A DNA stretch of 64,000 nucleotides. It comes from a virus. Shown in pieces: positions 1 to 64,000 of this stretch (positions within the stretch are counted from its first letter, which is position 1; each line of letters opens with the position of its first letter). The DNA is taken from positions 1 to 64,000 of the IMG/VR virus record IMGVR_UViG_3300025276_000030; one strand, 5' to 3'. A model generated the notes under the pieces. The model was not told where the DNA came from. It made no database searches and saw only the letters and a list, made by a program, of their open reading frames with translations. The position numbers and the translations under genes were made by a program.

Positions 1-137
1 TGAGCCAAAATATCTGGGTTATCAGTTATTGATGAGTTGTAATGAAGGCTTGATGTTTTTAATGCTCCAGCTCTTTGAGTAGGTGTTTGACCTTTCAGGC
101 TTAAAGCAGATTCTTTTACTTTTGATAGTAGTGACAT
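1..137 (-). CDS. Tail-region protein, N-terminal fragment
   Basis: The frame starts with ATG at 135-137 and runs off the left edge, giving 45 codons with no stop. It begins MSLLSKVKESALSLKGQTP. An exact TATTTATA motif lies 15 bases upstream, and no Shine-Dalgarno sequence is visible. It follows the tape measure gene, where contractile phages encode baseplate or tail-tip proteins, so a baseplate-associated role is possible. I do not recognise the family from this fragment. The reading frame and start are well supported; the function is not. Confidence 0.65.
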   Translation of the reverse strand, partial: MSLLSKVKESALSLKGQTPTQRAGALKTSSLHYNSSITDNPDILA

Positions 138-152
138 AATGTTTATTTTAAA

Positions 153-160
153 TATAAATA
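153..160 (-). promoter_or_regulatory. Late-promoter-like octamer TATTTATA
   Basis: The coding strand reads CTATTTATA, 15 bases upstream of the ATG at 137 and just downstream of the tape measure stop. It belongs to a set of 18 exact copies at the heads of transcription units. Promoter function is inferred from position and recurrence. Confidence 0.6.
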
Positions 161-164
161 GTTA

Positions 165-2576
165 TTAATTGCTTAGTTTAGAATTTAGTACGAGTGTTTC
201 TCCGACTTTTGCTCCATCAAGGTAAACATCTCCTCCAGAACCGACTATTCTAATTAGTTCTTCTAGGAGTTTTTCTACGTTCCCTCCTAACTTAGTACCT
301 CCCGCCATCGTTAGAGTATCTTCACCTAAAGGCTTTAAAGTAAAATCCCCTACAGTTCCTTCTGTTGCTTGTCCTGTTGAAGCAGTACTTCTAGATTTAG
401 CTAGCGATAAGTCTCTCACTGCTGATGCTGCATCTATTGCTACAGATACTCCTGTACCAATACCGGGTATAATGCTGGCTGCACCAGATGCTAATTCCAT
501 TGCTGCTCCTACATAATCTCCTTTTGCTGCTCTTGATATTGCAAATCCAATTCCGGCTAATGCTCCTATAATAGGAATTTTCTTTATTAAACTCCTTCCT
601 ACAGCTTTTGCTCCTATTTTAGCACCAGCTTTAGCTAATCCTTTTCCTGCAATACCTTTTGTAGTTTTAGCAGCGACGTCTGCAACTTTTGCTGATTTTC
701 CTCCCAAGGTTAAAGCTGACTTTAGTCCTTTTGCTCCTTTAATTAACTTAGAAAAAGTTTTTGCAAGACCTTTAAACTTCCCAAATAGACTAAGACCTCC
801 TATTGCTGCTATAGTACCTAATGCTACTCCAGCGTACTGTGAAATGCTTTCGAAGACTTTTGCTATTCTTTCTAACGGATCTCCCAAAGCCATAACGGAT
901 TCTTTCATTTGTTTTTGAAGTTCTAGCTGAGCTTCTGCCATTGACTGGTTATCTAACTGTCTCATCAGCTCATCATTTCCAGCTTGTTCGGTAAGCTTAG
1001 CCATAGCAGCTGTCTTTTCTACTCCATCTTTCATTAAAGATACTTCTTTGTACCTATTCTTTACTGCTGCATCTAAACCTTTACTTTGGTCCCCTCCTAA
1101 TTCTGTAATAGCTTTTTGTGACATTAGTGACTTTGCTACTTCTTCTCTAGACATTCCCATTGCCTTAGCAAGAGATTCCTGCTGTATAACGTTAAGATTA
1201 CCAAATTCTTCTGCTGAACCTAGATTTTTAGCTAGCTCTGCTGCTAATGCTGCCTGATCTCCTGATAATGCTGCTGCTCTAGCTTTATCTAAATTCAGGT
1301 CTTTACCTAGTAGTAATTCTGCTTCCATTTCAGCTGCAATACTGGATTCAAAGTTTAATAGGTTAGCACCGGCGCTGTTTAATGTACTGAAGCTTAATCC
1401 TAACTTTCTAGCTTGATAAGCTGCTTTAGCAATACCTCCTGGGAATTTAGAAGTTGTTAACTGTGTAGCTGCCGAAGCTCCTGCTACATCTTGCATTATA
1501 TCTTGATACTTTATTGCTGTTTTATTGTTAATGTTTTGGAATTTAACCTGGCCTATGATACCCTCTGTAACACCTTTCAGCTCTTTTCCGGTTGCAGCGG
1601 AGAACTTTGCTAGGTTACCAGCTTCTTCGGAACTTAGACCAAGTCTGTTGGTCATTGTTGCAATAGTCTGAAGAGTGTCGTTAGATAAATCTGCTTGAAT
1701 ACCAAATTGACTTGATATATCTTTATTTGCTTTTAATATATCTGCACCGACTAACCCTTTTAATGTAACTCCAAGTTTATTGAATCTGACATTTAGCTGA
1801 AATGCCTCTTCTCGAGACATATTTAAGTTTCTTGAGAGGTCGGTAATTCTTTCATTACCTTCTTTAAGTCCTCCATATATGGTTGCTCCTGCAAATACAG
1901 CAGCGGCTTTCAGACCTGCTTTTGCTATTTGTTTAAATCCAGCAACAGTAACATTTTTACCTTCTACACCTGCTTTTCTTGCTTCATCTGCTCCGTTTTT
2001 AAAATCAGTAAACAGTTTACCAATAACTGGTATATCTTTAGTAAAGTCATTTAACGTATCAAAAAATTTAGTACTCTTGTTAAGCTTTGTATTAGTTTGC
2101 TCAATCTTATCAAAAGTCTTTAGTAAAACTTTTGCATTATCAAGGGATCCCCCTAAAGCTTCAGCTGATTTTTCAAGAGCTCTCTGGTTTTGTCCCGTAG
2201 CATTTGCTGCTTTCTCCATCAAAACAGCTATTTTTGATTCTATTGCTTGAATAGAACCTTTTACAGCTGCTTGTTTCCTAAGTAGAGCGTTTGTTTTTTT
2301 CTTGTCTTTTAAATCATCTGCTGTAAATTTAGATATATCAGAAGCATACTTACTTACTTGCTTAGTTAAGTTTTGTGCTGATTTAATTTCACCTGCAAAA
2401 TCTTTAGATCCTTTTGCTATGTTACCTATATGTGTAGAGAGACTAATTAGATGTTGACCTGCCTCTTCAGCTTCTTTAGAAAAGATTTTAACTTGTTCCG
2501 AAGCAGATCCCATGCTACTAGCTAAATCTTTAGCTTTGTTTGGATCCGGTATGCTATTATTTTTATCTTCAGCCAT
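165..2576 (-). CDS. Tape measure protein (gp29-like role)
   Basis: This 803-residue protein follows the tail chaperone genes, the usual place for the tape measure that sets tail length and is ejected during infection. The sequence is Ala/Lys/Gly-rich with long predicted helices. Hydrophobic stretches lie in the C-terminal third, around residues 580-600 (AGVALGTIAAIGGL) and 670-720 (IGALAGIGFAI), as is usual for tape measures. The N-terminal 170 residues look like coiled coil. A TATTTATA motif lies 20 bases upstream. It is longer than T4 gp29 (about 590 residues). The family is assigned by position and composition, not by a diagnostic motif. Confidence 0.75.
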   Translation of the reverse strand: MAEDKNNSIPDPNKAKDLASSMGSASEQVKIFSKEAEEAGQHLISLSTHIGNIAKGSKDFAGEIKSAQNLTKQVSKYASDISKFTADDLKDKKKTNALLRKQAAVKGSIQAIESKIAVLMEKAANATGQNQRALEKSAEALGGSLDNAKVLLKTFDKIEQTNTKLNKSTKFFDTLNDFTKDIPVIGKLFTDFKNGADEARKAGVEGKNVTVAGFKQIAKAGLKAAAVFAGATIYGGLKEGNERITDLSRNLNMSREEAFQLNVRFNKLGVTLKGLVGADILKANKDISSQFGIQADLSNDTLQTIATMTNRLGLSSEEAGNLAKFSAATGKELKGVTEGIIGQVKFQNINNKTAIKYQDIMQDVAGASAATQLTTSKFPGGIAKAAYQARKLGLSFSTLNSAGANLLNFESSIAAEMEAELLLGKDLNLDKARAAALSGDQAALAAELAKNLGSAEEFGNLNVIQQESLAKAMGMSREEVAKSLMSQKAITELGGDQSKGLDAAVKNRYKEVSLMKDGVEKTAAMAKLTEQAGNDELMRQLDNQSMAEAQLELQKQMKESVMALGDPLERIAKVFESISQYAGVALGTIAAIGGLSLFGKFKGLAKTFSKLIKGAKGLKSALTLGGKSAKVADVAAKTTKGIAGKGLAKAGAKIGAKAVGRSLIKKIPIIGALAGIGFAISRAAKGDYVGAAMELASGAASIIPGIGTGVSVAIDAASAVRDLSLAKSRSTASTGQATEGTVGDFTLKPLGEDTLTMAGGTKLGGNVEKLLEELIRIVGSGGDVYLDGAKVGETLVLNSKLSN

Positions 2577-2596
2577 CTATAAGGTGTATTATATAG

Positions 2597-2604
2597 TATA
2601 AATA
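2597..2604 (-). promoter_or_regulatory. Late-promoter-like octamer TATTTATA
   Basis: The coding strand reads GCTATTTATA, 20 bases upstream of the tape measure start. It begins one base after the hairpin at 2606-2634, so terminator and promoter-like element are back to back. Confidence 0.65.
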
Positions 2605-2605
2605 G

Positions 2606-2634
2606 CAAAGGCCTCTTTTAGTTAGAAGCCTTTG
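2606..2634 (-). terminator. Hairpin terminator after tail chaperone genes
   Basis: On the coding strand the arms CAAAGGC and GCCTTTG form a 7-bp stem with a 15-base loop. The TAA stop of the frameshift frame (2618-2620) lies in the loop. The distal arm runs straight into CTATTTATA instead of a clean T run. Confidence 0.6.
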
Positions 2635-2873
2635 TTGAGTAATTGGGTTTTATGTTAGGTTTTGCAATTTGAGGTGTTGATTTAGTTGGTGCGGGTGGAG
2701 CGGCTTCATTAGCTTGTTCAAAATGTTCTTTAATTTTATTGAACGTAAACTTCCTTAACCAGATTGGCATATTATATACTGTATCCCAGTCATACCCGCC
2801 GTTACCATTAAACACAATTTCGTGTATAGCTGTAAATAAATTTAACCTATACGCCTGTGTCAGGCCAAAAAAA
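2618..2873 (-). CDS. Frameshift extension of tail assembly chaperone (GT-like)
   Basis: This frame opens just after a TAA that lies upstream of a run of seven T on the coding strand (2867-2873), and it continues to the TAA at 2618. It overlaps the last codons of the 248-residue chaperone in the +1 (equivalently -2) frame. From GGC after the T7 it encodes 82 residues, beginning GLTQAYRLNLFTAIHEI, mostly helical, with a Pro/Lys-rich tail. Called as a separate gene it would need the weak GTG at 2813-2815, which has no promoter or ribosome-binding signal. Many tailed phages make a second tail chaperone by frameshifting at this place, upstream of the tape measure. I read it as the C-terminal part of a fusion of about 324-325 residues. 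Confidence 0.7.
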
Positions 2874-3593
2874 GTTTAGCCCTATGGGCAAATCAACTTC
2901 CTCCTCTCCGCCATCGTCATCCGATAGCATAAATTTCATGTTAACATCGCAATTTACTTTTGCATACTCTTTTCTTAAAGCTCTAGCATCTTTTGCTAAG
3001 AGGTAAGTATCGACGAATGATCTAATATCTTTTTGTTCTGTTTGTCCGTTTATAGAAGTTATAATCCTCTTTAGTCTTGTAGTGACTTCTGGGGATGCAT
3101 TTTTATTAAGCTTTTTTAGGCCTTCTAATTCTCTTTCTATATTTTTTTCATCACTATGATTCAATAATTTAAATGTAACAACATTACCTGTAGACGGTAA
3201 AGGGAAAGTAAATTCATTTTTACCTTCTGTTACTGCTTTTTCATCTAAATACTTAAGTTCCAATGTAGATAAGTCTACTACTTGTGGTCCTCCGTAGTTA
3301 AATTCATAATCTTTACCGTAGGATAGTATTCTAGCTGCAAACATAATTGCATTTTTGTCTCCTACTAGTAGCTGATTATAGTCTACTCCCTCTGTAATAA
3401 TAAGAGATTTTAGTAGCCTGTCTATTACTGTTCCGTTTTTAATGTAGTTCTGATTGGTTAAGATGTCTTCTTCTTTTGCAGTCATATACTTCATTTCGAT
3501 TACTCCTTTCGCAAGGGGAGTATCTTTAGGGTACAGCAAGCCTTTAGAAGGTAGTTCTACTGTTTCAGTAGGCACTTTAAATTGTGATTCCAT
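2847..3593 (-). CDS. Tail assembly chaperone / gp26-like baseplate hub protein
   Basis: This 248-residue protein starts MESQFKVPTETVELPSKGLL. The features VELPSKG, an MTAKEED segment near residue 40 and an RILSYGKDY segment near residue 90 resemble the T4 gp26 baseplate-hub family. A longer frame could begin at 3659, but the TATTTATA motif (3624-3631) lies inside that extension, 30 bases before ATG 3593, so I chose 3593. The C-terminus NFFWPDTGV is encoded across a T7 run, where a shift would join it to the downstream frame. It lies between tube and tape measure, where tail assembly chaperones are normally encoded. Confidence 0.7.
   Translation of the reverse strand: MESQFKVPTETVELPSKGLLYPKDTPLAKGVIEMKYMTAKEEDILTNQNYIKNGTVIDRLLKSLIITEGVDYNQLLVGDKNAIMFAARILSYGKDYEFNYGGPQVVDLSTLELKYLDEKAVTEGKNEFTFPLPSTGNVVTFKLLNHSDEKNIERELEGLKKLNKNASPEVTTRLKRIITSINGQTEQKDIRSFVDTYLLAKDARALRKEYAKVNCDVNMKFMLSDDDGGEEEVDLPIGLNFFWPDTGV
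2867..2873 (-). promoter_or_regulatory. Candidate slippery sequence (T7) for ribosomal frameshifting
   Basis: The coding strand reads AAC TTT TTT TGG in the zero frame. A +1 or -2 slip on the seven T gives GGC CTG ACA in the downstream open frame. The downstream frame is closed by a TAA only one codon before this run, and the zero frame ends at TAG 2847-2849, so any shift must occur in this short interval. Confidence 0.6.
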
Positions 3594-3623
3594 AAATTTT
3601 ATTTTATTATAACTTATTCTATA

Positions 3624-3631
3624 TATAAATA
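3624..3631 (-). promoter_or_regulatory. Late-promoter-like octamer TATTTATA
   Basis: Exact copy, 30 bases upstream of ATG 3593 and downstream of the hairpin at 3662-3682. Its position argues against the longer reading frame starting at 3659. Confidence 0.6.
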
Positions 3632-3661
3632 TACGAATAAAATACTTTATAGACAACAAAA

Positions 3662-3682
3662 AACCCGGAAAAGATCCGGGTT
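3662..3682 (-). terminator. Rho-independent terminator after tail tube gene
   Basis: The coding strand has AACCCGG, a 7-base loop and CCGGGTT, then a T run. The 7-bp stem starts about 30 bases after the tube stop codon. This is one of the cleanest terminators in the window. Confidence 0.85.
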
Positions 3683-3710
3683 AATTTAATATAATTGAAG
3701 TAGGTGTGTA

Positions 3711-4196
3711 TTAGTAGTTCAATACGCAGTAATCCATTGCTACTGTAATACTGATTTCAACAGCTTCGTCTGATGTCCAATCATATTGACCGAAATCTCC
3801 GTTTGTTAATATAGCACCCTTAACGATCCATTCTCCTACAATGTCTCCAACTGGTCCTAATATGTTTAATGTTAAATCTTTCTTATAGAAATCTGAATAA
3901 CCTGCTCTACCTGTTACTGATTCGTAACCCTGTCTAGCCCATTCCATTACTGCTTGTGCTCCGGAAGGTGTTATTGGATCGTATAATGTCATGGTCATAT
4001 CGTCCCATTCTCTTTTCCCTCTAATTTTTCTATATGAATTGATGTGGTCTAGTTTGATTACGTTATCCGTAAAGGTAGGAGCCTTTACATTCTTTACCAT
4101 GAAGGAAGGAATGCCGTCGATAAGCATAACAAATCTATTCTGTACCTTTGGTTCAAAGGCCTTGAACATTATTTCGTTTGGATCTAATACTGCCAT
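3711..4196 (-). CDS. 19: Tail tube protein (gp19-like)
   Basis: This 161-residue protein is close in length to T4 gp19 (163). It lies directly downstream of the sheath gene, as in T4. Family-like features are the N-terminal MFKAFEPKVQNRFVMLIDGI stretch from residue 10, the IRGKREWDDMTMTLYDP segment and the late NGDFGQYDWTSDEAVEI segment. The product should form the inner tail tube through which DNA and tape measure pass. A TATTTATA motif lies 16 bases upstream and a strong terminator follows, so this gene may be transcribed as a single unit as well as by read-through from the sheath gene. Confidence 0.88.
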   Translation of the reverse strand: MAVLDPNEIMFKAFEPKVQNRFVMLIDGIPSFMVKNVKAPTFTDNVIKLDHINSYRKIRGKREWDDMTMTLYDPITPSGAQAVMEWARQGYESVTGRAGYSDFYKKDLTLNILGPVGDIVGEWIVKGAILTNGDFGQYDWTSDEAVEISITVAMDYCVLNY

Positions 4197-4212
4197 GTTG
4201 TATTTACTTTAT

Positions 4213-4220
4213 TATAAATA
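4213..4220 (-). promoter_or_regulatory. Late-promoter-like octamer TATTTATA
   Basis: Exact copy (coding strand ATATTTATAAT), 16 bases upstream of the tube start and between sheath and tube genes. Confidence 0.6.
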
Positions 4221-4234
4221 TTGTTAATTAAAAT

Positions 4235-5992
4235 TTATCCGTTAAATGTTGCTCCAGTAGGCTCAACTGTAAAGTCTAATACTATAAATTCTGCCGTTTT
4301 AGCTGGCTGAATAAAGATTTGACCTATTAGTTGGTTTCTGTCTACGACATCTGCGGTGTTGTTTGTGTCATCCATTACTACTCTATAAGTATAAAGACCT
4401 TGTCTCTGTACCACTGATTCTAAGTAAGGATTAACCACTGATAGGAATCTATTTCTAGTTGCTACAGTATTTTGTTCAAATACTAAAGTTCTAGCTTGAT
4501 CTCCTAAGAATTTCTTAAGTTCAATTAATAGCCTTCTAACATTTACCCTGTCTAAAGCTGAAGCTTTAGTCTGTAAAGTTTTTTGTCCAAATACTGCAAT
4601 TCCTTGTCCAGGGAAAGTAGCGATTGGATTAACTTTTCCATCATACAATAAGTCTCGTTGACCTCTTGTTAATTTTTGTTCTGCTTGAACAACTCCTACG
4701 ATACCACCTCTTACTAATCCTGCTGGTGCAAACCATGGTGCTGAACTATTATCTGTAAATGCATATACTCCTGGTATAACACATGAAGCTGGAACGAATA
4801 CGTTTCTTCCTGTAGCTGATACTACTTGTACCCAAGGCCAGTATGAAGAAGCGTACGAACTGTTAAGTGATGTAGCTGTTGACGTAACGTTACTTACTGT
4901 TGCTGCGTAAAGTTCTAAGTCTACTACGGCGATACAGTCACCTCTAGATTCTGCTAGGGTAATAACACTATTTAATGTTCCTGCTTGATCTGCATTTTTG
5001 TAAAGTAGACCAGGTGTAGAGATAATATTAAATATGTATTCGTCTTTATTATTTAAGATTGAAATTGCATCAGTATAATTACCTGATGTTAAACCTTGTG
5101 CGTTTGTATTCGATATAGATGTAAAGTAGTTAGCTGCAGCTGTTGCATTAACTCCTGTTGCACCATGAAAAGATCCTGATTCTACTTTTGGTAGAGATCC
5201 TGAATAAGAATTACCTGCTAAATCGTTCGCTACAGATACTCCATCGTTAGATAAGTACCCAGTTGTTTGAGCATTTACTGCTCCAACATATATGTAGTTT
5301 GATTTGTTAACATAATCTCCAAATGACTTAACATATGTTTTAGTTCCATCTGTTGCTTTAGTCTTGTATTGGGTACCAATTATATTTTCAATATAGTTAG
5401 AAGAATCCGGGTCTAAAGAGATATTGTTAAATGTTTCTAATACTACTTTATTATTATGACTATCGTCACCTCTTCTTACTAATAGAGTAAAAGTACCTTT
5501 CTTATTGTCTCTGTTTTGTATTTCCCATCTGATGTTATCTGCAGATCCTGATACTAGAACTCCACCGCTATTAGCGATTTCGACTCCTGCTACAGAAACT
5601 CCTGTTGAACCATTAAAGATTGCTCCTTTGCCTAATGATTTAATTACGAAAGGTTGTACACTGCCGTTAGCTGATGATGAAATGTGCGTTGATGTCGAAG
5701 GAGTAAATGATCCTGTTACTACTCTGGTTACTAATACTGAACCGCCTCCTTGTTGGAAGTAGTTTTTAACTCCAATAGAAGTTAAATATTCTTGTTTAGT
5801 AGAACCTGATGTAAATGTTTCTCCAAACTTTCTAACGTACTCATTATATGTAGTAACTATAGTTGGTTCTTCTACCGGCCCTTTTACAGTTGGTCCGACG
5901 ATTGCAGCTCCAGCTTCTACCGGAGATGGTTGGATAAACGAAATATCATTTTCTCTCGCAAAAGCACCTGGTGAGATGATTGATTCTGCCAT
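4235..5992 (-). CDS. 18: Contractile tail sheath protein (gp18-like)
   Basis: This 585-residue protein compares with 659 for T4 gp18. The N-terminus contains SPGAFARENDISFI, the conserved sheath start (SPGVxxxExD). The C-terminal third carries the conserved core: an APAGLVRGGI segment, a TFPGQGIAVFGQKTL segment, a VRRLLIELKKFL helix and a final QPAKTAEFIVLDFTVEPTG strand region. The variable middle (about 100-330) is Ser/Thr/Gly-rich and probably forms surface domains. The protein polymerises around the tube and contracts on infection. Two TATTTATA motifs lie upstream (6019 and 6076). No Shine-Dalgarno sequence precedes the ATG. Confidence 0.93.
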   Translation of the reverse strand: MAESIISPGAFARENDISFIQPSPVEAGAAIVGPTVKGPVEEPTIVTTYNEYVRKFGETFTSGSTKQEYLTSIGVKNYFQQGGGSVLVTRVVTGSFTPSTSTHISSSANGSVQPFVIKSLGKGAIFNGSTGVSVAGVEIANSGGVLVSGSADNIRWEIQNRDNKKGTFTLLVRRGDDSHNNKVVLETFNNISLDPDSSNYIENIIGTQYKTKATDGTKTYVKSFGDYVNKSNYIYVGAVNAQTTGYLSNDGVSVANDLAGNSYSGSLPKVESGSFHGATGVNATAAANYFTSISNTNAQGLTSGNYTDAISILNNKDEYIFNIISTPGLLYKNADQAGTLNSVITLAESRGDCIAVVDLELYAATVSNVTSTATSLNSSYASSYWPWVQVVSATGRNVFVPASCVIPGVYAFTDNSSAPWFAPAGLVRGGIVGVVQAEQKLTRGQRDLLYDGKVNPIATFPGQGIAVFGQKTLQTKASALDRVNVRRLLIELKKFLGDQARTLVFEQNTVATRNRFLSVVNPYLESVVQRQGLYTYRVVMDDTNNTADVVDRNQLIGQIFIQPAKTAEFIVLDFTVEPTGATFNG

Positions 5993-6018
5993 GTTGATCT
6001 ATTTTATTTTAAGTTTAT

Positions 6019-6026
6019 TATAAATA
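6019..6026 (-). promoter_or_regulatory. Late-promoter-like octamer TATTTATA
   Basis: Exact copy (ATATTTATAAT), 26 bases upstream of the sheath start. A second copy lies 57 bases further upstream, so the sheath gene has a tandem pair. Confidence 0.6.
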
Positions 6027-6075
6027 TCATTCAGGAATGTAAAACAGAACCGAAATTATAGTTTTACTTCTCCCA

Positions 6076-6083
6076 TATAAATA
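6076..6083 (-). promoter_or_regulatory. Second late-promoter-like octamer upstream of sheath
   Basis: The coding strand reads CCTATTTATAT, directly after the hairpin at 6087-6109 and 83 bases upstream of the sheath ATG. It could be a promoter, part of the terminator tail, or both. Confidence 0.45.
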
Positions 6084-6086
6084 GGA

Positions 6087-6109
6087 AAGGAGGATGTAAA
6101 ACCCTCCTT
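6087..6109 (-). terminator. Hairpin terminator upstream of sheath gene
   Basis: The coding strand has AAGGAGG, a 9-base loop and CCTCCTT, a 7-bp stem starting 28 bases after the stop of the coiled-coil gene. The following bases are TCCTATTTATA, only moderately T-rich. Confidence 0.6.
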
Positions 6110-6136
6110 CCTTTTAAGTATGTAAAAAATCTTTTA

Positions 6137-6436
6137 CTAAACTTCTTCTACCGCTACAGGCTCTTCATCAGTTTCTACTGCTGATTCTGGTGCTGGAATG
6201 AATTCTCCTTCTTTAAGGTCAATAGAACCAATTCCGTATTTCTCTTCTAATTCCTTAACCATATCAGTTTCAGATTGTCTGAGTTCTCCTAGGAAGGTTT
6301 CTGCTGAAGCCTTTCTTTCTACTAGTTGGATCTCGTTTAAAGAGATAGAACCTAATTCTTGGACCAGTGCAGCATTCTTCTGCTGTAGTTCCTGTAACTT
6401 GTCAAGCTCTTCTTGAGCTAACTTTTGATTTGCCAT
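6137..6436 (-). CDS. Coiled-coil protein of unknown function
   Basis: This 99-residue acidic protein is almost entirely heptad-like (residues 5-65, rich in Leu, Glu, Gln and Lys). A conserved-looking EEKYGIGSIDLKEGEF segment follows, then an acidic tail. Small coiled-coil proteins with a KYG-G-I motif are common in myovirus structural modules, but I cannot assign a function. It lies just upstream of the sheath gene, with its own TATTTATA motif 43 bases upstream and a hairpin terminator downstream. A tail assembly or structural role is the natural guess. Confidence 0.7.
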   Translation of the reverse strand: MANQKLAQEELDKLQELQQKNAALVQELGSISLNEIQLVERKASAETFLGELRQSETDMVKELEEKYGIGSIDLKEGEFIPAPESAVETDEEPVAVEEV

Positions 6437-6479
6437 AAGTGTAAATTTAATTAATCGATTATTATTATATTAATATAAG

Positions 6480-6487
6480 TATAAATA
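6480..6487 (-). promoter_or_regulatory. Late-promoter-like octamer TATTTATA
   Basis: Exact copy (GATATTTATACT), 43 bases upstream of the 99-residue coiled-coil gene, in the short gap after the 123-residue gene. Confidence 0.55.
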
Positions 6488-6500
6488 TCGTAGGAAACAA

Positions 6501-6872
6501 CTAATAGTTAAAAAACTTTGTTTCACTAACAGGGTTAATTTCTAATGCTAAGCTTGCAGACATAAGACCTTTGATATATTCTATTGGATTCGGGTATGGT
6601 GAGGTGTTTTTGATAGATTCTGTTACCCATCCTACTACTGTACCTTCACTTAATGAATCAAAAGATGAGAAATTACTTAAGTCTGTGACGTTCATCTCGA
6701 TTCGTTCAAGATGTCTACGGTTGTACACTACTTCGTCAACTGTATCTGACGCTACTAATTCACATCTAATCGCATGTATAACGTCATTTTCAACGTTAGC
6801 AGGGGTTTGTGCGTCTGATGATGTAGGGAATGTCTCTGCGTCTAAAAGATTCCATGTATAGGTAATTGCCAT
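6501..6872 (-). CDS. Small phage structural-module protein, unknown function
   Basis: This 123-residue protein begins MAITYTWNLLDAETFPT and contains a VVGWV motif near residue 82. This combination (MAITYTWNI near the start, VVGWV in the second half) recurs in small proteins of marine myovirus and T4-type structural modules. Their function is not established as far as I know. A TATTTATA motif lies 19 bases upstream. It separates the glycosyltransferase pair from the sheath group. It may be virion-associated. Confidence 0.65.
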   Translation of the reverse strand: MAITYTWNLLDAETFPTSSDAQTPANVENDVIHAIRCELVASDTVDEVVYNRRHLERIEMNVTDLSNFSSFDSLSEGTVVGWVTESIKNTSPYPNPIEYIKGLMSASLALEINPVSETKFFNY

Positions 6873-6891
6873 AATCTAATTGTTTATATGT

Positions 6892-6899
6892 TATAAATA
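6892..6899 (-). promoter_or_regulatory. Late-promoter-like octamer TATTTATA
   Basis: Exact copy (ACTATTTATAAC), 19 bases upstream of the 123-residue gene, touching the end of the upstream glycosyltransferase gene. Confidence 0.6.
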
Positions 6900-6901
6900 G
6901 T

Positions 6902-7810
6902 CTAAGATTTAAGTAAATGTATTGTTGCCCAGTTCTCTACTACCTTACCATTAGGTAGTTTTCTATTACCGAATGTGATTTTATCTACAGGTATGTCTGC
7001 GTATACTCTGCATTCTTTAACCTGCTTAGTGTACCTACCTTTTTCACGTTTACTGTACTTATAATCAAAGTCTTCTTTAGTACTGCTCCTTAATGATTCT
7101 CCATCGTTACCTATTGTTCGTATAGTATCCAGTAACCTTTGTGTTACTGCCTGTGTTACAGGTCCAGAATTCTGTATAATCATTGAATACGTAGGTGAAT
7201 ACACCTTTAAATCAAGACTCTCTAAAAGTACATCTGCAGGAAATTTAATAGGGAGTGCTTGTTCCATAATCTTTGTAGCTCCTTTCCTACTTACCTGGTA
7301 AGCGTGTGCTCCGTAATAGTCAATATTCAGTTCAGTATGGTTAAGGAATTCTGAGTATTTACCGGTATGTGCTATTTCTTTTTCATCCGCATGGTTTGAA
7401 CGTCCCCAGTATATTATATCGTAGTCTGATTTTTTTACATCTTTAGTAATATTTAAAAGCTCCTTATTGTATATATACTTGTAAAACTTTTTAGTAAAAC
7501 GGGCATCATCCTCTAATATTAAACACGATTCATAGTCAGAGGATAAAAAAGTGTTATATGCTTTTTGATGAGTTAAAGCAGTAGCTATGATATTCTTTGT
7601 TAAGAGTCCTACTGGATCTGTAAATACAGGGAATAGTGTCTTACTCTGAATCATATCAGCGATTGATGGAAGGACATCTCCAGTTACTGCTTTAATAACT
7701 TTAAAGTTTAGTCCCGGTATAAATTCTAATTCTTTTAGCAGTGACTCTTTTCGTTCTATATCCTGAGTTCTGTTTAATATGTATATAATGTCTACTCCTA
7801 AGTTTTTCAT
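6902..7810 (-). CDS. Glycosyltransferase family 25-like protein
   Basis: This 302-residue protein resembles family 25 glycosyltransferases (LPS/collagen galactosyltransferase type). Its N-terminal IYILNRTQDIERKESLL matches the family's opening strand, and LILEDDARF near residue 100 is the expected E-D-D/DxD-type metal and sugar-nucleotide site. A YGAHAYQVSRKGA segment near residue 168 matches the later conserved region. It overlaps the preceding gene by ATGA (7807-7810), so the two are probably translationally coupled. Lying among tail fibre genes, it may glycosylate virion proteins or alter host surface sugars. The substrate cannot be read from sequence. Confidence 0.75.
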   Translation of the reverse strand: MKNLGVDIIYILNRTQDIERKESLLKELEFIPGLNFKVIKAVTGDVLPSIADMIQSKTLFPVFTDPVGLLTKNIIATALTHQKAYNTFLSSDYESCLILEDDARFTKKFYKYIYNKELLNITKDVKKSDYDIIYWGRSNHADEKEIAHTGKYSEFLNHTELNIDYYGAHAYQVSRKGATKIMEQALPIKFPADVLLESLDLKVYSPTYSMIIQNSGPVTQAVTQRLLDTIRTIGNDGESLRSSTKEDFDYKYSKREKGRYTKQVKECRVYADIPVDKITFGNRKLPNGKVVENWATIHLLKS

Positions 7811-8697
7811 CTACTAATAATATGTTTATTAAGTTTGCTTTCTAAATACTCTATGCTCATTAATCTAGATGCTTTAATACATCGGTAGAGGTACGATATG
7901 GATTGATTATAATTCCAACCCTCTCTGTTATCTAATATACTCCTCTTTTCGACGCCGTAATGTTTATAAGATAAGAAACTTTCTTCTAACTCCCAAATGC
8001 CATTGTTATTTTTTTCATTTAAAAATTTAATTTTTTCACAAGAGTAGATATTTTTGTTAAGAGTTTGATGTTGTACCTTATCCTGTATTAACATCTCTTT
8101 TAATTGGTATTGTTCACAAGCAGTTAAGTACCCTGTATTTACATTGTTGCCTAGGAGTGCTGTGAACTCTGTTAAGTTTCTAATTACTTGAGTACCGTAT
8201 TCTGCAGCAAATGCTGGATCAGGTAAATATAAAAAGCTAACATTAGCTGCTTTATCTTGTAAGAACTTGATTGGTTGTGTAAGTTTCTTATTGTATACGT
8301 CTTCTGAATGTATATACCAAGAACTCATATCTTCATCGTAGCTATATACTACGCTTTCTTTTAAATGTTCGTCTATATTCTTAAAAATTAAAAAATCATG
8401 GTCCATCATAACCATAGGTTCTGTAGTTTGTGATATAACTTTTGGTTTACATCCTGCCCAGAGAACTTCTCTATTGATATTATCGTTATAACGTAAAGGT
8501 TTAACTTCATGCCATAAGTATAAAATCTCTAACTTTGAAAATTTGTCATAGGTTAAATTATCTACATATAGAATCGTATTATGTTCTGGATGATACTTTC
8601 TCCAGAGGGATACTGATGCTATTAATAATGTGATGTTTAATTTACTGTAGAATGTATCATAACCGGTTACATTTTCATATACCCATTTTACCTGCAT
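7807..8697 (-). CDS. Putative glycosyltransferase (GT-A-like)
   Basis: This 296-residue protein probably has a GT-A-type nucleotide-sugar fold. Its N-terminal half reads like a Rossmann-type sugar transferase, with LYVDNLTYDKF near residue 45 and VMMDHDFLIFKNID near residue 97, where DHD would be the DxD metal-binding motif. It overlaps the family 25-like gene by 4 bases and follows the 182-residue gene by 9 bases, with no promoter motif in between. The pair is probably one functional unit acting in sequence on a glycan. The fold is an inference from short motifs. Confidence 0.5.
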   Translation of the reverse strand: MQVKWVYENVTGYDTFYSKLNITLLIASVSLWRKYHPEHNTILYVDNLTYDKFSKLEILYLWHEVKPLRYNDNINREVLWAGCKPKVISQTTEPMVMMDHDFLIFKNIDEHLKESVVYSYDEDMSSWYIHSEDVYNKKLTQPIKFLQDKAANVSFLYLPDPAFAAEYGTQVIRNLTEFTALLGNNVNTGYLTACEQYQLKEMLIQDKVQHQTLNKNIYSCEKIKFLNEKNNNGIWELEESFLSYKHYGVEKRSILDNREGWNYNQSISYLYRCIKASRLMSIEYLESKLNKHIISR

Positions 8698-8706
8698 ACT
8701 TTATTT

Positions 8707-9255
8707 TTATATTTCTAATATACTACCTGAAGGGATTTGTTCTGCTATAGAGTTTTTAAGATGTTCATAGCATTGAGATAATATACTCCCTGATCTGGAT
8801 AGATCTAATGGATGTCTTTCTTCTATTGATTGACTAATTACACTAAACTCTTGCCATTTCATTATTTCTTGAGTAACTATTTCATTCCCGTCGTCGTCAA
8901 AATCTGTTACTTCGATTGATGCTGATTGCAGTGCTATTCCGTAATGGTCTACTGATACATTTTGTAAAGCACCAGATAAGGGTAGAACCATAATATCGTT
9001 TAATTCAAAATCAGAACTAAAACTCCCAGATTCAAAACTCATACTCGTATGGGGAATTGGCAGCATAGAAGTTGGTAGATCATCTCCGAAGTACCTAATA
9101 CGTGAAATATCAGCTTCAGTCTCATTCTTAAACAACATAGGGTTGTATTCAACTAACCCGGCATACGGCATATACTTAATATACTCTATTCTTATGTAAG
9201 AGCTAGTTGTTGCTCCTGCTAATGTACTAAGTGTTCCGTCTAGTGTTATTGCCAT
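8707..9255 (-). CDS. Tail-associated protein of unknown function
   Basis: This 182-residue protein has no recognised family. It begins MAITLDGTLSTLAGATTSS, is acidic and beta-rich in composition, and has Ser/Gly-rich turns around SFESGSFSSD. A TATTTATA motif lies 14 bases upstream of the ATG, and no strong terminator is visible before it, so it may head the unit containing the two glycosyltransferases. It could be a fibre-associated adaptor. The frame is well supported by length and tight packing; the role is not. Confidence 0.6.
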   Translation of the reverse strand: MAITLDGTLSTLAGATTSSYIRIEYIKYMPYAGLVEYNPMLFKNETEADISRIRYFGDDLPTSMLPIPHTSMSFESGSFSSDFELNDIMVLPLSGALQNVSVDHYGIALQSASIEVTDFDDDGNEIVTQEIMKWQEFSVISQSIEERHPLDLSRSGSILSQCYEHLKNSIAEQIPSGSILEI

Positions 9256-9269
9256 TGTCTGTTATTTTA

Positions 9270-9277
9270 TATAAATA
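9270..9277 (-). promoter_or_regulatory. Late-promoter-like octamer TATTTATA
   Basis: Exact copy (TATATTTATATA), 14 bases upstream of the 182-residue gene, in the 58-base gap after the LamG gene at 9314. Confidence 0.6.
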
Positions 9278-9313
9278 TAAGAAAAAATATTCTAAAAAGC
9301 AAATCTAGCTACA

Positions 9314-9907
9314 TTATATTCCGAATCTTGATTTTTGTGCATTATAATTTTGTAATGATTCTGCTGCAGTAAGAGTTCTATTGTATATTTGAATTATTGC
9401 AATATCTCCACTTCCAAATGTATAACTACCATATTGATTAAATTTACTAGAATCTGTCTGATTCATGTTTACATTTTTAAATTCTAACATTATCCATGCA
9501 CCTGTTCTTATAAAATCATATAGGTTTGCTCTTGAAACAGTATTCATAAATATAGTAGGTGAACCATATTGACTGCAATAAAATTTATTACCTACTCTAT
9601 ATGCTCCTAAATAATTTTGGCTATTATCGTCACTCCAAAAAAGAGCTTGTTCATCAGTTGTTCTAATCCAAAATACAAACGTACACGTTGTTGCACTTGT
9701 AATGTTATTAGTGTTACTCATACCTCCGTTAGCCATATCAAACCATCCGCCTGCATTATGTGTAAGCCCTGATGAATCTATAGTCATATCATGACTGTTT
9801 ACACTTAAATCTGACCAAGTTGATCCTGAGCCAGGATATGATCTAGTGCTAGCTGCATCTAAGGATAATACTAATCCATCTGTTACTATGTGTGGCCCTG
9901 TATACAT
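9314..9907 (-). CDS. LamG/concanavalin-like adhesin, short form
   Basis: This 197-residue protein starts MYTGPHIVTDGLVLSLDAAS and continues SYPGSGSTWSDLS, the classic opening of bacterial LamG-type (concanavalin-like jelly-roll) domains. It ends with AIIQIYNRTLTAAESLQNYN, the matching final strand and helix. One domain fills the protein. It probably binds a sugar on the host surface as part of the tail fibre network. Its stop/start junction with the upstream gene is TAATG at 9907-9911. It is a paralogue of the genes at 9907, 21849 and 23002, which share the ending ALT-E----Y-AY--R. Confidence 0.75.
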   Translation of the reverse strand: MYTGPHIVTDGLVLSLDAASTRSYPGSGSTWSDLSVNSHDMTIDSSGLTHNAGGWFDMANGGMSNTNNITSATTCTFVFWIRTTDEQALFWSDDNSQNYLGAYRVGNKFYCSQYGSPTIFMNTVSRANLYDFIRTGAWIMLEFKNVNMNQTDSSKFNQYGSYTFGSGDIAIIQIYNRTLTAAESLQNYNAQKSRFGI

Positions 9908-11088
9908 TATGTTCTAGTTTTATATGCGTTATAGTTTCTTTTTACTTCTGAGCTTGTTAGCCCTCTGTTGTAGATTTTAAATAAAGATATATTACCGTAT
10001 AAACCATACCCTCCGGTATTAAATGATCCAATGTATAATGTACCTTCATCGGTTATATTGTAACCTGTGGTTGTTCCAGTCATTGTACCTGCTACTCCGT
10101 TTATATATATTTGTAATGTACCGTTAGTATATGTAGCTACTATATGGTTATATTTATTCTGTATTAATGGAGTGGTTGTACCTACTCCCCCTCCGTGCAT
10201 ATATACATTATATCCATTACTATTTAAATAAGCATCTAATGAAGTAGTATTATTAACAACACACCAGAGTCTATTATTCCCAGAAGAAGCGGTTGGTTTA
10301 AGTACCATCTCTACAGAACCGTTTTGACCGAATGCGGTGTTGCTTGAACCAGCTATAGTAAAGTAGTCGTCTGTACCGTCATATATAAATGCTCCTGATT
10401 TACCCTCTAATGGAAGGTGTATATTCATTTTAGCATATGCACTACTTAAATTCTCTCTAAGATAATGTTGGGTGTGGGGTTTTCCTATTTTACCTAAAAG
10501 CACGTACTCTGGTCTTGCTACACCTATAGCACTACTAGGAAGCCCAAGTGATTGTAGTATCGCTACTGTTGTGGAGTTATTAGTATTATTTTCTGCTGCA
10601 TGTGAACCTACAATTACATGTAGAGCGTCTGGATATTCTGAATTAATAGCATTAAAATCCGTTTGAAACTTTAAATGCTGGGTTGGTTCACCATCATAGG
10701 TATCGTAACAGTGACCTGATATTCTTTCTCCGTTAAAGTACGATGAAGCTAACCAAGTCTGTGAATTTTCTAGATACACAAAGTACCCTAAATCCCTGGA
10801 CATATTATATACTTTACCGCTAGTAGTATCGTTATACCCTGATGTTATTCCTTGTCGGCTTGCAGGGGAGTAGCTACTTTCAGGGTAAGTTATTCCTATC
10901 ATTGTAAATGGATTACCTCCTGTGGTAGTGGCCATCGTCCCTATGATATGTTCATTTCCAGTTACAAGGTCTCTAATAGTCCTATCTCCAGAAACATTAA
11001 AATTCCCAAATCCTCTTATATTAGAATATGGGTCAAGGGCAAATATTAATCCGGCTCTTACTATGTTCGGTCCTGTTACTGTACTCAT
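9907..11088 (-). CDS. LamG-type adhesin with ILEI/FAM3-like N-terminal domain
   Basis: In this 393-residue protein, residues 1-35 carry the shared MSTVTGPNIVRAGLIFALDP opening. Residues about 95-225 look like an ILEI/FAM3-type domain: a YDTYDG segment, a DFNAINSEYPDALHVIVGSH strand, an ILQSLGL helix, then RPEYVLLGKIGKP. Residues about 230-393 are a LamG-type jelly roll starting at GAFIYDGTDDYFTIAGS and ending LFKIYNRGLTSSEVKRNY. It is coupled by TAATG to both neighbours. It is probably a receptor-binding or fibre-decorating protein. The LamG assignment is firmer than the ILEI one. Confidence 0.65.
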   Translation of the reverse strand: MSTVTGPNIVRAGLIFALDPYSNIRGFGNFNVSGDRTIRDLVTGNEHIIGTMATTTGGNPFTMIGITYPESSYSPASRQGITSGYNDTTSGKVYNMSRDLGYFVYLENSQTWLASSYFNGERISGHCYDTYDGEPTQHLKFQTDFNAINSEYPDALHVIVGSHAAENNTNNSTTVAILQSLGLPSSAIGVARPEYVLLGKIGKPHTQHYLRENLSSAYAKMNIHLPLEGKSGAFIYDGTDDYFTIAGSSNTAFGQNGSVEMVLKPTASSGNNRLWCVVNNTTSLDAYLNSNGYNVYMHGGGVGTTTPLIQNKYNHIVATYTNGTLQIYINGVAGTMTGTTTGYNITDEGTLYIGSFNTGGYGLYGNISLFKIYNRGLTSSEVKRNYNAYKTRT

Positions 11089-11303
11089 TAGTTTATATTT
11101 TTTTCTACTTCAATTATGTTCCAACAATCTAAAGCTATCATTTGAGCTTCGTACCCATCTAAAAAATCATCATCAAATGTGTCATCATAGTATTCATTGC
11201 CGCTATGCCATATTGTGTTACCGTGTAAATCCTCAACTCTACGAGTACAAACGTTACTGTCTATACTAAGTATTAGTTTCATTTCTTTTAATTGTGTAGC
11301 CAT
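11088..11303 (-). CDS. Small acidic protein in adhesin operon
   Basis: This 71-residue protein begins MATQLKEMKLILSIDSNVC and has an acidic stretch YYDDTFDDDFLDGYEAQ. It lies between the fibrinogen-like gene (7 bases away) and the ILEI/LamG gene (TAATG overlap), so it is almost certainly translated. No family is recognised. It could be a small assembly factor for the adjacent adhesins. Confidence 0.6.
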   Translation of the reverse strand: MATQLKEMKLILSIDSNVCTRRVEDLHGNTIWHSGNEYYDDTFDDDFLDGYEAQMIALDCWNIIEVEKNIN

Positions 11304-11309
11304 GATTTT

Positions 11310-12041
11310 TTATTTTATATAGATTGCTCCATAAGCGTGATAATCTGTGGTTGAACTATTATAGTACGGCGCATCACTATACCCTCCTCCAGCAAAGTAG
11401 TTACCGGTCCAGCAAGATGAATACCACCAAGGGTTATTGTTATAGTAAGTTGAACAGTTTCCGCTGTTTGTATCTTGATCTTTATCAAATGTAGTTAAGT
11501 TGTTTTGACTAGTAGCATGAGAGTACAATCCTGGTGTAGTACCTCCTACCTGGTTTACTACATTTGCTGCTCCTTCAAAAGCGTATTCGCTGTTAAATCC
11601 GGTTGCTGTCCAAAAAGATCTTTTAGTATGTGAACTTGTAGCATTTAGTGTAACTATAGATCCTGCTACAAATTGAGTAATACTCATTACATTAGCCGTT
11701 TTTCTTCCAGCTAATTCTAGCCAATATCTACACCCTACCCAGGCGTTGACATTAGTTAAACCCAAATTTTTTATTTGTCTTTTACCTGTTACTAGGGTGT
11801 TAGTAGCATCATCTGTTCCGTCCGTTCTATAGTTAACACTATTTACAGCATCTAGGTACTTAAGGTTATTCATACCGGAAGTATATCCCCTATTTGCTAG
11901 TACCATTATCCACCCTCCTCCATCGTAGTCTTGATCAACGTATACAATTACAGGACCATGAGTTGTTTGTATCTTGTAAAATCCGGATGGTCCTTTAATA
12001 TCAGCTGCGCTGTTGTATACTGGTCCTCTGTGTATTCCCAT
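11310..12041 (-). CDS. Fibrinogen-like (FReD) domain adhesin
   Basis: In this 243-residue protein almost the whole sequence is a fibrinogen C-terminal-like domain. Visible landmarks are GFYKIQT then YDGGGWIMV near the N-terminus, TFDKDQDTNSGNCS (the calcium-site and cysteine region), PWWYSSCWTGNYFAGG (the WW-x-x-C block) and a final YGAIYIK. Such domains bind acetylated sugars or glycoproteins. The N-terminal MGIHRGPVYNSA matches the MGIHRG start of the LamG gene at 21849, suggesting a shared docking peptide. It is coupled by TAATG to the giant S74 fibre. It probably acts in receptor binding. Confidence 0.75.
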   Translation of the reverse strand: MGIHRGPVYNSAADIKGPSGFYKIQTTHGPVIVYVDQDYDGGGWIMVLANRGYTSGMNNLKYLDAVNSVNYRTDGTDDATNTLVTGKRQIKNLGLTNVNAWVGCRYWLELAGRKTANVMSITQFVAGSIVTLNATSSHTKRSFWTATGFNSEYAFEGAANVVNQVGGTTPGLYSHATSQNNLTTFDKDQDTNSGNCSTYYNNNPWWYSSCWTGNYFAGGGYSDAPYYNSSTTDYHAYGAIYIK

Positions 12042-15000
12042 TATGCATTTTTTTGTAACTTATTAACAGTAGATTTTAACTCATCTATCTGTACTTGTTG
12101 TTCTTTCATTGCTTCAATAAGTACAGCAGTAAGTTTTTGATAGTCTACTGCTTTATAACCTGATTTTCTAGTTGTTACTAGTTCTGGTAATACTTCTTCA
12201 ACTTCTTGTGCAATGACTCCTATGTCAGATCCTTCTTTATATTGGAATTTTGTATCTTGTTCTTCTTTAGTAAGCTTAATCCAATCAAAAGTAACTCCAT
12301 TAAGTTTATTAATTTTTTCTAATGAGTTTTCTATAGGTTTAATATTCTCTTTTAATCTACTATCAGATGATAAGAATGCTGTTATATCTCCTTCAGCTGA
12401 TATAGCACCTCCTACTACAAGGTTTTGTGCAGTAGTTCTAGATGGTTCACCTATATAGTAAGTTCCAGCTGCGGTTCCTCCATCTAACATCATCGAACCG
12501 TAATATAGTCCAAACTTACCTGATCCGTAACTATTTTGTACTGTATAACCTCCATTAGTCCACATACCGTTACCAATTGCAGAAGTTGTACTACCATTTT
12601 CTAGTATTAACATCTGATGTCCAAGTCCGGCTTTGGATTGTCCATTTATGTTTGTATGAGTAAACGCTAAACCATATAAATTACCAGAGCCTGAACCATC
12701 ATCAGTAAGGTTGTATGCGGCACCCATTGACCAAATATGTTGATATCTTGTTGATGAATATAAACCATATACACCACGTCCGTAGTTGTTAGCTATTAAT
12801 GCTTTTTGAGTACCCATTGTAAGAGTACCTGTGAATGAGTCGGCTGCATCTGATCTTAAGTAAGATGCTCCTTCAACACCATCTAATTTATCAGCATCTA
12901 ATCCTGATGAAGCACCATCATTACGGTCAGACCATTGTTTTGCCCATGCAGTAAAGGTTCCATCGTTATTTCCAGTTCCTCCTGAGTATGTTCTGGTAAA
13001 AAGATTCTCATTGTAGTACGACATTGATTGTTGAAAACCATGGTCGTTACCGTTATTACTATGTCTAACGTTTAGCATATTATGCCAGCTAGATCCGGGC
13101 ATATTTGAAGCAGTGTCCGATTGATAGAAACCAGATGGTAGTGAGTTGTTAAAGTTACTAATGCCGGTAATTCGATTAACACCTGCTAATCCTGTTGAGG
13201 CTTGACTGTGAAAGTAGTTTGATGCTTGTCCTCCAAATGTAGTTGTTGTTGCTGCTGTTGAAGCATGAGAGGCACTTGTTGCTGTTGTTGCATTTCCTGA
13301 TAATGCTCCAAAAAATGTTCCTGCTTGTACTGAAGCGTTATTAGTTGATCCATCTGAGTCGAAATGGAATCTATTAGCGCTATCAGTGAACCTAATAAAG
13401 TCGTCATTACCGAACCTTATTTTATTAGATGAACCTACAACAGGAGTGTTTATTGTTGCTGTCCCGTCTATTCCTACTGATCCATCAAATGAAGATGTAC
13501 CACTTGCATTTACACTAAATATAGGTATACCTGATATATCTGATATATTTAATAGGTCTCCGGTTAAGTCATCTGTTACAGAGAATAATTGTCCTTGAGA
13601 ACCTTGAATATCTACTATTGTTGAACCAGATCCGTAAACATCTAGTTTAGCACTAGGACTGGATGTACCAATTCCTACATTACCTGTAGATCCTTCAAAA
13701 GTTACTTTAGCATTTGAAGGAGCGTGTATGTTTGTTGATTGAGCTTGCCAGTGAAAATTAAGACTACTACCTTTAGCTGGTCCATCTGGAGATATTGACC
13801 ATACATTATATGCTGAAGTACTAGGTCCTTGTACAAATACAAGACCATATTCTGGATGAGCAGCATCGTTATAGGTAGAGGCTAACATCATACCTGTTAA
13901 AGTACCATGATTACTTATACCTACTCTACCGTTGGTATACATACCGTTAGCTCCTGTAAACGTATTTGAACCTACTTGTAATTTATTAAAAGCACTAGCT
14001 ATTCCAATACCAACATTTCGAGTTGACTTATCTACAAAGATTCCAGTCTGACCACCTGATTGTATTATTGTGTTTGTTCCAGATTCTCCACCAAAATACA
14101 TTGCGCCAGAATTATATCCTGCGTTTCCTTTAGTAACTCCTTGAGCTTTAAAAACATTCATAGCACCATAAGAGGAGCTTGTTGTGTCAAAAATAGCTGT
14201 AGTTGGAACTGTAGATACTACATGTAATCTAGCACCAGGGGTGGCCGTACCAATACCAACTTTTCCGGTACTTTTAAGCACCATGTTTGTAACATGGAGA
14301 GGACCTGCTTTTGTGTAGAGGTGCAAATCTCCTGTTGCCCAGCCTCCGTTTACTCCAGCTGTTTTTTGTGCTGCTATTCCAGCGATTGATACAGTATTAC
14401 CGGCACTTGGTGTTTCTCTGGTAGCAAAAGATAATTTTGACCAAGTACTATCAGTACCGTTTATATTAAATATTGATAGTCCAAGTGTTGCTTGATCTAT
14501 AGCTCCGGTTGCACTACTATCGTTTCTTATAATTACTCTAGGTTCATGTAAATATGCGCTTGAACCATTTACATACCCATCATAAATCTGTTCACCGTTT
14601 CCAGTACTTGTATCAAGACCAACTTTAAGAGTAGTAGTTTGTGTACGACCATCGACACGTAGACGGTGATCATTTGATATAATACCTACTCCTAGGTTAC
14701 CATTTTCAGAAAGTTCCATTTTAACGTTCGACCAGTCTGCTGAACCAGATCTACTAGTGTACCAGTAATGAGAGTGATGTTCAGTAGCAACTGCTCCTAT
14801 TGTTCTCCAGTGACCGGAATAGTAATGTAGATCGTTACCGTATGATCTAAGCATTCCTCCATATGCACCTATAACTCCTAATTCTAAACTTGCATAGTTA
14901 GATGTACCACCAATTCGTAAAGCCATTTTACCATTTGATCCACCGGTACCTATATTAATATTAAGAGGTCCTGCTGGTGCATTTGTTCCAATACCGACTT

Positions 15001-18000
15001 TTCCGGATTGTACAACCATTGTTGTGCCTCCGCTAATACCTAAATTTATATTTCCTTGGTATGAGGTAATAAGCATAGGGTGAGATGAGCCTGCTTCTAT
15101 TCTAGCAGTAGCACTATCCCAGTACCCAATTGCCATATTTTCATTAGCTGTGCCTGTAGCTATTAAATATCTTCTGTTTGTTCTTATATCACCAATAACA
15201 TCTAACTTTTCACCAGGAGCAACTGTTCCAATACCGACTTTACCGTCTCCTGTAATGTTCATTAGATTATCTGATCCCCAATGTCCAAAAGTTAATACGT
15301 TTGTATTACTAGCATCTGCTGCCCATTTATACCCTATATAACCTGAGTTCTTGGTAGTTCCTGATTTTCCTACTACTAATATGTGGTTCTGATTTGCAGC
15401 GTTATTAGCTGCGAAAGCTTCTAACGAATGGATGAATGTTGAAGAGCTTGGATTATCTATCGACAGTGTTGCAGCGTTAGCAAGACCGGTTGCAGTCATT
15501 GCTACTGGTAGTTCAAATTTACCACCTTTTCTTGCATCAGTAACATTATATACTGAAGTGCTTGCTAGATACCAGGTAAATGTACTAGATCCTCCAGATA
15601 CGTAAACATGCCCTCCACCGTTAAATGTACCGCTGTCTCCACAATGTGAAACCCTAGCATACCACTCCCATTTACCTGTTCCTGCAGTATTTGTTAACCA
15701 GTAAGATGTATTATTACTTCCTTGAGCATTTTCTGCAATTACAAGAGATCTACCTGTACCTAGTTTAGCTTGAAATATCTGTACAAACGTTTGATTATCT
15801 TGTGATGGAATAGTGTTAATAAATCCTCCGTGACCTGGTGAGGTAGCGGCACCGTTGTGTACTATTTTTAGGACAATTCCTGAACTGTTTGGTGCAGATG
15901 CTCCTAAAGTTGTACTGTCTGCTTCTCTAGTTATTACTACTCCTGCTCCACCGGAATTATTATACACTCCAGTGCCGTTAGAACCTACACGAAACTCTTC
16001 ATCTCCGTAGAGCCTACGTCCACTGTTTCTTACTGAAGTTACAATTGGATTCCAAGGACCTCTTTCAGTAGAATTACTTGGTAAATCTAGTACCAGTTTG
16101 CCGTCTACTATTAAAGAACCTAAAGTTACAGCATTTGCAGTTGCTGCAGTATTTGCAAAAATTGCGTGGGAAGCACTTGTTGCATTAGTCGCAGTTCCAG
16201 TTAAAGCTCCTGTGAAGGTAGTAGCAGTAAGATTTCCAGCTGCAGTAAGAGTGGCTTTGATATTCCCATTTATAATAAAAGATAATGGATGATTACTCAT
16301 TGTACCCACTTTACCAGCTGCGTGTCCGGTGTGAGAGTACATTGAGGTAATGATACCGTCACTAACAGACTTAACATCTAGTCTAGCGTGAGAAGATCCT
16401 GCTACATTTACTCTTCCGTTCCAACCTCCATCATTACTAACACTAGCATACCCATTTCCAAATTCATTATATGAGTTAGAAAAAGAATTAACTCCAGATG
16501 CTAAGTTGTTTGATGCAAGTCTGAGAAATTCTGTTGAATCTAAATTGTCTAGTTTATCTGCATTAGTTGCTGTAGCTGCGTTACCGGTAATATTGCTATC
16601 AGTAAACGCTACAGTTTTCCAGACTTGAGTAGTATTAATTGCAGTATTAGCAAATTTTCTATAATACAAGTTTCCGTTAGAACTAAAACCTAATTGACTG
16701 TAATAATTACCTGGGTGCCTGCTTAGAGTAAGAATTGAATTTGCGTTATCGGTTGCTGCAAAAAGACCTGTTGTAGTTGAATTAAGAGCATATGGATAAG
16801 CTACTGTTCCATCACCACGTTGAGTTGTTATTCCACTACCATCATTTCGTAATAAAAATGCTCCAGTTGCATTACCAGTAAGCGCTCCTGTAAAAGTAGT
16901 TGCAGATACTCCAGCTGTAAATTGAGCAGATTGATTATTAGCTATAGTCAACGCTAAAGTTCCTCCTTGACCACCATGTGCTTCACCTGTCGTGGTACCG
17001 TTAGTATAGAACTTTATAGGATCTGTTGAGTTAATTCTCATGTTGTTATCACCTACACTTATAGAAGAAACTGTTCCGTCTGATTCACCTATTCGTATTG
17101 TAGCTACATCATTTGTTTCTATTACTACTGTATCATATCTAATTTTTCCTATAGGACTTGCTCCTTTAGATATTCTTACTAGAGGTCCTAGATCTGCTCC
17201 TGTTGATCCGTTAGCTATTAAATCTTGAACATGTAATTTAGCAGTTGGTACTGCTATACCCATTCCCACTAAACTTCCTGTGACTACAAGGGCGTTAGTA
17301 TTATAATCACCCAATGTAACAGTTGAATCAGATTCTACCTCTAGTAAAGGTGTACCCGATATGTCACTAACTGAGAATAAAGAACCTGATAGGGAATCTG
17401 TTATTGAGAATAATTGACCTTGAGATCCGTTAACTTCAAAGACTGTAGAACCAGATCCATATACTTCTAATTTAGCTGATGGTGATATTGTTCCGATTCC
17501 TACATTTCCGGAAGAACCTTTAATTGTCATTCTAGTCTGCAGAGTCCCTGAACCGTTATTAGTGTTCTTAAAGTATATGTCACTATATACTCCGTTATTT
17601 CCTGCAAAGTGGTTAGCAATATCTAATGTAGCATTACCTGTACTGTATAGGAATGTTCCTTTTAAAGTAGCATGTGTAAGATACTTTGCTTCGAAACCAA
17701 TTTGCTGTCCATCAGCTGTTGAATTGGCAGATATTCTAGAATTAGCTCTGTGTACAGAAAGAGTTGAAGTTGGGGTAGTTGTACCTATCCCCATAAGTCC
17801 GCCTGCAGTTATCGTTACAGCATCTCCAGTACTTCCGTTGGGTCTAAAGAAGATTCCTCTTCCTGTTGCACTTGCTAAGAATAAACCATCACCTGTGCTA
17901 GTGTGTCCAAAGACTCTATTAAATCCATTTGTTTTCCCACCAAATCCAACCATTCCATAACTTCCGCCGTAAGTCCCATCTTGATCTATATGTACAATTG

Positions 18001-20521
18001 CTCCAACATCTAAAAGAGATTGAGGACTACTCGATCCAATACCTAATCTACCATTAGCTTTTAAAACCATTCTAATAGATGGAGCTTGTCTTGCTGATGT
18101 AGATGTCTTAAATTCTATTCTACCGTTAAAGTTACCATCATCGGTAGCTTTTATTTCAGCTGTATTCCATATATATGATAGGTTAGCAGCGTAACCGCTT
18201 CTAAAAGCTAATACTCCTCCTCCATTAGCATAAAAACCACCAATAGTAAGGGTGTTAGTTGCCATATGATCTCCAACTTGAAGCTTACTTACAGGATTAG
18301 GTGTTCCGATACCTACGTTACCGTTAGAACCGGTTATAAAAATATCATTTGAAGTTCCGTCTCTCCCTACTCTAATTGAGCGGGTAGCTGAATTAGAACC
18401 GAATACTGAAATACCACTAGCGTCTTTCATCAATGCTGTACCACCTTGAACCATTGATGTTCCGTAGATAGTTCCTTGATAGGTAAAGTTCATATTACCG
18501 TTAACATCTGATGTCCACGTGTGAGTTTTTAAACCACTCCCGTAATATTGTCTCCAGTTTACTGTTGTTCCTCCGTTAGAAGCTCCGTCGTTAAAATGAA
18601 TATAGTGGTTACCAGCAGAATCATAAGCATCGTAATACAAATGCCCTTTATAGTGATTTTGTGCACTGGTAAATGTAATTGCACCTGTAGCTGTGTCTGT
18701 TGTGTCGCTTCTTAAAAATGATGTTGAGTTTATTCCGTCTAGTAACATTGCATTAGAAGCAGTAGTTGCTGTTGCTGCTGTTTGTGCTGCTAATCCAGAG
18801 GTTGGGCCATCATTACCTGCATGCCAGTATTTACTTCCAGCATTGTCACTGCTTCCTTTCCATAAATCACCATCTGGTCCCATAACGGCGACGCTGCCAC
18901 CTGCTCCAGAACCAAAATAAACTCCTCCAGTTCCATCATAATAGTTCAGATATGTAGCAGAAGCTCCTATTGCAGCATCTAAATGTAAATTACCATTTGT
19001 AGTTCCTATAGAAGCAGCATCTGCAGTAGAATTATTAGAGTCATTACCAATGATGAGAGATTTAGACCATGTTGAGTTTGGTCCTATAATAATTTTATGG
19101 GTACTAGCTAATGTTAAATCTCCGTCTAAATTTAAAGAGCCTGTAAAGTCGTGATTATCACCTGATGTATCTCCAAATTTAGTTGACCCTGATTCGTATA
19201 GTATTGAAGCACTTACTAGTTCACTTTTGAATTGCTGTGCTGTGATTGTACCGGTTACTGATAAGTCTCCTGTAATTGATGTTGATTTATCTATAGTTAC
19301 AGATGTCTGAGCATGTATTTCTATGGTTCCAGTATTGTGAAGATATCCCAACCAACCGGCGTTGTTAGCAGCCGCATCACCAAACATATAATAAGCGTCA
19401 GTTGTGGATGATTGTTGTACTATAGATCTTGTAGTTCCTTTAACATGTAAAAAGGTAGTTGCATCGTAAGGTGCTCCTGTAGTACCTGGACCTAGAGATA
19501 GTACTCCTGTTAGTTTAGCTGTACCTGCTTGTAAATAACCATCTACAACTGAAGAGCTTCCTGTGGACTTTACTATTCTAACTCCTTTATATTTACCACC
19601 TGCAGAACCATTGTTATTTTGTTGGCCGATCAACATTACTTTATCGTTATAAGTACTTGCTGTTGTTTCTAGGGTAAAATGAAAAGACTGTGACCAGTCA
19701 TCACCAGCTGTACCACCTTGGAATATCCATCTATTACTAGAGTTTCTAAACCAAGTATAACCGCTATGGTCTACTAAGTCTAGACTGTTGTAATCGTTTG
19801 CATTATATAAATGACCAGTCATTTGAATGTTTGCTGCTGCGTTTATATAATTGCTGAATTGTTTTACTCCTGAAATAACTTCGTTTCCAGTTAAAGATAC
19901 CTTGGTGGCATCAGTACCAGTAACACCTGTTAAGCCTGCTCCAGATCCAGTAAAAGAAGTTGCTGTTACTGTTCCTGTAAAAACTCCTCCAGTAGTTGAT
20001 ATTGTTAATTGAGTATTAGAATTTGTCGTTCTTCTTAATATAAGGTCCTCATCGTAAGATGATACGAGACCGGTATCTACAGTAAGACTTTTGTTAAAGT
20101 AGTTTGTTGGTCTGTCTGTACCAAAATGATTGTAACTAGCATTTGCTGGTCCCATTTCTGCATACCCATATAAGGTTTGAACCCTAAATTGCCCATTATT
20201 AGCTTGTGATAGGTATTCTGTTGCTGTAGTATTTCCATTTAACGTTATGTTACCTGCAAAAGATGCGTTTTGTGATGCATCTAAACCTAAAGCTTCAGTA
20301 CCAACTGTAAAAAACTTCATTGTTGAACCAAGAGATTCAGCTCTTAATTCTACGTTATCTCTATCAGAAGAATTTAATATTAATTTAGCCCTGATGGTTC
20401 CCGCATCAGTTAAGAAAATATTATCTTCAGCTGAAATATTTCCTGTAGTAATTAGAGACCCAGTGATCTCAGAGTTAGCAAGGGATTTATATCCCTTCCT
20501 CATTAAAAATTCATTTGCCAT
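12041..20521 (-). CDS. Giant tail fibre with C-terminal S74 intramolecular chaperone
   Basis: This 2826-residue fibre is built of long repetitive beta-rich sequence with about 11 VGIGTxxPxxKL-type repeats, one 39-residue TAQ-F module (19133-19249) and many Ser/Gly/Thr stretches. The C-terminal 108 residues are a peptidase S74 domain. Ser2719 and Lys2724 in SDSRLK match the catalytic Ser-Lys spacing of endosialidase-type chaperones, and EEVLPELV and YKAVDYQKL follow. In known cases the domain trimerises and folds the fibre, then cuts itself off. The start MANEFLMRKGYKSL lies 38 bases after a TATTTATA motif. It is more than twice the length of T4 gp34. Confidence 0.88.
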   Translation of the reverse strand: MANEFLMRKGYKSLANSEITGSLITTGNISAEDNIFLTDAGTIRAKLILNSSDRDNVELRAESLGSTMKFFTVGTEALGLDASQNASFAGNITLNGNTTATEYLSQANNGQFRVQTLYGYAEMGPANASYNHFGTDRPTNYFNKSLTVDTGLVSSYDEDLILRRTTNSNTQLTISTTGGVFTGTVTATSFTGSGAGLTGVTGTDATKVSLTGNEVISGVKQFSNYINAAANIQMTGHLYNANDYNSLDLVDHSGYTWFRNSSNRWIFQGGTAGDDWSQSFHFTLETTASTYNDKVMLIGQQNNNGSAGGKYKGVRIVKSTGSSSVVDGYLQAGTAKLTGVLSLGPGTTGAPYDATTFLHVKGTTRSIVQQSSTTDAYYMFGDAAANNAGWLGYLHNTGTIEIHAQTSVTIDKSTSITGDLSVTGTITAQQFKSELVSASILYESGSTKFGDTSGDNHDFTGSLNLDGDLTLASTHKIIIGPNSTWSKSLIIGNDSNNSTADAASIGTTNGNLHLDAAIGASATYLNYYDGTGGVYFGSGAGGSVAVMGPDGDLWKGSSDNAGSKYWHAGNDGPTSGLAAQTAATATTASNAMLLDGINSTSFLRSDTTDTATGAITFTSAQNHYKGHLYYDAYDSAGNHYIHFNDGASNGGTTVNWRQYYGSGLKTHTWTSDVNGNMNFTYQGTIYGTSMVQGGTALMKDASGISVFGSNSATRSIRVGRDGTSNDIFITGSNGNVGIGTPNPVSKLQVGDHMATNTLTIGGFYANGGGVLAFRSGYAANLSYIWNTAEIKATDDGNFNGRIEFKTSTSARQAPSIRMVLKANGRLGIGSSSPQSLLDVGAIVHIDQDGTYGGSYGMVGFGGKTNGFNRVFGHTSTGDGLFLASATGRGIFFRPNGSTGDAVTITAGGLMGIGTTTPTSTLSVHRANSRISANSTADGQQIGFEAKYLTHATLKGTFLYSTGNATLDIANHFAGNNGVYSDIYFKNTNNGSGTLQTRMTIKGSSGNVGIGTISPSAKLEVYGSGSTVFEVNGSQGQLFSITDSLSGSLFSVSDISGTPLLEVESDSTVTLGDYNTNALVVTGSLVGMGIAVPTAKLHVQDLIANGSTGADLGPLVRISKGASPIGKIRYDTVVIETNDVATIRIGESDGTVSSISVGDNNMRINSTDPIKFYTNGTTTGEAHGGQGGTLALTIANNQSAQFTAGVSATTFTGALTGNATGAFLLRNDGSGITTQRGDGTVAYPYALNSTTTGLFAATDNANSILTLSRHPGNYYSQLGFSSNGNLYYRKFANTAINTTQVWKTVAFTDSNITGNAATATNADKLDNLDSTEFLRLASNNLASGVNSFSNSYNEFGNGYASVSNDGGWNGRVNVAGSSHARLDVKSVSDGIITSMYSHTGHAAGKVGTMSNHPLSFIINGNIKATLTAAGNLTATTFTGALTGTATNATSASHAIFANTAATANAVTLGSLIVDGKLVLDLPSNSTERGPWNPIVTSVRNSGRRLYGDEEFRVGSNGTGVYNNSGGAGVVITREADSTTLGASAPNSSGIVLKIVHNGAATSPGHGGFINTIPSQDNQTFVQIFQAKLGTGRSLVIAENAQGSNNTSYWLTNTAGTGKWEWYARVSHCGDSGTFNGGGHVYVSGGSSTFTWYLASTSVYNVTDARKGGKFELPVAMTATGLANAATLSIDNPSSSTFIHSLEAFAANNAANQNHILVVGKSGTTKNSGYIGYKWAADASNTNVLTFGHWGSDNLMNITGDGKVGIGTVAPGEKLDVIGDIRTNRRYLIATGTANENMAIGYWDSATARIEAGSSHPMLITSYQGNINLGISGGTTMVVQSGKVGIGTNAPAGPLNINIGTGGSNGKMALRIGGTSNYASLELGVIGAYGGMLRSYGNDLHYYSGHWRTIGAVATEHHSHYWYTSRSGSADWSNVKMELSENGNLGVGIISNDHRLRVDGRTQTTTLKVGLDTSTGNGEQIYDGYVNGSSAYLHEPRVIIRNDSSATGAIDQATLGLSIFNINGTDSTWSKLSFATRETPSAGNTVSIAGIAAQKTAGVNGGWATGDLHLYTKAGPLHVTNMVLKSTGKVGIGTATPGARLHVVSTVPTTAIFDTTSSSYGAMNVFKAQGVTKGNAGYNSGAMYFGGESGTNTIIQSGGQTGIFVDKSTRNVGIGIASAFNKLQVGSNTFTGANGMYTNGRVGISNHGTLTGMMLASTYNDAAHPEYGLVFVQGPSTSAYNVWSISPDGPAKGSSLNFHWQAQSTNIHAPSNAKVTFEGSTGNVGIGTSSPSAKLDVYGSGSTIVDIQGSQGQLFSVTDDLTGDLLNISDISGIPIFSVNASGTSSFDGSVGIDGTATINTPVVGSSNKIRFGNDDFIRFTDSANRFHFDSDGSTNNASVQAGTFFGALSGNATTATSASHASTAATTTTFGGQASNYFHSQASTGLAGVNRITGISNFNNSLPSGFYQSDTASNMPGSSWHNMLNVRHSNNGNDHGFQQSMSYYNENLFTRTYSGGTGNNDGTFTAWAKQWSDRNDGASSGLDADKLDGVEGASYLRSDAADSFTGTLTMGTQKALIANNYGRGVYGLYSSTRYQHIWSMGAAYNLTDDGSGSGNLYGLAFTHTNINGQSKAGLGHQMLILENGSTTSAIGNGMWTNGGYTVQNSYGSGKFGLYYGSMMLDGGTAAGTYYIGEPSRTTAQNLVVGGAISAEGDITAFLSSDSRLKENIKPIENSLEKINKLNGVTFDWIKLTKEEQDTKFQYKEGSDIGVIAQEVEEVLPELVTTRKSGYKAVDYQKLTAVLIEAMKEQQVQIDELKSTVNKLQKNA
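12044..12367 (-). other. Peptidase S74 self-cleaving chaperone domain
   Basis: Residues 2719-2826 of the giant fibre. The Ser codon at 12365-12367 starts S-D-S-R-L-K, with Lys five residues after Ser as in known S74 proteins. The C-terminal EAMKEQQVQIDELKSTVNKL is a typical terminal coiled coil. Cleavage next to the Ser is expected from the family. Confidence 0.85.
19133..19249 (-). repeat. 39-residue fibre module, copy 1
   Basis: Encodes TITAQQF, then YESGSTKFGD and FTGSL, near residues 425-463 of the S74 fibre. The same module occurs at 26831, 30389 and 37557 in other fibres. Confidence 0.75.
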
Positions 20522-20559
20522 ATTACTGTTCTTTTTTCACTGTCCAAAAGAGACTCATG

Positions 20560-20567
20560 TATAAATA
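20560..20567 (-). promoter_or_regulatory. Late-promoter-like octamer TATTTATA
   Basis: Exact copy (CATATTTATACA), 38 bases upstream of the S74 fibre. This unit would run through five coupled genes to 9314. Confidence 0.6.
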
Positions 20568-20584
20568 TGGAGTAAAACTTAATA

Positions 20585-20704
20585 CTAGCCCAAGCTAGAA
20601 GAGTATTCTTGTGCTGCAGCGAGAGTATTGAATAGTGCTACATCTAAACTATCTTTTCTTACAAAGTAGTTACTGTTCTCTATATCGGATATTATATCAA
20701 TCAT
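20585..20704 (-). CDS. Short protein overlapping fibrinogen-like gene
   Basis: This 39-codon frame starts at ATG 20702-20704 and overlaps the end of the upstream 260-residue gene by 8 bases. It reads MIDIISDIENSNYFVRKDSL, then LFNTLAAAQEYSS. The frame is clean and fills an otherwise empty gap before the giant fibre. No family is recognised. A weak hairpin (CTAGC/GCTAG, 20585-20598) spans its stop and could be a minor terminator. Confidence 0.45.
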   Translation of the reverse strand: MIDIISDIENSNYFVRKDSLDVALFNTLAAAQEYSSSLG

Positions 20705-21479
20705 TGCTTACGTACCATACATGTTCTTCTGCTACTTTTTCAGTACCATCCCAACAATCAGTTATACACCTAGTAGTATTATACCCGGTAGAGTTATGAA
20801 CATAGGATATTGCATGTCTACCACTTCCTCCAGTTATTACTGGTTCTCCATTTCCTGGATCGTCTCCTGAGTTAGCTTGAGCGAACCCTATATTGTTTGG
20901 TGTTGCTGACCAACCGTTTAGTAGTCTGGTTGATCCCTGGTTAGCACCGTTTATTGACATAGTTACATATCCATTCATTTGTCCCCAACGTCCGCTTATA
21001 TCACCAGGCTTAAAAGCATCTACAAAACCAATATTACTATCAAATTCTATTTCTGTTTTGTGTGCAGTTAGGGTAGATAAAGCAACTGAGCTTCCTGTAT
21101 TATAGGATTGTACTTGTTTTTGCCAGGTTACTCCTTTTTTTGGTAACCAGTATTCAAAATTAACTTTATTTACTATTGAACCCATTACTCCAGCATCGGC
21201 GTAAGGTGCTACTGTTCCATCATATGTTGCATAAGAGGAAGATAGTGTAGATGAAGCTACTTGTCCAGTACCTAAAAGAGCATAGGATGGTCCACCAAAT
21301 TGTTGATATACTGCTTGCCAGTTTTTCCCACCATCTGTTTTACAGTGAACTTTAGCAGGTGTTGAATTTGGTCCATTAGGATGTAGATGGTATATTCCAT
21401 CTGGTATTTGCGGAGAGATTACCTTTAACTCCGTAAACGTTTTACATTCTCTCCCTTTAGGACCTGCTGCTACACCCAT
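20697..21479 (-). CDS. Fibrinogen-like domain adhesin, divergent
   Basis: In this 260-residue protein, residues 20-60 show a fibrinogen-type opening: IPDGIYHLHPNGPN, then VHCKTDGGKNWQAVYQ. Compare IxDGxYxIxPxG...VxCDM..GGGW in the family. The rest is less canonical: the WW-x-x-C block is absent, though Cys pairs occur near the C-terminus (TRCITDCWDG). The N-terminal MGVAAGPKGRECKTF keeps the GP found at the start of the other adhesins. It lies 5 bases after the 112-residue gene, in the same unit. It probably contributes to host recognition. Confidence 0.6.
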   Translation of the reverse strand: MGVAAGPKGRECKTFTELKVISPQIPDGIYHLHPNGPNSTPAKVHCKTDGGKNWQAVYQQFGGPSYALLGTGQVASSTLSSSYATYDGTVAPYADAGVMGSIVNKVNFEYWLPKKGVTWQKQVQSYNTGSSVALSTLTAHKTEIEFDSNIGFVDAFKPGDISGRWGQMNGYVTMSINGANQGSTRLLNGWSATPNNIGFAQANSGDDPGNGEPVITGGSGRHAISYVHNSTGYNTTRCITDCWDGTEKVAEEHVWYVSND

Positions 21480-21484
21480 AATTC

Positions 21485-21823
21485 TTATTCAGGTATTTCA
21501 TTTACTGACCATTCTTCAGTGGATAGTAATGTTAAAATGTCTGCATGTCCGTACTCTGTATAGTCTACGCTATAGATTGCTGGTCTACCGTATGTTCCTG
21601 CTTCAAAAGAAGATGTTATAAAGGAACCGCTATTTTCAAAGTCTTCATGGTACTCTTCGTACGATGCAGTTATTATATTAACATCGTATTTTATAAATGT
21701 TTGTGTTCCATCTACCGATAATCTTAGGTTATCTGCAGAGGATTGATGTACTTCGTTAAAGTCTATTGAACCTGTGATTGTTATAGGAACTACAAGCCAT
21801 CTTCTGTTTGGAAATCTACTCAT
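21485..21823 (-). CDS. Small protein of adhesin cluster
   Basis: This 112-residue protein begins MSRFPNRRWLVVPITITGSI and ends with STEEWSVNEIPE. It is probably beta-rich, and no family is recognised. A TATTTATA motif lies 16 bases upstream, and the fibrinogen-like gene follows after 5 bases, so it heads a short unit of three genes. It could be a chaperone or linker for its neighbour. Confidence 0.6.
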   Translation of the reverse strand: MSRFPNRRWLVVPITITGSIDFNEVHQSSADNLRLSVDGTQTFIKYDVNIITASYEEYHEDFENSGSFITSSFEAGTYGRPAIYSVDYTEYGHADILTLLSTEEWSVNEIPE

Positions 21824-21839
21824 TGTTATGTTAGTTTAT

Positions 21840-21847
21840 TATAAATA
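21840..21847 (-). promoter_or_regulatory. Late-promoter-like octamer TATTTATA
   Basis: Exact copy (ACTATTTATAAT), 16 bases upstream of the 112-residue gene and one base after the stop of the LamG gene at 21849. Confidence 0.6.
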
Positions 21848-21848
21848 G

Positions 21849-22997
21849 TTAAATATTAAACCTATCTCTATAAGCACTAAAGTTTTGTGCTACTTCTTGT
21901 GTTGTTAATGCTTTCGAATAAATCCTCATAATAGGTATATCTCCGTTAAATGCATAAGCGCCTCCAGCTGACCACCATCCTACTTTAAATCCATCACTGA
22001 AATCAGCTGTTCCAGTTACAGCTCTAGTTCCTAAGCTTATATTGTCTTGGAATACCTTTAAAGTAGTACCGTCATATGTTATAGCCCAATGATGCCATCC
22101 ACTTGTAGCTCCAGCTGTGTGATAAAATTCTCCTAAGGTTCCACCGTGTTTGTACCTCCAACTGTAAGCGCCGTATTTATAGAATTCAGTGTTTGTTCTA
22201 TTTGCTATGGGCATTTTATGAGTTTGACCTGGATTTTCTACCCATTCAAATGTGTATTGAGATACTGTTCCAAAGTTGGTGGTTATGTCAATAAAGTCGT
22301 TTGTACCATCAAAAGTCATATGAGCACTACTATCAAAGGATACGTTAGTTAAGTCTATACTGCTTTGTTTAGTAATATCTAATAGTGAACCTGATGTTGA
22401 TCTTGTAGCAGCCCGATTTACATAGGGAACAACTGTATTAGTCTTTGTTAATGTTGGTCCGCTTAAATAGATTTTTTTATTAGCTGTTAAACCAGTAAAA
22501 CCAGCTAAAGCAATTGCTGCAGAAGATCCAGTTCTTGTTCTAGAAACTCTATACCATCCATTTCCACAGTCCGTTACAGTTCCTCCAGCAGAACCGTCAG
22601 AACTAGGGTAATACAGGTAAACTTGCATTGCTGTAATTACTTCTGGAATCTCATATCTCATGTAGCAAGAAAAAGTCCATACAGTAGAATTATCACTGAG
22701 TGATATATCGGCATTACCGTTAAAGTAAACGTTTCTACTAGCCCCAGGTGTCCATAAGACAGTTTCATATCCACTATATTTTAAACTCTCATCTGTAATG
22801 ACTGTATACCCTATATTACCTACACTTTGATTACCACCATCTCCGTGCCAAGCGGCACCTGATAGTATAGTGTTTGTAGTTGGTTGACCTTGATTATATA
22901 TGGACCTAGAATTACCATTAAAAGATGGCGAATACCCTGTATCATATGCAAATGCTAAACCAGATCTTGTGATATTTGAACCTCTATGTATTCCCAT
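21849..22997 (-). CDS. LamG-type adhesin with extra beta-sandwich domain
   Basis: This 382-residue protein has two domains. Residues about 40-200 look like a carbohydrate-binding beta-sandwich (TDESLKYSGYETVLWTPG, then DCGNGWYRVSRTRTG, as in phage CBM-like domains). Residues about 225-382 are a LamG jelly roll (MTFDGTNDFIDITTNFG to MRIYSKALTTQEVAQNF). It starts MGIHRGSNITRSGLAFAYD, sharing MGIHRG with the fibrinogen-like gene at 11310. It is 4 bases from its upstream neighbour, a close paralogue. It probably binds host glycans. Confidence 0.7.
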   Translation of the reverse strand: MGIHRGSNITRSGLAFAYDTGYSPSFNGNSRSIYNQGQPTTNTILSGAAWHGDGGNQSVGNIGYTVITDESLKYSGYETVLWTPGASRNVYFNGNADISLSDNSTVWTFSCYMRYEIPEVITAMQVYLYYPSSDGSAGGTVTDCGNGWYRVSRTRTGSSAAIALAGFTGLTANKKIYLSGPTLTKTNTVVPYVNRAATRSTSGSLLDITKQSSIDLTNVSFDSSAHMTFDGTNDFIDITTNFGTVSQYTFEWVENPGQTHKMPIANRTNTEFYKYGAYSWRYKHGGTLGEFYHTAGATSGWHHWAITYDGTTLKVFQDNISLGTRAVTGTADFSDGFKVGWWSAGGAYAFNGDIPIMRIYSKALTTQEVAQNFSAYRDRFNI

Positions 22998-23001
22998 TTT
23001 A

Positions 23002-24216
23002 TTAACTTAAATTAAACCTGGATTTATATGCTCTGTAATTACTGTTAATTTCTAATTCTGTTAATGCTTTGTTGTATACTCTAGCTATAGGTATATGTCC
23101 ATCCATATATCTTTCGTTAGGAAAATATCCTATTGTTTTAGCACCAAGACTATATGGGCTAAATGTTGTAAACGTATAGTACCCATCATCTTCTCCATTT
23201 ACATACCAACAACACTTTGTACCCTTCCATACCCAAGCAATATGATAGTATTGACCAGCGGATAAAGATGTGTTAGCATATTGCCAACTATTTGATGAAG
23301 TCCAATAAGTCATTTTCCAACCACTTCCACTATTTCTTATTTCATGGTAACTATGTCTGTTACCTGTTGCTACTCCACCAAATATAGAATAAGAATTATG
23401 ACTACCAGATAAGTCGTCCATATAAATAATGGCTTCTAAAGTAGAACCTCCCATTGCTTCTAAATTTAAATCAAAAGGTTGAAGATAATCGTCGGTTCCG
23501 TCAAAAACAGGTTGACCTGTTGAATCAAAGGATATATTACTTACATCTATTCCTGTATTTCCTTTTAAATCTATTAAACTATTTGTATTCGTTCTACTAC
23601 CGTTAACAAATGGTGTTTCATGTGCTTTTACCTCTACCTGTACATTTGATACTTCTATAAAAGAATTTACTCCAGGCACTCCATTATTATACCACAATGT
23701 AAAACCTATATGACCTGATGGTGAGTTAGCTGTTCCTGAATTACCTATTGTTCCGCTCCAAGTGATGTGTTCCGTAGTTGTAGTGGATTTTTGTATTCTT
23801 TCACTGGCTGCTGAATAACCTAAATATCCTCCAGCACCACTACTATTTGTATATGTATTTACTTGACCCATCATTACCCAGGCAAATGTACCGGGGCTAA
23901 GGTCAGGTACTTCTACTGTAGCTGATATTGTAACAGGTTGTCCTGTGTATGCACGTAAATCCCAAGTAAATGATCTCCAACCTTGACCAGGATTAGCATT
24001 GAAATTGCTTACATTGAATCTAAATTTTTTACTAGATGAATCAAGTACAGTATTAGCTCCTGTCCAACCTCCTTGGGATGGGGAATCTGATGAGTAATTA
24101 ACTGTAGGTTCTCCTAGGTATTTGCTATAGTTAAATGTATTATCATCTACCGTAGTTTTTCCTGTGTCAAAGCCTGCTACTAATCCGTTTGTATGTATTT
24201 TAGGCCCTGCTCCCAT
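23002..24216 (-). CDS. LamG-type adhesin with extra beta-sandwich domain, paralogue
   Basis: This 404-residue protein has the same architecture as the gene at 21849: a short N-terminal docking-like segment (MGAGPKIHTNGLVAGFDTGK), a carbohydrate-binding-like sandwich (about 40-205, ending in VEVKAHETPFVNGSRT) and a C-terminal LamG domain (QPVFDGTDDYLQPF to ARVYNKALTELEINSNY). The start ATG shares one base with the upstream stop (TAATG). Side-by-side paralogues suggest tandem duplication and divergence for different receptors. An internal TATTTATA at 23421 is probably chance. Confidence 0.7.
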   Translation of the reverse strand: MGAGPKIHTNGLVAGFDTGKTTVDDNTFNYSKYLGEPTVNYSSDSPSQGGWTGANTVLDSSSKKFRFNVSNFNANPGQGWRSFTWDLRAYTGQPVTISATVEVPDLSPGTFAWVMMGQVNTYTNSSGAGGYLGYSAASERIQKSTTTTEHITWSGTIGNSGTANSPSGHIGFTLWYNNGVPGVNSFIEVSNVQVEVKAHETPFVNGSRTNTNSLIDLKGNTGIDVSNISFDSTGQPVFDGTDDYLQPFDLNLEAMGGSTLEAIIYMDDLSGSHNSYSIFGGVATGNRHSYHEIRNSGSGWKMTYWTSSNSWQYANTSLSAGQYYHIAWVWKGTKCCWYVNGEDDGYYTFTTFSPYSLGAKTIGYFPNERYMDGHIPIARVYNKALTELEINSNYRAYKSRFNLS

Positions 24217-24389
24217 TACGTGCTAATTACTTTATAAGTACGGGTACTGTCAATTGCTCTTAACTCTACAATACGTGCAGTAGCTTCCTCTTCTGTAGAG
24301 AAAGATTCTATATTATCTGCTTCTGTTAACTTTTCTACCCAAACTTGGTTTGAATTACTAGTATACTGTTTTAATATTTTCCAAGCCAT
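24216..24389 (-). CDS. Small protein between giant fibre and LamG gene
   Basis: This 57-residue frame begins at ATG 24387-24389, two bases after the giant fibre stop, and ends with a TAATG overlap at 24216. It reads MAWKILKQYTSNSNQVWVEK, then a Glu/Ala-rich helix STEEEATARIVELRAID. The WK near the start recalls NWKK(I/L)IVSGS at the start of two fibres here. The tight coupling on both sides supports translation. No function is recognised. Confidence 0.55.
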   Translation of the reverse strand: MAWKILKQYTSNSNQVWVEKLTEADNIESFSTEEEATARIVELRAIDSTRTYKVIST

Positions 24390-24391
24390 AA

Positions 24392-27300
24392 TTACAATGA
24401 TCTAACTAATGTTTTAATATTCCAATTGTTTGTTGTAGTAGCTGCTTTAAGTCTCATATTACCGCCTGAGATATCTACAGTTAATACAACTCCGGAAGTT
24501 ACTCCTATACTATCTGATGAGTTATCTGTAAACTCAACCGAGCCTGCTACATTTACTGCCATTACTGTTCCTATTCTAGCATTAGAGCCACTTACGCAAG
24601 TATAGTCGAAGAATGCTCCTGTGTATGAACCTGTACTCACTGTCGCTATTACTTCTGCTGCTGAAGAATCTACATCTGTATTCTGATGATAAGATATATT
24701 AGCAGAGACGATTTGAACGTGACCTTCACCAGTTACTTTAAATAAATCTGTTCCGCTAGTATTTTCTATTAGGAGTCCAGCATCAACACTATTAGTTCCT
24801 GCTCTAACTCTTAATCCGTAACTCTGTCCACCAGTCGTACTACCATCTAATCTTGCAGCAAATACATTATTATTACCCTTTACTTGTAATATATCACCAG
24901 TATCAGTTCCTGTGTTAACAAATAATTGTCCACTTCCACTTATATCACCTACTACATGTAGAGCACCTGAGTTATTAAATCTTGCTTTCTCAGAACCATT
25001 ATACTTAATTACCAACGGATGATACCCTGAAGGTGCGTTTAATATTAATCCAGTACCTGTTTGCTGTAATGTAGTTATAGCAGCAACACCTGATCGTTTA
25101 ATCCCAATAGTGTCATCTACTGTTAACTTATTTGTAGGTGAAGTCGTCCCAATACCAACGTTGCCGTTATTAAGAATAGTCATTCTACTATTAGCTAATG
25201 TTGCAGAATCATTGTTATTAGAACCGTTGTTAGCAAAATGTAATTTACCTAAGCCATTAGCAGCTGTTCTTTCAAAAAATATTCCACCTTTTGCTCTTAG
25301 GGCAGAATCACCTTCTCCTGACTCAGCTCTTAACAATATTCCAGCAGTACTTCCTATCGTATCAGAAGCTCCAGTAACCAAAACCTGTGAAGCACTTGCT
25401 CCACCGGGACCTTCAATGTGAAGTTTCTTTTGTGGCGTAGGCGTACCAATACCAACGTTGCTTTGGTTTGTTATAGTTAAAGCTTGAACAACACCTCCAC
25501 CGGTTGCGCCTACTTCAAAATTAAAACCACCTCTGTTTACAGCTGCGTTAGGAATTGCATTTGTTTTAAATGTCATTAGACCGTAACCATTATTAGCATC
25601 AGTACTACCTTCAACTAAATTAAATCTAACTTGTGGATCTCTAACAGATATATCAAGTTTTGTGTCTCCAGGGTTTTCCCTTCCTTCAATTCTTATTTGA
25701 GGAACATCTACATTGTTAGCATTGTCAGATATATGTAATAAAGCAGCTGGTGTTGGTGGAGTAGCCCAATGTGATATTGCTAAATACTTATTAGTACCAT
25801 CATACCAAAGACCTGGATTAGTAACTACAGTCGTTCCAAAACCAATGTCTCCATCTCTTGTAATACGCATTTTTTCCGTATTACCAACTCCTGCTTTGTA
25901 TGTTTTAAATGATAAGTCTCTACCTACTACACTATTAGCATTGTTATAGCTTACTGTTATATTAGCATCACCGTTATTAAACGTTAAATTACCTCCGTTT
26001 CCGCCATGCAGGTTTATGTTACCGCTGACATCTAGTTTGTTTATATCTAAAGTATTTCCAATACCAACGTTACCGCTAGAATGAATACGCATTTTCTCGC
26101 CGCCGTTATTGTAAAATCTTGTGTATTTAGCTCCAAGAGTAACAAGATCTACTCCTCCTGAGTGGGAATATAATTCACCTTGCTGCGTACTACCAGAACT
26201 AAGACCTATATACCCACCTGCTGTACCGCTTATGTCTAGAACTCTGTAAGTTCCTATTGTTCTTGGTGTTGCTCCTATACCAACGTTACCATTAGTATCA
26301 ATTAACATTTGAGTTGACCCAGCTTTATTAATCAAAAAATTGTTAGCTCCAGTTCCAGCAAAGTTTCTATCTAATACAAAGTTATGAGCACCGTTTCCGT
26401 CCGAATCATTAGTAGCGTTAATGGTATTGGTATTATCATCTACTTGTAGTGTAATTCTTTCTTGTGCGTTTCTACCAACATTTAAATAACCACTACTTGT
26501 ACCGCTGTAAATTTCAGCATTACCAGCTACTGATAGTATTTCACCAGCACTATTAGTCCCAATACCGACATTGCCTCCAAAAGGATTTATATGTAGCTGT
26601 CCAGATGTTGTTGCATTACCAACTACTTGCATAGTGTAATTTGCAGTTCCTTGTGCTGTTGATATGATGAAATCATTTGTTGCACCGCTTCTACCGTTAA
26701 TCCTAAATGCTACAGAACCACTTGATGCAGATCCTAAATCCTGTGCACTCCATGATTGTAGACTATTAATATGTAGTCTTTCAAAATTAGATATACCTGC
26801 ACTTGTTGAGTTTACTGATCCTAAAACTTTTAAGGATCCTGTAAAGTCGTGTATATCGTCTGATGTATTTCCAAATTTAGTAGATCCTGATTCATATACT
26901 ATCGAAGCACTTACTAATTCTGTATGGAACTCTTGTGCTGTTAGTATTCCTGCTACAGTTAAGTCTCCTGCTATTTCAGTATCACCACCAGAATTTACTC
27001 TAAAGTAATGTCCTGAGGCATTCTCTGCTCTAATAGCGTATCCACTATCTTCTCTAATATCTAACCTTGCTCCTGCTGAAGTATTGTTAAGCATTAGGTT
27101 ACCACTAGCATCTATTCTTACTGTTTCGTCTCCAGCAGTCATTGTAGCACTGTTATGGAAAGTTACAATACCTGAACCTCCGGGACCTATTCTTGTCTCA
27201 GATCCTGTTGATTTAATTATTACATTTCCACCTTTTCTGAAGACTCCGTTATTCTGTATGTCACCTGCTACATCAAATTTGTAGTCCGGTGATCTTGTAC

Positions 27301-30300
27301 CTATTCCTACATTACCTCCACTTCTTAAGAAAATACCTTTTGTAGATGTTCCTGCAAGTATATTAGTATTTGAATCAGTTACTAAATGTAGATGCTGTTC
27401 TGCATTAGATACTCCTATTTGATTAACTGCTGGTGATGCAGAATGAGATTGTCCGTATTGACTTACTCTAATAGTATTATTAGAAGTATGTAATGAGTAA
27501 AAAGCATGCTGTACTCCTGATGCTGATGCTGCTTGTGTTAATGCTATATTTTGTCCGTAGTAAGTGGTTGCTTTTGCATCTCCATTTACATGAAATTTAT
27601 GACTAGGGCTAGTTGTACCTATCCCGACTTTTCCACCATACGGCTGTAATTGAAGCTCACCATCATTGGAGCCTTTATATGTTTGCCATTGAAATTCTCC
27701 AGTACCTTGTCTTCTAATATACGACATGTCCGTATTAGAAAGACCCATCGAGAGTAAATTTGTTGTGGAGTAAAGAGCTAATTTTGTAACGCCTCCTGTA
27801 GTGAAGGGTGTATGTGTTCCAATTCCAACGCTACCAGCACCGTTAATACGCATTCTTTCAACATAAGTGCCACCACCACTTGGCGCTACATTAAATGCAA
27901 ATCCATTATTAAATCCTTTTATTTCTCCACCGCTAGTAGCTATATTATCTCCTGAAACTCTTAGTAGTCCATCTCCACTAGTAGCATGTACGTGGAGTTT
28001 TTGGGAAGGAGCAGTTGTTCCTATACCAACGTTGTTGCCTACTAAAGCCATAGTGTGTGATGTACCAGACCAGAAGTTTATATCTGCACTATTGTACATA
28101 TTAAAAGATAAAGCTCCTTGACCAGCGCTTGATCTATTGGAACTATTTCTCCATATTTCACCGTGAGCAGCATCATTATTTAACCACTTTTTACTTACAT
28201 AAGCATCTGCCCCACTATTTGAGTTTTTAACCACAACACTAAAAAGGCCTGAGTTTACAGTACCTAATATGTCTAGTTTAGATGTAGGATTACTACTTCC
28301 AATACCTACATTACCATTTTCATTTATTGCAAGTTTAACATTTGCTGTTGCAGAAGTGCCTTCAGCTATAAAAAGTCTTGTAGAATCAGCAGAGAAAAAC
28401 CATTTAGTATCTGATCCACCACCTCTTGTTAATTGCAGTAATTCCTGTGCTCCAGAAACTGTTAACTTAGAACTGGGATTATTTAACCCTATACCGACGT
28501 TTGCGTTATTACCATCTATAGTCATAGCGTCTGTGTAATAAGCAGAGCTTTCACCAGAACTAGCTGTAGTCTTAACTTGAAAAGCTAAATTACCATGATT
28601 AGTAGGATCAGAAGGTTTAGTTGTAAGAACCATTTTAGCTGCTAGAACATTACCTGTGCTTGAAACTCTTACAAGAGCTATTTTAGCATCTTGATTAGTT
28701 GTATTTCCTGTCCCACCGTTTACAGCTAATTTATCTATAGGACTTGTTGTTCCGATTCCAACGTTGCCGCTATTAATATAGTTATTTCCACTACCTCTTA
28801 ACAATACGCTTGTGGCTGCTGAATTATTAGCTAATAGTAAAGCACCATCTCCGCTTCCAGTTTCAATAACACTTGCGATAACGCCAGAAGTAGCATTTCT
28901 CAATACAACTATTCCATCATCTGCTCCAGTAGATTTTACAACTAATTTTTTAGCAGGACTAATTGTTCCAATACCAACGTTACCTGCAGCGTTAATATCA
29001 AATCTATGTGCACCTGCCGTAGCATCATATACATAAAATTGACCGTTAGGGGTTGTACTACTACCACCGGTTCCTATTCTAAATTCTCTTGCAGCTTTTA
29101 CTTGAACTTCAGCATAACTAGTAGCAACAGAAGTTTCAACCATTATACCTCTAACATCACCTGTAGTACGTTTTAAATGTAGTTGTTTAGTAGGACTAGT
29201 TGTTCCAATACCAACGTTTCCAGCACCACCTCCTGCACTATTTCCTATTGTTAAATAAGTTGTTGATCCTTCTCTAATTTGAAATTGGTAATTATTTGCT
29301 GAATTAGTTCCAACTAAATTCCATTGATATGTTGTTCCTAAAGCACTCGAATTAGGATTGAGTGTTAAAAACGCAGCAGTATTTCCTGATCTTTGTATTT
29401 TAGTATCTCCTTCTACAGTAAGCTTTGTTCCTGGACTAGTCGTACCAATACCAACGTTGCCCGAAGTCTTGAGTACAACTAATTTAGAGGTTGTTAAATT
29501 ATCATTAACATCATCTAAAGCAAAGTATGTTTGACTAGCTGGAATACCAAAAACCCATTTAGAAGATCCGGGGCTTTCTAATTTTACATTACTTAGTCCG
29601 CTAGAGCTAAGGGCTGATATGTGCAATCTTGCATCTATATTTGTTTCCCCGATACCGACTTGCCCTGTAGAGTTAATACGCATTCGTTCAACTCTAGTGT
29701 TAGACCCATTAAGGCTGTTTGTGAATATAAATTCAGAAGTAGCAGTGTTTACGTTTCCAGCGTTTGCAGCAAAAGTCATATTTGCGTTTCCACTAGTTGG
29801 GCCAGAGATTTGACTTCTTGTACTTCCTGCTCCTACAGAGATTCCACCGTTTACTTGTAATTTAGTATCGTCCCAAGTAAAGTTTGCAGATCCTTCTAAG
29901 GAGTCTGATCCATTAAAGAATGCTATTCTTGTATCAGCTGCTGAATTAATTGATGAAACTGTTCCTCCACTTCCTCCTGAGAATTCTATTATATTACCAG
30001 AAGAATCTACTCCTAATGATTTTGCTAATGAACCTGATACTGTTCCTGAACCATATTGACCAATTTTAATCGATCCATCTACCTTAACAACCATTGCTGC
30101 GGTTGAACCTGCTGTAAGTGTAATTGAAGCAGATGCAGCATTATTAGCTCCTTGTAATTCTATTTTTGACTCATACCCAGAAGATCCTGCTCCTGCATTA
30201 AAAACTAAATTACCAATTGCTGCTGTATTTGCTGTTGTTATAGTGTAAGGATAACCAGCATCGTATTGGATGTAAGCATTCGTTCCTAGTTTGTAACTAC

Positions 30301-33046
30301 CGGCTACTTCTAAGTTTTTACCGGGGCTGGTCGTTCCAATACCAACGTTTCCATTTGTAAAGTAATGTACTCCTGAACCTGTTACTCTTAGTGAACCTGA
30401 GAATGAATGAATATCGTCTGATGAATCACCAAATTTTGTTGACCCACTTTCGTATACTATGGAAGAGGAAACTAATTCTGTCTTAAATTCCTGTGCTGTT
30501 AGTGTACCTGCTACTACTACATCTCCTGTAAAAGTTGCGTTTTGAGATGAATCAATGGTTAAAGCAGTAGCATTGCCGTTTTGAAAAATTATTCCTTTTC
30601 CACTACCATTGTTTTTAATGTATAAATCTCCATTTGTTGTTGCTGTTTTTTCTATAAAAGCATTATCTCCAACTACTCCTATTTGTAATTCCCAAGCATT
30701 AGAAGCTCCACCATAAATTGAATATTTGTTATCAGGTAAAAATACATTTCCTCCAAAAGATGCTCCTGCGGTAGAACTTATATTTCCTGATAGATACAAT
30801 TGTCTAAAAGCAAGTGTAGGGCTAAAACCTAAGTCAGTACTATTATGTGAGTTAGGGTATATATTTCTATTTACATCTACATTAAATACGTGAGTTCCAC
30901 CAGCGAAAAACTTTAAATTATTTCCTGATGCTTTTAATGCTTCTGGCAATGTAATGCTTCCTGCAAATGTTGCGTTTTTTGAGTCTAGCGTTAAGGTTGT
31001 CTGTGCATTTGAGTAGAATACTTGTTTTATGCTACTTGATGCATAGTAAACCATATCCTCACTAGCATCTAATTCTAAATATCCTTTTTCGGAATTATCA
31101 CTCCAAAAAGTAACTTTAGCAACACCTGCGTTTGTCTTTTTTAATCTTAATTCTGCTGCTGAACTTTCACCAATTACTATTTTAGTAGAAGCGTTTATAT
31201 CATCATTTGCAGTAAGTTCTCCTGCAAAAGTTACATGACCTGAATTATTTAATGTAATTGCAAGTGTTTTAGCACCATCATATTCAGTAGTTCCAATTTT
31301 ACCATAAGGCACAGTCCCCGTTCTTCCACCTTCAAAATAAATACCTCTATCATTTGAAGTTCCTAATCTAATAGTACCACCACTACCGTCTGCATCAGAC
31401 GAACCTTCAAACCTTGCAACTTCTGAAACAGCTCCAGATGAACCTGAGTTTTTAACATGTAATCTTGTAGCAGTAGTATCAAAAGCATAGGGATTAGTTG
31501 TTCCGAAACCAAAGTTTCCGCTTCCATTAAAGTATGTGTTTCCACTTACTGAAATGTTTGCAATGGCAGTACCACCAGCGTTTCTAAATCCGTAATTTTG
31601 GTCATTAAACACTCTAACATAATTCCCACCATAAAAAGCACTGTTACCGCTTTCATTTATATGAAAAAGTCCTCCAGCAATATGTAATTTAGTTGACGGA
31701 GTAGTCGTCCCAATACCAACATTACCGTTTGCATCAGCATGTAGTGCTACTCTACTACCACCATTGTATATATGAGTTAGTAATTGTACAGAGTTATCAG
31801 CTTGTGATGAAACTACAGTTCCAGCTGTGTTAGATATACGGATACCAGCAACACCACTTAAAACTGTTGATGCATTGTTTCCTGCTGCGCCAGTTTCAAA
31901 AAGTCCTGTATCAGCTCTAGAATACCCTATATATTGCCTAGTATTTTTTGCAACTTGATAAGTACCTATTTTTATACTATCATCTAAGCTTCCATTACCA
32001 CCTAGTACTAATTTGTAAGTTGGAGCGGTATTACCAATACCAACGTTGCCTGAGGTTGCTAAAACAACCCTAAAGTTAGATACATCATTATCATAAATGT
32101 AAAAAGCACCTGGTACACTTGATCCTGTACCACCGACTGCTAATTCATATTGTCTAGTACCTGTATTGCCTATAGCAAAAACAGTTTGCGAAGAATTACT
32201 ACTAGATAATTTTATACCTGGTGTTGATCCGTTTTGAACCGCAGCTCCAAATACATCTAACGGTGCAACAGGTACAGATGATCCAATACCAACGTTGCCG
32301 CCTATCGCTACAGTTAATCTTTCAGCGCCACCTTGTACAACACTGTATCTAGATGCGTTAAAATAACTATTACCAGACACAAGGCCTGTATAAAAGTTTT
32401 TATTTGTTTCGCTACTTGTTGATGCAAATATATCTGTTGTTCCAAAAGTTGTTCCAATAAAAGCATTTACATTATATTGTAATGAATTTGTTGTAGAAAA
32501 ACCACCATCAAAAGTAGCAGATATTACTTTATTAGTAACAGCTCCTAAAGTTCCGCTACCACCAATCTCTAGCTTAGTTCTAGGGTTATTCGTTCCGATA
32601 CCTACGTTACCGCCTGATTTTAAAAGTACCGATTCTGTTCCGTTAGGTCTAAAGGATATATTACCGGTTGTAGTTCCTACTATATAGTTATTTTTATTAC
32701 CGGTAGTAGTTTTTAAATTTACTGTTGCTTGTGTAGGACCTTCAAAGGTAGCTGTATTACCTGCTGATCCTGACTGTTGTAAATCTCCGTATACCCTTAC
32801 TCCGTTAGGCCAATTCCAAGTTGGTGAACCTATAGAAATATATTGATTTTGTACGCTCCCATCTATAACTAACCCGTCACCATTATGGGTTAATCTGGCA
32901 AACTTGTTGCCATCTGATTTTAGAATTAGTGAGCTGTTAGACCCGGAGATTGTTAGGTCGTCATAAAACGAACCAGTTGTAGTAACGGTAAGTGAATTTA
33001 AGGTAGCTTCCGATCCGCTAACTATTAGTTTTTTCCAGTTTGGCAT
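24392..33046 (-). CDS. Giant repetitive tail fibre protein (2884 residues)
   Basis: This 2884-residue protein, the largest in the window, carries about 20 VGIGTxxPxxKL-type repeats spaced irregularly along its length. Each probably marks one beta-structured unit. Two copies of the 39-residue TAQEF module lie at 30389-30505 and 26831-26947. The N-terminus MPNWKKLIVSGSEATLNSLT matches that of the 334-residue fibre and may attach to a common base. There is no S74 domain. The C-terminal domain (VIATVSTGSYTGAFFDYTCV to NWNIKTLVRSL) is a different cap. The leader is 65 bases long after the TATTTATA motif at 33112. Confidence 0.85.
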   Translation of the reverse strand: MPNWKKLIVSGSEATLNSLTVTTTGSFYDDLTISGSNSSLILKSDGNKFARLTHNGDGLVIDGSVQNQYISIGSPTWNWPNGVRVYGDLQQSGSAGNTATFEGPTQATVNLKTTTGNKNNYIVGTTTGNISFRPNGTESVLLKSGGNVGIGTNNPRTKLEIGGSGTLGAVTNKVISATFDGGFSTTNSLQYNVNAFIGTTFGTTDIFASTSSETNKNFYTGLVSGNSYFNASRYSVVQGGAERLTVAIGGNVGIGSSVPVAPLDVFGAAVQNGSTPGIKLSSSNSSQTVFAIGNTGTRQYELAVGGTGSSVPGAFYIYDNDVSNFRVVLATSGNVGIGNTAPTYKLVLGGNGSLDDSIKIGTYQVAKNTRQYIGYSRADTGLFETGAAGNNASTVLSGVAGIRISNTAGTVVSSQADNSVQLLTHIYNGGSRVALHADANGNVGIGTTTPSTKLHIAGGLFHINESGNSAFYGGNYVRVFNDQNYGFRNAGGTAIANISVSGNTYFNGSGNFGFGTTNPYAFDTTATRLHVKNSGSSGAVSEVARFEGSSDADGSGGTIRLGTSNDRGIYFEGGRTGTVPYGKIGTTEYDGAKTLAITLNNSGHVTFAGELTANDDINASTKIVIGESSAAELRLKKTNAGVAKVTFWSDNSEKGYLELDASEDMVYYASSSIKQVFYSNAQTTLTLDSKNATFAGSITLPEALKASGNNLKFFAGGTHVFNVDVNRNIYPNSHNSTDLGFSPTLAFRQLYLSGNISSTAGASFGGNVFLPDNKYSIYGGASNAWELQIGVVGDNAFIEKTATTNGDLYIKNNGSGKGIIFQNGNATALTIDSSQNATFTGDVVVAGTLTAQEFKTELVSSSIVYESGSTKFGDSSDDIHSFSGSLRVTGSGVHYFTNGNVGIGTTSPGKNLEVAGSYKLGTNAYIQYDAGYPYTITTANTAAIGNLVFNAGAGSSGYESKIELQGANNAASASITLTAGSTAAMVVKVDGSIKIGQYGSGTVSGSLAKSLGVDSSGNIIEFSGGSGGTVSSINSAADTRIAFFNGSDSLEGSANFTWDDTKLQVNGGISVGAGSTRSQISGPTSGNANMTFAANAGNVNTATSEFIFTNSLNGSNTRVERMRINSTGQVGIGETNIDARLHISALSSSGLSNVKLESPGSSKWVFGIPASQTYFALDDVNDNLTTSKLVVLKTSGNVGIGTTSPGTKLTVEGDTKIQRSGNTAAFLTLNPNSSALGTTYQWNLVGTNSANNYQFQIREGSTTYLTIGNSAGGGAGNVGIGTTSPTKQLHLKRTTGDVRGIMVETSVATSYAEVQVKAAREFRIGTGGSSTTPNGQFYVYDATAGAHRFDINAAGNVGIGTISPAKKLVVKSTGADDGIVVLRNATSGVIASVIETGSGDGALLLANNSAATSVLLRGSGNNYINSGNVGIGTTSPIDKLAVNGGTGNTTNQDAKIALVRVSSTGNVLAAKMVLTTKPSDPTNHGNLAFQVKTTASSGESSAYYTDAMTIDGNNANVGIGLNNPSSKLTVSGAQELLQLTRGGGSDTKWFFSADSTRLFIAEGTSATANVKLAINENGNVGIGSSNPTSKLDILGTVNSGLFSVVVKNSNSGADAYVSKKWLNNDAAHGEIWRNSSNRSSAGQGALSFNMYNSADINFWSGTSHTMALVGNNVGIGTTAPSQKLHVHATSGDGLLRVSGDNIATSGGEIKGFNNGFAFNVAPSGGGTYVERMRINGAGSVGIGTHTPFTTGGVTKLALYSTTNLLSMGLSNTDMSYIRRQGTGEFQWQTYKGSNDGELQLQPYGGKVGIGTTSPSHKFHVNGDAKATTYYGQNIALTQAASASGVQHAFYSLHTSNNTIRVSQYGQSHSASPAVNQIGVSNAEQHLHLVTDSNTNILAGTSTKGIFLRSGGNVGIGTRSPDYKFDVAGDIQNNGVFRKGGNVIIKSTGSETRIGPGGSGIVTFHNSATMTAGDETVRIDASGNLMLNNTSAGARLDIREDSGYAIRAENASGHYFRVNSGGDTEIAGDLTVAGILTAQEFHTELVSASIVYESGSTKFGNTSDDIHDFTGSLKVLGSVNSTSAGISNFERLHINSLQSWSAQDLGSASSGSVAFRINGRSGATNDFIISTAQGTANYTMQVVGNATTSGQLHINPFGGNVGIGTNSAGEILSVAGNAEIYSGTSSGYLNVGRNAQERITLQVDDNTNTINATNDSDGNGAHNFVLDRNFAGTGANNFLINKAGSTQMLIDTNGNVGIGATPRTIGTYRVLDISGTAGGYIGLSSGSTQQGELYSHSGGVDLVTLGAKYTRFYNNGGEKMRIHSSGNVGIGNTLDINKLDVSGNINLHGGNGGNLTFNNGDANITVSYNNANSVVGRDLSFKTYKAGVGNTEKMRITRDGDIGFGTTVVTNPGLWYDGTNKYLAISHWATPPTPAALLHISDNANNVDVPQIRIEGRENPGDTKLDISVRDPQVRFNLVEGSTDANNGYGLMTFKTNAIPNAAVNRGGFNFEVGATGGGVVQALTITNQSNVGIGTPTPQKKLHIEGPGGASASQVLVTGASDTIGSTAGILLRAESGEGDSALRAKGGIFFERTAANGLGKLHFANNGSNNNDSATLANSRMTILNNGNVGIGTTSPTNKLTVDDTIGIKRSGVAAITTLQQTGTGLILNAPSGYHPLVIKYNGSEKARFNNSGALHVVGDISGSGQLFVNTGTDTGDILQVKGNNNVFAARLDGSTTGGQSYGLRVRAGTNSVDAGLLIENTSGTDLFKVTGEGHVQIVSANISYHQNTDVDSSAAEVIATVSTGSYTGAFFDYTCVSGSNARIGTVMAVNVAGSVEFTDNSSDSIGVTSGVVLTVDISGGNMRLKAATTTNNWNIKTLVRSL
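26831..26947 (-). repeat. 39-residue fibre module, copy 2
   Basis: Encodes ILTAQEFHTEL, then YESGSTKFGN and FTGSL, in the C-terminal half of the 2884-residue fibre. Confidence 0.75.
30389..30505 (-). repeat. 39-residue fibre module, copy 3
   Basis: Encodes TLTAQEFKTEL, then YESGSTKFGD and FSGSL, near residues 848-886 of the same giant fibre as copy 2. Two copies in one protein suggest internal duplication. Confidence 0.75.
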
Positions 33047-33111
33047 ATTTTCTTAATTATGGTTGGCTACAGGATTGCCTGTCCACTTCCCTTTCGGGCC
33101 AATAATATACG

Positions 33112-33119
33112 TATAAATA
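33112..33119 (-). promoter_or_regulatory. Late-promoter-like octamer TATTTATA
   Basis: The coding strand reads GCTATTTATAC, 5 bases after the terminator hairpin at 33125-33141 and 65 bases before the giant fibre ATG. The arrangement is the same as at 2597. Confidence 0.65.
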
Positions 33120-33124
33120 GCAAA

Positions 33125-33141
33125 GGAGCCCGTAAGGCTCC
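33125..33141 (-). terminator. Hairpin terminator after the 56-residue gene
   Basis: Perfect GGAGCC / GGCTCC arms with a 5-base loop, 4 bases after the TAA of the small gene at 33146. The coding strand then reads TTTGCTATTTATA, which serves as a short T-rich tail and the next promoter-like motif. Confidence 0.75.
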
Positions 33142-33145
33142 ATTG

Positions 33146-33316
33146 TTATCTGTTTAATGTTTTGAGGTGAGTTGTCAGCAGGGTCCAGACTTTATAAAAG
33201 TGCTCGAATTCATGACCAGAATAGTTTGATGATCTAAGATGTGTTAATACAAATTCAAGATCTTCTTTAGAAAGACCTTCTACTGCTTTCAATTTTTGCT
33301 TTGTTAAAATACCCAT
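33146..33316 (-). CDS. Small helical protein between fibre genes
   Basis: This 56-residue frame starts at ATG 33314-33316, 21 bases after the 334-residue fibre gene, and ends 4 bases before a strong terminator. It reads MGILTKQKLKAVEGLSKEDL, then helical sequence with HLRSSNYSGHEFEHFYKVW. It is probably the last gene of its unit. No family is recognised. Its position between frame-tight neighbours and a terminator supports it as real. Confidence 0.6.
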   Translation of the reverse strand: MGILTKQKLKAVEGLSKEDLEFVLTHLRSSNYSGHEFEHFYKVWTLLTTHLKTLNR

Positions 33317-33337
33317 ATATAACTAATTTACTAATTT

Positions 33338-34342
33338 TTAAGAATAAATCCAAATTTCTCCTGAACCATCTACCTTAATGTTTCCATTTTTTTGATATTT
33401 AGCAGCATCTGCTTGACTATTAGCTACATCTACTACTACTGGTGAAAATGCTTCTGGTGTTACTGATGTTGCATCTTTCTTAACTCCGTCTGCTAATGAC
33501 CATCTAGAACTATTACCATCGTAATAGAATGCTGATCCTGAATCTGCTGTTCCTGCTTCTACGATAATACCACCTTCTCCTGTTGGTGCAGTTGAACCTG
33601 AACCTGCATTTAGGAATATAAATTTATCTTCTACTTCTAAGTTTGAAGTATTTAATGTTGTTGTTGTTCCATTAACTGTTAAATCTCCTGTTACTACTAA
33701 GTTGGAAGAGAATGTTCTGTTACCTGTAATCGTATCTGGTAATGTTAATGTATAAGAAGGACCTCCACCTAATGCTTGAGCTGTAGTTCCTGTTACTCCA
33801 ATTTCACCTGAAGTACCACTAATAGAAATTGTAGTATTACCTTGAACGGCTGTTCCTGCACCTGATCCGTAATCAACTGCTAATGCTGTACCAGCTCCAC
33901 CACTTAAACCTGTACCGGCTACTGATGTTGCTATTTGTGTTGCGGTTATACCAGCGTTATCAACTCCTATCGAAATATTATTGTTGGTTACTGTTGCTGT
34001 TAATGAAGTACCACCTACTACTGTTAAAGTGTCAGTTAGTAAACTTACATTATCTGTACCACTATTACCAGCAATTGCTAATACAGTAGGTAATCCTGTT
34101 AGGTTTGCACCGTCTCCTTGAAAAGAACCACTAAAGGAACCAGACATTATAGAAGCTGCTCCTGTGGATGTAATTATTGATGTTCCTAATGCTAAGGTGC
34201 TACTTGTAAATGTAATGCCAGAGTTTTCTAATACTCCTCCAGTACCTGCTACAATTATATTATTATCAGTTAGTACAGAAGATGTAACGGCACCTAAATG
34301 TGCGTTCGATCCACTAACTATTATCTTTTTCCAGTTTGCCAT
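33338..34342 (-). CDS. Tail fibre protein, 334 residues
   Basis: This 334-residue beta-rich protein is full of Gly, Ser, Thr and Asn. It starts MANWKKIIVSGSNAHLGAVT, nearly the same as the 2884-residue fibre, suggesting a common attachment site. Residues about 215-260 contain SNLVVTGDLTVNGTTTTLNT then EVEDKFIFLNAG, a segment widespread in phage fibres and structural proteins of marine myoviruses. The C-terminus ends KYQKNGNIKVDGSGEIWIYS. A TATTTATA motif lies 23 bases upstream. It is probably a short fibre or the proximal part of a longer one. Confidence 0.7.
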   Translation of the reverse strand: MANWKKIIVSGSNAHLGAVTSSVLTDNNIIVAGTGGVLENSGITFTSSTLALGTSIITSTGAASIMSGSFSGSFQGDGANLTGLPTVLAIAGNSGTDNVSLLTDTLTVVGGTSLTATVTNNNISIGVDNAGITATQIATSVAGTGLSGGAGTALAVDYGSGAGTAVQGNTTISISGTSGEIGVTGTTAQALGGGPSYTLTLPDTITGNRTFSSNLVVTGDLTVNGTTTTLNTSNLEVEDKFIFLNAGSGSTAPTGEGGIIVEAGTADSGSAFYYDGNSSRWSLADGVKKDATSVTPEAFSPVVVDVANSQADAAKYQKNGNIKVDGSGEIWIYS

Positions 34343-34365
34343 GTTACAAAGTATGTTTTATATGT

Positions 34366-34373
34366 TATAAATA
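34366..34373 (-). promoter_or_regulatory. Late-promoter-like octamer TATTTATA
   Basis: Exact copy (GATATTTATAAC), 23 bases upstream of the 334-residue fibre gene, in the 35-base gap after the 282-residue gene. Confidence 0.6.
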
Positions 34374-34377
34374 TCGT

Positions 34378-35226
34378 CTAATTTTTAAATCCAAGGAAGT
34401 AGTCATCCGAAGCACTATAAAAGAGTCCCCCACTAGCTGCGGTTGGTGTAACAGATTGGGATATAAATGTAGCTGTTCCCTGTTCATTAAATTCAAATTT
34501 TAAATCACCTCCAGAGGATACTGTAATCTTATCTGATGAACCGTTTAATCCAAAGTCAAACGAACCTGATACTTTTAGGTCATTTGTTGTTGAATAATAC
34601 GAACCTGTTTGTTCAAATAAACCTATATTAGGATCATTTAGTAATGTTTTACCGATATACTGGTATACTGTGATGTATACTTTTTGATTAGCAGATGGTT
34701 TATTCTGATCAAACTGTACAACTCCTGTCTTATAGTCAAACTGGTAATCGTTAATTGAAACTTTATCACTACCTGAAAGACTTCCGCTGTTAATAGATGT
34801 AGACTTATATACCACTACATTATATCCCGGTGTAACATCTTCTGTACCTGCATTTGTTAATGAAGGAGAAGAATACTTGCTTGATACAAAGTTAACTTGC
34901 TGATTAGCGTTAATAATTTGAGGTGTTACTCCAGAGTCGCTTCCTATTGGGTTCAAAAAGAACCATACATCTGAGTCTAGGTTTGATTTAGTAAGTTTCT
35001 GTCTAAACCAATACTTAATAACCCCGTTTTGTGTTTCCCCGTCTTGGCTGCTGCCACTAAAGGGTAAACTTGAAGCTGGTACTAAGTGATCTTGGGTGTA
35101 GACATCAGCGCTACTTATATCTAACGTAGAAGTAAATGCTTCCTGTTGCATAGAAAGATCCTGACTGGTAAATCTTCTACCTATCAGTAACCTTATTGCC
35201 TTTTTTGTGTTATCTATTAATCCCAT
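34378..35226 (-). CDS. Fibre-associated structural protein
   Basis: This 282-residue protein has an N-terminus (MGLIDNTKKAIRLLIGRRFT) that looks helical. The rest is beta-rich, with a GVIKYWFRQKLTKSNLDSDV segment and a C-terminal GGLFYSASDDYFLGFKN that resembles fibre tips. It is coupled by TAATG to the 895-residue fibre gene upstream. The opening MGLI is shared with that fibre. It may be a fibre connector. No family is recognised. Confidence 0.6.
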   Translation of the reverse strand: MGLIDNTKKAIRLLIGRRFTSQDLSMQQEAFTSTLDISSADVYTQDHLVPASSLPFSGSSQDGETQNGVIKYWFRQKLTKSNLDSDVWFFLNPIGSDSGVTPQIINANQQVNFVSSKYSSPSLTNAGTEDVTPGYNVVVYKSTSINSGSLSGSDKVSINDYQFDYKTGVVQFDQNKPSANQKVYITVYQYIGKTLLNDPNIGLFEQTGSYYSTTNDLKVSGSFDFGLNGSSDKITVSSGGDLKFEFNEQGTATFISQSVTPTAASGGLFYSASDDYFLGFKN

Positions 35227-37913
35227 TATGTTGTAGTAATATTTATATCTGTTACTGGAGCTGGATCTCCTTTATACCTTACAATTATGTAAAATTCGTT
35301 GTCATTACTGTCTAAATACATTCCATCTGCATTTCTTAACGGTATAGTGTATGTAGTTGAACTAACACTACCTCCTATGTTTCCATATAAGTCTAAATTA
35401 CTAGTAAATGGATTTTTAAAGTTATCAGCAGTAACGGTAGTTTCTATTGAGTTAGAATTAATCTCTGAAGGATCAAATAATCTTGCAGTTGATAAGCTAC
35501 TATTTGCTCCGCTGCCGCTTGCACTTGATTTATACAGCACTGTTGCTGCTATTCCGTTAGTAGATGCATTCCAGTTAACTAAGCTCTTACCGACATTAAC
35601 TGTCATTGAGGTTTTAGACCCACTCGTTCTAAATTTACGTATATAGTACTTATATGTACCTGATCCAAAGTTAGCATCGTACCAGTATCCATTATTACCG
35701 CCTGGGTCAACTAAATAACCTGGTTTAACTTGTAAATCGTAGTTACCTAGTACATTTAAAACCTCATACGTATTAGTAGGGAACAAATCACCGGTAAAAG
35801 ATAGTACCTTATTGTTAATTTTAATTCTATGATCTTCTCCACTGAAGTCTTCAGAAGTTCCTGTTAATGAACTAGCATCATACCCTTGTGCTCTACTGTA
35901 AATCGCCATTAACGTTGTCTTACTTTGACCAAATATTGATTCATCGTAAAATAACTTAGTAGCAGAAATAGATACACTGGTTGTTCCTTTCCAATTTGCA
36001 CCTGTTAATCTAAATGCTAGTGAATATGTTTTGCTCTCTTGAGAAGCTCGAGTTAACTGTACGTTGTCTGCATTACTGTTTAATGTAAAGCTATAAGATG
36101 ATGTAGTGTAACATATATCGTCTATGAAGGGGACATCTCCTATGGATCTCTGTGTAGCTTTGTTGGAGCTTATAACTCCTACTGTATTAGCAACGTTAGA
36201 TTGTACTCCAGATGGATTAACGCTCACAGTGGTGTTTGTATGACTATGTGCCCCTATTTGATTCCATGTATCGATGCTTTTATCGATTACTAAAGGATTT
36301 TGCATGTATCCATACCCAGGATCAAAGCTTCCGTTAACATCTCCTCTAAAGTTATAGTTATATACTGCTGTTAGTATGTAAGGTGCTCCAGATAAAGATC
36401 TAGAAGTAGCTGTAAAACTTGTTCTATCTAATTGTAAGTTAGATATTGATGCTGTAGGTGAAGCGCTTACTATACCAGCACTAGTGAAAGGTAAATCACC
36501 TGTATATATGTAAAAATTCGGTGTGCTACTACTTGCTACTTTTTCTACATACTCAGATTGTGATCCTGATTTTAATCCTACTTTAATATCGTGAATGTTA
36601 TAGTATCCACTTGCTGATATAGAGTTAGGTGCTGCTGCTCCAGCTGTATATAACCTTCCGTTTGTAGTTCCAGCTACATTAACAAAACGACCGTCTTGAT
36701 ATAAAGTTGGTATTACGGCAGGTTGTGTTGTTGCTATCCTTGCTAGTGTTAACCCATTTGTAGTACCGAAACTACTAATAGAGTAATCTAATAAAGAGGA
36801 AGAAGAGAATGTTGATGTTGCTGATGGAGTACTATCTGAGTAGTTATCACTAAAAGATTGAGTAGCATAAACTCTTACGTAATATGGAGTAGCTGCTATC
36901 TCTATTCCTGTAACAGTCCCTAGTCCAAAATGAGTATTAGAACTGAATACGTCTGATGATCCACCGGAATTACCTGTAAAGGTAAAAGAACTTGTATTAA
37001 ATGTTGCTTGAGTAACTATAGTTGTAGGTATTCTACTCCCATATCCATTACTAAATGGATTTTGACCTACGTTATTACCTAATGCCCCTGATCCAGTTTC
37101 TGAGTTCAGTAAGAACCCTTTACTAATTAAGTATTCCTGTGTTGACTTAATAGATCCAGTTAAAGATGAGTCTATTTTAGTTGAGTTAAACCAGTTACCT
37201 GATAGTTTTGCAGCTTCGTATGATGTTCCTAGCACTCCGCTAAATAAAACATTCTTAGCTACCGTTGCACCTGGTTGAAATGTTGATGTTGCTGATGCAT
37301 ATATCTTAGTATTCGGTGCAGCATCTGCTACATCTAAGGAAGCACTCATAACACCTGCCATGAATCTTACTATTTCAGATATATGAGTGTCATGATCAAA
37401 GTTATTAAAGTAAGAACCGTCTAAATTGTTCTTCCAGTTATTAGAACTTGGGTACCCGACTGTAGTATTGTTAGATTTAATAGCTGTTGTTAATGGAAGA
37501 GTTGTTGATACTGATAAGGAGCCTGATATTTGATGTCCACCTGATCCGCTTACCTTAAGACTACCTGTAAATTGGTGTGTATCGTCTAAAGTGTTACCGA
37601 ATAACGTTGATCCAGATTCAAATAGCACAGAAGCACTTATAATTTCTGTATAAAACTCTCGTGCTGTTATAGTTCCTTCAACTAGTACGTTTCCATGTTC
37701 ATCTACTGATAGTAGATTCTCGCTTCCGCTACTTACGATAAATACATTACCGCTTGGGTTAACTGATGCTGATATTGAACCGGTATATATTGCTGATGGA
37801 TCAATACCTATAAACTCATCTGCTGATATTGTGCCAGATATGTGTAAACTACCTGTTAACTCCTTTGAGCCAGATAAATACGAGTCTATTTGTTTCCATT
37901 GAATTAATCCCAT
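35226..37913 (-). CDS. Tail fibre protein, 895 residues
   Basis: This 895-residue protein is rich in Ser, Gly, Thr and Asn. The N-terminal 120 residues contain SGSKELTGSLHISGTISADE and then the 39-residue module (TITAREF to FTGSL, 37557-37673) shared with both giant fibres. The remainder is beta-rich without VGIGT repeats, includes many aromatic strands, and ends VRYKGDPAPVTDINITTT. It lies 3 bases after the 404-residue connector gene, at the junction of neck and fibre modules. It is probably a long tail fibre or baseplate-attached fibre. Confidence 0.75.
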   Translation of the reverse strand: MGLIQWKQIDSYLSGSKELTGSLHISGTISADEFIGIDPSAIYTGSISASVNPSGNVFIVSSGSENLLSVDEHGNVLVEGTITAREFYTEIISASVLFESGSTLFGNTLDDTHQFTGSLKVSGSGGHQISGSLSVSTTLPLTTAIKSNNTTVGYPSSNNWKNNLDGSYFNNFDHDTHISEIVRFMAGVMSASLDVADAAPNTKIYASATSTFQPGATVAKNVLFSGVLGTSYEAAKLSGNWFNSTKIDSSLTGSIKSTQEYLISKGFLLNSETGSGALGNNVGQNPFSNGYGSRIPTTIVTQATFNTSSFTFTGNSGGSSDVFSSNTHFGLGTVTGIEIAATPYYVRVYATQSFSDNYSDSTPSATSTFSSSSLLDYSISSFGTTNGLTLARIATTQPAVIPTLYQDGRFVNVAGTTNGRLYTAGAAAPNSISASGYYNIHDIKVGLKSGSQSEYVEKVASSSTPNFYIYTGDLPFTSAGIVSASPTASISNLQLDRTSFTATSRSLSGAPYILTAVYNYNFRGDVNGSFDPGYGYMQNPLVIDKSIDTWNQIGAHSHTNTTVSVNPSGVQSNVANTVGVISSNKATQRSIGDVPFIDDICYTTSSYSFTLNSNADNVQLTRASQESKTYSLAFRLTGANWKGTTSVSISATKLFYDESIFGQSKTTLMAIYSRAQGYDASSLTGTSEDFSGEDHRIKINNKVLSFTGDLFPTNTYEVLNVLGNYDLQVKPGYLVDPGGNNGYWYDANFGSGTYKYYIRKFRTSGSKTSMTVNVGKSLVNWNASTNGIAATVLYKSSASGSGANSSLSTARLFDPSEINSNSIETTVTADNFKNPFTSNLDLYGNIGGSVSSTTYTIPLRNADGMYLDSNDNEFYIIVRYKGDPAPVTDINITTT
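37557..37673 (-). repeat. 39-residue fibre module, copy 4
   Basis: Encodes TITAREFYTEI, then FESGSTLFGN and FTGSL, at residues 81-119 of the 895-residue fibre. It lies nearer the N-terminus than in the giant fibres. Confidence 0.75.
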
Positions 37914-37916
37914 TGT

Positions 37917-39131
37917 TTATTGTATTTTACCGCTTAAAATTACTTCATCTCCACTATCTAACGTATATTCTGTTTGCCCTGTCTGTATTACTGCTGATAC
38001 GTTGTTTCCTGACTGCTGTACTGTATATGCTGCTGTAGGAATATGCATACCGTTAATATATAGTTGGAATCGTTCTGCTCCTGCTCCAAATCCTGCTGGA
38101 GATTGAACTATTGTCTTATTATTAAAGATTGCTGTGTTTGTTGATACAAAGTCCGAAGAGAAAGTGTTATGTAGGTTAACATATGTAATTTGATCTTGTG
38201 CCATACCAAATCTCTGCACTCCTAATGTACCTTGATCAAAGAATCTATAGTCATTATCTGATTCCGGTGTTTTAGCTTTAGCTACTAATTGTTCTAGGTT
38301 ACCAGCCATTTCTAAACCAAAAGTTACTGATGATTTAGAGTAGAACTTCTTCATACCTGCTAATTGAGCATTAATAGTATCGGGTATTATGTGTCCATTA
38401 AGTACTAAGGTAAATGTTGTCTTAGCAGCTCTGTCAGTTCCCTGTGTTAGCTCTGTTGCTGTAGCATATGAATCTACTCTTGCTCGAAAACTGAACTTTT
38501 CAGTGTCTCCCCAGTAAGAATCAGATGCATAGTTAATACCTTCAATTATCTTATTCATTTGTTCTATATAATCCGTAAAGATCATACAGGAATATGTTAA
38601 AGTAACGTATTCTGGTACCACTACTCCGTGATACTCTTCTATAGGCTGTCTATTAGTAACTACGCTGAATCTATCGTAAACATTCTTCTTAGAAAATTGT
38701 TTTTTAAAGATTCCATAGTTAATAGGGTTACGTGGATCAATTTTATTACTAAGACTTCTGTTTTTTTCTACAGAATCTCTCTTAAACATAATAAGAGGGG
38801 CTTGTATTTTACCGTTTTTATCTCTATAGTACCCATCCTTCTGTACTGCCTTCCATCTTTCTGGAGATCCGTATAGTACTGGTACGCTTAGTTTAGATCC
38901 GTTCTGTATTACTGTCGGTTTAATTACATTATCAAAGTAATAACTGATAGTTTCATCTATATCTCTTAAACCTACTGTTAGTCTCTTTACATCATCACCT
39001 TTAACACTAATTTGATTCTCCCTCTTCCTATTATCCGGTAACGGAGGTTTTCCTGTTGGTAAAATCGGCGTTATCTGCTTATGCAGTAACTCTGTCTGTG
39101 TTTTCGGTACTGGTTTCTTCTTTCTAGCCAT
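37917..39131 (-). CDS. Virion structural protein of the neck/tail region
   Basis: This 404-residue protein has a basic, Pro-rich N-terminus (MARKKKPVPKTQTELLHKQ). Two parts follow: a region with VGLRDIDETISYYFDNVIKP and VPVLYGSPERWKAVQKDG (residues about 50-130), and a C-terminal beta domain (FQLYINGMHIPTAAYTV) like those that attach fibres. It sits between neck and fibre genes with 2-3 base gaps on either side. Similar proteins occur in marine T4-type phages without an assigned role. It could be a tail-completion, collar or fibre-attachment protein. Confidence 0.6.
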   Translation of the reverse strand: MARKKKPVPKTQTELLHKQITPILPTGKPPLPDNRKRENQISVKGDDVKRLTVGLRDIDETISYYFDNVIKPTVIQNGSKLSVPVLYGSPERWKAVQKDGYYRDKNGKIQAPLIMFKRDSVEKNRSLSNKIDPRNPINYGIFKKQFSKKNVYDRFSVVTNRQPIEEYHGVVVPEYVTLTYSCMIFTDYIEQMNKIIEGINYASDSYWGDTEKFSFRARVDSYATATELTQGTDRAAKTTFTLVLNGHIIPDTINAQLAGMKKFYSKSSVTFGLEMAGNLEQLVAKAKTPESDNDYRFFDQGTLGVQRFGMAQDQITYVNLHNTFSSDFVSTNTAIFNNKTIVQSPAGFGAGAERFQLYINGMHIPTAAYTVQQSGNNVSAVIQTGQTEYTLDSGDEVILSGKIQ

Positions 39132-39133
39132 AA

Positions 39134-39619
39134 TTATAATCTCTGTCTTGAAATTCCTACCTTATCTGCTCTAGTTAAGTGACAATCAAGTACAATAGAA
39201 ATAGAATCTCCATATCCACCTGTTCTTTCAACGTTATAGTCGTTATCTCTTCCGTAGAACAGTTCGTTTTCCTTAATAGAATCTACTTCGTAGTAATCTT
39301 CATGCCACATTACAATATCTCCTATTTGAGCTACAAATTGAACATCTTTTAAATCTTCTTTTAGTAGAGCAAATGAAGCTGTACGGCCTAGGTCAGTACC
39401 AAACTCATCTATATCGTAAACTTGGTCACCTCTTGTAATAAGGCAATTAAATTTAACTGGTTCTAAGTATGTCTTCTCTAATGCTTCTCCGTATATGTTT
39501 GTTGATGTATCTGATAAGCTTATTTTGTATAGTAGAATTTCTTGTTCAACAATATCCTTTAATAGTTCCCTATTAATTCCAACTAGTAATTTAAAATCTC
39601 TATTACTTCCAAATATCAT
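39134..39619 (-). CDS. Neck / head-closure protein (gp14-like)
   Basis: This 161-residue protein has a helical N-terminus (MIFGSNRDFKLLVGINRELL), followed by SNIYGEALEKTYLEPV, YDIDEFGTDLGRTASFALLK and IGDIVMWHEDYYEVDSI. The FGxD segment and the small beta-barrel pattern resemble T4 gp14-type neck proteins and head-closure stoppers. It overlaps the 99-residue gene by TAATG and lies downstream of the gp13-like gene, as expected for gp13-gp14 order. It is shorter than T4 gp14 (about 256). Confidence 0.55.
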   Translation of the reverse strand: MIFGSNRDFKLLVGINRELLKDIVEQEILLYKISLSDTSTNIYGEALEKTYLEPVKFNCLITRGDQVYDIDEFGTDLGRTASFALLKEDLKDVQFVAQIGDIVMWHEDYYEVDSIKENELFYGRDNDYNVERTGGYGDSISIVLDCHLTRADKVGISRQRL

Positions 39620-39918
39620 TACTTCTCTTCTATAGTTTCGTTAGCGATTTCTATTTTAATTATATTCGGATACTTACTGACTGCATTCTCTTTAAATGCT
39701 TCAAAAGCCTCTTCTTTATCTTTTTGAGTTATTAACTTAACTTTAAAAGTCATACTACCCATTTCCGATGATGAACCAGCATTAGTAACAGCGGTAATCC
39801 CCGGTAAAGCACGTAATAGCTCAGCTATGTTCTCGCTTTCGTCATCTTTGTACATTAACCTAATCATACCTTCATAGGTACTAAATACTATCTGCTCTAT
39901 TATTGTCATTAATTTCAT
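39619..39918 (-). CDS. Small neck-module protein of unknown function
   Basis: This 99-residue protein begins MKLMTIIEQIVFSTYEGMIR. The pattern of alternating helix and strand (LRALPGITAVTN, then MTFKVKLITQKD, then IIKIEIAN) suggests a small ferredoxin-like alpha/beta fold. It is coupled by TAATG on both sides to the gp13-like and gp14-like genes, so it probably acts in head-tail joining. No named family is recognised. Confidence 0.6.
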   Translation of the reverse strand: MKLMTIIEQIVFSTYEGMIRLMYKDDESENIAELLRALPGITAVTNAGSSSEMGSMTFKVKLITQKDKEEAFEAFKENAVSKYPNIIKIEIANETIEEK

Positions 39919-41060
39919 TATCCTACGTGTATTGTCATTGGTACTTGAGAAAGTGTAGCTCTTAAGAAATCAGACTCTTGTGCTTGTGCTTCCATTTGAG
40001 CTCCTCTAGATGCTTCTAACAACATACTTCTTAAATTAGTAAGTAGTTCTGTTTTTTCTGTTCTAGCATCTGTAAGTAAGTCTGCTTGATTAAGAGTTGC
40101 TTCTGATCCCGGTACTGGTACTGTTTGGTACTTACCTCTTACATATCCTAGCATTTCTTTTGCTAAAGCTAATGTAAACTGAAATATCCATTGTCGTCCA
40201 ACACTGTTGATATGTGCATACTCTGGGTTACTATAGGGTACTTCTGATACTGTAGTTATATTTCCTGTGTTAGAATCAAAGTTTAATGCTGATTTAGCTG
40301 CATTAGTCATGTATTCAAAGTATAATTTTCCAGTATTATTAGGAATAGGAAATAATTTTAATTGATTATTAATTAATTCAAAAGTAAAAGCTGATTTTCT
40401 TAATTGATCGTTAAATTCTATTGCTTGTGTTTTAAGTACATCGTATGATGCTGGCATAAGCATAAAATTTACTCCTGGACTCATATTACCAAAGCCGAAT
40501 TGATCCATCATTGCATTAGTACCTGTTCCAGTACCTGCATAGGGATCAAAGTATCTAGTAATTGCTGGAGGTGCTTCATAAAATATTCTACGAATTTCAA
40601 TTCCTCCTGTTATACTTTTTGCTGCTGCCCAAGCATTCATATCATAGTTCTGATGAGAACCGGTTAAGTTTATGTAATCAGAATGGACTGTTACATTTCC
40701 ACCGACTCCTGCTTCTGTTCCGTAATTCTTAGCAATCTGTACAAATCTATTAATGTTTGGCTCTACAATTTGGTTATTCAATGAACTTCCGGTTGGTGCA
40801 CCTTCAAAAGATAAGTAATTTTCTCTTATTTTATACTGAAATACTTCGTTTCCGTAAGTAGTTACTGCCTCTTCGAAGCAAGCATAAAGAGATCCTGATT
40901 GTAATTCTACATCCATTAAGGGAAACCCTAATCTTGTAGCACAGAATTTTGCTACTTTATCTGCGTCTCCTGCAAATGCTGAATCTGAGTCATAAAACCC
41001 AAAAGGGGTTTGACCGCTACTAAAAGAGCTTGTTCCATTCCAAATACTTATATTAGCCAT
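39918..41060 (-). CDS. Neck protein (gp13-like head-tail connector)
   Basis: In this 380-residue protein the N-terminal region has a helix-rich VAKFCATRLGFPLMDVEL, then an ACFEEAVTTYGNEVFQYKIR segment, typical of head-tail connector proteins. The middle contains ITGGIEIRRIFYEAPPAITR, and the C-terminal part has repeated helices (KEMLGYVRGKYQTVPVPGSE). Length and position after the head genes fit T4 gp13 (309), though it is somewhat longer. It probably forms the ring that seals the filled head to the tail. A TATTTATT variant of the motif lies 15 bases upstream. Confidence 0.6.
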   Translation of the reverse strand: MANISIWNGTSSFSSGQTPFGFYDSDSAFAGDADKVAKFCATRLGFPLMDVELQSGSLYACFEEAVTTYGNEVFQYKIRENYLSFEGAPTGSSLNNQIVEPNINRFVQIAKNYGTEAGVGGNVTVHSDYINLTGSHQNYDMNAWAAAKSITGGIEIRRIFYEAPPAITRYFDPYAGTGTGTNAMMDQFGFGNMSPGVNFMLMPASYDVLKTQAIEFNDQLRKSAFTFELINNQLKLFPIPNNTGKLYFEYMTNAAKSALNFDSNTGNITTVSEVPYSNPEYAHINSVGRQWIFQFTLALAKEMLGYVRGKYQTVPVPGSEATLNQADLLTDARTEKTELLTNLRSMLLEASRGAQMEAQAQESDFLRATLSQVPMTIHVG

Positions 41061-41075
41061 TGAGTATAGTTTTAT

Positions 41076-41083
41076 AATAAATA
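41076..41083 (-). promoter_or_regulatory. Late-promoter-like octamer, one mismatch (TATTTATT)
   Basis: The coding strand reads ACTATTTATTATA, 15 bases upstream of the gp13-like gene. The last base differs from the exact octamer; the same variant occurs upstream of phoH. Confidence 0.5.
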
Positions 41084-41099
41084 GTAAGGTATTGTAATA

Positions 41100-41124
41100 A
41101 GAGATAACGTATCAGTTAATCTCT
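41100..41124 (-). terminator. Possible hairpin terminator at the end of phoH
   Basis: Arms AGAGAT and ATCTCT extend inward to about 9 bp with one bulge, and the phoH TAA lies in the upstream arm. The following coding-strand sequence TATTACAATACC is only weakly T-rich, so this is a moderate call. Confidence 0.4.
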
Positions 41125-41802
41125 AAATGTTTTATACACTTTAAGGATAGGTGACACTATATCATGCCTATGATTCTTTAATAATGTATGGGTAACAAAG
41201 CCTTCTACCTGTTCTTCAACTCTTGATAAGAAAGAAAATCCAGTCTCTCTTTTATCTTTTAAGTCAATTTGTGCTAAATCACCGCATATTACCATCTTGG
41301 AAGCTTTACCTAGTCTACCTATAACTGTTTCCATTTGGTTATGAGTAACATTTTGAGCTTCATCTACAATTACAAATGAATTAAGAAATGTACGTCCTCT
41401 CATAAATGCAAAAGGTACAATTTCAATATTTTCATTCTCTAATTCTTTATCTATTTTCTCTTTACTGTAGAGAGCATAAAGGTTATGATATATTGGTGCT
41501 AACCATGGATCCATTTTTTCCTTTATATCTCCTGGTAAGAACCCTATATCCTCTTTAGACACAGTTGGCCTTGTTATGATAATCTTATCTACCTTCTTCT
41601 GAAAGAGTAAGTCTAGAGCTACTTGTACTGCTACTAGAGTTTTACCGCTTCCTGCCATTCCACGTAGTGTAGTTATTGGAGAGTTTAATATTAAAGATTT
41701 AGCTTGTTTCTGTTCTTCGTTAAGTTGAAGATTAAATTTAATCGGACCTTTTGGTCTTCTTTTTTGTGTAAAGACCTCGTCTGTATGATGTTTTGAAGAC
41801 AT
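41116..41802 (-). CDS. phoH: PhoH-like P-loop ATPase
   Basis: This 228-residue protein has Walker A GMAGSGKT at residues 48-55 and Walker B FVIVDEAQNV around 143-152, with Asp147 and Glu148. A conserved ITRPTV segment near residue 76 and GRLGKASKMVICGDLAQID near 162-180 (sensor region, with Q-x-D) complete the PhoH family pattern. Marine phages often carry phoH-like genes, and their role in infection is unresolved. It lies between the capsid and neck genes and has its own promoter-like motif (41828), after a strong terminator. Confidence 0.9.
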   Translation of the reverse strand: MSSKHHTDEVFTQKRRPKGPIKFNLQLNEEQKQAKSLILNSPITTLRGMAGSGKTLVAVQVALDLLFQKKVDKIIITRPTVSKEDIGFLPGDIKEKMDPWLAPIYHNLYALYSKEKIDKELENENIEIVPFAFMRGRTFLNSFVIVDEAQNVTHNQMETVIGRLGKASKMVICGDLAQIDLKDKRETGFSFLSRVEEQVEGFVTHTLLKNHRHDIVSPILKVYKTFRD

Positions 41803-41827
41803 ATTTAAATAACTTTATTATTATAGT

Positions 41828-41835
41828 AATAAATA
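41828..41835 (-). promoter_or_regulatory. Late-promoter-like octamer, one mismatch (TATTTATT)
   Basis: The coding strand reads ACTATTTATTACT, 25 bases upstream of phoH and about 30 bases after the capsid terminator. Confidence 0.5.
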
Positions 41836-41865
41836 GTTCTTCACTTGTAAATAAAAAAAAAGAAA

Positions 41866-41882
41866 GGGGCTAAAATAGCCCC
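41866..41882 (-). terminator. Strong Rho-independent terminator after major capsid gene
   Basis: Perfect 7-bp stem GGGGCTA / TAGCCCC with a 3-base loop, followed on the coding strand by TTTCTTTTTTTTT. It is located 32 bases after the capsid stop and is the strongest terminator in the window. Confidence 0.93.
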
Positions 41883-41914
41883 TCTCCTAATAATAAAAAT
41901 AATACAGTTAAATA

Positions 41915-43495
41915 CTATACCGCATCTAAGTCAGATACAAATACTTTTCCGTAAAATTCTGGTCTGATCATTTTCTTCGCGTAACGAGTCATGATACCTT
42001 TTCTTGGAGTGAAGGTAGCTGGATCGTATACTAGAGGAGTCATGATTAATGGAACATATGGAGCATATACTGCACCACTTTCTAAGAACTGACCACCTCT
42101 AAATCCTACTAAGATTGTGTTTTCAGTTAAGTAAGGGTTCTTGTATACTTTGTAACGTCCATTTAATTGTCCAACTTTTTGAACACCCATTGCAAATTCA
42201 GCCTGATCTCCGTCAGTTTGTGCAGCATATCCTGGAATTGATTCTAAGATAGTAGCTACAGAAGGAGAACATACTAAGAAGTTTGCTCCACCTCTTAAAG
42301 TTTTCTGGTGAATTTTGTTAGATACTTTTTGGATTTTAGTTCCTAATGTTTGGAACCATTGTCCTTGAGTATTATAGAAGTCAGAAGCAGCATTTGCCCA
42401 AGCAGTTCCGTTCCAGATTCTATTGTTCTGTGCAGACCACTTTTCAGTTGTTCTAGCACCTTGGATTAACATGTCTAATATTTCAAGATCAATTTCCATT
42501 GAAATGTACTCACTTAATAAGTTAGTAAGTTCAGCTTCAGCATCGATTGAATGATAAGCATTAAGATCCTGAGCAAACTCTGGTGTCCATTGTGCTTTCA
42601 ATTTTCTTGTTTTAGCAACAACTGCCTCAGATTTCAACTCTACATTGATTTCTGGAATAGCGATTGGTGATCCTGCAGTAGAATCTTCAAAGTCTCCTCT
42701 TGTATTATCTTTAGGCTGTACGTGATATTTTACATTACCTGTAGAAGGTAAAGCATTACCAGTAAGGTCAGATTTCTTTACAATAAAAGTTACAACGTTT
42801 CCAGCTACAGTAGTAAGTTCTGGATAGTTAGTAACATCAGCAGAAGCAGATACTAATCTAAAAGCTCTTACACCTTCAGCGTCAAATCCAGTTGATGCTA
42901 AATCTACACTTGCTTTTAAGAAGTCTGCTACAGTTAAGTCAGCGTTATATCCTAATGCAGCTACAGTTGCTACAGCAGAAGTAATAGTCTCTCCAGCTGA
43001 AGTTGCAGATTTGATTGAGTAACCAAACTGTCCAGCTCCGTAAAGACCTCCAGAAGGATCAACATCAACTCCGATTTTAGTTCCTGCTTCAGAAACGTTA
43101 CCTGCCATGTTGTCTCCAGCAGCTCTACCACCTTGTGCAGTTCCGTATTTGAAGTCTAGGTAAAATACTAGCCCAGAAGGCAAGTTCATTGGTTGTACAG
43201 AGACAAAGTCTTTAGAAGAGATTTGAGCGAATACTTTACGTACTAATGGTAAAGCTACTCCAGCCCATTGCTCGTTTCCAGCACCTGTAGCGCTAATTGC
43301 GCCTGTTCCTGTAGATGATTGTTCTGCTACGATTTGCTTTGCTTGATTTTCTAGCATGATTGACATAGTGTCAGCCTCTTTGCCAGCTAATCCTTCAAGT
43401 AATCCTGAAGCAGACCATTTGTCAGACAAACGTTGAGCGTCTTCTTGTAACGCTTTGTATCCGTTTGCACTTTCTAATAGTGAATTTAATTCCAT
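41915..43495 (-). CDS. 23: Major capsid protein (gp23-like)
   Basis: This 526-residue protein is nearly the length of T4 gp23 (521) and is probably HK97-fold. Features are a Gln/Glu-rich helical N-terminal delta region, then GNEQWAGVALPLVRKVFAQ, VQPMNLPSGLVFYLDFKYG, the LLSEYISMEIDLEILDMLI helix, the NPYLTENTILVGFRGG strand and the final KKMIRPEFYGKVFVSDLDA. VAE at residues 56-58 is a likely prohead protease site, by analogy with cleavage after Glu65 in T4. It is transcribed with the scaffold gene (26-base gap). The leader is A-rich with no Shine-Dalgarno sequence. Confidence 0.95.
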   Translation of the reverse strand: MELNSLLESANGYKALQEDAQRLSDKWSASGLLEGLAGKEADTMSIMLENQAKQIVAEQSSTGTGAISATGAGNEQWAGVALPLVRKVFAQISSKDFVSVQPMNLPSGLVFYLDFKYGTAQGGRAAGDNMAGNVSEAGTKIGVDVDPSGGLYGAGQFGYSIKSATSAGETITSAVATVAALGYNADLTVADFLKASVDLASTGFDAEGVRAFRLVSASADVTNYPELTTVAGNVVTFIVKKSDLTGNALPSTGNVKYHVQPKDNTRGDFEDSTAGSPIAIPEINVELKSEAVVAKTRKLKAQWTPEFAQDLNAYHSIDAEAELTNLLSEYISMEIDLEILDMLIQGARTTEKWSAQNNRIWNGTAWANAASDFYNTQGQWFQTLGTKIQKVSNKIHQKTLRGGANFLVCSPSVATILESIPGYAAQTDGDQAEFAMGVQKVGQLNGRYKVYKNPYLTENTILVGFRGGQFLESGAVYAPYVPLIMTPLVYDPATFTPRKGIMTRYAKKMIRPEFYGKVFVSDLDAV

Positions 43496-43521
43496 GATTG
43501 TTTTTTTTTTAAAATTTAAAA

Positions 43522-44517
43522 TTATTTAATAATACCAGCTAATTTTTGCATTCTTTTTACAGCACTTGATACTTCTGAGATAATTTCTGGTTTAGCAGAA
43601 GTTGTTCCAGTAGCTTTAGATGCCATTCCTAATTTGCTCTCGTTAACTTTCGGACTTTTTGTAGTCACCATGTTATCAGAAACAGTTTCGAAGACTAATT
43701 TTACTTCTTTTACTGTTTCAGCTTTGTCAAATGCAGCAATGATGTTAACTTTTTGTGATTCACTTAAGTTACTAGACTTAAACACTTTATTAACATATAA
43801 TAGTTTTGCGTTTAAAAGATTAACTTCTTGTAGTTGAGATTGTAAAGTGTTGATAGTCTCTAAAGCTTCATTAAGTTCAGTACTAGGTACTTCTTCTTTT
43901 TCTTCTTTTTTCAATTTCTCGTCTTCTTTTTCTTCTTCTACTTCTTCAGTTACTTCTTCTTCCTCATTAGAAGCTGATTCTAATTCGGCTAATAATTCGT
44001 CAAGATCAATTTCGTCATCTTCAGCTCCCATTTCCATGTCTTCCTCTTCAGGTGCCATTTCGTCTCCGCTGTCCATGTCTCCCATGTCCATCTCTTCTTC
44101 TCCACCATCGCCCATCTCTGTTGCGATAATGTCACGAATAAGATCTTTAAGGTCAGACACTTCCATGTCTTTAACCTCTACTTCTTCTTCTTCTGTTTCT
44201 TCTGCTTCGTCTTCAGATTCTTCTGAATCATCCTCAGCTTCTGGTTCAGCATCCATTTCTGCTTCCTCTTCTACTTCGATTTCCTCCATTGCTGGTGCTT
44301 CTTCTTCTTTAGTTTCGTACGTTTCGTCTACATCTTCTTCGTTTGTTGCGTCTTCTTCGATGGATGCTTCATCCATTTCTTGTAGTTTCGCAGCTAACAT
44401 ATCCTTTAAATGTGGAGTTAACGACTCTTCTAAAGCTTCTTTAGCATTAGCAATAGCGGCTTCTCTAATAGATTTGGCTTCAGCAATAGCTTGCTTGAAT
44501 AAATCTTTGTTTGCCAT
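43522..44517 (-). CDS. 22: Prohead core scaffold protein (gp22-like)
   Basis: This 331-residue protein has a very acidic middle: residues 55-215 are mostly Glu and Asp with short Met/Ser breaks. The N-terminus is helical (KQAIAEAKSIREAAIANAKE) and the C-terminus is a helix region with NESKLGMASKA. The position directly before the capsid gene and after the protease matches T4 gp22, which forms the prohead core and is degraded by gp21. The extreme acidity produces a long Ser-rich shadow frame on the other strand, which is not a gene. The leader is 92 bases long and contains an inverted repeat. Confidence 0.8.
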   Translation of the reverse strand: MANKDLFKQAIAEAKSIREAAIANAKEALEESLTPHLKDMLAAKLQEMDEASIEEDATNEEDVDETYETKEEEAPAMEEIEVEEEAEMDAEPEAEDDSEESEDEAEETEEEEVEVKDMEVSDLKDLIRDIIATEMGDGGEEEMDMGDMDSGDEMAPEEEDMEMGAEDDEIDLDELLAELESASNEEEEVTEEVEEEKEDEKLKKEEKEEVPSTELNEALETINTLQSQLQEVNLLNAKLLYVNKVFKSSNLSESQKVNIIAAFDKAETVKEVKLVFETVSDNMVTTKSPKVNESKLGMASKATGTTSAKPEIISEVSSAVKRMQKLAGIIK

Positions 44518-44540
44518 TTTTAATAAGTTTGTTGGTTTCT

Positions 44541-44557
44541 ACGATTATTGTAATCGT
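44541..44557 (-). promoter_or_regulatory. Inverted repeat in the scaffold/capsid leader
   Basis: ACGATTA / TAATCGT with a 3-base loop, a perfect 7-bp stem located 24-40 bases before the scaffold ATG and downstream of the motif at 44610. It has no T run, so it is more likely an RNA structure or protein-binding site than a terminator. Confidence 0.45.
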
Positions 44558-44609
44558 AATAGGAAAGTTTTACAAAATATAATACAGTATAAAGAACTGC
44601 ATATTCCTA

Positions 44610-44617
44610 TATAAATA
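44610..44617 (-). promoter_or_regulatory. Late-promoter-like octamer TATTTATA
   Basis: The coding strand reads ATATATTTATATAG, 92 bases upstream of the scaffold gene. It follows the hairpin at 44642 and gives the longest leader of the set. Confidence 0.6.
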
Positions 44618-44641
44618 TATACCTTTTACGGAAAACAAGAA

Positions 44642-44662
44642 AACCACCTAAAATAGATGGTT
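44642..44662 (-). terminator. Hairpin terminator before scaffold/capsid unit
   Basis: Coding-strand arms AACCATCT and AGGTGGTT form an 8-bp stem (one G-U pair) with a 5-base loop, then TTCTTGTTTT. It lies 38 bases after the 112-residue gene. Confidence 0.75.
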
Positions 44663-44699
44663 AACTCTCCTGCCCGTCGGTAGCGTCCGAGGAATTATC

Positions 44700-45038
44700 T
44701 TAGTTGTCTTTGTCTAATTCAGGATGAAATTTAATATATACCTCTTTTCCATCCTCTTTTATAGACTCTCCGTCAACTTCTATTTCTGCTGGGAATATTT
44801 TAATATCTTCTCCGTACCAGTAGTTTATCTTATACCCTCCTGATGAGGTTAATTCAATTATTAAACCTCTTTTGTAGTCATTTTCTTCTGCTTGTAGAAT
44901 AATTTTCTCACCTCTTGGTAAGATCATTGCTGCTTGTTCTACTTTTCCGCCTCCTGATTCATGACCATCTTCGTTTAATTTGCTGGAAGTTGTTAGTTGA
45001 TTCTCTATTAAGAATTTCTTTATGTTAAAAGTAGACAT
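44700..45038 (-). CDS. Small head-module protein, N-terminal targeting-like peptide
   Basis: This 112-residue protein begins MSTFNIKKFLIENQLTTSS. The rest is beta-rich (EKIILQAEENDYKRGLIIEL, NYWYGEDIKIFPAEI). The FLIE and later SKLNE segments resemble prohead protease sites (L/I-x-E), so it may be packaged in the head and processed. It follows the 185-residue gene by 12 bases and ends just before a terminator. No named family is recognised. Confidence 0.55.
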   Translation of the reverse strand: MSTFNIKKFLIENQLTTSSKLNEDGHESGGGKVEQAAMILPRGEKIILQAEENDYKRGLIIELTSSGGYKINYWYGEDIKIFPAEIEVDGESIKEDGKEVYIKFHPELDKDN

Positions 45039-45050
45039 ATTAGTTAGTGT

Positions 45051-45608
45051 TTATGATATTAAATCTTCTACAGCATCTTTTATAAGGGAGCTGATTTCTT
45101 TTCCTTTAATTAACGCTTTACCGCTATATGCTGCTGCTGTTGCCCATTTAGTCTGTCTTAATAAGCTTACCGCTTCTCCTCCTGCTTGTCCTGCCATACC
45201 AAAGATTACTATAGCATATAAAATCTTGGCTATACCCTGTTTTTTCTTTTCATCTTTAGTGAATATACCAACTATACGTTTAATAGGTGCCATAAATGCA
45301 GCTTCATTCTTATGAGTAAAATTAAACCACCAATCAGCGGAATTCATCATCCCGGGTTTGTTGTATTTTTTAGCTAACCACTTAAACATCTTAGATAGCA
45401 TGTTTGCTACAGTATTAGATAGCAATATATACCCTAGAATCCCAATTATAGCTGATTCATTAACATCTTTTGCTGGAGTTACTAAAGCATCTTTGTTATC
45501 TTCTAATTCCTTCTCGATTGATTGAGCTAATTTAGAAGCCATTGCATCCATTCCGGGTTCAACGGTGTACTCCTCTTCTTTTTCAAATAAAATACTGTAT
45601 AGTTTCAT
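45051..45608 (-). CDS. Head-module membrane-like protein
   Basis: This 185-residue protein starts MKLYSILFEKEEEYTVEPGM. Two hydrophobic segments, IIGILGYILLSNTVANML (about 53-70) and ILYAIVIFGMAGQAGG (about 129-144), could be membrane-spanning. Basic residues lie between them. The N-terminal ILFE resembles a prohead protease site. Membrane-active proteins packaged in heads are known in large phages, but this is a guess here. It is coupled by TAATG to the protease gene. Confidence 0.55.
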   Translation of the reverse strand: MKLYSILFEKEEEYTVEPGMDAMASKLAQSIEKELEDNKDALVTPAKDVNESAIIGILGYILLSNTVANMLSKMFKWLAKKYNKPGMMNSADWWFNFTHKNEAAFMAPIKRIVGIFTKDEKKKQGIAKILYAIVIFGMAGQAGGEAVSLLRQTKWATAAAYSGKALIKGKEISSLIKDAVEDLIS

Positions 45609-46186
45609 TAAGCTCTTAGTATATCGTTAATAATAGTATCTAGACCATTATACTTACTTACTTTCTGGGTTCCTTCTTGTAATGTGATTGGATTCATATA
45701 AGCTCCATGAGTAGACGGGTTAGAAACAAAATCCCAACATACTAATTCGAAATCAGGCTGTACTTCCAGTGTACCTTCGTTTGTCTGATTGACAGATCCA
45801 GTACCTCTAGATGATATTCCTATTGTATGTCCTGCTTTAATTATCTCTTTAACGATATTACCTGCAGGAGTATTTAGTAGCTCTACGCGTCCCATAAGGT
45901 CGTTTCCTTTCCACCATAACTCTTTTACTATGTGAGAGGCGTTCTTTAAGGAGACAATTGGAGACTCAGGGTGATCCAGTTCTCCGAATGCATTACCGTT
46001 CTGTACAAACTCTTCTATGTACTTCTTAGATTCTCTCTCTAATATCTCCTTACTATAGGTACGTCCGTTTTGGTTTTTAGCTACTGCTCTTTGCATAACA
46101 CCTTCTACTTCATATACTCCGGGTCTATCTTTAGATTCCTTAAGTAATGATTTAAACGGAGTTACCTGTATTAGTAATTGTGCCAT
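45608..46186 (-). CDS. 21: Prohead core protease (gp21-like)
   Basis: This 192-residue protein is a serine protease of the herpesvirus-assemblin-like prohead group. The conserved GELDHP gives His72, and GISSRG gives Ser125/Ser126 as nucleophile candidates. NRTYSKEIL-like sequence near residue 41 (NGRTYSKEILE) and ELVCWDFVSNPS near 148 complete the family pattern. Its job is to cut scaffold, capsid N-terminus and internal proteins, usually after L/I/A-x-E. T4 gp21 is 212 residues. It sits between the 738-residue protein and the 185-residue gene, in the expected order before gp22 and gp23. Confidence 0.93.
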   Translation of the reverse strand: MAQLLIQVTPFKSLLKESKDRPGVYEVEGVMQRAVAKNQNGRTYSKEILERESKKYIEEFVQNGNAFGELDHPESPIVSLKNASHIVKELWWKGNDLMGRVELLNTPAGNIVKEIIKAGHTIGISSRGTGSVNQTNEGTLEVQPDFELVCWDFVSNPSTHGAYMNPITLQEGTQKVSKYNGLDTIINDILRA

Positions 46187-46188
46187 AA

Positions 46189-48405
46189 TTATCTTTTCTT
46201 TTTAGTCTCCCTTAATGTACCGTTGAATGGAGCTGAGTATACTGTTTGCTTAGCTTCTTCTTCTGCAATGTCAGGTGTTCCCATATTAGGCCTGTCTATT
46301 TCTGCTCTAGAGATAGTCTTTACTTTAGGTAATTCTACTTTCTTTATAAAGCCTCCTTTAAGTACTGGTCTAAGATCTTGTTTAAAAGCTGATTCTAACG
46401 ATGGTGCAATAAATGCTCCTATATTAAGTCCTTCTTCATTTTTAAAATCAGCAGTTTTACTAAATGTATCTGCTATTTTGTCTCCAATCTTATCGTAGAA
46501 TTGCTCTATTTCTGTAACAATGTTCTCTAGTGAATTAACAACTGGTTTAACGCCTGGGAATGTTTCATAACTTGAACCCCAGTCTGCTAATTTGTTTGTT
46601 GCTGCTTCATTTATTGTTCCTTCTTCTAGTACTTTAGCAATAATTGATTTTAAGTTCTCTTTAACTAATTGCTCATCTTTGTTCAATGCTTTCTTAATAG
46701 CTTTATCTTTACCAGCCATATAATCATCTGCGTCTACATCTCCGTCTCCGTCATGATCTTTTCCTTTCTCTTCTTCTAAGTTCTCAACTATAAATTGAGT
46801 TTCTAAGTAACTAAGTAAGTCTTTTTTAGCATGTTCTATCATTCCAGGTTCTGTCATAGGACCCATCTTCCATTCTTCCCAAGCTTCAATTAAAAAATTA
46901 ACACCTTTATCTAACTTAGGTCCCATACTTTCAACATATCCACCAGTTTCGTAGTCATTTTCTGTTACGACTTTTCCACCTGTAGCCTTCTTTCTTCTTC
47001 CTTCTGCTAGTTTTCCGTATGTTTTAGATCTTTTACCTTCGTTTTGCTTTCTGGAAGGATCTACTCCTTCGTTAAAGCCTAGTAAAGTTTGCTTAATAGC
47101 TTTTCTAAAGTTTCTTAAGTGGTCTAATGCTTCTACCTTGTCCTTTTCTTCTATAGATTCAATAGCATACGACAAGTGGCTTGCTTCTGAGTGGTAGTTA
47201 ACATCTGTAAAGGAGTCAAATATATCTATAAGGGTATCAATAGGAGTGTTTAACCTAACCTTTAATCCTGCTTCCAACATACCTTCATAATCGAAGTCTG
47301 ATGAGAACATTTGTCCTGGTTTGTAAGGTTTAACTATATTATCTTTTTGACCGTACTTCTCGATATCTTTCATATCTTGATCAGTCATTGCTTCGTCTAC
47401 ATCTTCTTCATCAATCTCTATCTCTTGCATGTTGTCAATACTGTCTCTATTGATAGTATCGTACTCATTGTAGTTGCTCCAAATATCTTCTATATCTTGA
47501 ACATCTATATCTCCTGAGAATATATCATCTTTGTGTGTTCTGATAAATTCTAATGCTTGATCTGTATTAACTTTAAATCCTTTTTCATCTCCTACAATGG
47601 TTAATGCATCAATAACTTTTCTCATAGCCATTTTTCTATTTGCATTAGACATCACAACGTTATACATCTTACCGTCTTCTCCTCTTTCCATTCTACCTGG
47701 GGATGTTGGTATTGGTTCTGCTTCTGACATTTCTCCTCCTAAGTAAGCGTTTGATATATCTCTATAATCAACTTCTTCTTCTTGTCCGTCTTTGTCAACT
47801 GCAAAAACAATATCGTCATGCCACATAGCAGCATTGTCGTCGTTATTGGAGTTTGGATTATATATTATTAATTCTCTTCCGTCTACTAGTTGAATGAAAG
47901 CATCATCGGCACTTCCTAAAGCTTTTATTAAAGTGTCTTTAGTGTAGTTCTCTTTTAACTCTACTTTTTTCATTCCGTTTTCTTTATCTACTTCTTTTCC
48001 TTTTGCATACTCAACTGGTTTGTCATGCTTATCTACCTTAGTAGACTCACCTGCCATTATATTAAGGTAGTGTAAAGGATCTTTGATTAGATTAGCTAAT
48101 GCTTTATCTTTAGCTTTAGCTTGATCTTCTACTGATACAGAGTCTTGAGACATTCTTCCCATTTCTTCTATTTCAATATCAGCTCCTCGCCGTATTGCTT
48201 CATCTGATAAGTTATGATGCTTCAAAGCTTTGTCTTCTGCTTTTTCAGAAATCAGTCCCTTATTTTTGAGAATTGATACAGTATCTTCAAATCCATTGAA
48301 TTGAGATAGTAAATTTGGCATAGCCATGCGAGCATCTCTTACGAATTGCGTTTTGTTAAACGTTTCGTTTAGTACTCCTCTATATTTTTCAGTTAACGTT
48401 TTCAT
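46189..48405 (-). CDS. Large head-associated protein with EF-hand-like loop
   Basis: This 738-residue protein is acidic and helical. It starts MKTLTEKYRGVLNETFNKTQ. Residues 550-561 read DHDGDGDVDADD, followed by a YMAGKDKAI helix, which matches an EF-hand/dockerin-type calcium loop seen in related capsid-module proteins of marine T4-type phages. VLNE near the start could be a prohead protease site. It precedes the protease gene by 2 bases and overlaps the 73-residue gene by 17 bases. It is probably a packaged internal or core protein. The function is unknown. Confidence 0.6.
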   Translation of the reverse strand: MKTLTEKYRGVLNETFNKTQFVRDARMAMPNLLSQFNGFEDTVSILKNKGLISEKAEDKALKHHNLSDEAIRRGADIEIEEMGRMSQDSVSVEDQAKAKDKALANLIKDPLHYLNIMAGESTKVDKHDKPVEYAKGKEVDKENGMKKVELKENYTKDTLIKALGSADDAFIQLVDGRELIIYNPNSNNDDNAAMWHDDIVFAVDKDGQEEEVDYRDISNAYLGGEMSEAEPIPTSPGRMERGEDGKMYNVVMSNANRKMAMRKVIDALTIVGDEKGFKVNTDQALEFIRTHKDDIFSGDIDVQDIEDIWSNYNEYDTINRDSIDNMQEIEIDEEDVDEAMTDQDMKDIEKYGQKDNIVKPYKPGQMFSSDFDYEGMLEAGLKVRLNTPIDTLIDIFDSFTDVNYHSEASHLSYAIESIEEKDKVEALDHLRNFRKAIKQTLLGFNEGVDPSRKQNEGKRSKTYGKLAEGRRKKATGGKVVTENDYETGGYVESMGPKLDKGVNFLIEAWEEWKMGPMTEPGMIEHAKKDLLSYLETQFIVENLEEEKGKDHDGDGDVDADDYMAGKDKAIKKALNKDEQLVKENLKSIIAKVLEEGTINEAATNKLADWGSSYETFPGVKPVVNSLENIVTEIEQFYDKIGDKIADTFSKTADFKNEEGLNIGAFIAPSLESAFKQDLRPVLKGGFIKKVELPKVKTISRAEIDRPNMGTPDIAEEEAKQTVYSAPFNGTLRETKKKR

Positions 48406-48610
48406 CTAAGTAATCAAACATTTTAGTGTTATACGGTCGTTTTAAATTTTTCACTTGTTTAAAACCTAATTTTTCTGCTTGCTTTGTTGCTCTGTTCTTC
48501 TTATTACCTTTGCTAAAAGCATTAGGTGTTTGGAAAGCTCCAATTGCGCCAGTTGAATTAAGTTCTTCAATAACCTCTCTTACTGCTTTAATTAATTTAC
48601 TCTTTTTCAT
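48389..48610 (-). CDS. Small portal-downstream protein
   Basis: This 73-residue basic protein begins MKKSKLIKAVREVIEELNST. It contains TGAIGAFQTPNAFSKGNKKN, and then LGFKQV. Short proteins with an A-x-TP-x-AF-x-KG/GK pattern near the portal are common in T4-type marine phages. ATGA overlap with the 284-residue gene and a 17-base overlap with the next indicate coupled translation. VIEE in the N-terminal helix may be a processing site. The function is unknown. Confidence 0.6.
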   Translation of the reverse strand: MKKSKLIKAVREVIEELNSTGAIGAFQTPNAFSKGNKKNRATKQAEKLGFKQVKNLKRPYNTKMFDYLDENVN

Positions 48611-49461
48611 AGTTTACGCATTTCGTTAACTAAGTCATAGTACTGCATTAAATTAATAAGGTGATTGTCATTTATCTTTTCAGTTTTCTTAAGAGTTTTA
48701 ACACCCTTTAGTACTTCCTGTAATTTTATTTTTACTACTTCATCTTTGACCTTTTCTGATAGTCCTTGGACTTCTTTTCTGATCTTTGCTACTTCTTCGT
48801 TTACTAGGTTTCGTAGTCTAGTTGTTGAATCAACAGAAGTAATGAATTCTTTAAGTATATTTTTTTGCTCCGGTAAAAGAGTTTTATAGCTAGAATTAAA
48901 TTTCTCTAGTAAAATCTTATAAGTAAGCAAACGTAAATCTTTGTCGTATTTAGCGTACTCTTCTATTAAGGTATCTTTTACTGAGTCTTTATCTACTTTA
49001 GAAGAAGTTAAGTGCTCTAGTACAGTTAATTTATTATTAACTAAAAAATTTGGATCTACTAAAGTATCATTATTCTGAGCTTCTAATAAGCAGTACAGTG
49101 CAGCTAGTGGAGTATAGTCCCTTACTTGAATTGCAAAGAAATCTTCTATGTTATAGTGTTTCTTAATTTCTGATATAAGTCTATACTTCTGATCTTTTAA
49201 CGTTTGTTGGCTTAACTTCCTAGAAATTTCAGTTATAGTTGAAATAACAGTTTCCGCTCTTGCTTCACTTAAGCTATTGTTTTTAAGAATATACTCATAG
49301 AGTTTAAGCTCTTTTGCTAAAGCAGTGTGACCGCTAAAGTACTTCTTTAATATACTTACTGCAGCTGATTCATTCCTTGAGAGTGTATCGGCAGCAATCT
49401 GTTTAACTAGCAGTTCGTAGATTAAACCAGTATTTTTAAATTTCGAATGTTTTATCTTCAT
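48607..49461 (-). CDS. Helical head-module protein, unknown function
   Basis: This 284-residue protein, predicted almost all alpha-helical, begins MKIKHSKFKNTGLIYELLVK and has heptad-like stretches in the C-terminal 100 residues (RKEVQGLSEKVKDEV). It lies 29 bases downstream of the portal gene with its own TATTTATA motif (17 bases upstream of the ATG), and heads the unit that includes the protease. A chaperone or core role in capsid assembly is possible. No family is recognised. Confidence 0.6.
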   Translation of the reverse strand: MKIKHSKFKNTGLIYELLVKQIAADTLSRNESAAVSILKKYFSGHTALAKELKLYEYILKNNSLSEARAETVISTITEISRKLSQQTLKDQKYRLISEIKKHYNIEDFFAIQVRDYTPLAALYCLLEAQNNDTLVDPNFLVNNKLTVLEHLTSSKVDKDSVKDTLIEEYAKYDKDLRLLTYKILLEKFNSSYKTLLPEQKNILKEFITSVDSTTRLRNLVNEEVAKIRKEVQGLSEKVKDEVVKIKLQEVLKGVKTLKKTEKINDNHLINLMQYYDLVNEMRKL

Positions 49462-49478
49462 AATATACGGTTACTATA

Positions 49479-49486
49479 TATAAATA
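49479..49486 (-). promoter_or_regulatory. Late-promoter-like octamer TATTTATA
   Basis: Exact copy (CATATTTATATA), 17 bases upstream of the 284-residue gene, just after the portal stop. Confidence 0.6.
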
Positions 49487-49490
49487 TGGG

Positions 49491-51386
49491 TTAGTCTTCT
49501 AAATCTTTAAGTTGTGACTCATCTAATAGTTTAGATTCACGTTCTTTTTTGTTCTCAAAGACCATTTCCTTCTTCTCATTAAAGGAATCCTTAATTTGAT
49601 GGTATATAGTTTGTGCTTTTGTTGTGTTAGTATCTTCTGTACTTTCCGAGACATTTTCATTGTCTGAGTCAAATCCTCCATGCATGCCGTGTACACCTAA
49701 TCTATCTCTTCCTCCTATAGGATCTGCATTGGTACCGTATACTGATGCTTTCTCTTTAGGTCTTCCGCCTTTGGCTGCTTTCTCATCATACCCTGGAGGT
49801 ACATTACCTGAACCTTTCTCTGTAGCAGTAGCTCTTCTACCGTACATAGACGCTAAATCATGAGGAGTACCGTAAGATCTACCGGATGATGCAGGATCGT
49901 TTCCTTCAGCCTCTACTTGTGCTATTCTAAAGGTTCTCTTAGCATCTTCTCTAACTAAGTCTCTCATCTCATTATACTTATCTTCTGATAAATTAAAGAT
50001 ATGGTCGTATATATAGTCAGTTGAGAACATTTTAGAGTCTTTCATCTGACCTGCTAAGTCAATTTTTTCTTTTAGTAATGCTACTTTTTCTTGTTCGTAT
50101 ATTACTGATGGGTTAGTTAACTTAATTTCGAAGTTAGTTAAGCTTTCTCCTGTGAAGCCTTGAGTATATAAATGTACTAAAGCTATCTTTGTTAATTCCG
50201 ATTCTACTATCTTCTGTATTCTTTCTACTGTTCTTGCGAATCTAATATCTTCTGCCGCTAAAGTAGCTTTACCACTAAGATCCCCTTCATAGCCGAAGTA
50301 TGCTTTAGGTATCTTTAAAGCAGCAAATAACTTAGCCTGTAGGTATTGTATATCGTTAGTACCATCGTATTCCAGACCTTTAGTTGTCTCTATTCTTGTT
50401 GATGCATCTCCACCTCTAACAGGAACATAGAAATCTTCCATCATGTTCTGCATATTAAACTTCAAATTGTATTGCCCAGTTTTGGAGTCTACAAATGGAG
50501 TCTTCTTCATAGTGTTGATAGTCTTTTGCATGAACTGATCTACCTCTGCTGGAGGTATAGAACCTACATTTACAAAGAAAGTTCTCTTTTCAGGTGCTCT
50601 CATGATACGGTGTATAAGCATCGCATCTTCCATTAGAGTTAACTGTTTGAATATTTTTCTAGCTGGTTCAATAAATGACCTTCCGTACGGTAGATAAGCA
50701 TGATCTGATATTAATCTAAAGTGTGCTACCTCGTAGTTGTCTAAAGCTATAATTTTACTATTTTGTGATGGTATGTAGTTAGGGTCTTGAGTTGATGCTA
50801 ATCCGTCAGGGTTGATAGTAAACTGTACTTCTGATGGTTTCTCTGGATCTACTCCTTCGTGTCGTGCCATATTGTATACCGTATAAGGTAGTACGTTGTA
50901 CACTCCGAACTTTTCTGCGATTTCTAATTTTAAGAAGTAATCTCCATGCTTACACATTCCTCTAACCCATGACCATAGGTTAAACTCTATATTAAGTACA
51001 TCGTAGAAGAGGTTATAAAGAACTCTTTGTAAGTTCTCATCTGAAGATTTAATTGCTAAAACTTCACCCATATCGTTTTTAAGTGTAGCTTCGTCTGCTA
51101 ATATGTCTAATGCTGATGCTATGATAGGATCGGTGTCCATTGCTTCATAATCGGAATATAGCTGTACTCTTAATGTTTGGTAATTTAATACGGGATTAAA
51201 TATATTCTTATTATTGTGAATATGTAATCTTGAAAATCTATCGATCAGAGAGTTGGTTTCAAAGTTACCTGTTGTCTGTATCTGATTTATATCAGCTACC
51301 TTAAGCTCTCTTCCTCCGATGTTTCTAATAATTACATCAGAAGAGAAAAGTCTCTGTAGTCTTGGAAATAGTGATTTATCTGCCAT
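49491..51386 (-). CDS. 20: Portal protein (gp20-like)
   Basis: This 631-residue protein (T4 gp20: 524) has portal landmarks: LYSDYEAMDTDPIIASALDI near residue 80, EVAHFRLISDHAYLPYGRSF near 219-238, RAPEKRTFFVNVGSIPPAEV near 265, FYVPVRGGDASTRIE near 318 and KLFAALKIPKAYFGYEG near 350. The C-terminal 110 residues are Gly-rich and acidic and extend beyond T4. The product forms the dodecameric ring through which DNA enters. It follows the terminase gene with a TATTTATA motif 28 bases upstream. Confidence 0.93.
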   Translation of the reverse strand: MADKSLFPRLQRLFSSDVIIRNIGGRELKVADINQIQTTGNFETNSLIDRFSRLHIHNNKNIFNPVLNYQTLRVQLYSDYEAMDTDPIIASALDILADEATLKNDMGEVLAIKSSDENLQRVLYNLFYDVLNIEFNLWSWVRGMCKHGDYFLKLEIAEKFGVYNVLPYTVYNMARHEGVDPEKPSEVQFTINPDGLASTQDPNYIPSQNSKIIALDNYEVAHFRLISDHAYLPYGRSFIEPARKIFKQLTLMEDAMLIHRIMRAPEKRTFFVNVGSIPPAEVDQFMQKTINTMKKTPFVDSKTGQYNLKFNMQNMMEDFYVPVRGGDASTRIETTKGLEYDGTNDIQYLQAKLFAALKIPKAYFGYEGDLSGKATLAAEDIRFARTVERIQKIVESELTKIALVHLYTQGFTGESLTNFEIKLTNPSVIYEQEKVALLKEKIDLAGQMKDSKMFSTDYIYDHIFNLSEDKYNEMRDLVREDAKRTFRIAQVEAEGNDPASSGRSYGTPHDLASMYGRRATATEKGSGNVPPGYDEKAAKGGRPKEKASVYGTNADPIGGRDRLGVHGMHGGFDSDNENVSESTEDTNTTKAQTIYHQIKDSFNEKKEMVFENKKERESKLLDESQLKDLED

Positions 51387-51414
51387 TCAATGAATATTTT
51401 AATTCAGTATATAT

Positions 51415-51422
51415 TATAAATA
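51415..51422 (-). promoter_or_regulatory. Late-promoter-like octamer TATTTATA
   Basis: Exact copy (GCTATTTATAAT), 28 bases upstream of the portal gene, between terminase and portal. Confidence 0.6.
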
Positions 51423-51428
51423 GCACCT

Positions 51429-53003
51429 TTATAATAACCAAGATATATCTTCTTGTTCACCAGTGCCGTTATCCATAAGATACGGATTATTTTGTTGTTC
51501 TCCAACTGTTTTCATGATTCCTTTGTTCTGAGCGTTTAGGTTCTGAAAAGATGATAGCTGTGCTCTAGCTAGGTCTAATCCCTGTTGTCTCATTCTTAAT
51601 GCAGTATCTCTTACATATAGTGCAGTTGCACAAGAGATAAGCAAATCATCATTGTAGTTTGTCTGAGCTTGTGGTTTACCGTTCTTCCATACAAAGACTC
51701 TCATTTCACCTATTAACCTTTTTGACTGTATAGTTACTCCTTTTTCACGTATATACTCAATCATCTTAGCAATAACAAGAGGTCTAGTTCTAACGGACAT
51801 AGTAAAGCCGGGTACTAGTTTATCTCTTTCAAATTTACTCATATATGATTCTACTGTTTCCGTACTGGATGTAGAACTGTAGTATAGGTTCTTATATTCA
51901 CGTGCCATTATCTGTTCTATTGTAGCCCAGCCTATATTAGCATTTTCACATACTAATAGTGCATCGTTGTACTCTGATGCTATACCTACCAGTACGTTAC
52001 CGAATTCCTTTGGTGATATCTTACCTTTATACTCTCCTACTTGAACTGCATTTTCTATATCAAACACATGGAATGCTGAATAATCAGCTGAGTCTCCTCT
52101 TGCGACATCTGCAACTACCATATAAGATTTAGTGAAGTCAACTCCTTCCCATATCCATAAGTTACCATCAACGCCTCTTCTTTCAAGAGGGTCTTTTAAG
52201 TACGTTTGTTCGTAAAATAACATATCATCTGGTTCGAATACAGTGTCCCCAGAAGCTAAGAAATCACAATCACACTCTTGACCTGCCATACGTGGTCCTA
52301 GGTCTCTATCTTGTTGATCTCTCCATACTTGATTCCTCTCAGGGTGTACCGTCCAAGGTAGTCTTACAGGAAGAAATGAATTTTCTCCTGATTCAGCTTT
52401 ATCCCAGGTTTGGTGAAACCAGTTACCAATACCGTTAGGAGTTGATAATGCCATACACTGTCCACCGGTTGCTAAGGTTTGTTGTGCAGCTGTAAACGTT
52501 TCTTCAATGTTATCAATAAAGGCTGCTTCATCGATAAGTAGTAGTGATACTGCCTCAGATCTTGCTGCATCGGCGTTAGAAGACTTAGCTGTGATTTTAG
52601 ATCCATTTTTTAGTCTTAATGATAATTTGTTTTTCTCTACTGCCGGTAGCCTTAACCATTTAGGTAGCTGATCGTACATAAACATTGTCTTAGATACTAG
52701 GTTACGTGCTGTTGCTTGTGTAGTTGCTAGTGCTAGAACGTTTTTATCTTTATGGAATAACATCAACCATAATGAGTACCCTGCAGCTAAAGTAGAGATA
52801 CCTAACTGTCTAGATTTTAAAGTAATAAGAAATTGATTATCTCTAAAGAGATGTAGTACCTTACCTTGAAAAGGGTATAGGTTAAATAATATACGGCCTC
52901 TAGTAGGGTGCTGTATATAACAGTACTTCTTCATGAAGTATTCCGGATCCTTAGCACACTTGATATACTCCTGTGCTATGATCTTTTTTATGTCTTGTGC
53001 CAT
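51429..53003 (-). CDS. 17: Terminase large subunit (gp17-like)
   Basis: This 524-residue protein (T4 gp17: 610) has an ATPase and a nuclease domain. ATPase: Q-motif-like YPFQGKVLH (43-51), a Walker A-like KSRQLGIST (63-71), Walker B SLLLIDEAAF (153-162) and coupling motif LSTPNG (186-191). Walker A has Ile where T4 has the P-loop Lys, and Lys63 may substitute. Nuclease: Asp299 in MVVADVARGD, Glu353 in LLVCEN, and Asp452/453 in NDDLL. It packages DNA with the portal. No small terminase (gp16) is evident nearby. It begins 3 bases after the 412-residue gene and has no promoter motif of its own. Confidence 0.95.
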   Translation of the reverse strand: MAQDIKKIIAQEYIKCAKDPEYFMKKYCYIQHPTRGRILFNLYPFQGKVLHLFRDNQFLITLKSRQLGISTLAAGYSLWLMLFHKDKNVLALATTQATARNLVSKTMFMYDQLPKWLRLPAVEKNKLSLRLKNGSKITAKSSNADAARSEAVSLLLIDEAAFIDNIEETFTAAQQTLATGGQCMALSTPNGIGNWFHQTWDKAESGENSFLPVRLPWTVHPERNQVWRDQQDRDLGPRMAGQECDCDFLASGDTVFEPDDMLFYEQTYLKDPLERRGVDGNLWIWEGVDFTKSYMVVADVARGDSADYSAFHVFDIENAVQVGEYKGKISPKEFGNVLVGIASEYNDALLVCENANIGWATIEQIMAREYKNLYYSSTSSTETVESYMSKFERDKLVPGFTMSVRTRPLVIAKMIEYIREKGVTIQSKRLIGEMRVFVWKNGKPQAQTNYNDDLLISCATALYVRDTALRMRQQGLDLARAQLSSFQNLNAQNKGIMKTVGEQQNNPYLMDNGTGEQEDISWLL

Positions 53004-53006
53004 AAC

Positions 53007-54245
53007 TTATTTATATTGCCTCACTCCATCTTTTTCTGATACAAGTGAGATACCTAGTGCTGTTGCCCAATCTGGATTAATATACCAGGGTGAGTCTACA
53101 TTTTCTCTTTTTATAAAGAGGCTTCCACCTCTTGCTTCATTTGATCCTCTAACATGAATATAAAGGTCTTCTAGTACCGTTAAAGCATTTGTGTCAAATG
53201 GAACTAATCCACTTACTAAAGTTGTAATTTCAGAAGGTACTGCTCCTTTAAAGAAACAGTTAGGAGTTAATTCACTATCAGCTCCAAATTTTCTAGCTGC
53301 TGTATAAGCTTCTAATGCTTCATCTTGGTTAAGCTGTAATGGACCACGTCCTTCTACAGTGTATGTACTAGAAGAGGTGCTAATAAAGAAAGCTAAATTT
53401 TTTGTAGTAGTTCCTTTTTTTAATAAAGTATTAGCTACTATACCGTTATATATCTTTATTACTTCTTCTTTAATTTTACCTTTTTCAAATATCTGTAAAA
53501 CTCTTTGAGGTCTTGTCCAATTTTCTACGAAAGTAGCATTACCTGCTTTTAAACTAATTCTTAACTTATTAGAATTAATAGGTTTAACTTCTTTATCTAA
53601 TATAACAAGTAAATCAGTTTTAGGTTTTCCTGGAGTTCTTCCTCTTGCTTCACCTATATACTGAACTTCAACATCTTTTCCGTCATGTTTAAAGTTATAG
53701 TTTTCATCTGAGGCATTGTGGAATAAAAGAGCTACGTCTTTTTCTTGTGGATGCCCAGGAATAAAGGGGTGTAATACTCCTGATTTATGTTTTTTAGCTT
53801 CTCCCGGTTCAAATGCGTCTACTCCTTTACCTGTAGGTTTATTAATAGATGTGATACTTAATAAGTATTCACTACCATCGTACTTAACAGTAGCTAACTT
53901 GCTTACTCCTTTTTGAATTAAATCCGCTACCTTCTTAGATATAATATTAAACTCTGTTCCTTTTTTAATACTAACTGGTTCTTCTTCATCAGATGTGGGT
54001 ATTAGTATAGTGTCCCTATCTGCAGTGTACATAAAGTTTTCGGAATCTTCTTTGTCTGTAACGTACTTTTCAAATGTTCCAGTAGTAGAGGGGTAGCCTG
54101 TAGCTTTACCTCCCATATTTGATTCACCTAATTTAAAGCCAAATATAGTTTCAAACAAAGACATATCGTCTTCATTATCGATATCAGGATATCCTTTTTC
54201 AGTCTTGTACGACCATTCTAATATAATCTTATCTAGTAAGTTCAT
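53007..54245 (-). CDS. Unknown head-module protein with possible PD-(D/E)XK-like core
   Basis: This 412-residue protein begins MNLLDKIILEWSYKTEKGYP; IILE looks like a prohead protease or targeting site. Residues 196-235 contain GEARGRTPGKPKTDLLVIL, then LRISLKAGN. The spacing of Glu199, Asp211 and Ser231-x-Lys233 on a strand-loop-strand resembles restriction-endonuclease-like folds in which the acidic member of ExK is replaced. It is co-transcribed with terminase. It could be a packaged nuclease, an inactive relative, or a structural protein. The function is unproven. Confidence 0.5.
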   Translation of the reverse strand: MNLLDKIILEWSYKTEKGYPDIDNEDDMSLFETIFGFKLGESNMGGKATGYPSTTGTFEKYVTDKEDSENFMYTADRDTILIPTSDEEEPVSIKKGTEFNIISKKVADLIQKGVSKLATVKYDGSEYLLSITSINKPTGKGVDAFEPGEAKKHKSGVLHPFIPGHPQEKDVALLFHNASDENYNFKHDGKDVEVQYIGEARGRTPGKPKTDLLVILDKEVKPINSNKLRISLKAGNATFVENWTRPQRVLQIFEKGKIKEEVIKIYNGIVANTLLKKGTTTKNLAFFISTSSSTYTVEGRGPLQLNQDEALEAYTAARKFGADSELTPNCFFKGAVPSEITTLVSGLVPFDTNALTVLEDLYIHVRGSNEARGGSLFIKRENVDSPWYINPDWATALGISLVSEKDGVRQYK

Positions 54246-54250
54246 TTTAT

Positions 54251-55897
54251 TTATGCTTCTGGATCTTCTGTTGGCTCTTCAAAGTCAACTGGTTCTCCTG
54301 TTAAGTCTGCTCCACCTCCATCATCTCCGTCACCGCCTAAATCAGCAGGTAAGTCTCCATCATCTCCTCCAGTTGCTCCTCCATCTTCTCCAGGAAAGTC
54401 TCCACCGCTTCCGGCGCTACTTCCAGAGTCAGTATCTACTTCTGCTGGTTCTTCTGTTGATTTAAATGGCCCTTCTTTGTAAAGAATAGATAGTTTATCT
54501 AATGCCTGTTGGTAGTCATTAATTTTATCTATGTAGTACCTTTTACCCATTATCTGAGCTTCAAATCCTGTTCCTGTCCACTTAAGTATGTAATCTTGTC
54601 CGTTAGCTAAGTTAACTCTGAAAGAAGTAGGTCTTGGTGATATCCAATCTATACTGTCAACAAATTCTTTAAAGTCTTCTGTTTGTAGTTTAATTAAAGT
54701 AGCTTTAAGTGTAGGAAATTTCTGTACCATTGTATCAGTAGCATCCTCTAAAACTGTATCTTTAGGTGCTTCTTCATCTCCCTCTTCTTCCGGAGTTGGT
54801 TCATCTGCTTCTTTTACTAAATCTATCTTATCAAAAACACCTTTTTTACCTTTTACAGTAAAGAAGTCTTGTTTATGACTATCCGTAAATTCAGATTCAA
54901 CTTCATGCTCTTCTCCTTTTCCGTTCTTATCTTTAAGTTTAACTAAATCTCCTACTGCTTCTTCCATTGAACGTCTCATTCTCATTAGTTCATACTGGTC
55001 AGGTCTTTCTGATCTAAGGTAAGTTTGTAGTTTTCTGAAGTTTGTTTTAATTAATTCAAATAAGTCTCTAGCTTTTTTATCTTTTCTAATATCTTCATTA
55101 CCCACAAGCTTCTTTATATCTTGAACGATATCTGAGAAGTTACTATACAGTCCCTCGAAAGAAGGAAGTGCAATTGGTCTGTGACCTACTTCTCCTGTAG
55201 TATCGTTTACGGATATAGTTTTAAAATAGGTAGACATAGTTGAAGATACGAAATCCTTATCTGGCCATTTAGAAATACCGTACCTGTCTTCAATACTTTT
55301 ACGTACTGTTGCTGGAAGCTCTTCTAGGCCTAAGGTCTTTACTTCGTTTATATTTATACCTCTTCTAATCTTTGATAATTTTACCAATGATTTTGTATCA
55401 GCTTTAGGACTCATATTCTTAATCCTCTCAATACTCTTTTCTTTATCTTCTATACGTCCTTCTACCATCTTAAAATGACTTGGTAGATTCTTTATAAAAA
55501 TTTCGATATCTTCTCTATTAAAAGCTTGCATTTGCTGATTCATTACGTTTAGGTAAACTCCTCTTCCTGCGCTTTCTTTTCCTGTGTAGGACCAATATCC
55601 TTTAGTAATAACTGTATCTTGGTATTTAATATTTTTATCCACTTCAAAGCTTGGATATTCTTCTTCTGATTCTCTTAGTGTATACATATTATCCTCATCA
55701 TCCCAATCTTCTTCATCGTCTTTAGAAACTTCATCATGTACATCTTGTACCATACTGTAGTCGTTCTGTCTACGTACTTCGTCCCAAGTCATATCAAATA
55801 ACTTTCGAGATGCTATTTCATATTCATCATCAGTATCAATTTCTTTTCCGGATATTTCAGCGTATGCTTCTAATATAAGTTTCTCTAATTTATGCAT
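54251..55897 (-). CDS. Large acidic head-module protein with LILE N-terminus
   Basis: This 548-residue protein starts MHKLEKLILEAYAEISGKEI; LILE|A fits the L-x-E cleavage rule of gp21-type proteases. The middle is helical (ELIKTNFRKLQTYLRSERPD). Around residues 430-490 lies a small beta domain (SFRVNLANGQDYILKWTGTG). The last 55 residues are Gly/Asp/Glu-rich low complexity. It lies between the 1045- and 412-residue genes with gaps of 1-5 bases. It may be an internal virion protein. No family is recognised. Confidence 0.55.
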   Translation of the reverse strand: MHKLEKLILEAYAEISGKEIDTDDEYEIASRKLFDMTWDEVRRQNDYSMVQDVHDEVSKDDEEDWDDEDNMYTLRESEEEYPSFEVDKNIKYQDTVITKGYWSYTGKESAGRGVYLNVMNQQMQAFNREDIEIFIKNLPSHFKMVEGRIEDKEKSIERIKNMSPKADTKSLVKLSKIRRGININEVKTLGLEELPATVRKSIEDRYGISKWPDKDFVSSTMSTYFKTISVNDTTGEVGHRPIALPSFEGLYSNFSDIVQDIKKLVGNEDIRKDKKARDLFELIKTNFRKLQTYLRSERPDQYELMRMRRSMEEAVGDLVKLKDKNGKGEEHEVESEFTDSHKQDFFTVKGKKGVFDKIDLVKEADEPTPEEEGDEEAPKDTVLEDATDTMVQKFPTLKATLIKLQTEDFKEFVDSIDWISPRPTSFRVNLANGQDYILKWTGTGFEAQIMGKRYYIDKINDYQQALDKLSILYKEGPFKSTEEPAEVDTDSGSSAGSGGDFPGEDGGATGGDDGDLPADLGGDGDDGGGADLTGEPVDFEEPTEDPEA

Positions 55898-55898
55898 A

Positions 55899-58800
55899 TT
55901 ATTTAGTTCTACAATGTTTAGCTCCTTTTAAGTAAGGTGTTTTACAGTTACCTTTAACATGGACTCTTCCACATTTACCGCAACAAGTTGCTTTACTCTC
56001 CTTTAAGATCTTACCGTCTTTAATTCTACTGTGTGCGATTCCATGTACATCTCCATTTCCAAAATCTACAGTAGCTTGAGTTAAAGAGTATTTAGTAACT
56101 TTTCCTCTTCTACCGTTTAGAGTTAATGTATCTCCTACTTTTACTTCATTAGTTAACTCTTTAGTTTTTGAGTATTTAACTTTAGAACCTTCTTCCATGT
56201 GTCTTTTTCCTAGTCCCTGTAATACTCTTAGATCTTGTACGTACTCATCTGTTTTGACTAATACCATACCTAAGTTAATGTCTTCACCCTCTGGGTCTTT
56301 AAATAAGGTTATTCGGGTTACTTTAGGATTAAAGGATGGATCTTTGTCTTTAAAGTTATTGTTATAGTATTGTGTTTGATGCATTTGGTAATCTTCACCT
56401 TCATGCTTTAGTTTATGGTATTGAACGTGAACAAACATTGGTGCATATTGTCCCATTCTAGCTTTAATATCACTCTTGTCATGAGCATGTAAAGCTTTAA
56501 TTGCAGCATCTTCACTTGCTGCTCCTTTAGGAAGTAAATCTGCAAATATCTGCTTTCCAAACATATCAGGTGAATTTTTAGCTACCATCCTTATAATATC
56601 AGCTCCTTCAAATGCATTGTCTGTGAATTCTTTTATAATTTTATTTTCAGCTATACCATCAAATTTTCTTTGTTTTAAAGCTGCCATAATAGAGTAAACA
56701 GCATCTTGTTCGGAATACCCATATCTCTTAGCCATTGCTTTGATAAATTGTGCTACTTTTTTAGAAACTTCTGGGTTTAGATTTTCATTTACTGATTCGT
56801 CATAAGCGTCGATAATGTAGGTATCCCTTAAAGCTTCTATTATTTCTAAAGCTGCTTCTTTGGGAGTTGTACCGTCTTCATTAGCCATATCAGTAACAAT
56901 TTGTACGATAGCATCTAAATCTCCTCTTCCTTCTTTAATTGATTCATTATAGTCATCGTCATCCTCTCCAAAGTAGAACCCTAAGTTCTCTAATTCATCA
57001 TTACTAAATTCATCACCTAATTTTTCTTGGAAGTCTGATATGCTACCAATCCATTCCATTATTACTTCTACACAGCCAGGATTATCTTCTATAAATTCAT
57101 CAAATCCCTGTCTATATCCTAGGGCTCCAAATATCTCATCTAGGTTTCTAGCAGCAGACTCCTTTACTAACTTACCTAGGTATTTAGCTTGAGCTCCATG
57201 TCCTTTAACAGAGTTTTTTAATTGACCTACTATCTTTTTAACTTTCTTAACTTCCCCTTTATCTAACTCCTCTGGAAGTTCATTATTATCGTAGTCGTTT
57301 TCTTCTCTTCTGTAATCCTCATAATCTGTTTGATCACTTCCTTTGGCAGCGTCTAATATATCTCCTAATTCTGCATCTGCTTCCATTTCTGGATTAATTA
57401 ACGTAACAGAGTTAGGTAAATCATCTCCTCTTCCAATATGAAGTTCGTAATCTTGACCTTCTTTATATCTAGAAGCTAAATAATTAACAGCTGATTCGAT
57501 ATTGTCTAGATCAAATCCAAAAGTAAATAGACTATCATCTGTAAATCCAGCTTCACTTAGGTGCTTAGCTTTTGCTGCAGCGAAATCTCCTTTATATAGT
57601 TGGTTAACAATCTTACGTCCTAGTGCTTCTAATTGATCTAAAGTTAATGTGTGTTGTTTTTTAAATCCTGCAAGGTATGCTTTTCCAATATCTCCATATT
57701 CTGCGGGATCTATTGCGTTTTCATTTGCACTTGTATCTACTTGTCTATCATCATAGCGAACTGCTTTACCTTTTCTAGCTTTCTCTATAGCGTTATCTAT
57801 TTTGTTTAGTATATCTCCATACTTGTCAGAGATTGGTCCTCCTTGCGGTTCTGCCTCTTGCTCCATGTCTCTCATCACTTGATCTCTTTTAGCTTCAAGT
57901 TTATCTATGATTGCTTTTACTTTAGGAGAGTTACCAGATACTTTTTCCCAATTTGGGTTACGAGTAGGTTTGGTATTCTTTTTAATTTTATCTAATTTTT
58001 TCATGTCTCTGCCATGTTGATTAATCACTCTAGTTTTCATAGCCCAGTCGCTATTATCTGCTGCTTCATCCACTTCTACTGACTGATCTGCTAATTCAAT
58101 ATCGTTTGCTCTTAAGTCCATAACTACATCATATAAAAATGCTTCTGGATCTTCTTCTGTTTCTTGGTAAAATTCTGAGTCTTTATTATCTGAGTCATCG
58201 TACATGTCGTCGAAGTCTGTTTGATGCTTAAAAATAAAGTATATGATTGTATTCCCAGCTCCATCGTCATCTACTACATCCATTTTAACGTAAGTTGGAT
58301 CAACATTTTGATCTAAGATAGCCATAGCCTTCTTATAATCATGTGATTTTACTTTTATGTAGTGGTTTTTACCTCCGTTACTTTCTTCGCTTAGAGATTT
58401 CCAGTGTTTCTGTAATTCATTGGTTAGTACGTCTACATTAATTATAGGTTCACCTGATGGTTTTGTTCCTACGTTAACTAGTACCTTGTCAAAGCTAAAA
58501 TCTACTAAGTGTAGTTCGTCATTAGAGACATAAAATGAAAACTCATCGTCTCTTAATTCTCCTTTATATGTTACCTGTACTTCAAAAGAGTTAGGTTCAA
58601 CTCTAATTGCTTTCATACTACCAACTTCGTCTCCTAGTGCTTTTAAGGCTTTAGCAACTGCTCTTCCAACTTCTTTAGCTAGTAGTTTAGTTTCTAATTG
58701 AGTAAACTCAATTCCTTTATCTTTATCATCTTCCTTAATTGTTGACCCTTTCGCGGTATCAATACCGGTTATTGCTGGGTCTTTCTTTAAGTCCATTGCT

Positions 58801-59036
58801 GCTTTTCTATCCATTTTTACAGCTTTAGTGTCTCCTGCTTTTGTAGTAATGAACATAGTTTCGCCTCCTTCTTCTATTAAGTGAAGTTTAGCTGTGAGAG
58901 ACTCCTTAATGGTATTTAATTGTTGAACTGATTTAGTCGCAAATTGCATATCTAATGCTGGTGCATTATTTCTGTTGATACTCTCTAAAGCTGTTTCAAC
59001 TTGTGATAGACGAGATTTTAATTCTTCGTACGTCAT
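55899..59036 (-). CDS. Large modular head-module protein with KOW-like and zinc-finger C-terminus
   Basis: In this 1045-residue acidic protein the N-terminal 50 residues are coiled coil (MTYEELKSRLSQVETALESI), then HLIEEGGE, another possible prohead protease site. The middle is a mosaic of small acidic domains. Residues about 964-1010 (VKVGDTLTLNGRRGKVTKYS) look like a KOW/SH3-like barrel. The final 30 residues hold CCGKCGRVHVKGNC then HC, a probable zinc-binding knuckle. It heads the packaging unit, with TATTTATA 28 bases upstream. It could be a packaged nucleic-acid-binding protein. The function is unknown. Confidence 0.55.
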   Translation of the reverse strand: MTYEELKSRLSQVETALESINRNNAPALDMQFATKSVQQLNTIKESLTAKLHLIEEGGETMFITTKAGDTKAVKMDRKAAMDLKKDPAITGIDTAKGSTIKEDDKDKGIEFTQLETKLLAKEVGRAVAKALKALGDEVGSMKAIRVEPNSFEVQVTYKGELRDDEFSFYVSNDELHLVDFSFDKVLVNVGTKPSGEPIINVDVLTNELQKHWKSLSEESNGGKNHYIKVKSHDYKKAMAILDQNVDPTYVKMDVVDDDGAGNTIIYFIFKHQTDFDDMYDDSDNKDSEFYQETEEDPEAFLYDVVMDLRANDIELADQSVEVDEAADNSDWAMKTRVINQHGRDMKKLDKIKKNTKPTRNPNWEKVSGNSPKVKAIIDKLEAKRDQVMRDMEQEAEPQGGPISDKYGDILNKIDNAIEKARKGKAVRYDDRQVDTSANENAIDPAEYGDIGKAYLAGFKKQHTLTLDQLEALGRKIVNQLYKGDFAAAKAKHLSEAGFTDDSLFTFGFDLDNIESAVNYLASRYKEGQDYELHIGRGDDLPNSVTLINPEMEADAELGDILDAAKGSDQTDYEDYRREENDYDNNELPEELDKGEVKKVKKIVGQLKNSVKGHGAQAKYLGKLVKESAARNLDEIFGALGYRQGFDEFIEDNPGCVEVIMEWIGSISDFQEKLGDEFSNDELENLGFYFGEDDDDYNESIKEGRGDLDAIVQIVTDMANEDGTTPKEAALEIIEALRDTYIIDAYDESVNENLNPEVSKKVAQFIKAMAKRYGYSEQDAVYSIMAALKQRKFDGIAENKIIKEFTDNAFEGADIIRMVAKNSPDMFGKQIFADLLPKGAASEDAAIKALHAHDKSDIKARMGQYAPMFVHVQYHKLKHEGEDYQMHQTQYYNNNFKDKDPSFNPKVTRITLFKDPEGEDINLGMVLVKTDEYVQDLRVLQGLGKRHMEEGSKVKYSKTKELTNEVKVGDTLTLNGRRGKVTKYSLTQATVDFGNGDVHGIAHSRIKDGKILKESKATCCGKCGRVHVKGNCKTPYLKGAKHCRTK

Positions 59037-59064
59037 TATAGTGTGTTTTATTAATGTATAGCTA

Positions 59065-59072
59065 TATAAATA
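59065..59072 (-). promoter_or_regulatory. Late-promoter-like octamer TATTTATA
   Basis: The coding strand reads CTATTTATTTATATAG, a double version of the motif, 28 bases upstream of the 1045-residue gene. It would drive the terminase unit. Confidence 0.6.
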
Positions 59073-59078
59073 AATAGA

Positions 59079-59708
59079 TTACTCTTCCCAAATAACATTT
59101 TTAAACTTCTCAGGGGATAGACCAAAGTAATTTGTTCTCCACTTTGTTTGTTCAAAAAAATCTAAATTCAACCAGTCTTTACGTTTATTCCAAAGTTTCG
59201 TAGCAACAGAATCCCAATCTTGGTTGATTACAAATGTTTCAATTTCTAACTTTTTACTTTCTATAAGATCAAAATCAAAGGAATCCCATTCATAATGAAA
59301 TACCTCAAATACACAATCTTCACTTACATAGTCAATGGATATATCTATACCCCATTTAGGTTTCATCTTAATTAACTTATAAAGCATTGGGTTATCCTCT
59401 TCTGCGATTGCTTTAAGTTGATCAAGTGCAGTAGAGTCAAAGCCTTTTCTTTCAAATAAGTCTGAATGATTAATATGAGCTCCTGTTCTTTTATCCCACA
59501 ATAACCAATCATACCTCAAACAATCTTCATCTCTACGTATAACAGGTTCGTACCCATTACAGGTTAAGAATGCTTGTTCTGCTTTAGTTAAATGATAACC
59601 GTTTTGATCAAACATGTCTACAGAGTGCTTGTCCTTAAGTATTTCTATATCATGAGTTGGATCTAGAAAGTAAGCGTTCCTGTTTAACTTGCTTTGGGCT
59701 ATTTTCAT
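59079..59708 (-). CDS. Protein of unknown function, 209 residues
   Basis: This 209-residue acidic, Trp-rich protein begins [20 protein letters not shown]. It is an alpha/beta mix with [20 protein letters not shown] in the C-terminal half. It overlaps the 68-residue gene by ATGA, so they are co-translated. No family is recognised. Confidence 0.6.
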
Positions 59709-59911
59709 TTACAGTGATAGTTTAAATAACGTTGTAGAGCTTTAGCATAGTGAGTACCTTTATCCTTTAATCCGGATTTAGCTGTCTTAACTATAGAGCA
59801 AGAAAGCTTACCTAATCTCTTTTTTAAGATACCTGGTTTCACTGGGTCATGTACTCCTTCGTACATTGCCTCCAATACAAGTTCTTTTATTTTAGATTTA
59901 GTATATGGCAT
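59705..59911 (-). CDS. Small basic protein
   Basis: This 68-residue basic protein reads [20 protein letters not shown], then Lys-rich helices ([20 protein letters not shown]). LVLE near residue 14 resembles the targeting-like sites of other head-module proteins. It is adjacent to the membrane-anchored gene (0-base gap) and overlaps the next gene by 4 bases. A nucleic-acid-binding role is possible from charge only. Confidence 0.55.
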
Positions 59912-60271
59912 TTATGCTGATTTTTGAAGTATTTCTGATAGTATCTTAATTACCACTCCAAAAAGAGTTGCAAAAATTATCCAGAGTGCCTTATTAACTC
60001 CGTCTCTCCATCTCTTAAGGTCTTTAACCTCAAGCATTTTATAAGTAAACTCTTTTTCTCCTAATTCCAGTTTATTTCTAAAGACTGTGTTCACATTAGT
60101 TTTAACGATTACCCCTGTTTCCGGGTTTAATAATGTATACTTTAAATCAGACATATTTTCTTTTAGAGCTTCTACATCTTTTTGCATAATCTTTAATTCC
60201 CCGTTGGGCATATGCTTTTTAATGTGGTGTAACTCAGATAAGACTGATTCTAATAGCTGCTTCTGTGTCAT
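59912..60271 (-). CDS. Coiled-coil protein with C-terminal membrane anchor (holin-like)
   Basis: This 119-residue protein is a helical/coiled coil at residues 1-60 (MTQKQLLESVLSELHHIKKH). A basic RWRDGVNK is followed by a single hydrophobic helix ALWIIFATLFGVVIKILSEI at about 94-113. This layout, a soluble coil and then a tail anchor, is like XhlA-type holin-associated proteins and some phage pore proteins. No endolysin or spanin gene is visible nearby, so a lysis role is only a possibility. A TATTTATA motif lies 28 bases upstream. Confidence 0.55.
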   Translation of the reverse strand: MTQKQLLESVLSELHHIKKHMPNGELKIMQKDVEALKENMSDLKYTLLNPETGVIVKTNVNTVFRNKLELGEKEFTYKMLEVKDLKRWRDGVNKALWIIFATLFGVVIKILSEILQKSA

Positions 60272-60299
60272 AATCGTATTTAAATTGTATATAGTTAAA

Positions 60300-60307
60300 T
60301 ATAAATA
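60300..60307 (-). promoter_or_regulatory. Late-promoter-like octamer TATTTATA
   Basis: Exact copy (ATATATTTATATT), 28 bases upstream of the 119-residue holin-like gene. Confidence 0.6.
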
Positions 60308-60314
60308 TATACCT

Positions 60315-60887
60315 TTACAGCTTACTCTTTAGATAAGTAATATATTCCTCAAATTTTTCAGTCATTTTCTTCTTTTCTTTTGTCTTATCTACTGTCCAAG
60401 CTTCTATATCTCCTTGTTCCGTAACAAAAGTTTCTTCTGAGTCCATTACATCTGCAAATTGTTGTTCTAGTTCCTTTATCCATAGGGTCAGGTTACCTTT
60501 TCGTGCATGTAGTAAGTACTCTTCATATACTCCGGTTCTTCTCATTTCTGCTTCCCATTCTATAAAGCAATTAAAACACATCTTATTAATCTTATAAATC
60601 TGCTTACTTAGGAAATAAGACATTGTGCCACTACATTTTGGACAATTAAGAGGTATCTGTACTGCTTTTTTTGCAGCATCTAATTTAGTTATGTTTTGCT
60701 TTAACCCATCTTTTACTGTCCACTTCTTACCGCCTTCTTCCCACACCTCTCCTTCAGAGTGTTTTTCATCTATACGGGTATATCCTGATTGAGCTTTAGT
60801 TTTAGAAGTATAGTCTTTTCTAACTAAATTTCTAATTCTCTCTACATCTGAATGTTTAAATTCTTTTTTTAGTTTACTATCCTTCAT
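60315..60887 (-). CDS. Zinc-ribbon protein of unknown function
   Basis: This 190-residue protein has, around residues 81-107, CPKCSGTMSYFLSKQI then MCFNC, a zinc ribbon with two C-x2-C pairs. The N-terminal part has VRKDYTSKTKAQSGY and GEVWEEGGKKWTVKDG. Similar proteins with this layout occur in T4-type marine phages but lack an assigned role as far as I know. It overlaps the HAD nucleotidase gene by 11 bases. It could bind nucleic acid or a protein partner. Confidence 0.6.
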   Translation of the reverse strand: MKDSKLKKEFKHSDVERIRNLVRKDYTSKTKAQSGYTRIDEKHSEGEVWEEGGKKWTVKDGLKQNITKLDAAKKAVQIPLNCPKCSGTMSYFLSKQIYKINKMCFNCFIEWEAEMRRTGVYEEYLLHARKGNLTLWIKELEQQFADVMDSEETFVTEQGDIEAWTVDKTKEKKKMTEKFEEYITYLKSKL

Positions 60888-61470
60888 AACCTAACTCTTT
60901 TAATCCGTTTAAAGCTTCAGTGATATCTCCATCTTTTACTCTAAATGCGATACCTCCAGCAGCTCTCCATTGTTCTATATTAGATGGTTTATCATCAATT
61001 AAAATACTATTTTCGTTAGCATAACTCTGTTTATTAGCTGAGTATGCAAATATAACTCTAGGTTTAGGTTCTAGGTGATTCTTTACCCAAAGTTGTTTTC
61101 CTAATCTAGAACTATTATCCCTTGATGGTGATGTAAGTAGTTCAGGATTGTATCCTTTTATAAATGCCCATAGCCTTTGACCATTCGGCATCCAGTTCAT
61201 TCCTGCCCAAAAACCTACTCCTACTGTCTGGTCTATAAATTTCCAAAACTCTTTCATTCCAAATATACGTTCAAAGTCTTTTGGTTTCTCTACTTTAGAA
61301 ATATCCCTCATTGGGTAAAAGTCTTTACCTACAGTATTTAGTTTTTCATGAAATCTACTTTCAAAGTCTGTTAAGACTCCGTCCATATCACAGTAAAGTT
61401 TATACGGTGGTCTACTTTCTTGTTCTGGAAGCGGGTATGCTTCTAATAAGTCTACTATACTATTACTCAT
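60877..61470 (-). CDS. HAD-type 5'-nucleotidase
   Basis: This 197-residue protein has the HAD nucleophile motif YCDMDGVLTDF (Asp28, Asp30), motif II in LLTSPSRDN (Thr113), a likely catalytic Lys around residue 125-130 (KQLWVK) and the acid pair in ILIDDKPSNI (Asp159, Asp160). The order and size match 5'(3')-deoxyribonucleotidases of the NT5C type, which dephosphorylate nucleoside monophosphates. It may adjust nucleotide pools or clear a specific nucleotide during infection. A TATAAATA octamer in the canonical T4 late-promoter orientation lies 16 bases upstream. Confidence 0.85.
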   Translation of the reverse strand: MSNSIVDLLEAYPLPEQESRPPYKLYCDMDGVLTDFESRFHEKLNTVGKDFYPMRDISKVEKPKDFERIFGMKEFWKFIDQTVGVGFWAGMNWMPNGQRLWAFIKGYNPELLTSPSRDNSSRLGKQLWVKNHLEPKPRVIFAYSANKQSYANENSILIDDKPSNIEQWRAAGGIAFRVKDGDITEALNGLKELGYEG

Positions 61471-61486
61471 AACCTTTATTTTTATT

Positions 61487-61494
61487 TATTTATA
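61487..61494 (-). promoter_or_regulatory. TATAAATA octamer in canonical T4 late orientation
   Basis: The coding strand reads TATATAAATAAATAAAAA, 16 bases upstream of the HAD nucleotidase. It is the only upstream octamer here that reads TATAAATA on the coding strand, and could be a true late promoter or a chance match in an AT-rich spacer. Confidence 0.4.
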
Positions 61495-61513
61495 TACCTT
61501 AATATACGAAAAA

Positions 61514-61528
61514 TACCTCAGTGAGGCA
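61514..61528 (-). terminator. Short hairpin terminator after the three-domain enzyme gene
   Basis: The coding strand has TGCCTC, a 3-base loop and GAGGTA (4 GC-rich pairs plus a G-U and an A-T), followed by TTTTTCG. It lies 22 bases after the stop codon at 61551. Confidence 0.5.
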
Positions 61529-61550
61529 AGCTTTTCAAGGGTTATTTTTA

Positions 61551-62828
61551 TTATTTCTTAGTCTTATGTAATGCTTTTCCTGCCTTCTTAGCCGCCTTAA
61601 ATGCTTTAGAGTTACCGTGAGATGCTTTCTCACCTCGTTTTTTCTTAGCATTTATATTAGCCCATAGTCCAGGTTTTTTAGCTTCATCGGTTGGGTTCTT
61701 AATAGAGTCTTCCCAATTTCTGAATGTTATATTACCAATTGTGTAAGCTTCTTTTTCTATTTCTAGTAGTGAATCGTCTTCGTTAGTATTCTGAGTGTTT
61801 ATATTAGTTAACCTTCCTTCTAAGTTCTGAGTGTGGTGAACCATTTCATGAGAAAAAGATCTCACTATATCTTTCATATGTCTACCGGAAGTAAATAATA
61901 CGATTTCTTTTGCATTAGGGTCATAATGAGCTGTGCTACCGAAGAAGTTTGATGCATTTAATTCATCTTTTCTTACTGTAACTTCAGGAAGTGGCATTAT
62001 ATTCATACCGTTATCCACCATGTACTCTACTAATGATCCTATAAAGTCTTTTAGCTCTAACTCATTTTTTGGTTTATTATCATGACCACATTTATGACAG
62101 ATGTATAAGTCATCTCCTCCATCCTCTATGTCCCAATTCCAATCGCAATTGTCACATTCAATTTTATCACCTACAATAGCTTCATTTACAAAGTAATTGT
62201 CAATAAATCCTTCAAGGTTATTTGCTAATATCTCTGACACTATCTTATCTTTAAGGTCTGTTAATATGTTAATAATTTCTTCACTAGATAACTGTTCAGG
62301 AAAGAAATCTGCTACTTTATCTAAATTACCTGATAGTATGGTATTTCTAAAATCTGTAGCTCTAATACCTGATCCAGGTGCTGCTGCATAAGCTAATCCT
62401 TTTACGTTAGGAGCATTTTTAAATGTTGTTACTCTTCTTAAATCAACGAAGTCTTTATCTCCTCTTATTCCTGTAACTGATACAAATTCTTGATCTGGGT
62501 TTGCTTGAGCGTGATCTTTTGCTGCAAACATTGGATTTGCTCCTCCATCTCTTATTTCTACATTGCCTAGGTACTTAGAGTATAAGTCCCATATAGCCAT
62601 TGACTCTGCTTTTGTTATACCGTTTCTCTCACCGGCTCCAACAAACACTATAACTTTCTCTATTTTAGGTTTAGTCCCTTGTGTACCTTTAAGTAGTTCC
62701 GCTCCTGTTTCTTTATAGTTATCCTTATCGTAGATTGCTCCGCTATAAGAATTATCTAATAGAGATTTAACTACATTAAAATGACCTCTATGAGGTGGTT
62801 TATATGCTCCAGGGTATAGTGCTATCAT
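61551..62828 (-). CDS. Nucleotidyltransferase / zinc-ribbon / HExxH metallopeptidase-like fusion
   Basis: This 425-residue protein appears to have three domains. Residues 1-180 are a cytidylyltransferase/NMNAT-like fold: YPGAYKPPHRGH has H13-x-x-H16 (HxGH class), with GSGIRATDFR near residue 152 as the second nucleotide site. Residues 225-247 have CDNC and CHKC, a zinc ribbon. Residues 320-370 hold SFSHEMVHHTQN (HExxH at 327-331) and, 30 residues on, EIEKEAY, a likely third metal ligand as in gluzincins. The tail has KKPGLWANINAKKKRGEK, a basic motif known from cyanophage proteins. It overlaps the kinase gene by ATGA. Confidence 0.7.
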   Translation of the reverse strand: MIALYPGAYKPPHRGHFNVVKSLLDNSYSGAIYDKDNYKETGAELLKGTQGTKPKIEKVIVFVGAGERNGITKAESMAIWDLYSKYLGNVEIRDGGANPMFAAKDHAQANPDQEFVSVTGIRGDKDFVDLRRVTTFKNAPNVKGLAYAAAPGSGIRATDFRNTILSGNLDKVADFFPEQLSSEEIINILTDLKDKIVSEILANNLEGFIDNYFVNEAIVGDKIECDNCDWNWDIEDGGDDLYICHKCGHDNKPKNELELKDFIGSLVEYMVDNGMNIMPLPEVTVRKDELNASNFFGSTAHYDPNAKEIVLFTSGRHMKDIVRSFSHEMVHHTQNLEGRLTNINTQNTNEDDSLLEIEKEAYTIGNITFRNWEDSIKNPTDEAKKPGLWANINAKKKRGEKASHGNSKAFKAAKKAGKALHKTKK

Positions 62829-63763
62829 GCTAAAAATGCTTGTAATTTAGAATCTATCTCCTGTGGAGTAGAGTGTTGTAGTTTGTCTTGAAAAAGAGGG
62901 CTATATAACATATCGGCAATATTATCTAATACCTCAGTATCTTTAAGGTTATTCTTTTCTTTACTAGCTCTGTACTTAAGTACTGCTGCTTTAAGTTTAT
63001 CCTGTCCTGGACCTACTCCATTCTTTCTAAAGAACTTCAAAAATTCATTCTTGATTGCTTTATCTTCTGAGCGATTACCTTTATCCCATTGTACGCTTCC
63101 TACATGAGTAGAAAACTCTTTTTCCTCTCCATCTTCCCATTCTATTGGCTTAAAGAAAGAAGATCCTCCAATACCGTTTTCCTGATTATACTTAGTAAGA
63201 TAGTCTTTTATCCCGCCAGTACCTTTTTCAGCAGCTATATTAAATGCTTGTATTGGTTTATCATACTTACCTCCAAAGTCATTAACGAATATGGACATCT
63301 TACCTTTTAACTTTTGATTAAACTCTCCTATTTTTTGGTATGCATTCCTCCAGGTGGAGAATACAGCAGTTCTAGGTACATTTCTTTCTCTTTCAAAGTT
63401 ACTAATATAGGATATCATTGGATGAGAGTAAACCATGACCATATAAATATCAAAATTCATTTCAATAAGGGAAGCTAAAGTTTTATCAAACCCCACTCCT
63501 GAAGCAGTTGTATCCCATACAAAGCTAGTTTTAGATTGAGCTGCTGCTTGTACGTCTTTTGTAGTCTGTTTAGCTGCTGCTCCTAGGTTATTGTGGTACG
63601 CATGCTCTGGGTCCTCAATATATTTATCTGGGTTGAATTGTTCAAGACTATCTAATGACAATTGACGTAAGAGGTAGGTCTTTCCTGATCCTGCTCCTCC
63701 GGCCATTATTACTGCTTTTGGTCGGTCTGATCGTTCGAGTATTAAGTCTGATAGTTTGATCAT
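62825..63763 (-). CDS. Zeta-toxin-like P-loop kinase
   Basis: This 312-residue protein has Walker A GGAGSGKT at residues 22-29 and SFVWDTTASG near 79-88 in the position of the substrate-aspartate region. Then RERNVPRTAVFSTWRNAYQK (125-145) holds the arginines and helix of zeta-toxin/chloramphenicol-kinase-like enzymes. The N-terminus MIKLSDLILERSDRPK is a short helix ending LILE. Phage kinases of this type phosphorylate small molecules or nucleotides; the substrate cannot be predicted. It is translationally coupled to the nucleotidyltransferase gene. Confidence 0.75.
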   Translation of the reverse strand: MIKLSDLILERSDRPKAVIMAGGAGSGKTYLLRQLSLDSLEQFNPDKYIEDPEHAYHNNLGAAAKQTTKDVQAAAQSKTSFVWDTTASGVGFDKTLASLIEMNFDIYMVMVYSHPMISYISNFERERNVPRTAVFSTWRNAYQKIGEFNQKLKGKMSIFVNDFGGKYDKPIQAFNIAAEKGTGGIKDYLTKYNQENGIGGSSFFKPIEWEDGEEKEFSTHVGSVQWDKGNRSEDKAIKNEFLKFFRKNGVGPGQDKLKAAVLKYRASKEKNNLKDTEVLDNIADMLYSPLFQDKLQHSTPQEIDSKLQAFLA

Positions 63764-63771
63764 TGTTTCTA

Positions 63772-64000
63772 CTATTTATTTTTTATTCTAGTATTATTGC
63801 TTCTAGTATTATTGCTTCTAGAGCTACTAGCAGACTTTATAACTACTGTACGAGTAGGTCTTGGAATTACGTTACGGTTATTGTTACTGTTATTTATAAC
63901 CGGTGGTCTATTATAAATTCTAACGTTATTATTATTAGTGTTGGTATTTCTAATTATTTTAGGTACATTATTAGGATTAGTATAAACTTTAATCTCTTTT
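63772..64000 (-). CDS. Asn/Arg-rich protein, C-terminal fragment
   Basis: This open frame runs in from the right edge and stops at TAG (63772-63774), 8 bases before the kinase start. The 75 visible residues are Asn-, Arg- and Ile-rich (for example TNNNNVRIYNRPPVINNSNN) and end in two tandem RSNNT units encoded by a 15-bp direct repeat. It is a low-complexity tail of a larger protein, possibly disordered. The start lies outside the window and no function can be given. Confidence 0.55.
   Translation of the reverse strand, partial: KEIKVYTNPNNVPKIIRNTNTNNNNVRIYNRPPVINNSNNNRNVIPRPTRTVVIKSASSSRSNNTRSNNTRIKNK
63786..63820 (-). repeat. 15-bp tandem direct repeat, 2.3 copies
   Basis: The unit TTCTAGTATTATTGC on the plus strand repeats at 63786-63800 and 63801-63815, with a partial third copy. 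It encodes the RSNNT repeats at the C-terminus of the Asn-rich protein. Confidence 0.8.

What the first reader, a model, noticed from the sequence alone, without database searches (positions are those of the whole stretch)
2618..3593. Probable programmed +1/-2 frameshift in a T4-type tail assembly chaperone
Seen: a run of seven T on the coding strand (2867-2873) lies 17 bases before the stop of the gp26-like gene. The downstream frame is blocked by TAA one codon before this run, then stays open through GLTQAYRLNLFTAIHEI into a helical 82-residue extension ending at 2618. The extension has only a weak GTG as an alternative start. Known: many tailed phages make a fused tail chaperone by frameshifting just upstream of the tape measure (most by -1, Mu by -2, some Listeria phages by +1). 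A frameshift joining a gp26-like protein to such an extension in a T4-type phage would be notable.
Basis: partly seen in the sequence, partly recalled or inferred. Interest (0 to 1): 0.85.

Follow-up and report, generated by a model that had tools for sequence, protein, structure and literature searches.

The report
+1 frameshift in T4-type tail chaperone
A T4-type virus of bacteria appears to make a short and a long form of a tail-building helper protein from one gene by having ribosomes skip one base at a nearly unchanging site (UUU-UGG-CCU), a trick that a standard review says T4 lacks and that hundreds of related environmental phages share.

Summary
Confirmed and extended. The gene at 3593-2847 is a PF12322/PHROG150 protein (T4 gp26/gp51 family, the T4-type tail assembly chaperone). 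Seventeen bases before its stop lies a T7 run in CTTTTTTTGGCCTGA; the +1 frame then runs 82 codons into a conserved extension with no convincing start of its own. In 275 distinct relatives this +1 layout is almost universal. Substitution periodicity switches from frame 0 to +1 there. Variants (TTC TTT TGG CCT; TTT CTT TGG CCT) keep a one-base YUU-to-UUU slip but argue against a -2 shift and poly-U transcriptional slippage. Two relatives that give the extension its own ATG have an eroded slip site. T4 makes short and long forms from two genes (26, 51); the complete relative immuto has one; marine cyanophages use -1 at the same Phe-Phe codons. A GGAGG about 30 bases upstream is conserved and unexplained. 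No frameshift was measured. -1 sites in T4-like chaperones are reported; I found no report of +1. New variant of a known kind.

The parts
2847..3593 (-). Tail assembly chaperone, short form (TAC-N; T4 gp26-like, 248 aa), ATG 3593 to TAG 2847
   Evidence: phrog_150 8e-12 and PF12322 8.7e-5 (22.7 bits, just under the cut-off) for the window protein; 51 of 65 relatives hit PF12322, best 5e-22; AF2 pLDDT 92
2862..2876 (-). Slip site AAC TTT TTT TGG CCT: P-site UUU (2870-2868) slips one base to UUU; 0-frame A-site UGG (2867-2865); next +1 codon GGC (2866-2864)
   Evidence: 248 of 275 distinct relatives identical at TTT TTT TGG CCT, most others conservative variants; the three most codon-biased columns of 138 lie here; only 1 change in 46 independent pairs over 12 nt
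2867..2873 (-). T7 run, preceded by C; the base before the Phe codons is C, G or A in all TTT TTT cases of this family, whereas it is T in the -1 cyanophages
2847..2849 (-). 0-frame stop TAG, 17 nt after the T run
2876..2878 (-). TAA stop blocking the +1 frame just upstream of the slip site (another, TAG, at 2882-2884)
   Evidence: comparable stops within 45 nt in 133 of 262 relatives
2618..2866 (-). +1-frame extension (82 codons, GLTQAYRLNLFTAIHEIVFNGNGGYDWDTVYNMPIWLRKF...), C-terminal domain of the long form (324 aa in all), counterpart of the T4 gp51 C-terminus
   Evidence: about 53-82% identity in relatives; hhalign collinear with cyanophage gp51 (1.5e-5) and T4 gp51 C-terminus (1.2e-4); PHROG150 match extends from 233 to 264 of 282 when fused
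2900..2906 (-). Shine-Dalgarno-like GAGGAGG about 30 nt upstream of the P-site codon; conserved, role unknown
   Evidence: GGAGG within 25-45 nt upstream in 77/87, 50/88, 11/54 and 35/37 sequences of four groups against 3, 2, 1 and 0 in an adjacent control window
165..2576 (-). Probable tape measure protein (803 aa) immediately downstream
   Evidence: position and length; the gene at the same position in immuto is annotated tail tape measure protein
3711..4196 (-). Tail tube protein (gp19-like), upstream neighbour
   Evidence: phrog_4542 1.2e-23
4235..5992 (-). Tail sheath protein
   Evidence: phrog_23 4e-73

Best explanation
The locus is a tail assembly chaperone gene of a T4-type phage that yields two proteins. 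Most ribosomes stop at TAG 2847 and make the short form (TAC-N, gp26-like). A fraction, with peptidyl-tRNA-Phe on UUU (2870-2868) and UGG in the A site, slip one base forward so that the tRNA re-pairs with UUU (2869-2867). They then read GGC CUG ACA ... to TAA 2618 and make a 324-aa long form with a gp51-like C-terminal domain. By analogy with lambda gpG/gpGT, many short copies would coat the tape measure protein and the few long copies would recruit tail tube subunits. Shown by comparison: the conserved gene pair, the +1 frame relation, the conserved slip codons, the absence of a conserved start for the extension, the relation to gp26/gp51. Inferred: that slippage occurs, its rate, which tRNA slips, and what the two forms do.
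For: +1 relation in all 80 nearest relatives, in nearly all of 275 distinct sequences from four groups, and in isolates immuto, Mel-JY01, RM378, SP-15, LIS04 and Streptococcus phage GXN1. P-site Phe is TTT 264/264 (background 82%), CCT 99.6% against 41%, GAC 97.5% against 27%. Substitution phase 248/111/496 in frame 0 upstream, 367/224/837 in frame +1 downstream. 107 of 262 have no ATG/GTG/TTG in the +1 ORF upstream of the slip and 75 none through extension codon 18. Variants TTC TTT TGG, TTT CTT TGG and TTT TTT TAC, and TTT TTT CGT in the SP-15 group, keep a one-base YUU-to-UUY slip. Natural exceptions L306 and L311, with a separate ATG-started extension, have an eroded site. Single chaperone gene in the complete immuto genome versus two in the T4 control. 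T4 gp26 ends at the same junction where gp51 continues.
Against: No proteomic or reporter data. No conserved RNA structure next to the site, and the SD-like element is too far upstream to act as in RF2, so the stimulator is unknown. UGG is not obviously a starved codon. Direct profile similarity of the extension to T4 gp51 is only moderate (28% probability, E 1.2e-4), stronger through cyanophage sequences. A few distant relatives (LIS04, LR756508, the TTA TTT AAT CCC subgroup) do not fit the same slip codon exactly.
Confidence: 0.9

Rival explanations
1. A -2 ribosomal shift on the T7 run (as in phage Mu) reaches the same frame.
For: Reaches the same frame; on seven T the P-site tRNA can re-pair two bases back (sequence).
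Against: In the group with TTC TTT TGG CCT a -2 move puts tRNA-Phe on UCU, which it cannot read; in the SP-15 group TTC TTT CGT has the same problem. A one-base forward slip fits all but a few distant variants.
Confidence: 0.04
2. Transcriptional slippage: RNA polymerase drops one U (or adds two) on the T7 run, so edited mRNA encodes the fusion.
For: A seven-T run; slippage on long homopolymers is known in bacteria (PMC5009743).
Against: Relatives with only four consecutive T (TTC TTT TGG) or with TTTCTTT keep the layout and the same downstream codons; the run is never lengthened by a preceding T in the TTT TTT sequences; conservation extends to TGG CCT GAC, which slippage on T would not need.
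Confidence: 0.04
3. The extension is a separate gene with its own start, or is translated by coupling from the overlapping stop.
For: L306, L311 and perhaps L088 do have it as a separate ATG-started ORF; a GTG exists in the window at 2815.
Against: In 75 of 262 relatives no ATG/GTG/TTG occurs in the +1 ORF through extension codon 18, and in 107 none upstream of the slip; the window's GTG lies inside the conserved part; nucleotide conservation sits at the slip site and is relaxed precisely in the separate-gene cases.
Confidence: 0.02
4. Homopolymer sequencing error splitting a single long gene.
For: T7 runs are error-prone, and a 6-T version would be one open frame.
Against: Same in hundreds of independently assembled contigs and in complete isolate genomes; present also without a long T run.
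Confidence: 0.003

Closest known systems
Lambda gpG/gpGT-type tail assembly chaperone frameshift (Xu, Hendrix, Duda 2004; review PMC5009743)
   Same: Gene between tail tube and tape measure; slip near the end of the short ORF; short and long forms sharing an N-terminal domain; downstream ORF without its own start.
   Different: Shift is +1 rather than -1 (or -2 in Mu); the protein family is PF12322 (T4 gp26/gp51), with UUU_UGG_CCU in place of a heptameric -1 slippery site. The review states this frameshift is conserved in long-tailed phages 'except T4'.
T4 gp26 and gp51 (Vladimirov, Gautam, Davidson 2022, known here only through citing papers PMC10885494 and PMC12846349)
   Same: Same family; gp26 corresponds to the short form and gp51 to the long form; gp26 ends where gp51 continues.
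   Different: T4 uses two separate genes; here one gene with a +1 shift.
Marine cyanophage gp26 plus small 'gp51' ORF (P-SSM4 and its IMG/VR relatives); T4-like poly-T -1 signals mentioned in PMC12846349
   Same: Same Phe-Phe codon pair, same type of extension.
   Different: Extension in the -1 frame with NNT TTT TTC (T before the Phe codons in 80 of 80), instead of +1 with C or G before them.
RF2 (prfB) +1 frameshift, CUU_UGA_C (own knowledge; CUU_U noted in PMC10885494)
   Same: P-site YUU slips forward to UUU before a UGN codon followed by C; the CUU variant is present in L055, L068 and immuto.
   Different: A-site is a sense codon (UGG), not UGA; no SD 3 nt upstream, instead a conserved GGAGG about 30 nt upstream.
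Listeria phage PSA/A118/A500 +1 shifts (CCC_UGA) and archaeal HSTV-2, described as very likely +1 (PMC5009743)
   Same: +1 shifts in phage tail or capsid genes.
   Different: In the Listeria phages other genes (major tail protein, capsid) and Pro codons; the HSTV-2 site was not compared here.

Membership tests
T4 gp26/gp51 family (PF12322, PHROG150) | Profile match of the short form | tested here: met
   phrog_150 8e-12; PF12322 8.7e-5, 22.7 bits, slightly under the 24.5-bit cut-off for the window protein, but 51 of 65 relatives match it, best 5e-22
T4 gp26/gp51 family (PF12322, PHROG150) | Extension related to the gp51 C-terminus | tested here: met
   Moderate: hhalign 1.2e-4 (28%) directly, 1.5e-5 to cyanophage extensions, which match gp51 at 5.6e-9 (95%); PHROG150 match grows from 233 to 264 of 282 when fused
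Programmed-frameshift tail assembly chaperones (G/GT type) | Gene between tail tube and tape measure | tested here: met
   tube 3711-4196, chaperone 2847-3593, probable tape measure 165-2576
Programmed-frameshift tail assembly chaperones (G/GT type) | Overlapping ORF in another frame with conserved slip site and no independent start | tested here: met
Programmed-frameshift tail assembly chaperones (G/GT type) | Chaperone fold | tested here: inconclusive
   Foldseek rank 2 is HK97 chaperone 2OB9 (TM 0.50 on target, E 1.2) and rank 22 is YqbN 3KLU, neither significant
Programmed-frameshift tail assembly chaperones (G/GT type) | Both short and fused proteins detected | not testable with these tools
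   needs proteomics
Lambda-type -1 frameshift | Downstream frame is -1 with an XXXYYYZ heptamer | tested here: not met
   frame is +1; the perfect -1 heptamer T_TTT_TTT is avoided: the base before the run is never T in TTT TTT sequences
RF2-type +1 site | YUU slips to UUU in the P site | tested here: met
   sequence pattern only: UUU in 264 and CUU in 4 of 268
RF2-type +1 site | Stop codon in the A site and SD about 3 nt upstream | tested here: not met
   UGG in the A site; GGAGG about 30 nt upstream

The most novel reading that the evidence does not exclude
T4-type phages form a natural series in which the register of a short T run on a conserved Phe-Phe codon pair sets the direction of the programmed shift (C or G before the pair goes with +1, T with -1), and T4 itself replaced the shift by gene duplication; the +1 form also uses a new kind of stimulator, a GGAGG placed about one ribosome length upstream.
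Probability: 0.35. Interest if true: 0.82.

Novelty: new variant of a known kind. Interest (0 to 1): 0.72.

Why it matters
Tail chaperone frameshifting was described as conserved in long-tailed phages 'except T4' (PMC5009743), and the paper that identified the T4-type chaperones argued in its title for another mechanism (cited in PMC10885494). This locus shows that a large, abundant part of the T4-type world very probably uses a +1 shift at an exceptionally conserved recoding motif, while cyanophages use -1 and T4 two genes. That makes the evolutionary route between frameshift and gene duplication testable, explains annotated 'hypothetical' ORFs, and offers a bacterial +1 site on a sense codon for mechanistic work in Bacteroidota, hosts with unusual ribosome-SD behaviour (own knowledge).

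Tried and rejected
Conserved RNA structure near the site: RNAalifold gives none, mean z about -0.5 to -1, and pairwise column tests gave only isolated pairs in the extension, no helix. Independent start for the extension rejected as a general explanation. -2 shift, transcriptional slippage and sequencing error disfavoured from slip-site variants. Direct profile comparison of the full fused family with T4 gp51 or gp26 alone was too weak. XacN1 relatives: none in IMG/VR. Phage tRNAs in the window: none. The key paper (Vladimirov 2022) is not held, so whether it mentions any +1 case is unknown.

Full report
What is there. On the minus strand, between a gp19-like tail tube gene (3711-4196, phrog_4542 1.2e-23) and a long probable tape measure gene (165-2576), lies an ORF from ATG 3593 to TAG 2849-2847. 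Its product matches PHROG150 'baseplate hub' (8e-12) and PF12322 T4_baseplate (8.7e-5; 22.7 bits against a cut-off of 24.5; 51 of 65 relatives match, best 5e-22). Elsewhere in the window the major head protein, portal and terminase genes fit a T4-type myovirus. The record is a 70.9-kb IMG/VR contig.

Is it more than chance? All 80 closest IMG/VR relatives have the extension in the +1 frame with near-identical slip sites. A wider set gives 275 distinct sequences: TTT TTT TGG CCT in 248, TTC TTT TGG CCT in 12, TTT CTT TGG CCT in 3, CTT TTT TGG CCT in 3, TTT TTT TAC CCT in 2, and single variants including RM378 (TTT TTT TGG AAT). Among 138 codon columns with a conserved amino acid, the three with the strongest departure from background codon use are slip-site codons: GAC 97.5% (background 27%), CCT 99.6% (41%), P-site TTT 264/264 (82%). 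The codon before the Phe pair ends in C even when synonymous T is commoner (AAC 108/108, background 33%; GAC 41/41, background 27%). In 46 non-overlapping sequence pairs, changes fall 248/111/496 on codon positions 1/2/3 of frame 0 upstream and 367/224/837 on positions 1/2/3 of frame +1 downstream, with one change in the 12-nt site. Part of the Pro and Asp codon constraint follows from dual coding (WPD in frame 0, GLT in +1); the base before the run does not follow from that.

What it is. T4 gp26 and gp51 both match PF12322 (8.8e-64 and 3.9e-52); gp51 has about 45 more residues at the C-terminus, and gp26 ends (GLKEFFELL) where gp51 continues. So T4 carries a short and a long form as two genes; PMC10885494, citing Vladimirov et al. 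2022, states the same for some T4-like chaperones. In the window phage the long form would come from the +1 frame. The extension profile aligns collinearly with cyanophage extensions (1.5e-5) and with the gp51 C-terminus (1.2e-4, probability 28%), while cyanophage extensions match gp51 well (5.6e-9, 95%). Fusing the extension lengthens the PHROG150 match from position 233 to 264 of 282 and raises some distant members, e.g. L183 from 27.8 to 37.0 bits, though not others. In the complete immuto genome a family profile finds only one copy, whereas the T4 control region gives both genes. A model of the short form (pLDDT 92) resembles BFVD baseplate-hub proteins (E down to 1e-18); in the PDB nothing is significant, but the HK97 tail assembly chaperone ranks second.

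How it works. The slip-site variants point to one rule: a (U/C)UU codon in the P site followed by a codon starting with U or C, so that the tRNA can re-pair one base forward on UUU or UUC. TTC TTT TGG speaks against -2 re-pairing and leaves only four consecutive T, too few for transcriptional slippage; CTT TGG is one base from the RF2 site CUU UGA (own knowledge; RF2-like CUU_U sites also noted in PMC10885494). In the SP-15/Streptococcus-phage group the site is mostly TTT TTT CGT CC or TTC TTT CGT CC, again +1. In marine cyanophages the same Phe pair is NNT TTT TTC with the extension in -1 (78 loci; T before the pair in 80 of 80). In the +1 family the base before TTT TTT is never T; the only five T cases have TTC TTT. 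I infer that the register of the T run sets the direction. Independent starts are not available in many relatives. Where the extension has its own ATG (L306, L311) the slip codons have decayed (TTC TTG TAT CCT; TTC CTT TGG CCA), and L368 is an in-frame fusion. No RNA structure is conserved. A GGAGG about 30 nt upstream is strongly enriched in groups only about 40% identical (77/87, 50/88, 11/54, 35/37 against 3, 2, 1, 0 in a control window); its spacing matches neither RF2 (3 nt) nor dnaX-like (about 10 nt) stimulators (own knowledge), and I have no explanation beyond a possible upstream pause or ribosome queue.

Comparison and novelty. The review PMC5009743 says G/GT frameshifting is conserved in long-tailed phages except T4, and lists +1 in Listeria capsid and tail genes and, as very likely, in archaeal HSTV-2. 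PMC12846349 attributes poly-T -1 signals in T4-like TAC-N genes to Vladimirov et al.. I found no report of the +1 form in this family, but the key paper is not held. I therefore call it a new variant of a known kind: same architecture and probable role as G/GT, different protein family, different direction and motif. Annotators have missed it: in immuto the extension is annotated as a 36-aa hypothetical protein beginning at an internal ATG.

Limits. Everything about translation is inferred from conservation; efficiency, the slipping tRNA and the functions of the two forms are untested. Sequences in IMG/VR share ancestry, so counts are not independent events; the pair test and the agreement of groups only about 40% identical partly correct for this.

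Noticed in passing
window 2900-2906 and homologous positions in L001-L312: Conserved Shine-Dalgarno-like GGAGG 25-45 nt upstream of the slip site, with GAG chosen over GAA 122 of 132 times at codon -12; no stimulator known to me has this spacing.
   Followed up: partly
L306 2717-3040, L311 2714-3011: Extension is a separate ATG-started gene with about 25 extra N-terminal residues and the slip site is eroded: natural loss of the frameshift.
   Followed up: yes
L368 2001-2891: Cyanophage-type chaperone with short and long parts fused in frame (TCT TTT TGG TTA), like T4 gp51; not checked for a second short copy or a sequencing error.
   Followed up: partly
L214 7624-8525 (P-SSM4) and L317-L396: Cyanophage gp26 and 'gp51' look like one gene with a -1 shift at NNT TTT TTC; annotated as two genes.
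   Followed up: partly
L088 (LR756511) 3771-3930: Huge-phage relative in which the extension seems to be a separate ORF starting at an ATG overlapping the stop (TAATG).
   Followed up: no
L424, L427, L429, L433: Subgroup with GAA TTA TTT AAT CCC AGT: extension still +1 but no YUU-Y slip; CCC_A may be the slip codon instead.
   Followed up: no
MW353176 150607-150717 (L082 3854-3964): In isolate phage immuto the extension is annotated as a 36-aa hypothetical protein starting at an internal ATG: a probable misannotation.
   Followed up: yes
window 6902-8697: Two ORFs, the first with weak glucosyltransferase similarity (phrog_2835 5.7e-6), sit inside the tail module upstream of the sheath gene.
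   Followed up: no
window 12041-20521 and 24392-33046: Two very long ORFs (2826 and 2884 aa); the first matches tail fibre families at its C-terminus, the second was not examined.
   Followed up: no

Follow-up and report, generated by a model that had tools for sequence, protein, structure and literature searches.

The window, a stretch of 64,000 nucleotides, is part of a 70,932-bp virus record, the remainder of which was also read. In it lies the head region of a myovirus of the T4 superfamily. The virus is a relative of Flavobacterium phage immuto, which is grown on Flavobacterium sp. LMO8, and the gp23 proteins of the two are 72% identical; a megablast search of the region against phages gave no match. 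All seven proteins that the original prediction had singled out for starts of the L/I-x-E type are present as open frames on the minus strand, with the places and N-termini as given there (Table 1); the 112-aa protein, for instance, begins MSTFNIKKFLIE. Additionally, we found two more tagged proteins in the window, of 738 aa (MKTLTEKYRGVLNE) and 73 aa (MKKSKLIKAVREVIEE), and two tagged genes in the same record just beyond it (MKLRDIILE and MKLSRVILGE). Only two of the proteins gave credible Pfam matches, and these were to different families: Zeta_toxin (5.7e-10) for the kinase and NT5C (1.3e-5) for the nucleotidase. Several enzymes of the same cluster, e.g. a 425-aa nucleotidyltransferase-like protein, carry no tag.

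Table 1. Tags and head genes in the window (a slash marks a predicted cut)
Feature	Position	Gene	Strand	Remark
Tag MIKLSDLILE/ of 312-aa Zeta-toxin-like P-loop kinase	63734..63763	62825-63763	-	Exact T4 CTS register
Tag MSNSIVDLLE/ of 197-aa HAD 5'-nucleotidase-like protein	61441..61470	60877-61470	-	
14-residue tag of 68-aa protein	59870..59911	59705-59911	-	LVLE type
Tag MHKLEKLILE/ of 548-aa protein	55868..55897	54251-55897	-	Exact T4 register
41-residue leader of 412-aa protein, MNLLDKIILE/WSYKTEKGYPDIDNEDDMSLFETIFGFKLGE/	54123..54245	53007-54245	-	Two L-x-E sites
Tag MKKSKLIKAVREVIEE of 73-aa protein	48563..48610	48389-48610	-	Class C; conserved in relatives
Start MKTLTEKYRGVLNE/ of 738-aa protein	48364..48405	46189-48405	-	Possible core protein
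gp21-like prohead protease	45608..46186		-	Presumed cutting enzyme; PHROG 207 head maturation protease, E 1.9e-54
Tag MKLYSILFE/ of 185-aa protein	45582..45608	45051-45608	-	Three tag classes among orthologs
Class-B tag MSTFNIKKFLIENQLTTSSKLNE of 112-aa protein	44970..45038	44700-45038	-	
C-terminal motif RMQKLAGIIK of gp22-like scaffold	43525..43554	43522-44517	-	
Predicted gp23 propeptide, residues 1-58, end QIVAE/	43322..43495	41915-43495	-	

The major capsid gene offers a guide to where the gp21-like protease would cut. Relatives of gp23 have V/I/L-x-E at the propeptide end, in the same place as the window gp23, whose propeptide is predicted to end at residue 58 (that of T4 gp23 ends with FLTE at residue 65). 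These conserved ends point to an [LIV]-x-E specificity of the enzyme. The C-terminal motif of the scaffold also occurs near the start of a 154-aa protein of immuto.

To describe the tags we used the pattern h-x-x-h-h-x-E (h, hydrophobic), scored as M..h..hh.E inside the first 17 residues. On the head side 12/30 genes matched, as against 0/27 on the tail side (Fisher P 1.5e-4). At internal positions of head proteins its rate was 2.35% (binomial P 1.7e-12 for 12/30), and shuffling of residues 2-31 gave a mean of 0.64 and a maximum of 5 in 2000; in the comparison phages it occurred in 1/70 (Lambda) and 0/56 (T7). As the pattern was devised after the tags had been seen, we relied on two checks free of that circumstance. 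The exact published T4 register (h4, h7, h8, E10) was present in 3/58 genes against an internal rate of 0.15% (P about 1e-4), the remaining tagged window proteins being off by 1 to several residues. The comparison of all N-termini proposed in the original prediction, performed on 15-mers all-against-all and pattern-free, returned 19 similar pairs, whereas internal 15-mers gave 6.7 +/- 2.6. The HAD tag (DLLE) falls outside the strict pattern; its orthologs have LADLLLE, LKQLLLTE or IKELIGE. L-x-E at the boundaries of all N-terminally replaced homolog pairs was weakly positive (163 vs 136 +/- 9.5) in a test whose signal was weakened by genes without tags and by imprecise alignment starts.

It is worth stressing that the same pattern also occurs on proteins that need no packaging, for instance at large-terminase starts (MPDLRTLIREEW) and in S-SM1 gp5, so single matches prove little. 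Such permissiveness, together with the hydrophobic middle part of the 185-aa protein, would suit N-terminal helices with some other shared role, be it as translation start context or in binding a membrane or partner, in which L-x-E is incidental. We find this improbable given the exact T4 register, the retention of L-x-E at domain borders even where there is no free N-terminus, and the behaviour of the glutamate itself: among kinase orthologs (n=35) Glu10 is invariant, whereas residues 11-14 are hypervariable, with an indel. In the structure model of the kinase the tag is disordered and lies outside the fold, which begins at about residue 15-16. A fold search returned generic P-loop kinases (PSTK, PezT/zeta, polynucleotide kinase) with low TM-scores, and no substrate was called. 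Zeta/PezT toxins and polynucleotide kinases share the P-loop kinase fold with the 312-aa body but have no packaging tag.

The position of the sites was only partly as originally proposed. L/I-x-E is present at residues 9-14, but L-x-E is also found between domains and after a 41-residue leader. Orthologs of the HAD nucleotidase are tagged, fused or tagless, and in the fused proteins L-x-E stands directly ahead of the HAD domain; for the HAD protein of immuto the predicted mature start comes directly after MKKVMGNLADLLLE. Its 99- and 333-aa proteins are predicted to be cut behind FLVE/FLTE or at the next L-x-E, and its mature gp23 to begin with ANVTG, behind QIVSE. In the family of the 412-aa protein, leader residues 1-39 are near invariant (47 non-redundant members) and the bodies divergent, with the second L-x-E at residues 39-41 in 43/48. 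The structure model of this protein shows just the 40-aa leader, as two confident helices, the body being unusable. A check of the body for the fold and D...[E/S]xK motif of PD-(D/E)XK nucleases gave a D...[IVL]S.K-like motif in most, not all, relatives and no Pfam match.

The idea of a single shared LILE peptide did not hold, as there are at least three interchangeable classes of tag. Three occur among orthologs of the 185-aa protein, the gene of which adjoins that of the prohead protease; two of them (L010 and L012) have different tags and 84% identity from the residue right after the L-x-E glutamate. The C-terminal domain of the 68-aa protein follows other tags in immuto and in locus L033, and bodies related to the 548-aa protein carry tag variants. 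Conversely, the class-B tag of the 112-aa protein is also borne by proteins of unrelated sequence, both in immuto and at other loci. At least three classes are swapped between bodies, and the tag therefore appears to be a portable packaging module.

The tags coincide exactly with the starts of genes, and within some classes adjacent genes carry near-identical versions, as one would expect of a DNA-level element or a recombination junction with no protein signal. We rejected this explanation as scarcely credible: the window tags differ in codons, orthologs vary synonymously, the upstream bases differ, and class-B tags also occur within proteins and at protein ends. Since the synonymous codons of the tags vary, it is the protein that is under selection.

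The closest known system is the capsid-targeting sequence (CTS) of T4. In the T4 sequence MKTYQEFIAE, residues 4 and 7 serve targeting and residues 8 and 10 processing; with Asp at position 10, processing is blocked and targeting is not. T4 CTSs (found on IPI-IPIII and in the propeptides of gp24 and Alt, and cleaved by gp21) and the window tags alike take up about 10 N-terminal residues, are hydrophobic at positions 4, 7 and 8 with Glu10 at the cut (predicted in the window), are common to unrelated bodies and have a gp21-like protease gene nearby. They differ in residues (K-L-x-x-I-I-L-E in the window vs M-K-T-Y/F-x-E-F in T4), and the window has at least three tag classes, enzyme families among the cargo, and additional L-x-E sites between domains and behind the leader. 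The register is common and the residues are not, and the peptides are too short to tell descent from convergence. In the giant phages phiKZ and SPN3US, head-protein propeptides are also cut after Glu by a gp21-related protease, with multiple sites per propeptide (PMC5694885); these are mostly >100 residues long, in contrast to the short portable tags described here. An enzyme with a tag in the same register, the cytidylyltransferase T4-GC190 of cyanophage S-SM1 (start MKKFSAFLNE), is reported in virions, although this is one case picked after the fact; the text consulted does not report cleavage of its tag. As a T4-GC190 homolog the 425-aa protein gave no significant BLASTP match, and a short nucleotidyltransferase (GH) motif region alone lines up.

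Taken together, the register (three exact cases), the unrelated bodies, the gp21-family protease homolog, the h-x-E ends of gp23, the invariant Glu with a hypervariable linker behind it, the tag swaps and the tagged cyanophage virion enzyme support, at the level of sequence, the original claim of capsid targeting and cleavage. We consider it likely that the shared N-termini are T4-type capsid-targeting propeptides, cleaved and portable, whose cargo includes enzymes. This kind of signal is already known from T4; the window would represent a variant with several tag classes and enzyme cargo. In the open-access literature we found no prior description of these tags and no virion proteomics on the window phage or its close relatives, immuto included.

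The tag would form a short amphipathic helix, hydrophobic at about positions 4 and 7, and bind the assembling prohead core through the gp22-like scaffold and/or the protease. The gp21-like protease would then cut after the Glu of h-x-E, typically at residue 9-14, as site conservation suggests, freeing the folded body within the head. Enzymes like the Zeta-like kinase and the HAD nucleotidase, and perhaps also the body of the 412-aa protein, would remain in the head once it is filled with DNA and pass into the host along with that DNA, whereas core-like tagged proteins would mostly be degraded as scaffold.

It is less likely that the tags merely bring proteins into the prohead core, to be degraded or expelled with no enzyme injected, although T4 gp22, gp67 and gp68 are indeed core proteins cut to pieces (PMC9026906), the scaffold and gp23 bear tag-like or tag-related motifs, and two large acidic proteins (738 and 548 aa) have no enzyme matches. 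Such a fate, which we regard as unlikely overall, sits poorly with the folded catalytic domains of the kinase and nucleotidase, kept directly after the site, and with the tagged enzyme reported in mature S-SM1 virions. The tagged 738-, 548- and 73-aa proteins may nevertheless be scaffold or core, never reaching the next host.

If the tags do act as capsid-targeting propeptides, the enzymes are probably shipped ready-made inside the virus particle and could reach the bacterium with the DNA. Delivery into the host is conceivable by comparison with T4, the internal proteins of which are injected anti-defence factors, found in T-even phages by their signal sequence (PMC12373910). We tentatively propose, at somewhat less than even confidence, that phages of the immuto lineage of the T4 superfamily use exchangeable, protease-removed tags, placed N-terminally, C-terminally or between domains, to load a rich and rapidly changing enzyme cargo (a Zeta/polynucleotide-kinase-like kinase, a HAD nucleotidase, possibly nuclease-like proteins) that is injected at time zero. 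Were this true, injected effectors would be readable directly from metagenomes. If the tag grammar holds across the T4 superfamily, many head-adjacent unknown genes would become predicted virion cargo, and their exact mature N-termini would be predictable. The tags also suggest ready-made packaging signals for enzyme delivery into Bacteroidota.

The head genes of the window lie on the minus strand and include gp20 and gp17, after which a run of accessory genes reaches position 63763 and further; the window is part of a virus record of 70,932 bp. We read most of the genes before 41.5 kb as tail, fibre and glycosyltransferase-like genes. The original prediction named seven proteins whose starts share a short peptide ending in an LILE-like site as possibly capsid-targeted, and each of these N-termini was found as written in open frames.

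Coordinates of the features discussed (aa, amino acids)
Feature	Positions	Strand	Remark
99-aa protein	window 39619-39918		MKLMTIIEQ...
gp23	window 41915-43495	-	72% identical to Flavobacterium phage immuto gp23 over full length
gp22-like scaffold	window 43522-44517	-	head region; C-terminus RMQKLAGIIK
gp21-like prohead protease		-	PHROG 207, 1.9e-54
425-aa protein	window 61551-62828		untagged
142-aa protein	L003 2958-3386 = record G000 66457-66885		MKLSRVILGE; just outside the window
immuto 154-aa protein	L002 11676-12140		MKKQILSEQFRRMQKLAGIITE
Runs of small tagged proteins	L008 453-10832 and 35249-39157		LR756508; 484-kb phage
L008 prohead protease	L008 4529-6253		apparent intein-like insertion

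Scored as h-x-x-h-h-x-E (h, hydrophobic) in the first 17 residues, the tag was present in 12 of 30 head-side genes, compared with 0 of 27 others (Fisher P 1.5e-4). Within these head proteins, internal sites matched at a rate of 2.35% (binomial P 1.7e-12), shuffled starts gave a mean of 0.64 matching genes, and lambda and T7 gene starts were near zero. Because the pattern was written after the tags had been seen, two pattern-independent tests were added. The 312-, 412- and 548-aa proteins show the published T4 register (hydrophobic residues 4, 7 and 8 plus Glu10) exactly, whose internal rate is 0.15%, and unrestricted comparison of N-terminal 15-mers gave 19 similar pairs vs 6.7 +/- 2.6. The 99-aa protein lacks a clear site; its orthologs in relatives begin MKLSDILLE, MKLLDIILE and MKLIPLILE.

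Targeting by such sequences is a known principle, by which internal proteins have been found in T-even phages (PMC12373910). Read directly from the T4 genes, IPII and IPIII (MKTYQEFIAE) and gp24 (MAKINELLRE) have the same register, while IPI (MKTFKEFTSTTT) has the start in common but lacks the full pattern. MIKLSDLILE, MHKLEKLILE and MNLLDKIILE of the window agree with the T4 register at each position. In IPIII, mutations of residues 4 and 7 mainly affect targeting, and those of 8 and 10 processing (PMC9026906). The propeptide region of gp23 relatives in the window clade ends V/I/L-x-E (IVAE, IVSE, LVSE, LISE and so on; FLTE at residues 62-65 in T4), and therefore the expected protease specificity matches the tags.

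Among 35 orthologs of the 312-aa kinase, Glu10 is invariant and Lys3 (97%), Leu4 (91%) and Ile8 (97%) nearly so; conservation falls to 23-57%, with an indel, at residues 11-14, the body averaging 74%. Tag codons show synonymous variation. The structure model (mean pLDDT 85) averages 49 over residues 1-10 and has its first strand from residue 16. This conservation pattern speaks for a predicted propeptide. The same P-loop domain also follows MIPFILKE/GLYDPGIF (slash, predicted cut) in the Pelagibacter phage HTVC008M kinase and MIKLFDILNE/GVYDPGIF in a viral contig.

For the 185-aa protein, whose gene directly follows that of the protease, orthologs begin in one of three ways: MKLxxIILE (class A), ENSFNLRKFLSENKLTTNSRVLAE (class B) and MKKSxLxxIIRExL (class C). 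In one pair of loci (L010 and L012), the sequences before the site differ in class (...EILKE/ vs MKLAHIILE/) and the 166 alignment columns following it are 84% identical. Similar exchange was observed in the 548- and 68-aa proteins. Class-B tags are also found within proteins and, following ALQE, at the extreme C-terminal end (L024, L028). By these comparisons the tags are modular. The scaffold C-terminus is conserved across loci and recurs near the start of the unrelated immuto 154-aa protein, possibly as a second kind of targeting motif.

Longer leaders were also observed. In the 412-aa family (47 non-redundant members), residues 1-39 are common, with Leu9, Glu10 and Trp11 invariant, and the bodies fall into five clusters; a second L-x-E closes the conserved stretch, exactly at 39-41 in 43 of 48 related, non-independent sequences. 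A D...[IVL]S.K motif in many bodies is suggestive of PD-(D/E)XK nucleases, which neither a family match nor a structure model confirms. The HAD nucleotidase occurs tagged, untagged, or as the C-terminal domain of long proteins; in this fused form, MLAE/, KLNE/ or ELNE/ stands 8 residues ahead of the catalytic CDMDG. LLD is found in one ortholog (L235) and in T4 would permit targeting but not cutting. In the 425-aa protein, a nucleotidyltransferase-like start is combined with a segment resembling a zinc ribbon and with a metalloprotease-like HEMVHH stretch; in its immuto relative (907 aa), TLAE directly precedes the domain.

Across 80 protease loci, 162 of 1070 gene starts match (15% vs 2.6% internally), a count that takes in terminase starts, which need no packaging, and first-ATG calls made mechanically in uncultured loci; as the loci are related, these are not 162 independent events. 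In L008, small tagged proteins that differ from each other, each beginning with an MK..LR.IIREE-type tag, flank the protease on both sides. An intein-like insertion seems to interrupt this protease next to its conserved active-site region, with GELDHP on one side and SSVVNL on the other. The 142-aa tagged protein has protein-kinase-like stretches (LGSGDYGSAYLLNGRVYKV and LDIRPSNVMVNQQNKLKLVDI) and no Pfam match; it is possibly a packaged mini-kinase. The putative cytidylyltransferase T4-GC190, detected in cyanophage S-SM1 virions by mass spectrometry (PMC3037559), starts MKKFSAFLNE (relatives: MKKFSAFLTE, MKKFSDFLTE, MKSFLNFLFE), a single independent precedent, picked after the fact; the Prochlorococcus phage P-HM2 version is without the N-terminal extension. 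S-SM1 gp5 also fits the pattern, probably by chance.

At the sequence level, enrichment, register, invariant Glu, tag exchange and site placement are all evident. In the open-access literature we found nothing that describes these tag classes, how they are exchanged or that they are borne by such enzymes in this lineage; an account may have been published elsewhere. The tags would bind the prohead core and be cleaved, and the tagged proteins would be packaged and then injected. The enzymes are the best candidates for injection; for the 738-, 548- and 73-aa proteins, a role in the core is possible. Cargo roles are speculative. The 312-aa kinase is similar to Zeta/PezT as well as to polynucleotide kinases, and the HAD protein weakly matches a polynucleotide-kinase family, so that they might conceivably act at entry in the repair of nucleic-acid ends or in nucleotide metabolism.

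Follow-up and report, generated by a model that had tools for sequence, protein, structure and literature searches.

The window analysed here is a 64-kb stretch of a 70.9-kb record of a marine T4-like virus. It contains an open reading frame with an ATG start (61551-62828, minus strand) that encodes a protein of 425 amino acids, here called P0001; homologues support the reading frame, and the plus strand across the same interval carries stop codons throughout. An original prediction had placed an HxGH motif, four zinc-ribbon cysteines, HEMVHH, and EIEKEAY in one 425-residue protein, and all of these elements were located on the minus strand, as are the features described below. Residues 1 to 200 (62229-62828) are predicted, from a structural model, VIA-align comparisons, and PHROG matches, to form an HxGH nucleotidyltransferase domain with a PPAT/NMNAT-like fold. 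This domain contains HRGH at residues 13 to 16 (62781-62792) and RATDFR at residues 156 to 161 (62346-62363), which we take to be the counterpart of the superfamily's ISSTxxR motif. It is followed by a predicted gp21-type prohead protease site, V-N-E/A (residues 214 to 216, with 217 after the cut; 62181-62189; slashes mark predicted cuts throughout), and by a zinc ribbon module of the form CxxC...CxxC, recognized from sequence (residues 218 to 253; 62070-62177), whose cysteines lie in CDNC and CHKC. Next comes a zincin-type metallopeptidase domain assigned by model and VIA-align (residues 258 to 378; 61695-62057). Within it, HEMVHH (residues 327 to 332; 61833-61850) is the predicted catalytic HExxH motif, and E358 (61755-61757), in an ExxAY pattern inside EIEKEAY (residues 356 to 362), is the predicted third zinc ligand. 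Residues 384 to 425 and the stop codon (61551-61679) make up a basic tail module that begins KKPGLWANINAKKKRGEK. A basic tail is thus present as originally claimed, but the stretch LWANINAKKKRGEK that had been taken as the end of the protein is not terminal, since 24 residues (ASHGNSKAFKAAKKAGKALHKTKK) come after it.

P0001 lies within a head operon whose genes share its strand. This operon encodes a gp17-type terminase large subunit (51429-53003; phrog_2, 1.3e-48), a gp20-type portal protein (49491-51386; phrog_213, 1.3e-62), a gp21-type head maturation (prohead) protease that is the predicted processing enzyme (45608-46186; phrog_207, 1.9e-54), and a gp23-type major head protein whose first 58 residues contain several LxE sites (41915-43495; phrog_138, 7.5e-74). 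Directly upstream of P0001, with a 4-base overlap, lies a gene for a Zeta-toxin-type P-loop kinase (62825-63763; Pfam Zeta_toxin, 5.7e-10), and downstream lies a 5'-nucleotidase/HAD gene (60877-61470; NT5C, phrog_2643) whose product begins MSNSIVDLLE/AYPL. In related contigs, the kinase-like gene and the 5'-nucleotidase are found again, either next to the P0001-type chain or as part of it, and loci L161, L162, L163, and L165 have a comparable HAD/5'-nucleotidase-like domain fused to this chain. The N-terminus of the window's Zeta-toxin/AAA-type kinase, MIKLSDLILE/RSD, resembles a capsid targeting peptide, and a kinase homologue in L161 (Pfam Zeta_toxin, 4.9e-17) begins MISLVQLLRE/A; a kinase carried in the head, if true, would be notable. 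Two further head-region proteins of 1045 and 738 amino acids (55899-59036 and 46189-48405, minus strand) look modular, and the larger ends in a Cys-rich segment after ILKE/S. The tail region encodes a pair of giant repetitive proteins (2826 and 2884 amino acids; 12041-20521 and 24392-33046, minus strand) that are probably tail fibres; the 2826-residue protein ends in a sequence like an S74 intramolecular chaperone (SDSRLKENIKPI).

Homologues of P0001, judged from their sequences, are abundant in T4-like phages of Bacteroidota. Scans of viral contigs found 260 stretches with relatives of P0001 and 102 with relatives of a homologue from Flavobacterium phage immuto, which a search of isolated phages had found; the best 80 and 76 loci were kept. 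The immuto homologue is QQO91862, in which VMAE/GRYD and VVKE/GSSG are predicted gp21-type sites; the laboratory host of immuto is Flavobacterium sp. LMO8. Five contigs from metagenome-assembled genomes also carry homologues, two of them named Flavobacteriales and Winogradskyella, and on the strength of these and immuto the host group is most likely Bacteroidota. Of the 116 homologous open reading frames first collected, 111 carry both domains; in other phages the two occur as separate genes. Two frames of this first set encoded only the nucleotidyltransferase and three only the zincin, in part because contigs were cut. Fusion of the two domains is not universal, as L111/L183, L164, S-SRM01, and B23 show. 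On the contig shared by L111 and L183, neighbouring frames (L111, 5001-6641 and 6646-8148) encode the nucleotidyltransferase part and the zincin part separately. A small separate HExxH protein (L164, 6372-6740; TLIHEYVHYLQ) adjoins a zincin gene that has no nucleotidyltransferase. In L081, the immuto homologue (11122-13845) is extended at its N-terminus by about 290 residues, whose GS...DxD pattern resembles that of pol-beta nucleotidyltransferases, and the gene preceding it (10212-11120) has a similar GS...DxD-like pattern.

Both enzymatic domains of the original prediction are backed by fold and by invariant active-site residues, so that neither of the observations named there as refuting it arose. 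A full-length AlphaFold model built from a 62-sequence alignment was confident for both domains and poor for the ribbon, with pLDDT mostly above about 90 in the nucleotidyltransferase. The best VIA-align comparison of this domain was with PPAT structure 5h16 (Z 15.0, rmsd 2.4, 154 residues); PPAT/CoaD structures in general scored Z 13-15, and NadM, NadD, and NMNAT scored about 12. PHROG cytidyltransferase profiles matched 36 and 12 of the 62 members, and H16 and R161 are invariant in all 62. The predicted PPAT/NMNAT-type Rossmann-like fold and the T/HxGH and ISSTxxR-type motifs place the domain in the HxGH nucleotidyltransferase superfamily. It resembles PPAT/CoaD, NMNAT, and NadD in fold and in the T/HxGH and TxxR motifs but differs from them in showing about 20% identity, insertions, and no curated family match: P0001 scored 15.1 bits against a cut-off of 103.3 for TIGR01510 and 13.7 against 127 for PRK01153, reached no Pfam or NCBIfam cut-off, and had no sequence match in the PDB.

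The zincin domain was also folded alone, the VIA-align list for the full-length model having been filled by the nucleotidyltransferase with no zincin listed. The isolated model (ma7a075d0fd45) had a mean pLDDT of 94.8 and places HExxH (helix 62-80) and the invariant glutamate (E102, helix 96-121) on the helices where zincins have them. VIA-align scores were 8.1 for Wss1, 7.7 for IrrE and ERAP1, and 7.4 for SPRTN, with BepA within Z 7-8; a Z near 8 denotes moderate similarity. Foldseek returned IrrE and selecase at high probability but with E above 0.01. The HExxH helix, the third-ligand glutamate in the next helix, and this moderate overall fold similarity identify a predicted zincin-like metallopeptidase. 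The domain shares with IrrE/ImmA, Wss1/SPRTN, selecase, and other zincins the HExxH helix, a second helix with a glutamate (ExxA), and a minimal zincin fold (Z 7-8). It differs from IrrE/ImmA, Wss1/SPRTN, and selecase in that its profile matches no solved structure in the PDB at E 10 and finds only weak Pfam matches, DUF6782 and Peptidase_M91, below cut-off. Conservation is strong. Homologues lacking HExxH had been named as evidence that would count against the original prediction, and the motif is present in 103 of 103 distinct homologous zincin domains. H327, E328, H331, and E358 are invariant in an alignment of 62 proteins, as are the same residues (numbered H71, E72, H75, and E102) in 74 domains with approximately 50-77% identity to the window's domain.

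The regions around these two domains are built from mobile modules. Depending on the homologue, the zinc ribbon stands before the peptidase, after it, or is absent; we considered whether the ribbon is integral to the enzyme and rejected this, as most homologues do not have it and its position changes. The modules of the family are the ribbon, the GLWANI tail, HEIEH (a second HExxH-type module), QAEE, KKPKG, DAIEAYADK, and GRSKPG, and all except HEIEH and the linker module LYNYL also turn up elsewhere in these loci, in different proteins. When changes were counted on a tree of the zincins from 78 representatives, the ribbon (found in 9) required 9 and the GLWANI tail (found in 9) required 8; the tree has few resolved forks and is an indication only, but these many changes suggest that both modules come and go or move repeatedly. 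The basic tail module was found in 36 distinct copies with a mean net charge of about +9, many of them in other proteins of related loci. GLWANI (+9 per copy), KKPKG (+22), and GRSKPG (+12) are strongly basic, like the small basic internal proteins of T4. A stand-alone QAEE module is encoded in the window (44700-45038, minus strand; E 2.1e-39), and in homologue L033 this module is inserted between both domains. The HEIEH module, with VRHEIEHLTQ and then EIDAMIQGLY, occurs in L163 and many homologues (e.g., L014, residues 403-627), usually C-terminal to the first zincin. Chains of 795-1203 amino acids (L162, 270-2654; L163, 3340-6948; L165, 4258-7608) combine a nucleotidyltransferase, a basic module, a zincin, and a HAD/5'-nucleotidase-like domain and have LxE at most borders; some of them also include a zinc ribbon or HEIEH, the latter once or twice.

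The prohead protease gp21 of T4 cleaves after L/I-X-E (PMC9026906). In the linkers of 78 representative homologues, [LIVM]xE occurs 283 times, about twice the 133 expected from shuffled linkers. Controls with altered spacing or reversed order were not enriched ([LIVM]E, 130 observed and 138 expected; [LIVM]xxE, 135 and 127; E.[LIVM], 147 and 132), and inside the two folded domains [LIVM]xE is slightly depleted (437 and 474). The linker z-score of 15 is inflated by the shared history of related sequences, a descent that the spacing controls share. Of 80 distinct internal module starts, 74 have a site no more than 3 residues away, compared with 14% of random positions; because the HEIEH seed had been anchored on E-G, the count without HEIEH, 23 of 29, should be read beside this figure, and common ancestry inflates these counts too. 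At the HEIEH border, P3 is M, L, I, or V in 45 of 45 distinct contexts, and P2 is variable. A site lies in the inter-domain linker of 74 of the 78 representatives, against 61.7 expected from shuffling, a count that is weak by itself. In P0001, the stretch between the two enzymatic domains contains, modules aside, a single such site, FVNE/A at 216, which separates the nucleotidyltransferase from the zinc ribbon, fits the gp21 rule, and is a predicted cleavage site. Some borders do not follow the pattern: only 3 of 9 GLWANI copies in the family have a site nearby, the basic tail of P0001 is preceded by PTDEAKK rather than LxE, and in four freshwater homologues the domains are joined by an 11-residue linker with no site. 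When sites were counted over whole proteins of the window, most large head proteins were not enriched, so the signal lies in linkers rather than everywhere.

Sites of the same kind also occur at N-termini. In T4, the first approximately 10 residues of IPIII suffice for packaging (PMC9026906). Stand-alone ZnR, GLWANI, KKPKG, and DAIEAYADK modules mostly begin 0 or 1 residue past a site in a short hydrophobic N-terminus, such as MKKSELINAIKEVLAE/, MPLTLAQLIGE/, or MKKSQLKETIKEILKE/, and freshwater homologues begin MNSLVKSLIQPILE/ with the nucleotidyltransferase immediately after. Within the window, a site in the first approximately 20 residues is found in 14 of 20 head-region genes (5.2 expected) compared with 5 of 31 elsewhere (5.2 expected). 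Relatives of the two domains in cyanophages show similar starts: nucleotidyltransferases begin MKKFSAFLNE/A, MKKFSAFLSE/A, or MKSFTSFFTE/A, and a zincin begins MNYKQFLRE/S. In S-SRM01, the zincin and nucleotidyltransferase genes adjoin; the nucleotidyltransferase begins MKNFHQFITE/A, and a clear targeting peptide is missing from its zincin neighbour. An N-terminal targeting peptide is absent from P0001, which starts MIALYPGAYKPPHRGH, and from its nearest homologues, and the open frame of P0001 could be extended by only about 6 residues. S-SM1 SSM1_190 belongs to cluster T4-GC190, a putative citidylyltransferase that Sullivan et al. detected in purified S-SM1 virions (PMC3037559). When 12 sequences were searched with the nucleotidyltransferase profile of the P0001 family, SSM1_190 matched with E 8e-9. 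At 24-31% identity, the cyanophage proteins are distant relatives, and the link between SSM1_190 and the P0001 nucleotidyltransferase is remote but consistent.

Based on the enrichment of [LIVM]-x-E in linkers, the stand-alone modules with targeting peptides, and the presence of T4-GC190 in virions, we consider it probable that P0001 is a cassette-built head-cargo precursor of a T4-like Bacteroidota phage, cut by a gp21-type protease and with its parts ejected into the host, rather than simply a bifunctional enzyme. The parts of this account backed by data are the folds, the invariant active sites, the exchange of modules, the enrichment of sites at borders, the prohead protease gene, and the targeting-like peptides on relatives; we infer the cleavage, packaging, and ejection of P0001 and both classes of target. 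P0001 would be made late, together with the head genes, and packed into the prohead alongside the scaffold. There, the phage's own gp21-type protease would cut after E216, freeing the nucleotidyltransferase from a fragment composed of the zinc ribbon, zincin peptidase, and basic tail. Both fragments would remain in the capsid with the DNA and be ejected into the host in the manner of T4 Alt and IPI. There, the substrate of the nucleotidyltransferase may be a small molecule or a macromolecule, and that of the zincin a host protein. The action on a host target that was originally proposed is plausible. The proposal of nucleotide transfer and proteolysis in one polypeptide holds insofar as both domains are present, but the fused chain is probably a precursor with FVNE/A between them. 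Counting against the head-cargo account are the missing targeting peptide of P0001, the absence of a site before its tail, and the four homologues with directly joined domains.

We weighed these data against other explanations. P0001 could instead be a stable, unpackaged bifunctional enzyme that is made during infection and works in the cytoplasm, modifying and cleaving a host target as originally envisaged. The co-occurrence of both domains in most of the frames first collected and the tightly joined, site-free freshwater homologues favour such an enzyme, but the head-operon location, the targeting-like peptides on relatives, the site enrichment, the cyanophage relative in virions, and the existence of separate-gene versions make it improbable in our judgement. 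It is also rather unlikely that P0001 is a self-processing polyvalent protein in which the zincin domain cuts its own chain before or after ejection. Iyer et al. proposed that zincin peptidases embedded in such proteins set the domains free, with P1 DdrB as the cited case (PMC5512222), and the zincin active site is invariant in the P0001 family. However, the border motif has the known specificity of T4 gp21, is also found on proteins with no zincin (stand-alone modules and cyanophage proteins), and is accompanied by a gp21-type protease encoded by the phage itself.

Two further explanations are not exclusive of the head-cargo account. The zincin and its partners may be packaged but act inside the prohead in capsid maturation, for example by trimming scaffold or propeptides, which would be the same as that account until ejection. 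The strong conservation of the zincin (mean column identity 72%) and its link to the head are in keeping with this role, but T4 head maturation uses gp21 (PMC9026906), and the modules linked to the zincin are kinases and nucleotide enzymes, which have no evident role in maturing a capsid; we regard such a role as unlikely. We are similarly doubtful that P0001 is a salvage enzyme for NAD or CoA (NMNAT or PPAT) whose fusions are incidental, an explanation that concerns only the substrate of the first domain. The fold fits PPAT as well as NadM/NadD/NMNAT, and the immuto homologue is annotated as a nicotinamide mononucleotide adenylyltransferase. Against this, all sequence matches are under the curated NMNAT/PPAT cut-offs, HxGH has become HLAH or HKAH in the immuto group (G to A), and a common fold does not give the substrate. 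Either the salvage substrate or the prohead role could coexist with packaging.

Extending the head-cargo account beyond P0001, we lean, with some reserve, toward the view that a whole group of T4-like Bacteroidota phages makes the cargo of its heads in the form of shuffled polyproteins. The cassettes, namely nucleotidyltransferase, zincin, zinc ribbon, the second HExxH module, 5'-nucleotidase, and basic DNA-binding peptides, would be joined in changing order with gp21-type sites at their borders, the prohead protease would act like the polyprotein protease of an RNA virus, and acquiring an LxE border would be enough to make any cassette part of the injected payload. If so, annotations such as "NMN adenylyltransferase" in these phages would denote one piece of a packaged payload rather than a metabolic gene. 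The presence of LxE borders in products of the head operon would then serve as a simple sequence rule for picking out, among the many unknown proteins of abundant marine and freshwater phages, those that travel in the capsid and enter the host at infection, and the T4 capsid-targeting idea would widen from single proteins to concatenated, exchangeable cassettes. A search of literature available without subscription found no earlier account of LxE/gp21-type sites bordering shuffled cargo cassettes.

Three known systems invite comparison. Polyvalent proteins are multidomain phage and plasmid proteins in which a zincin peptidase is the commonest domain, and for those of phages, packaging and injection have been predicted (Iyer et al. 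2017, PMC5512222); the original statement that no system with this architecture had been described was thus too strong. P0001 has at least two biochemically unrelated domains in one phage polypeptide, and its relatives have up to several further modules, so the family shares with polyvalent proteins many unrelated enzymatic domains per chain and a zincin-like metallopeptidase. It differs in its T4 gp21-type border sites, the targeting peptides on stand-alone versions, the processing we propose by the prohead protease, and an HxGH rather than pol-beta nucleotidyltransferase as partner; an HxGH nucleotidyltransferase and zincin bounded by gp21-type sites were not found in the description of polyvalent proteins (PMC5512222). 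T4-GC190 of S-SM1 is a related HxGH-class nucleotidyltransferase of a T4-like phage that, with its MKKFSAFLNE/A N-terminus, was detected in virions (PMC3037559). Its similarity to P0001 is remote and it has no zincin in the same protein, the S-SRM01 zincin being a neighbouring gene. T4 IPI-III and Alt, which comprise small basic proteins and enzymes delivered into the host, carry a short targeting peptide at the N-terminus, with LxE or IxE at its end, and are processed by the prohead protease (PMC9026906, PMC3012670). Such a peptide is absent from P0001 but present on freshwater homologues and cyanophage relatives, and the phage encodes its own gp21-type protease. The P0001 family is like these T4 proteins in the peptides of its relatives, the proposed processing, the small basic proteins, and the proposed delivery of enzymes to the host, but T4 makes one internal protein per gene, whereas the P0001 family consists of concatenated, shuffled cassettes with internal sites.
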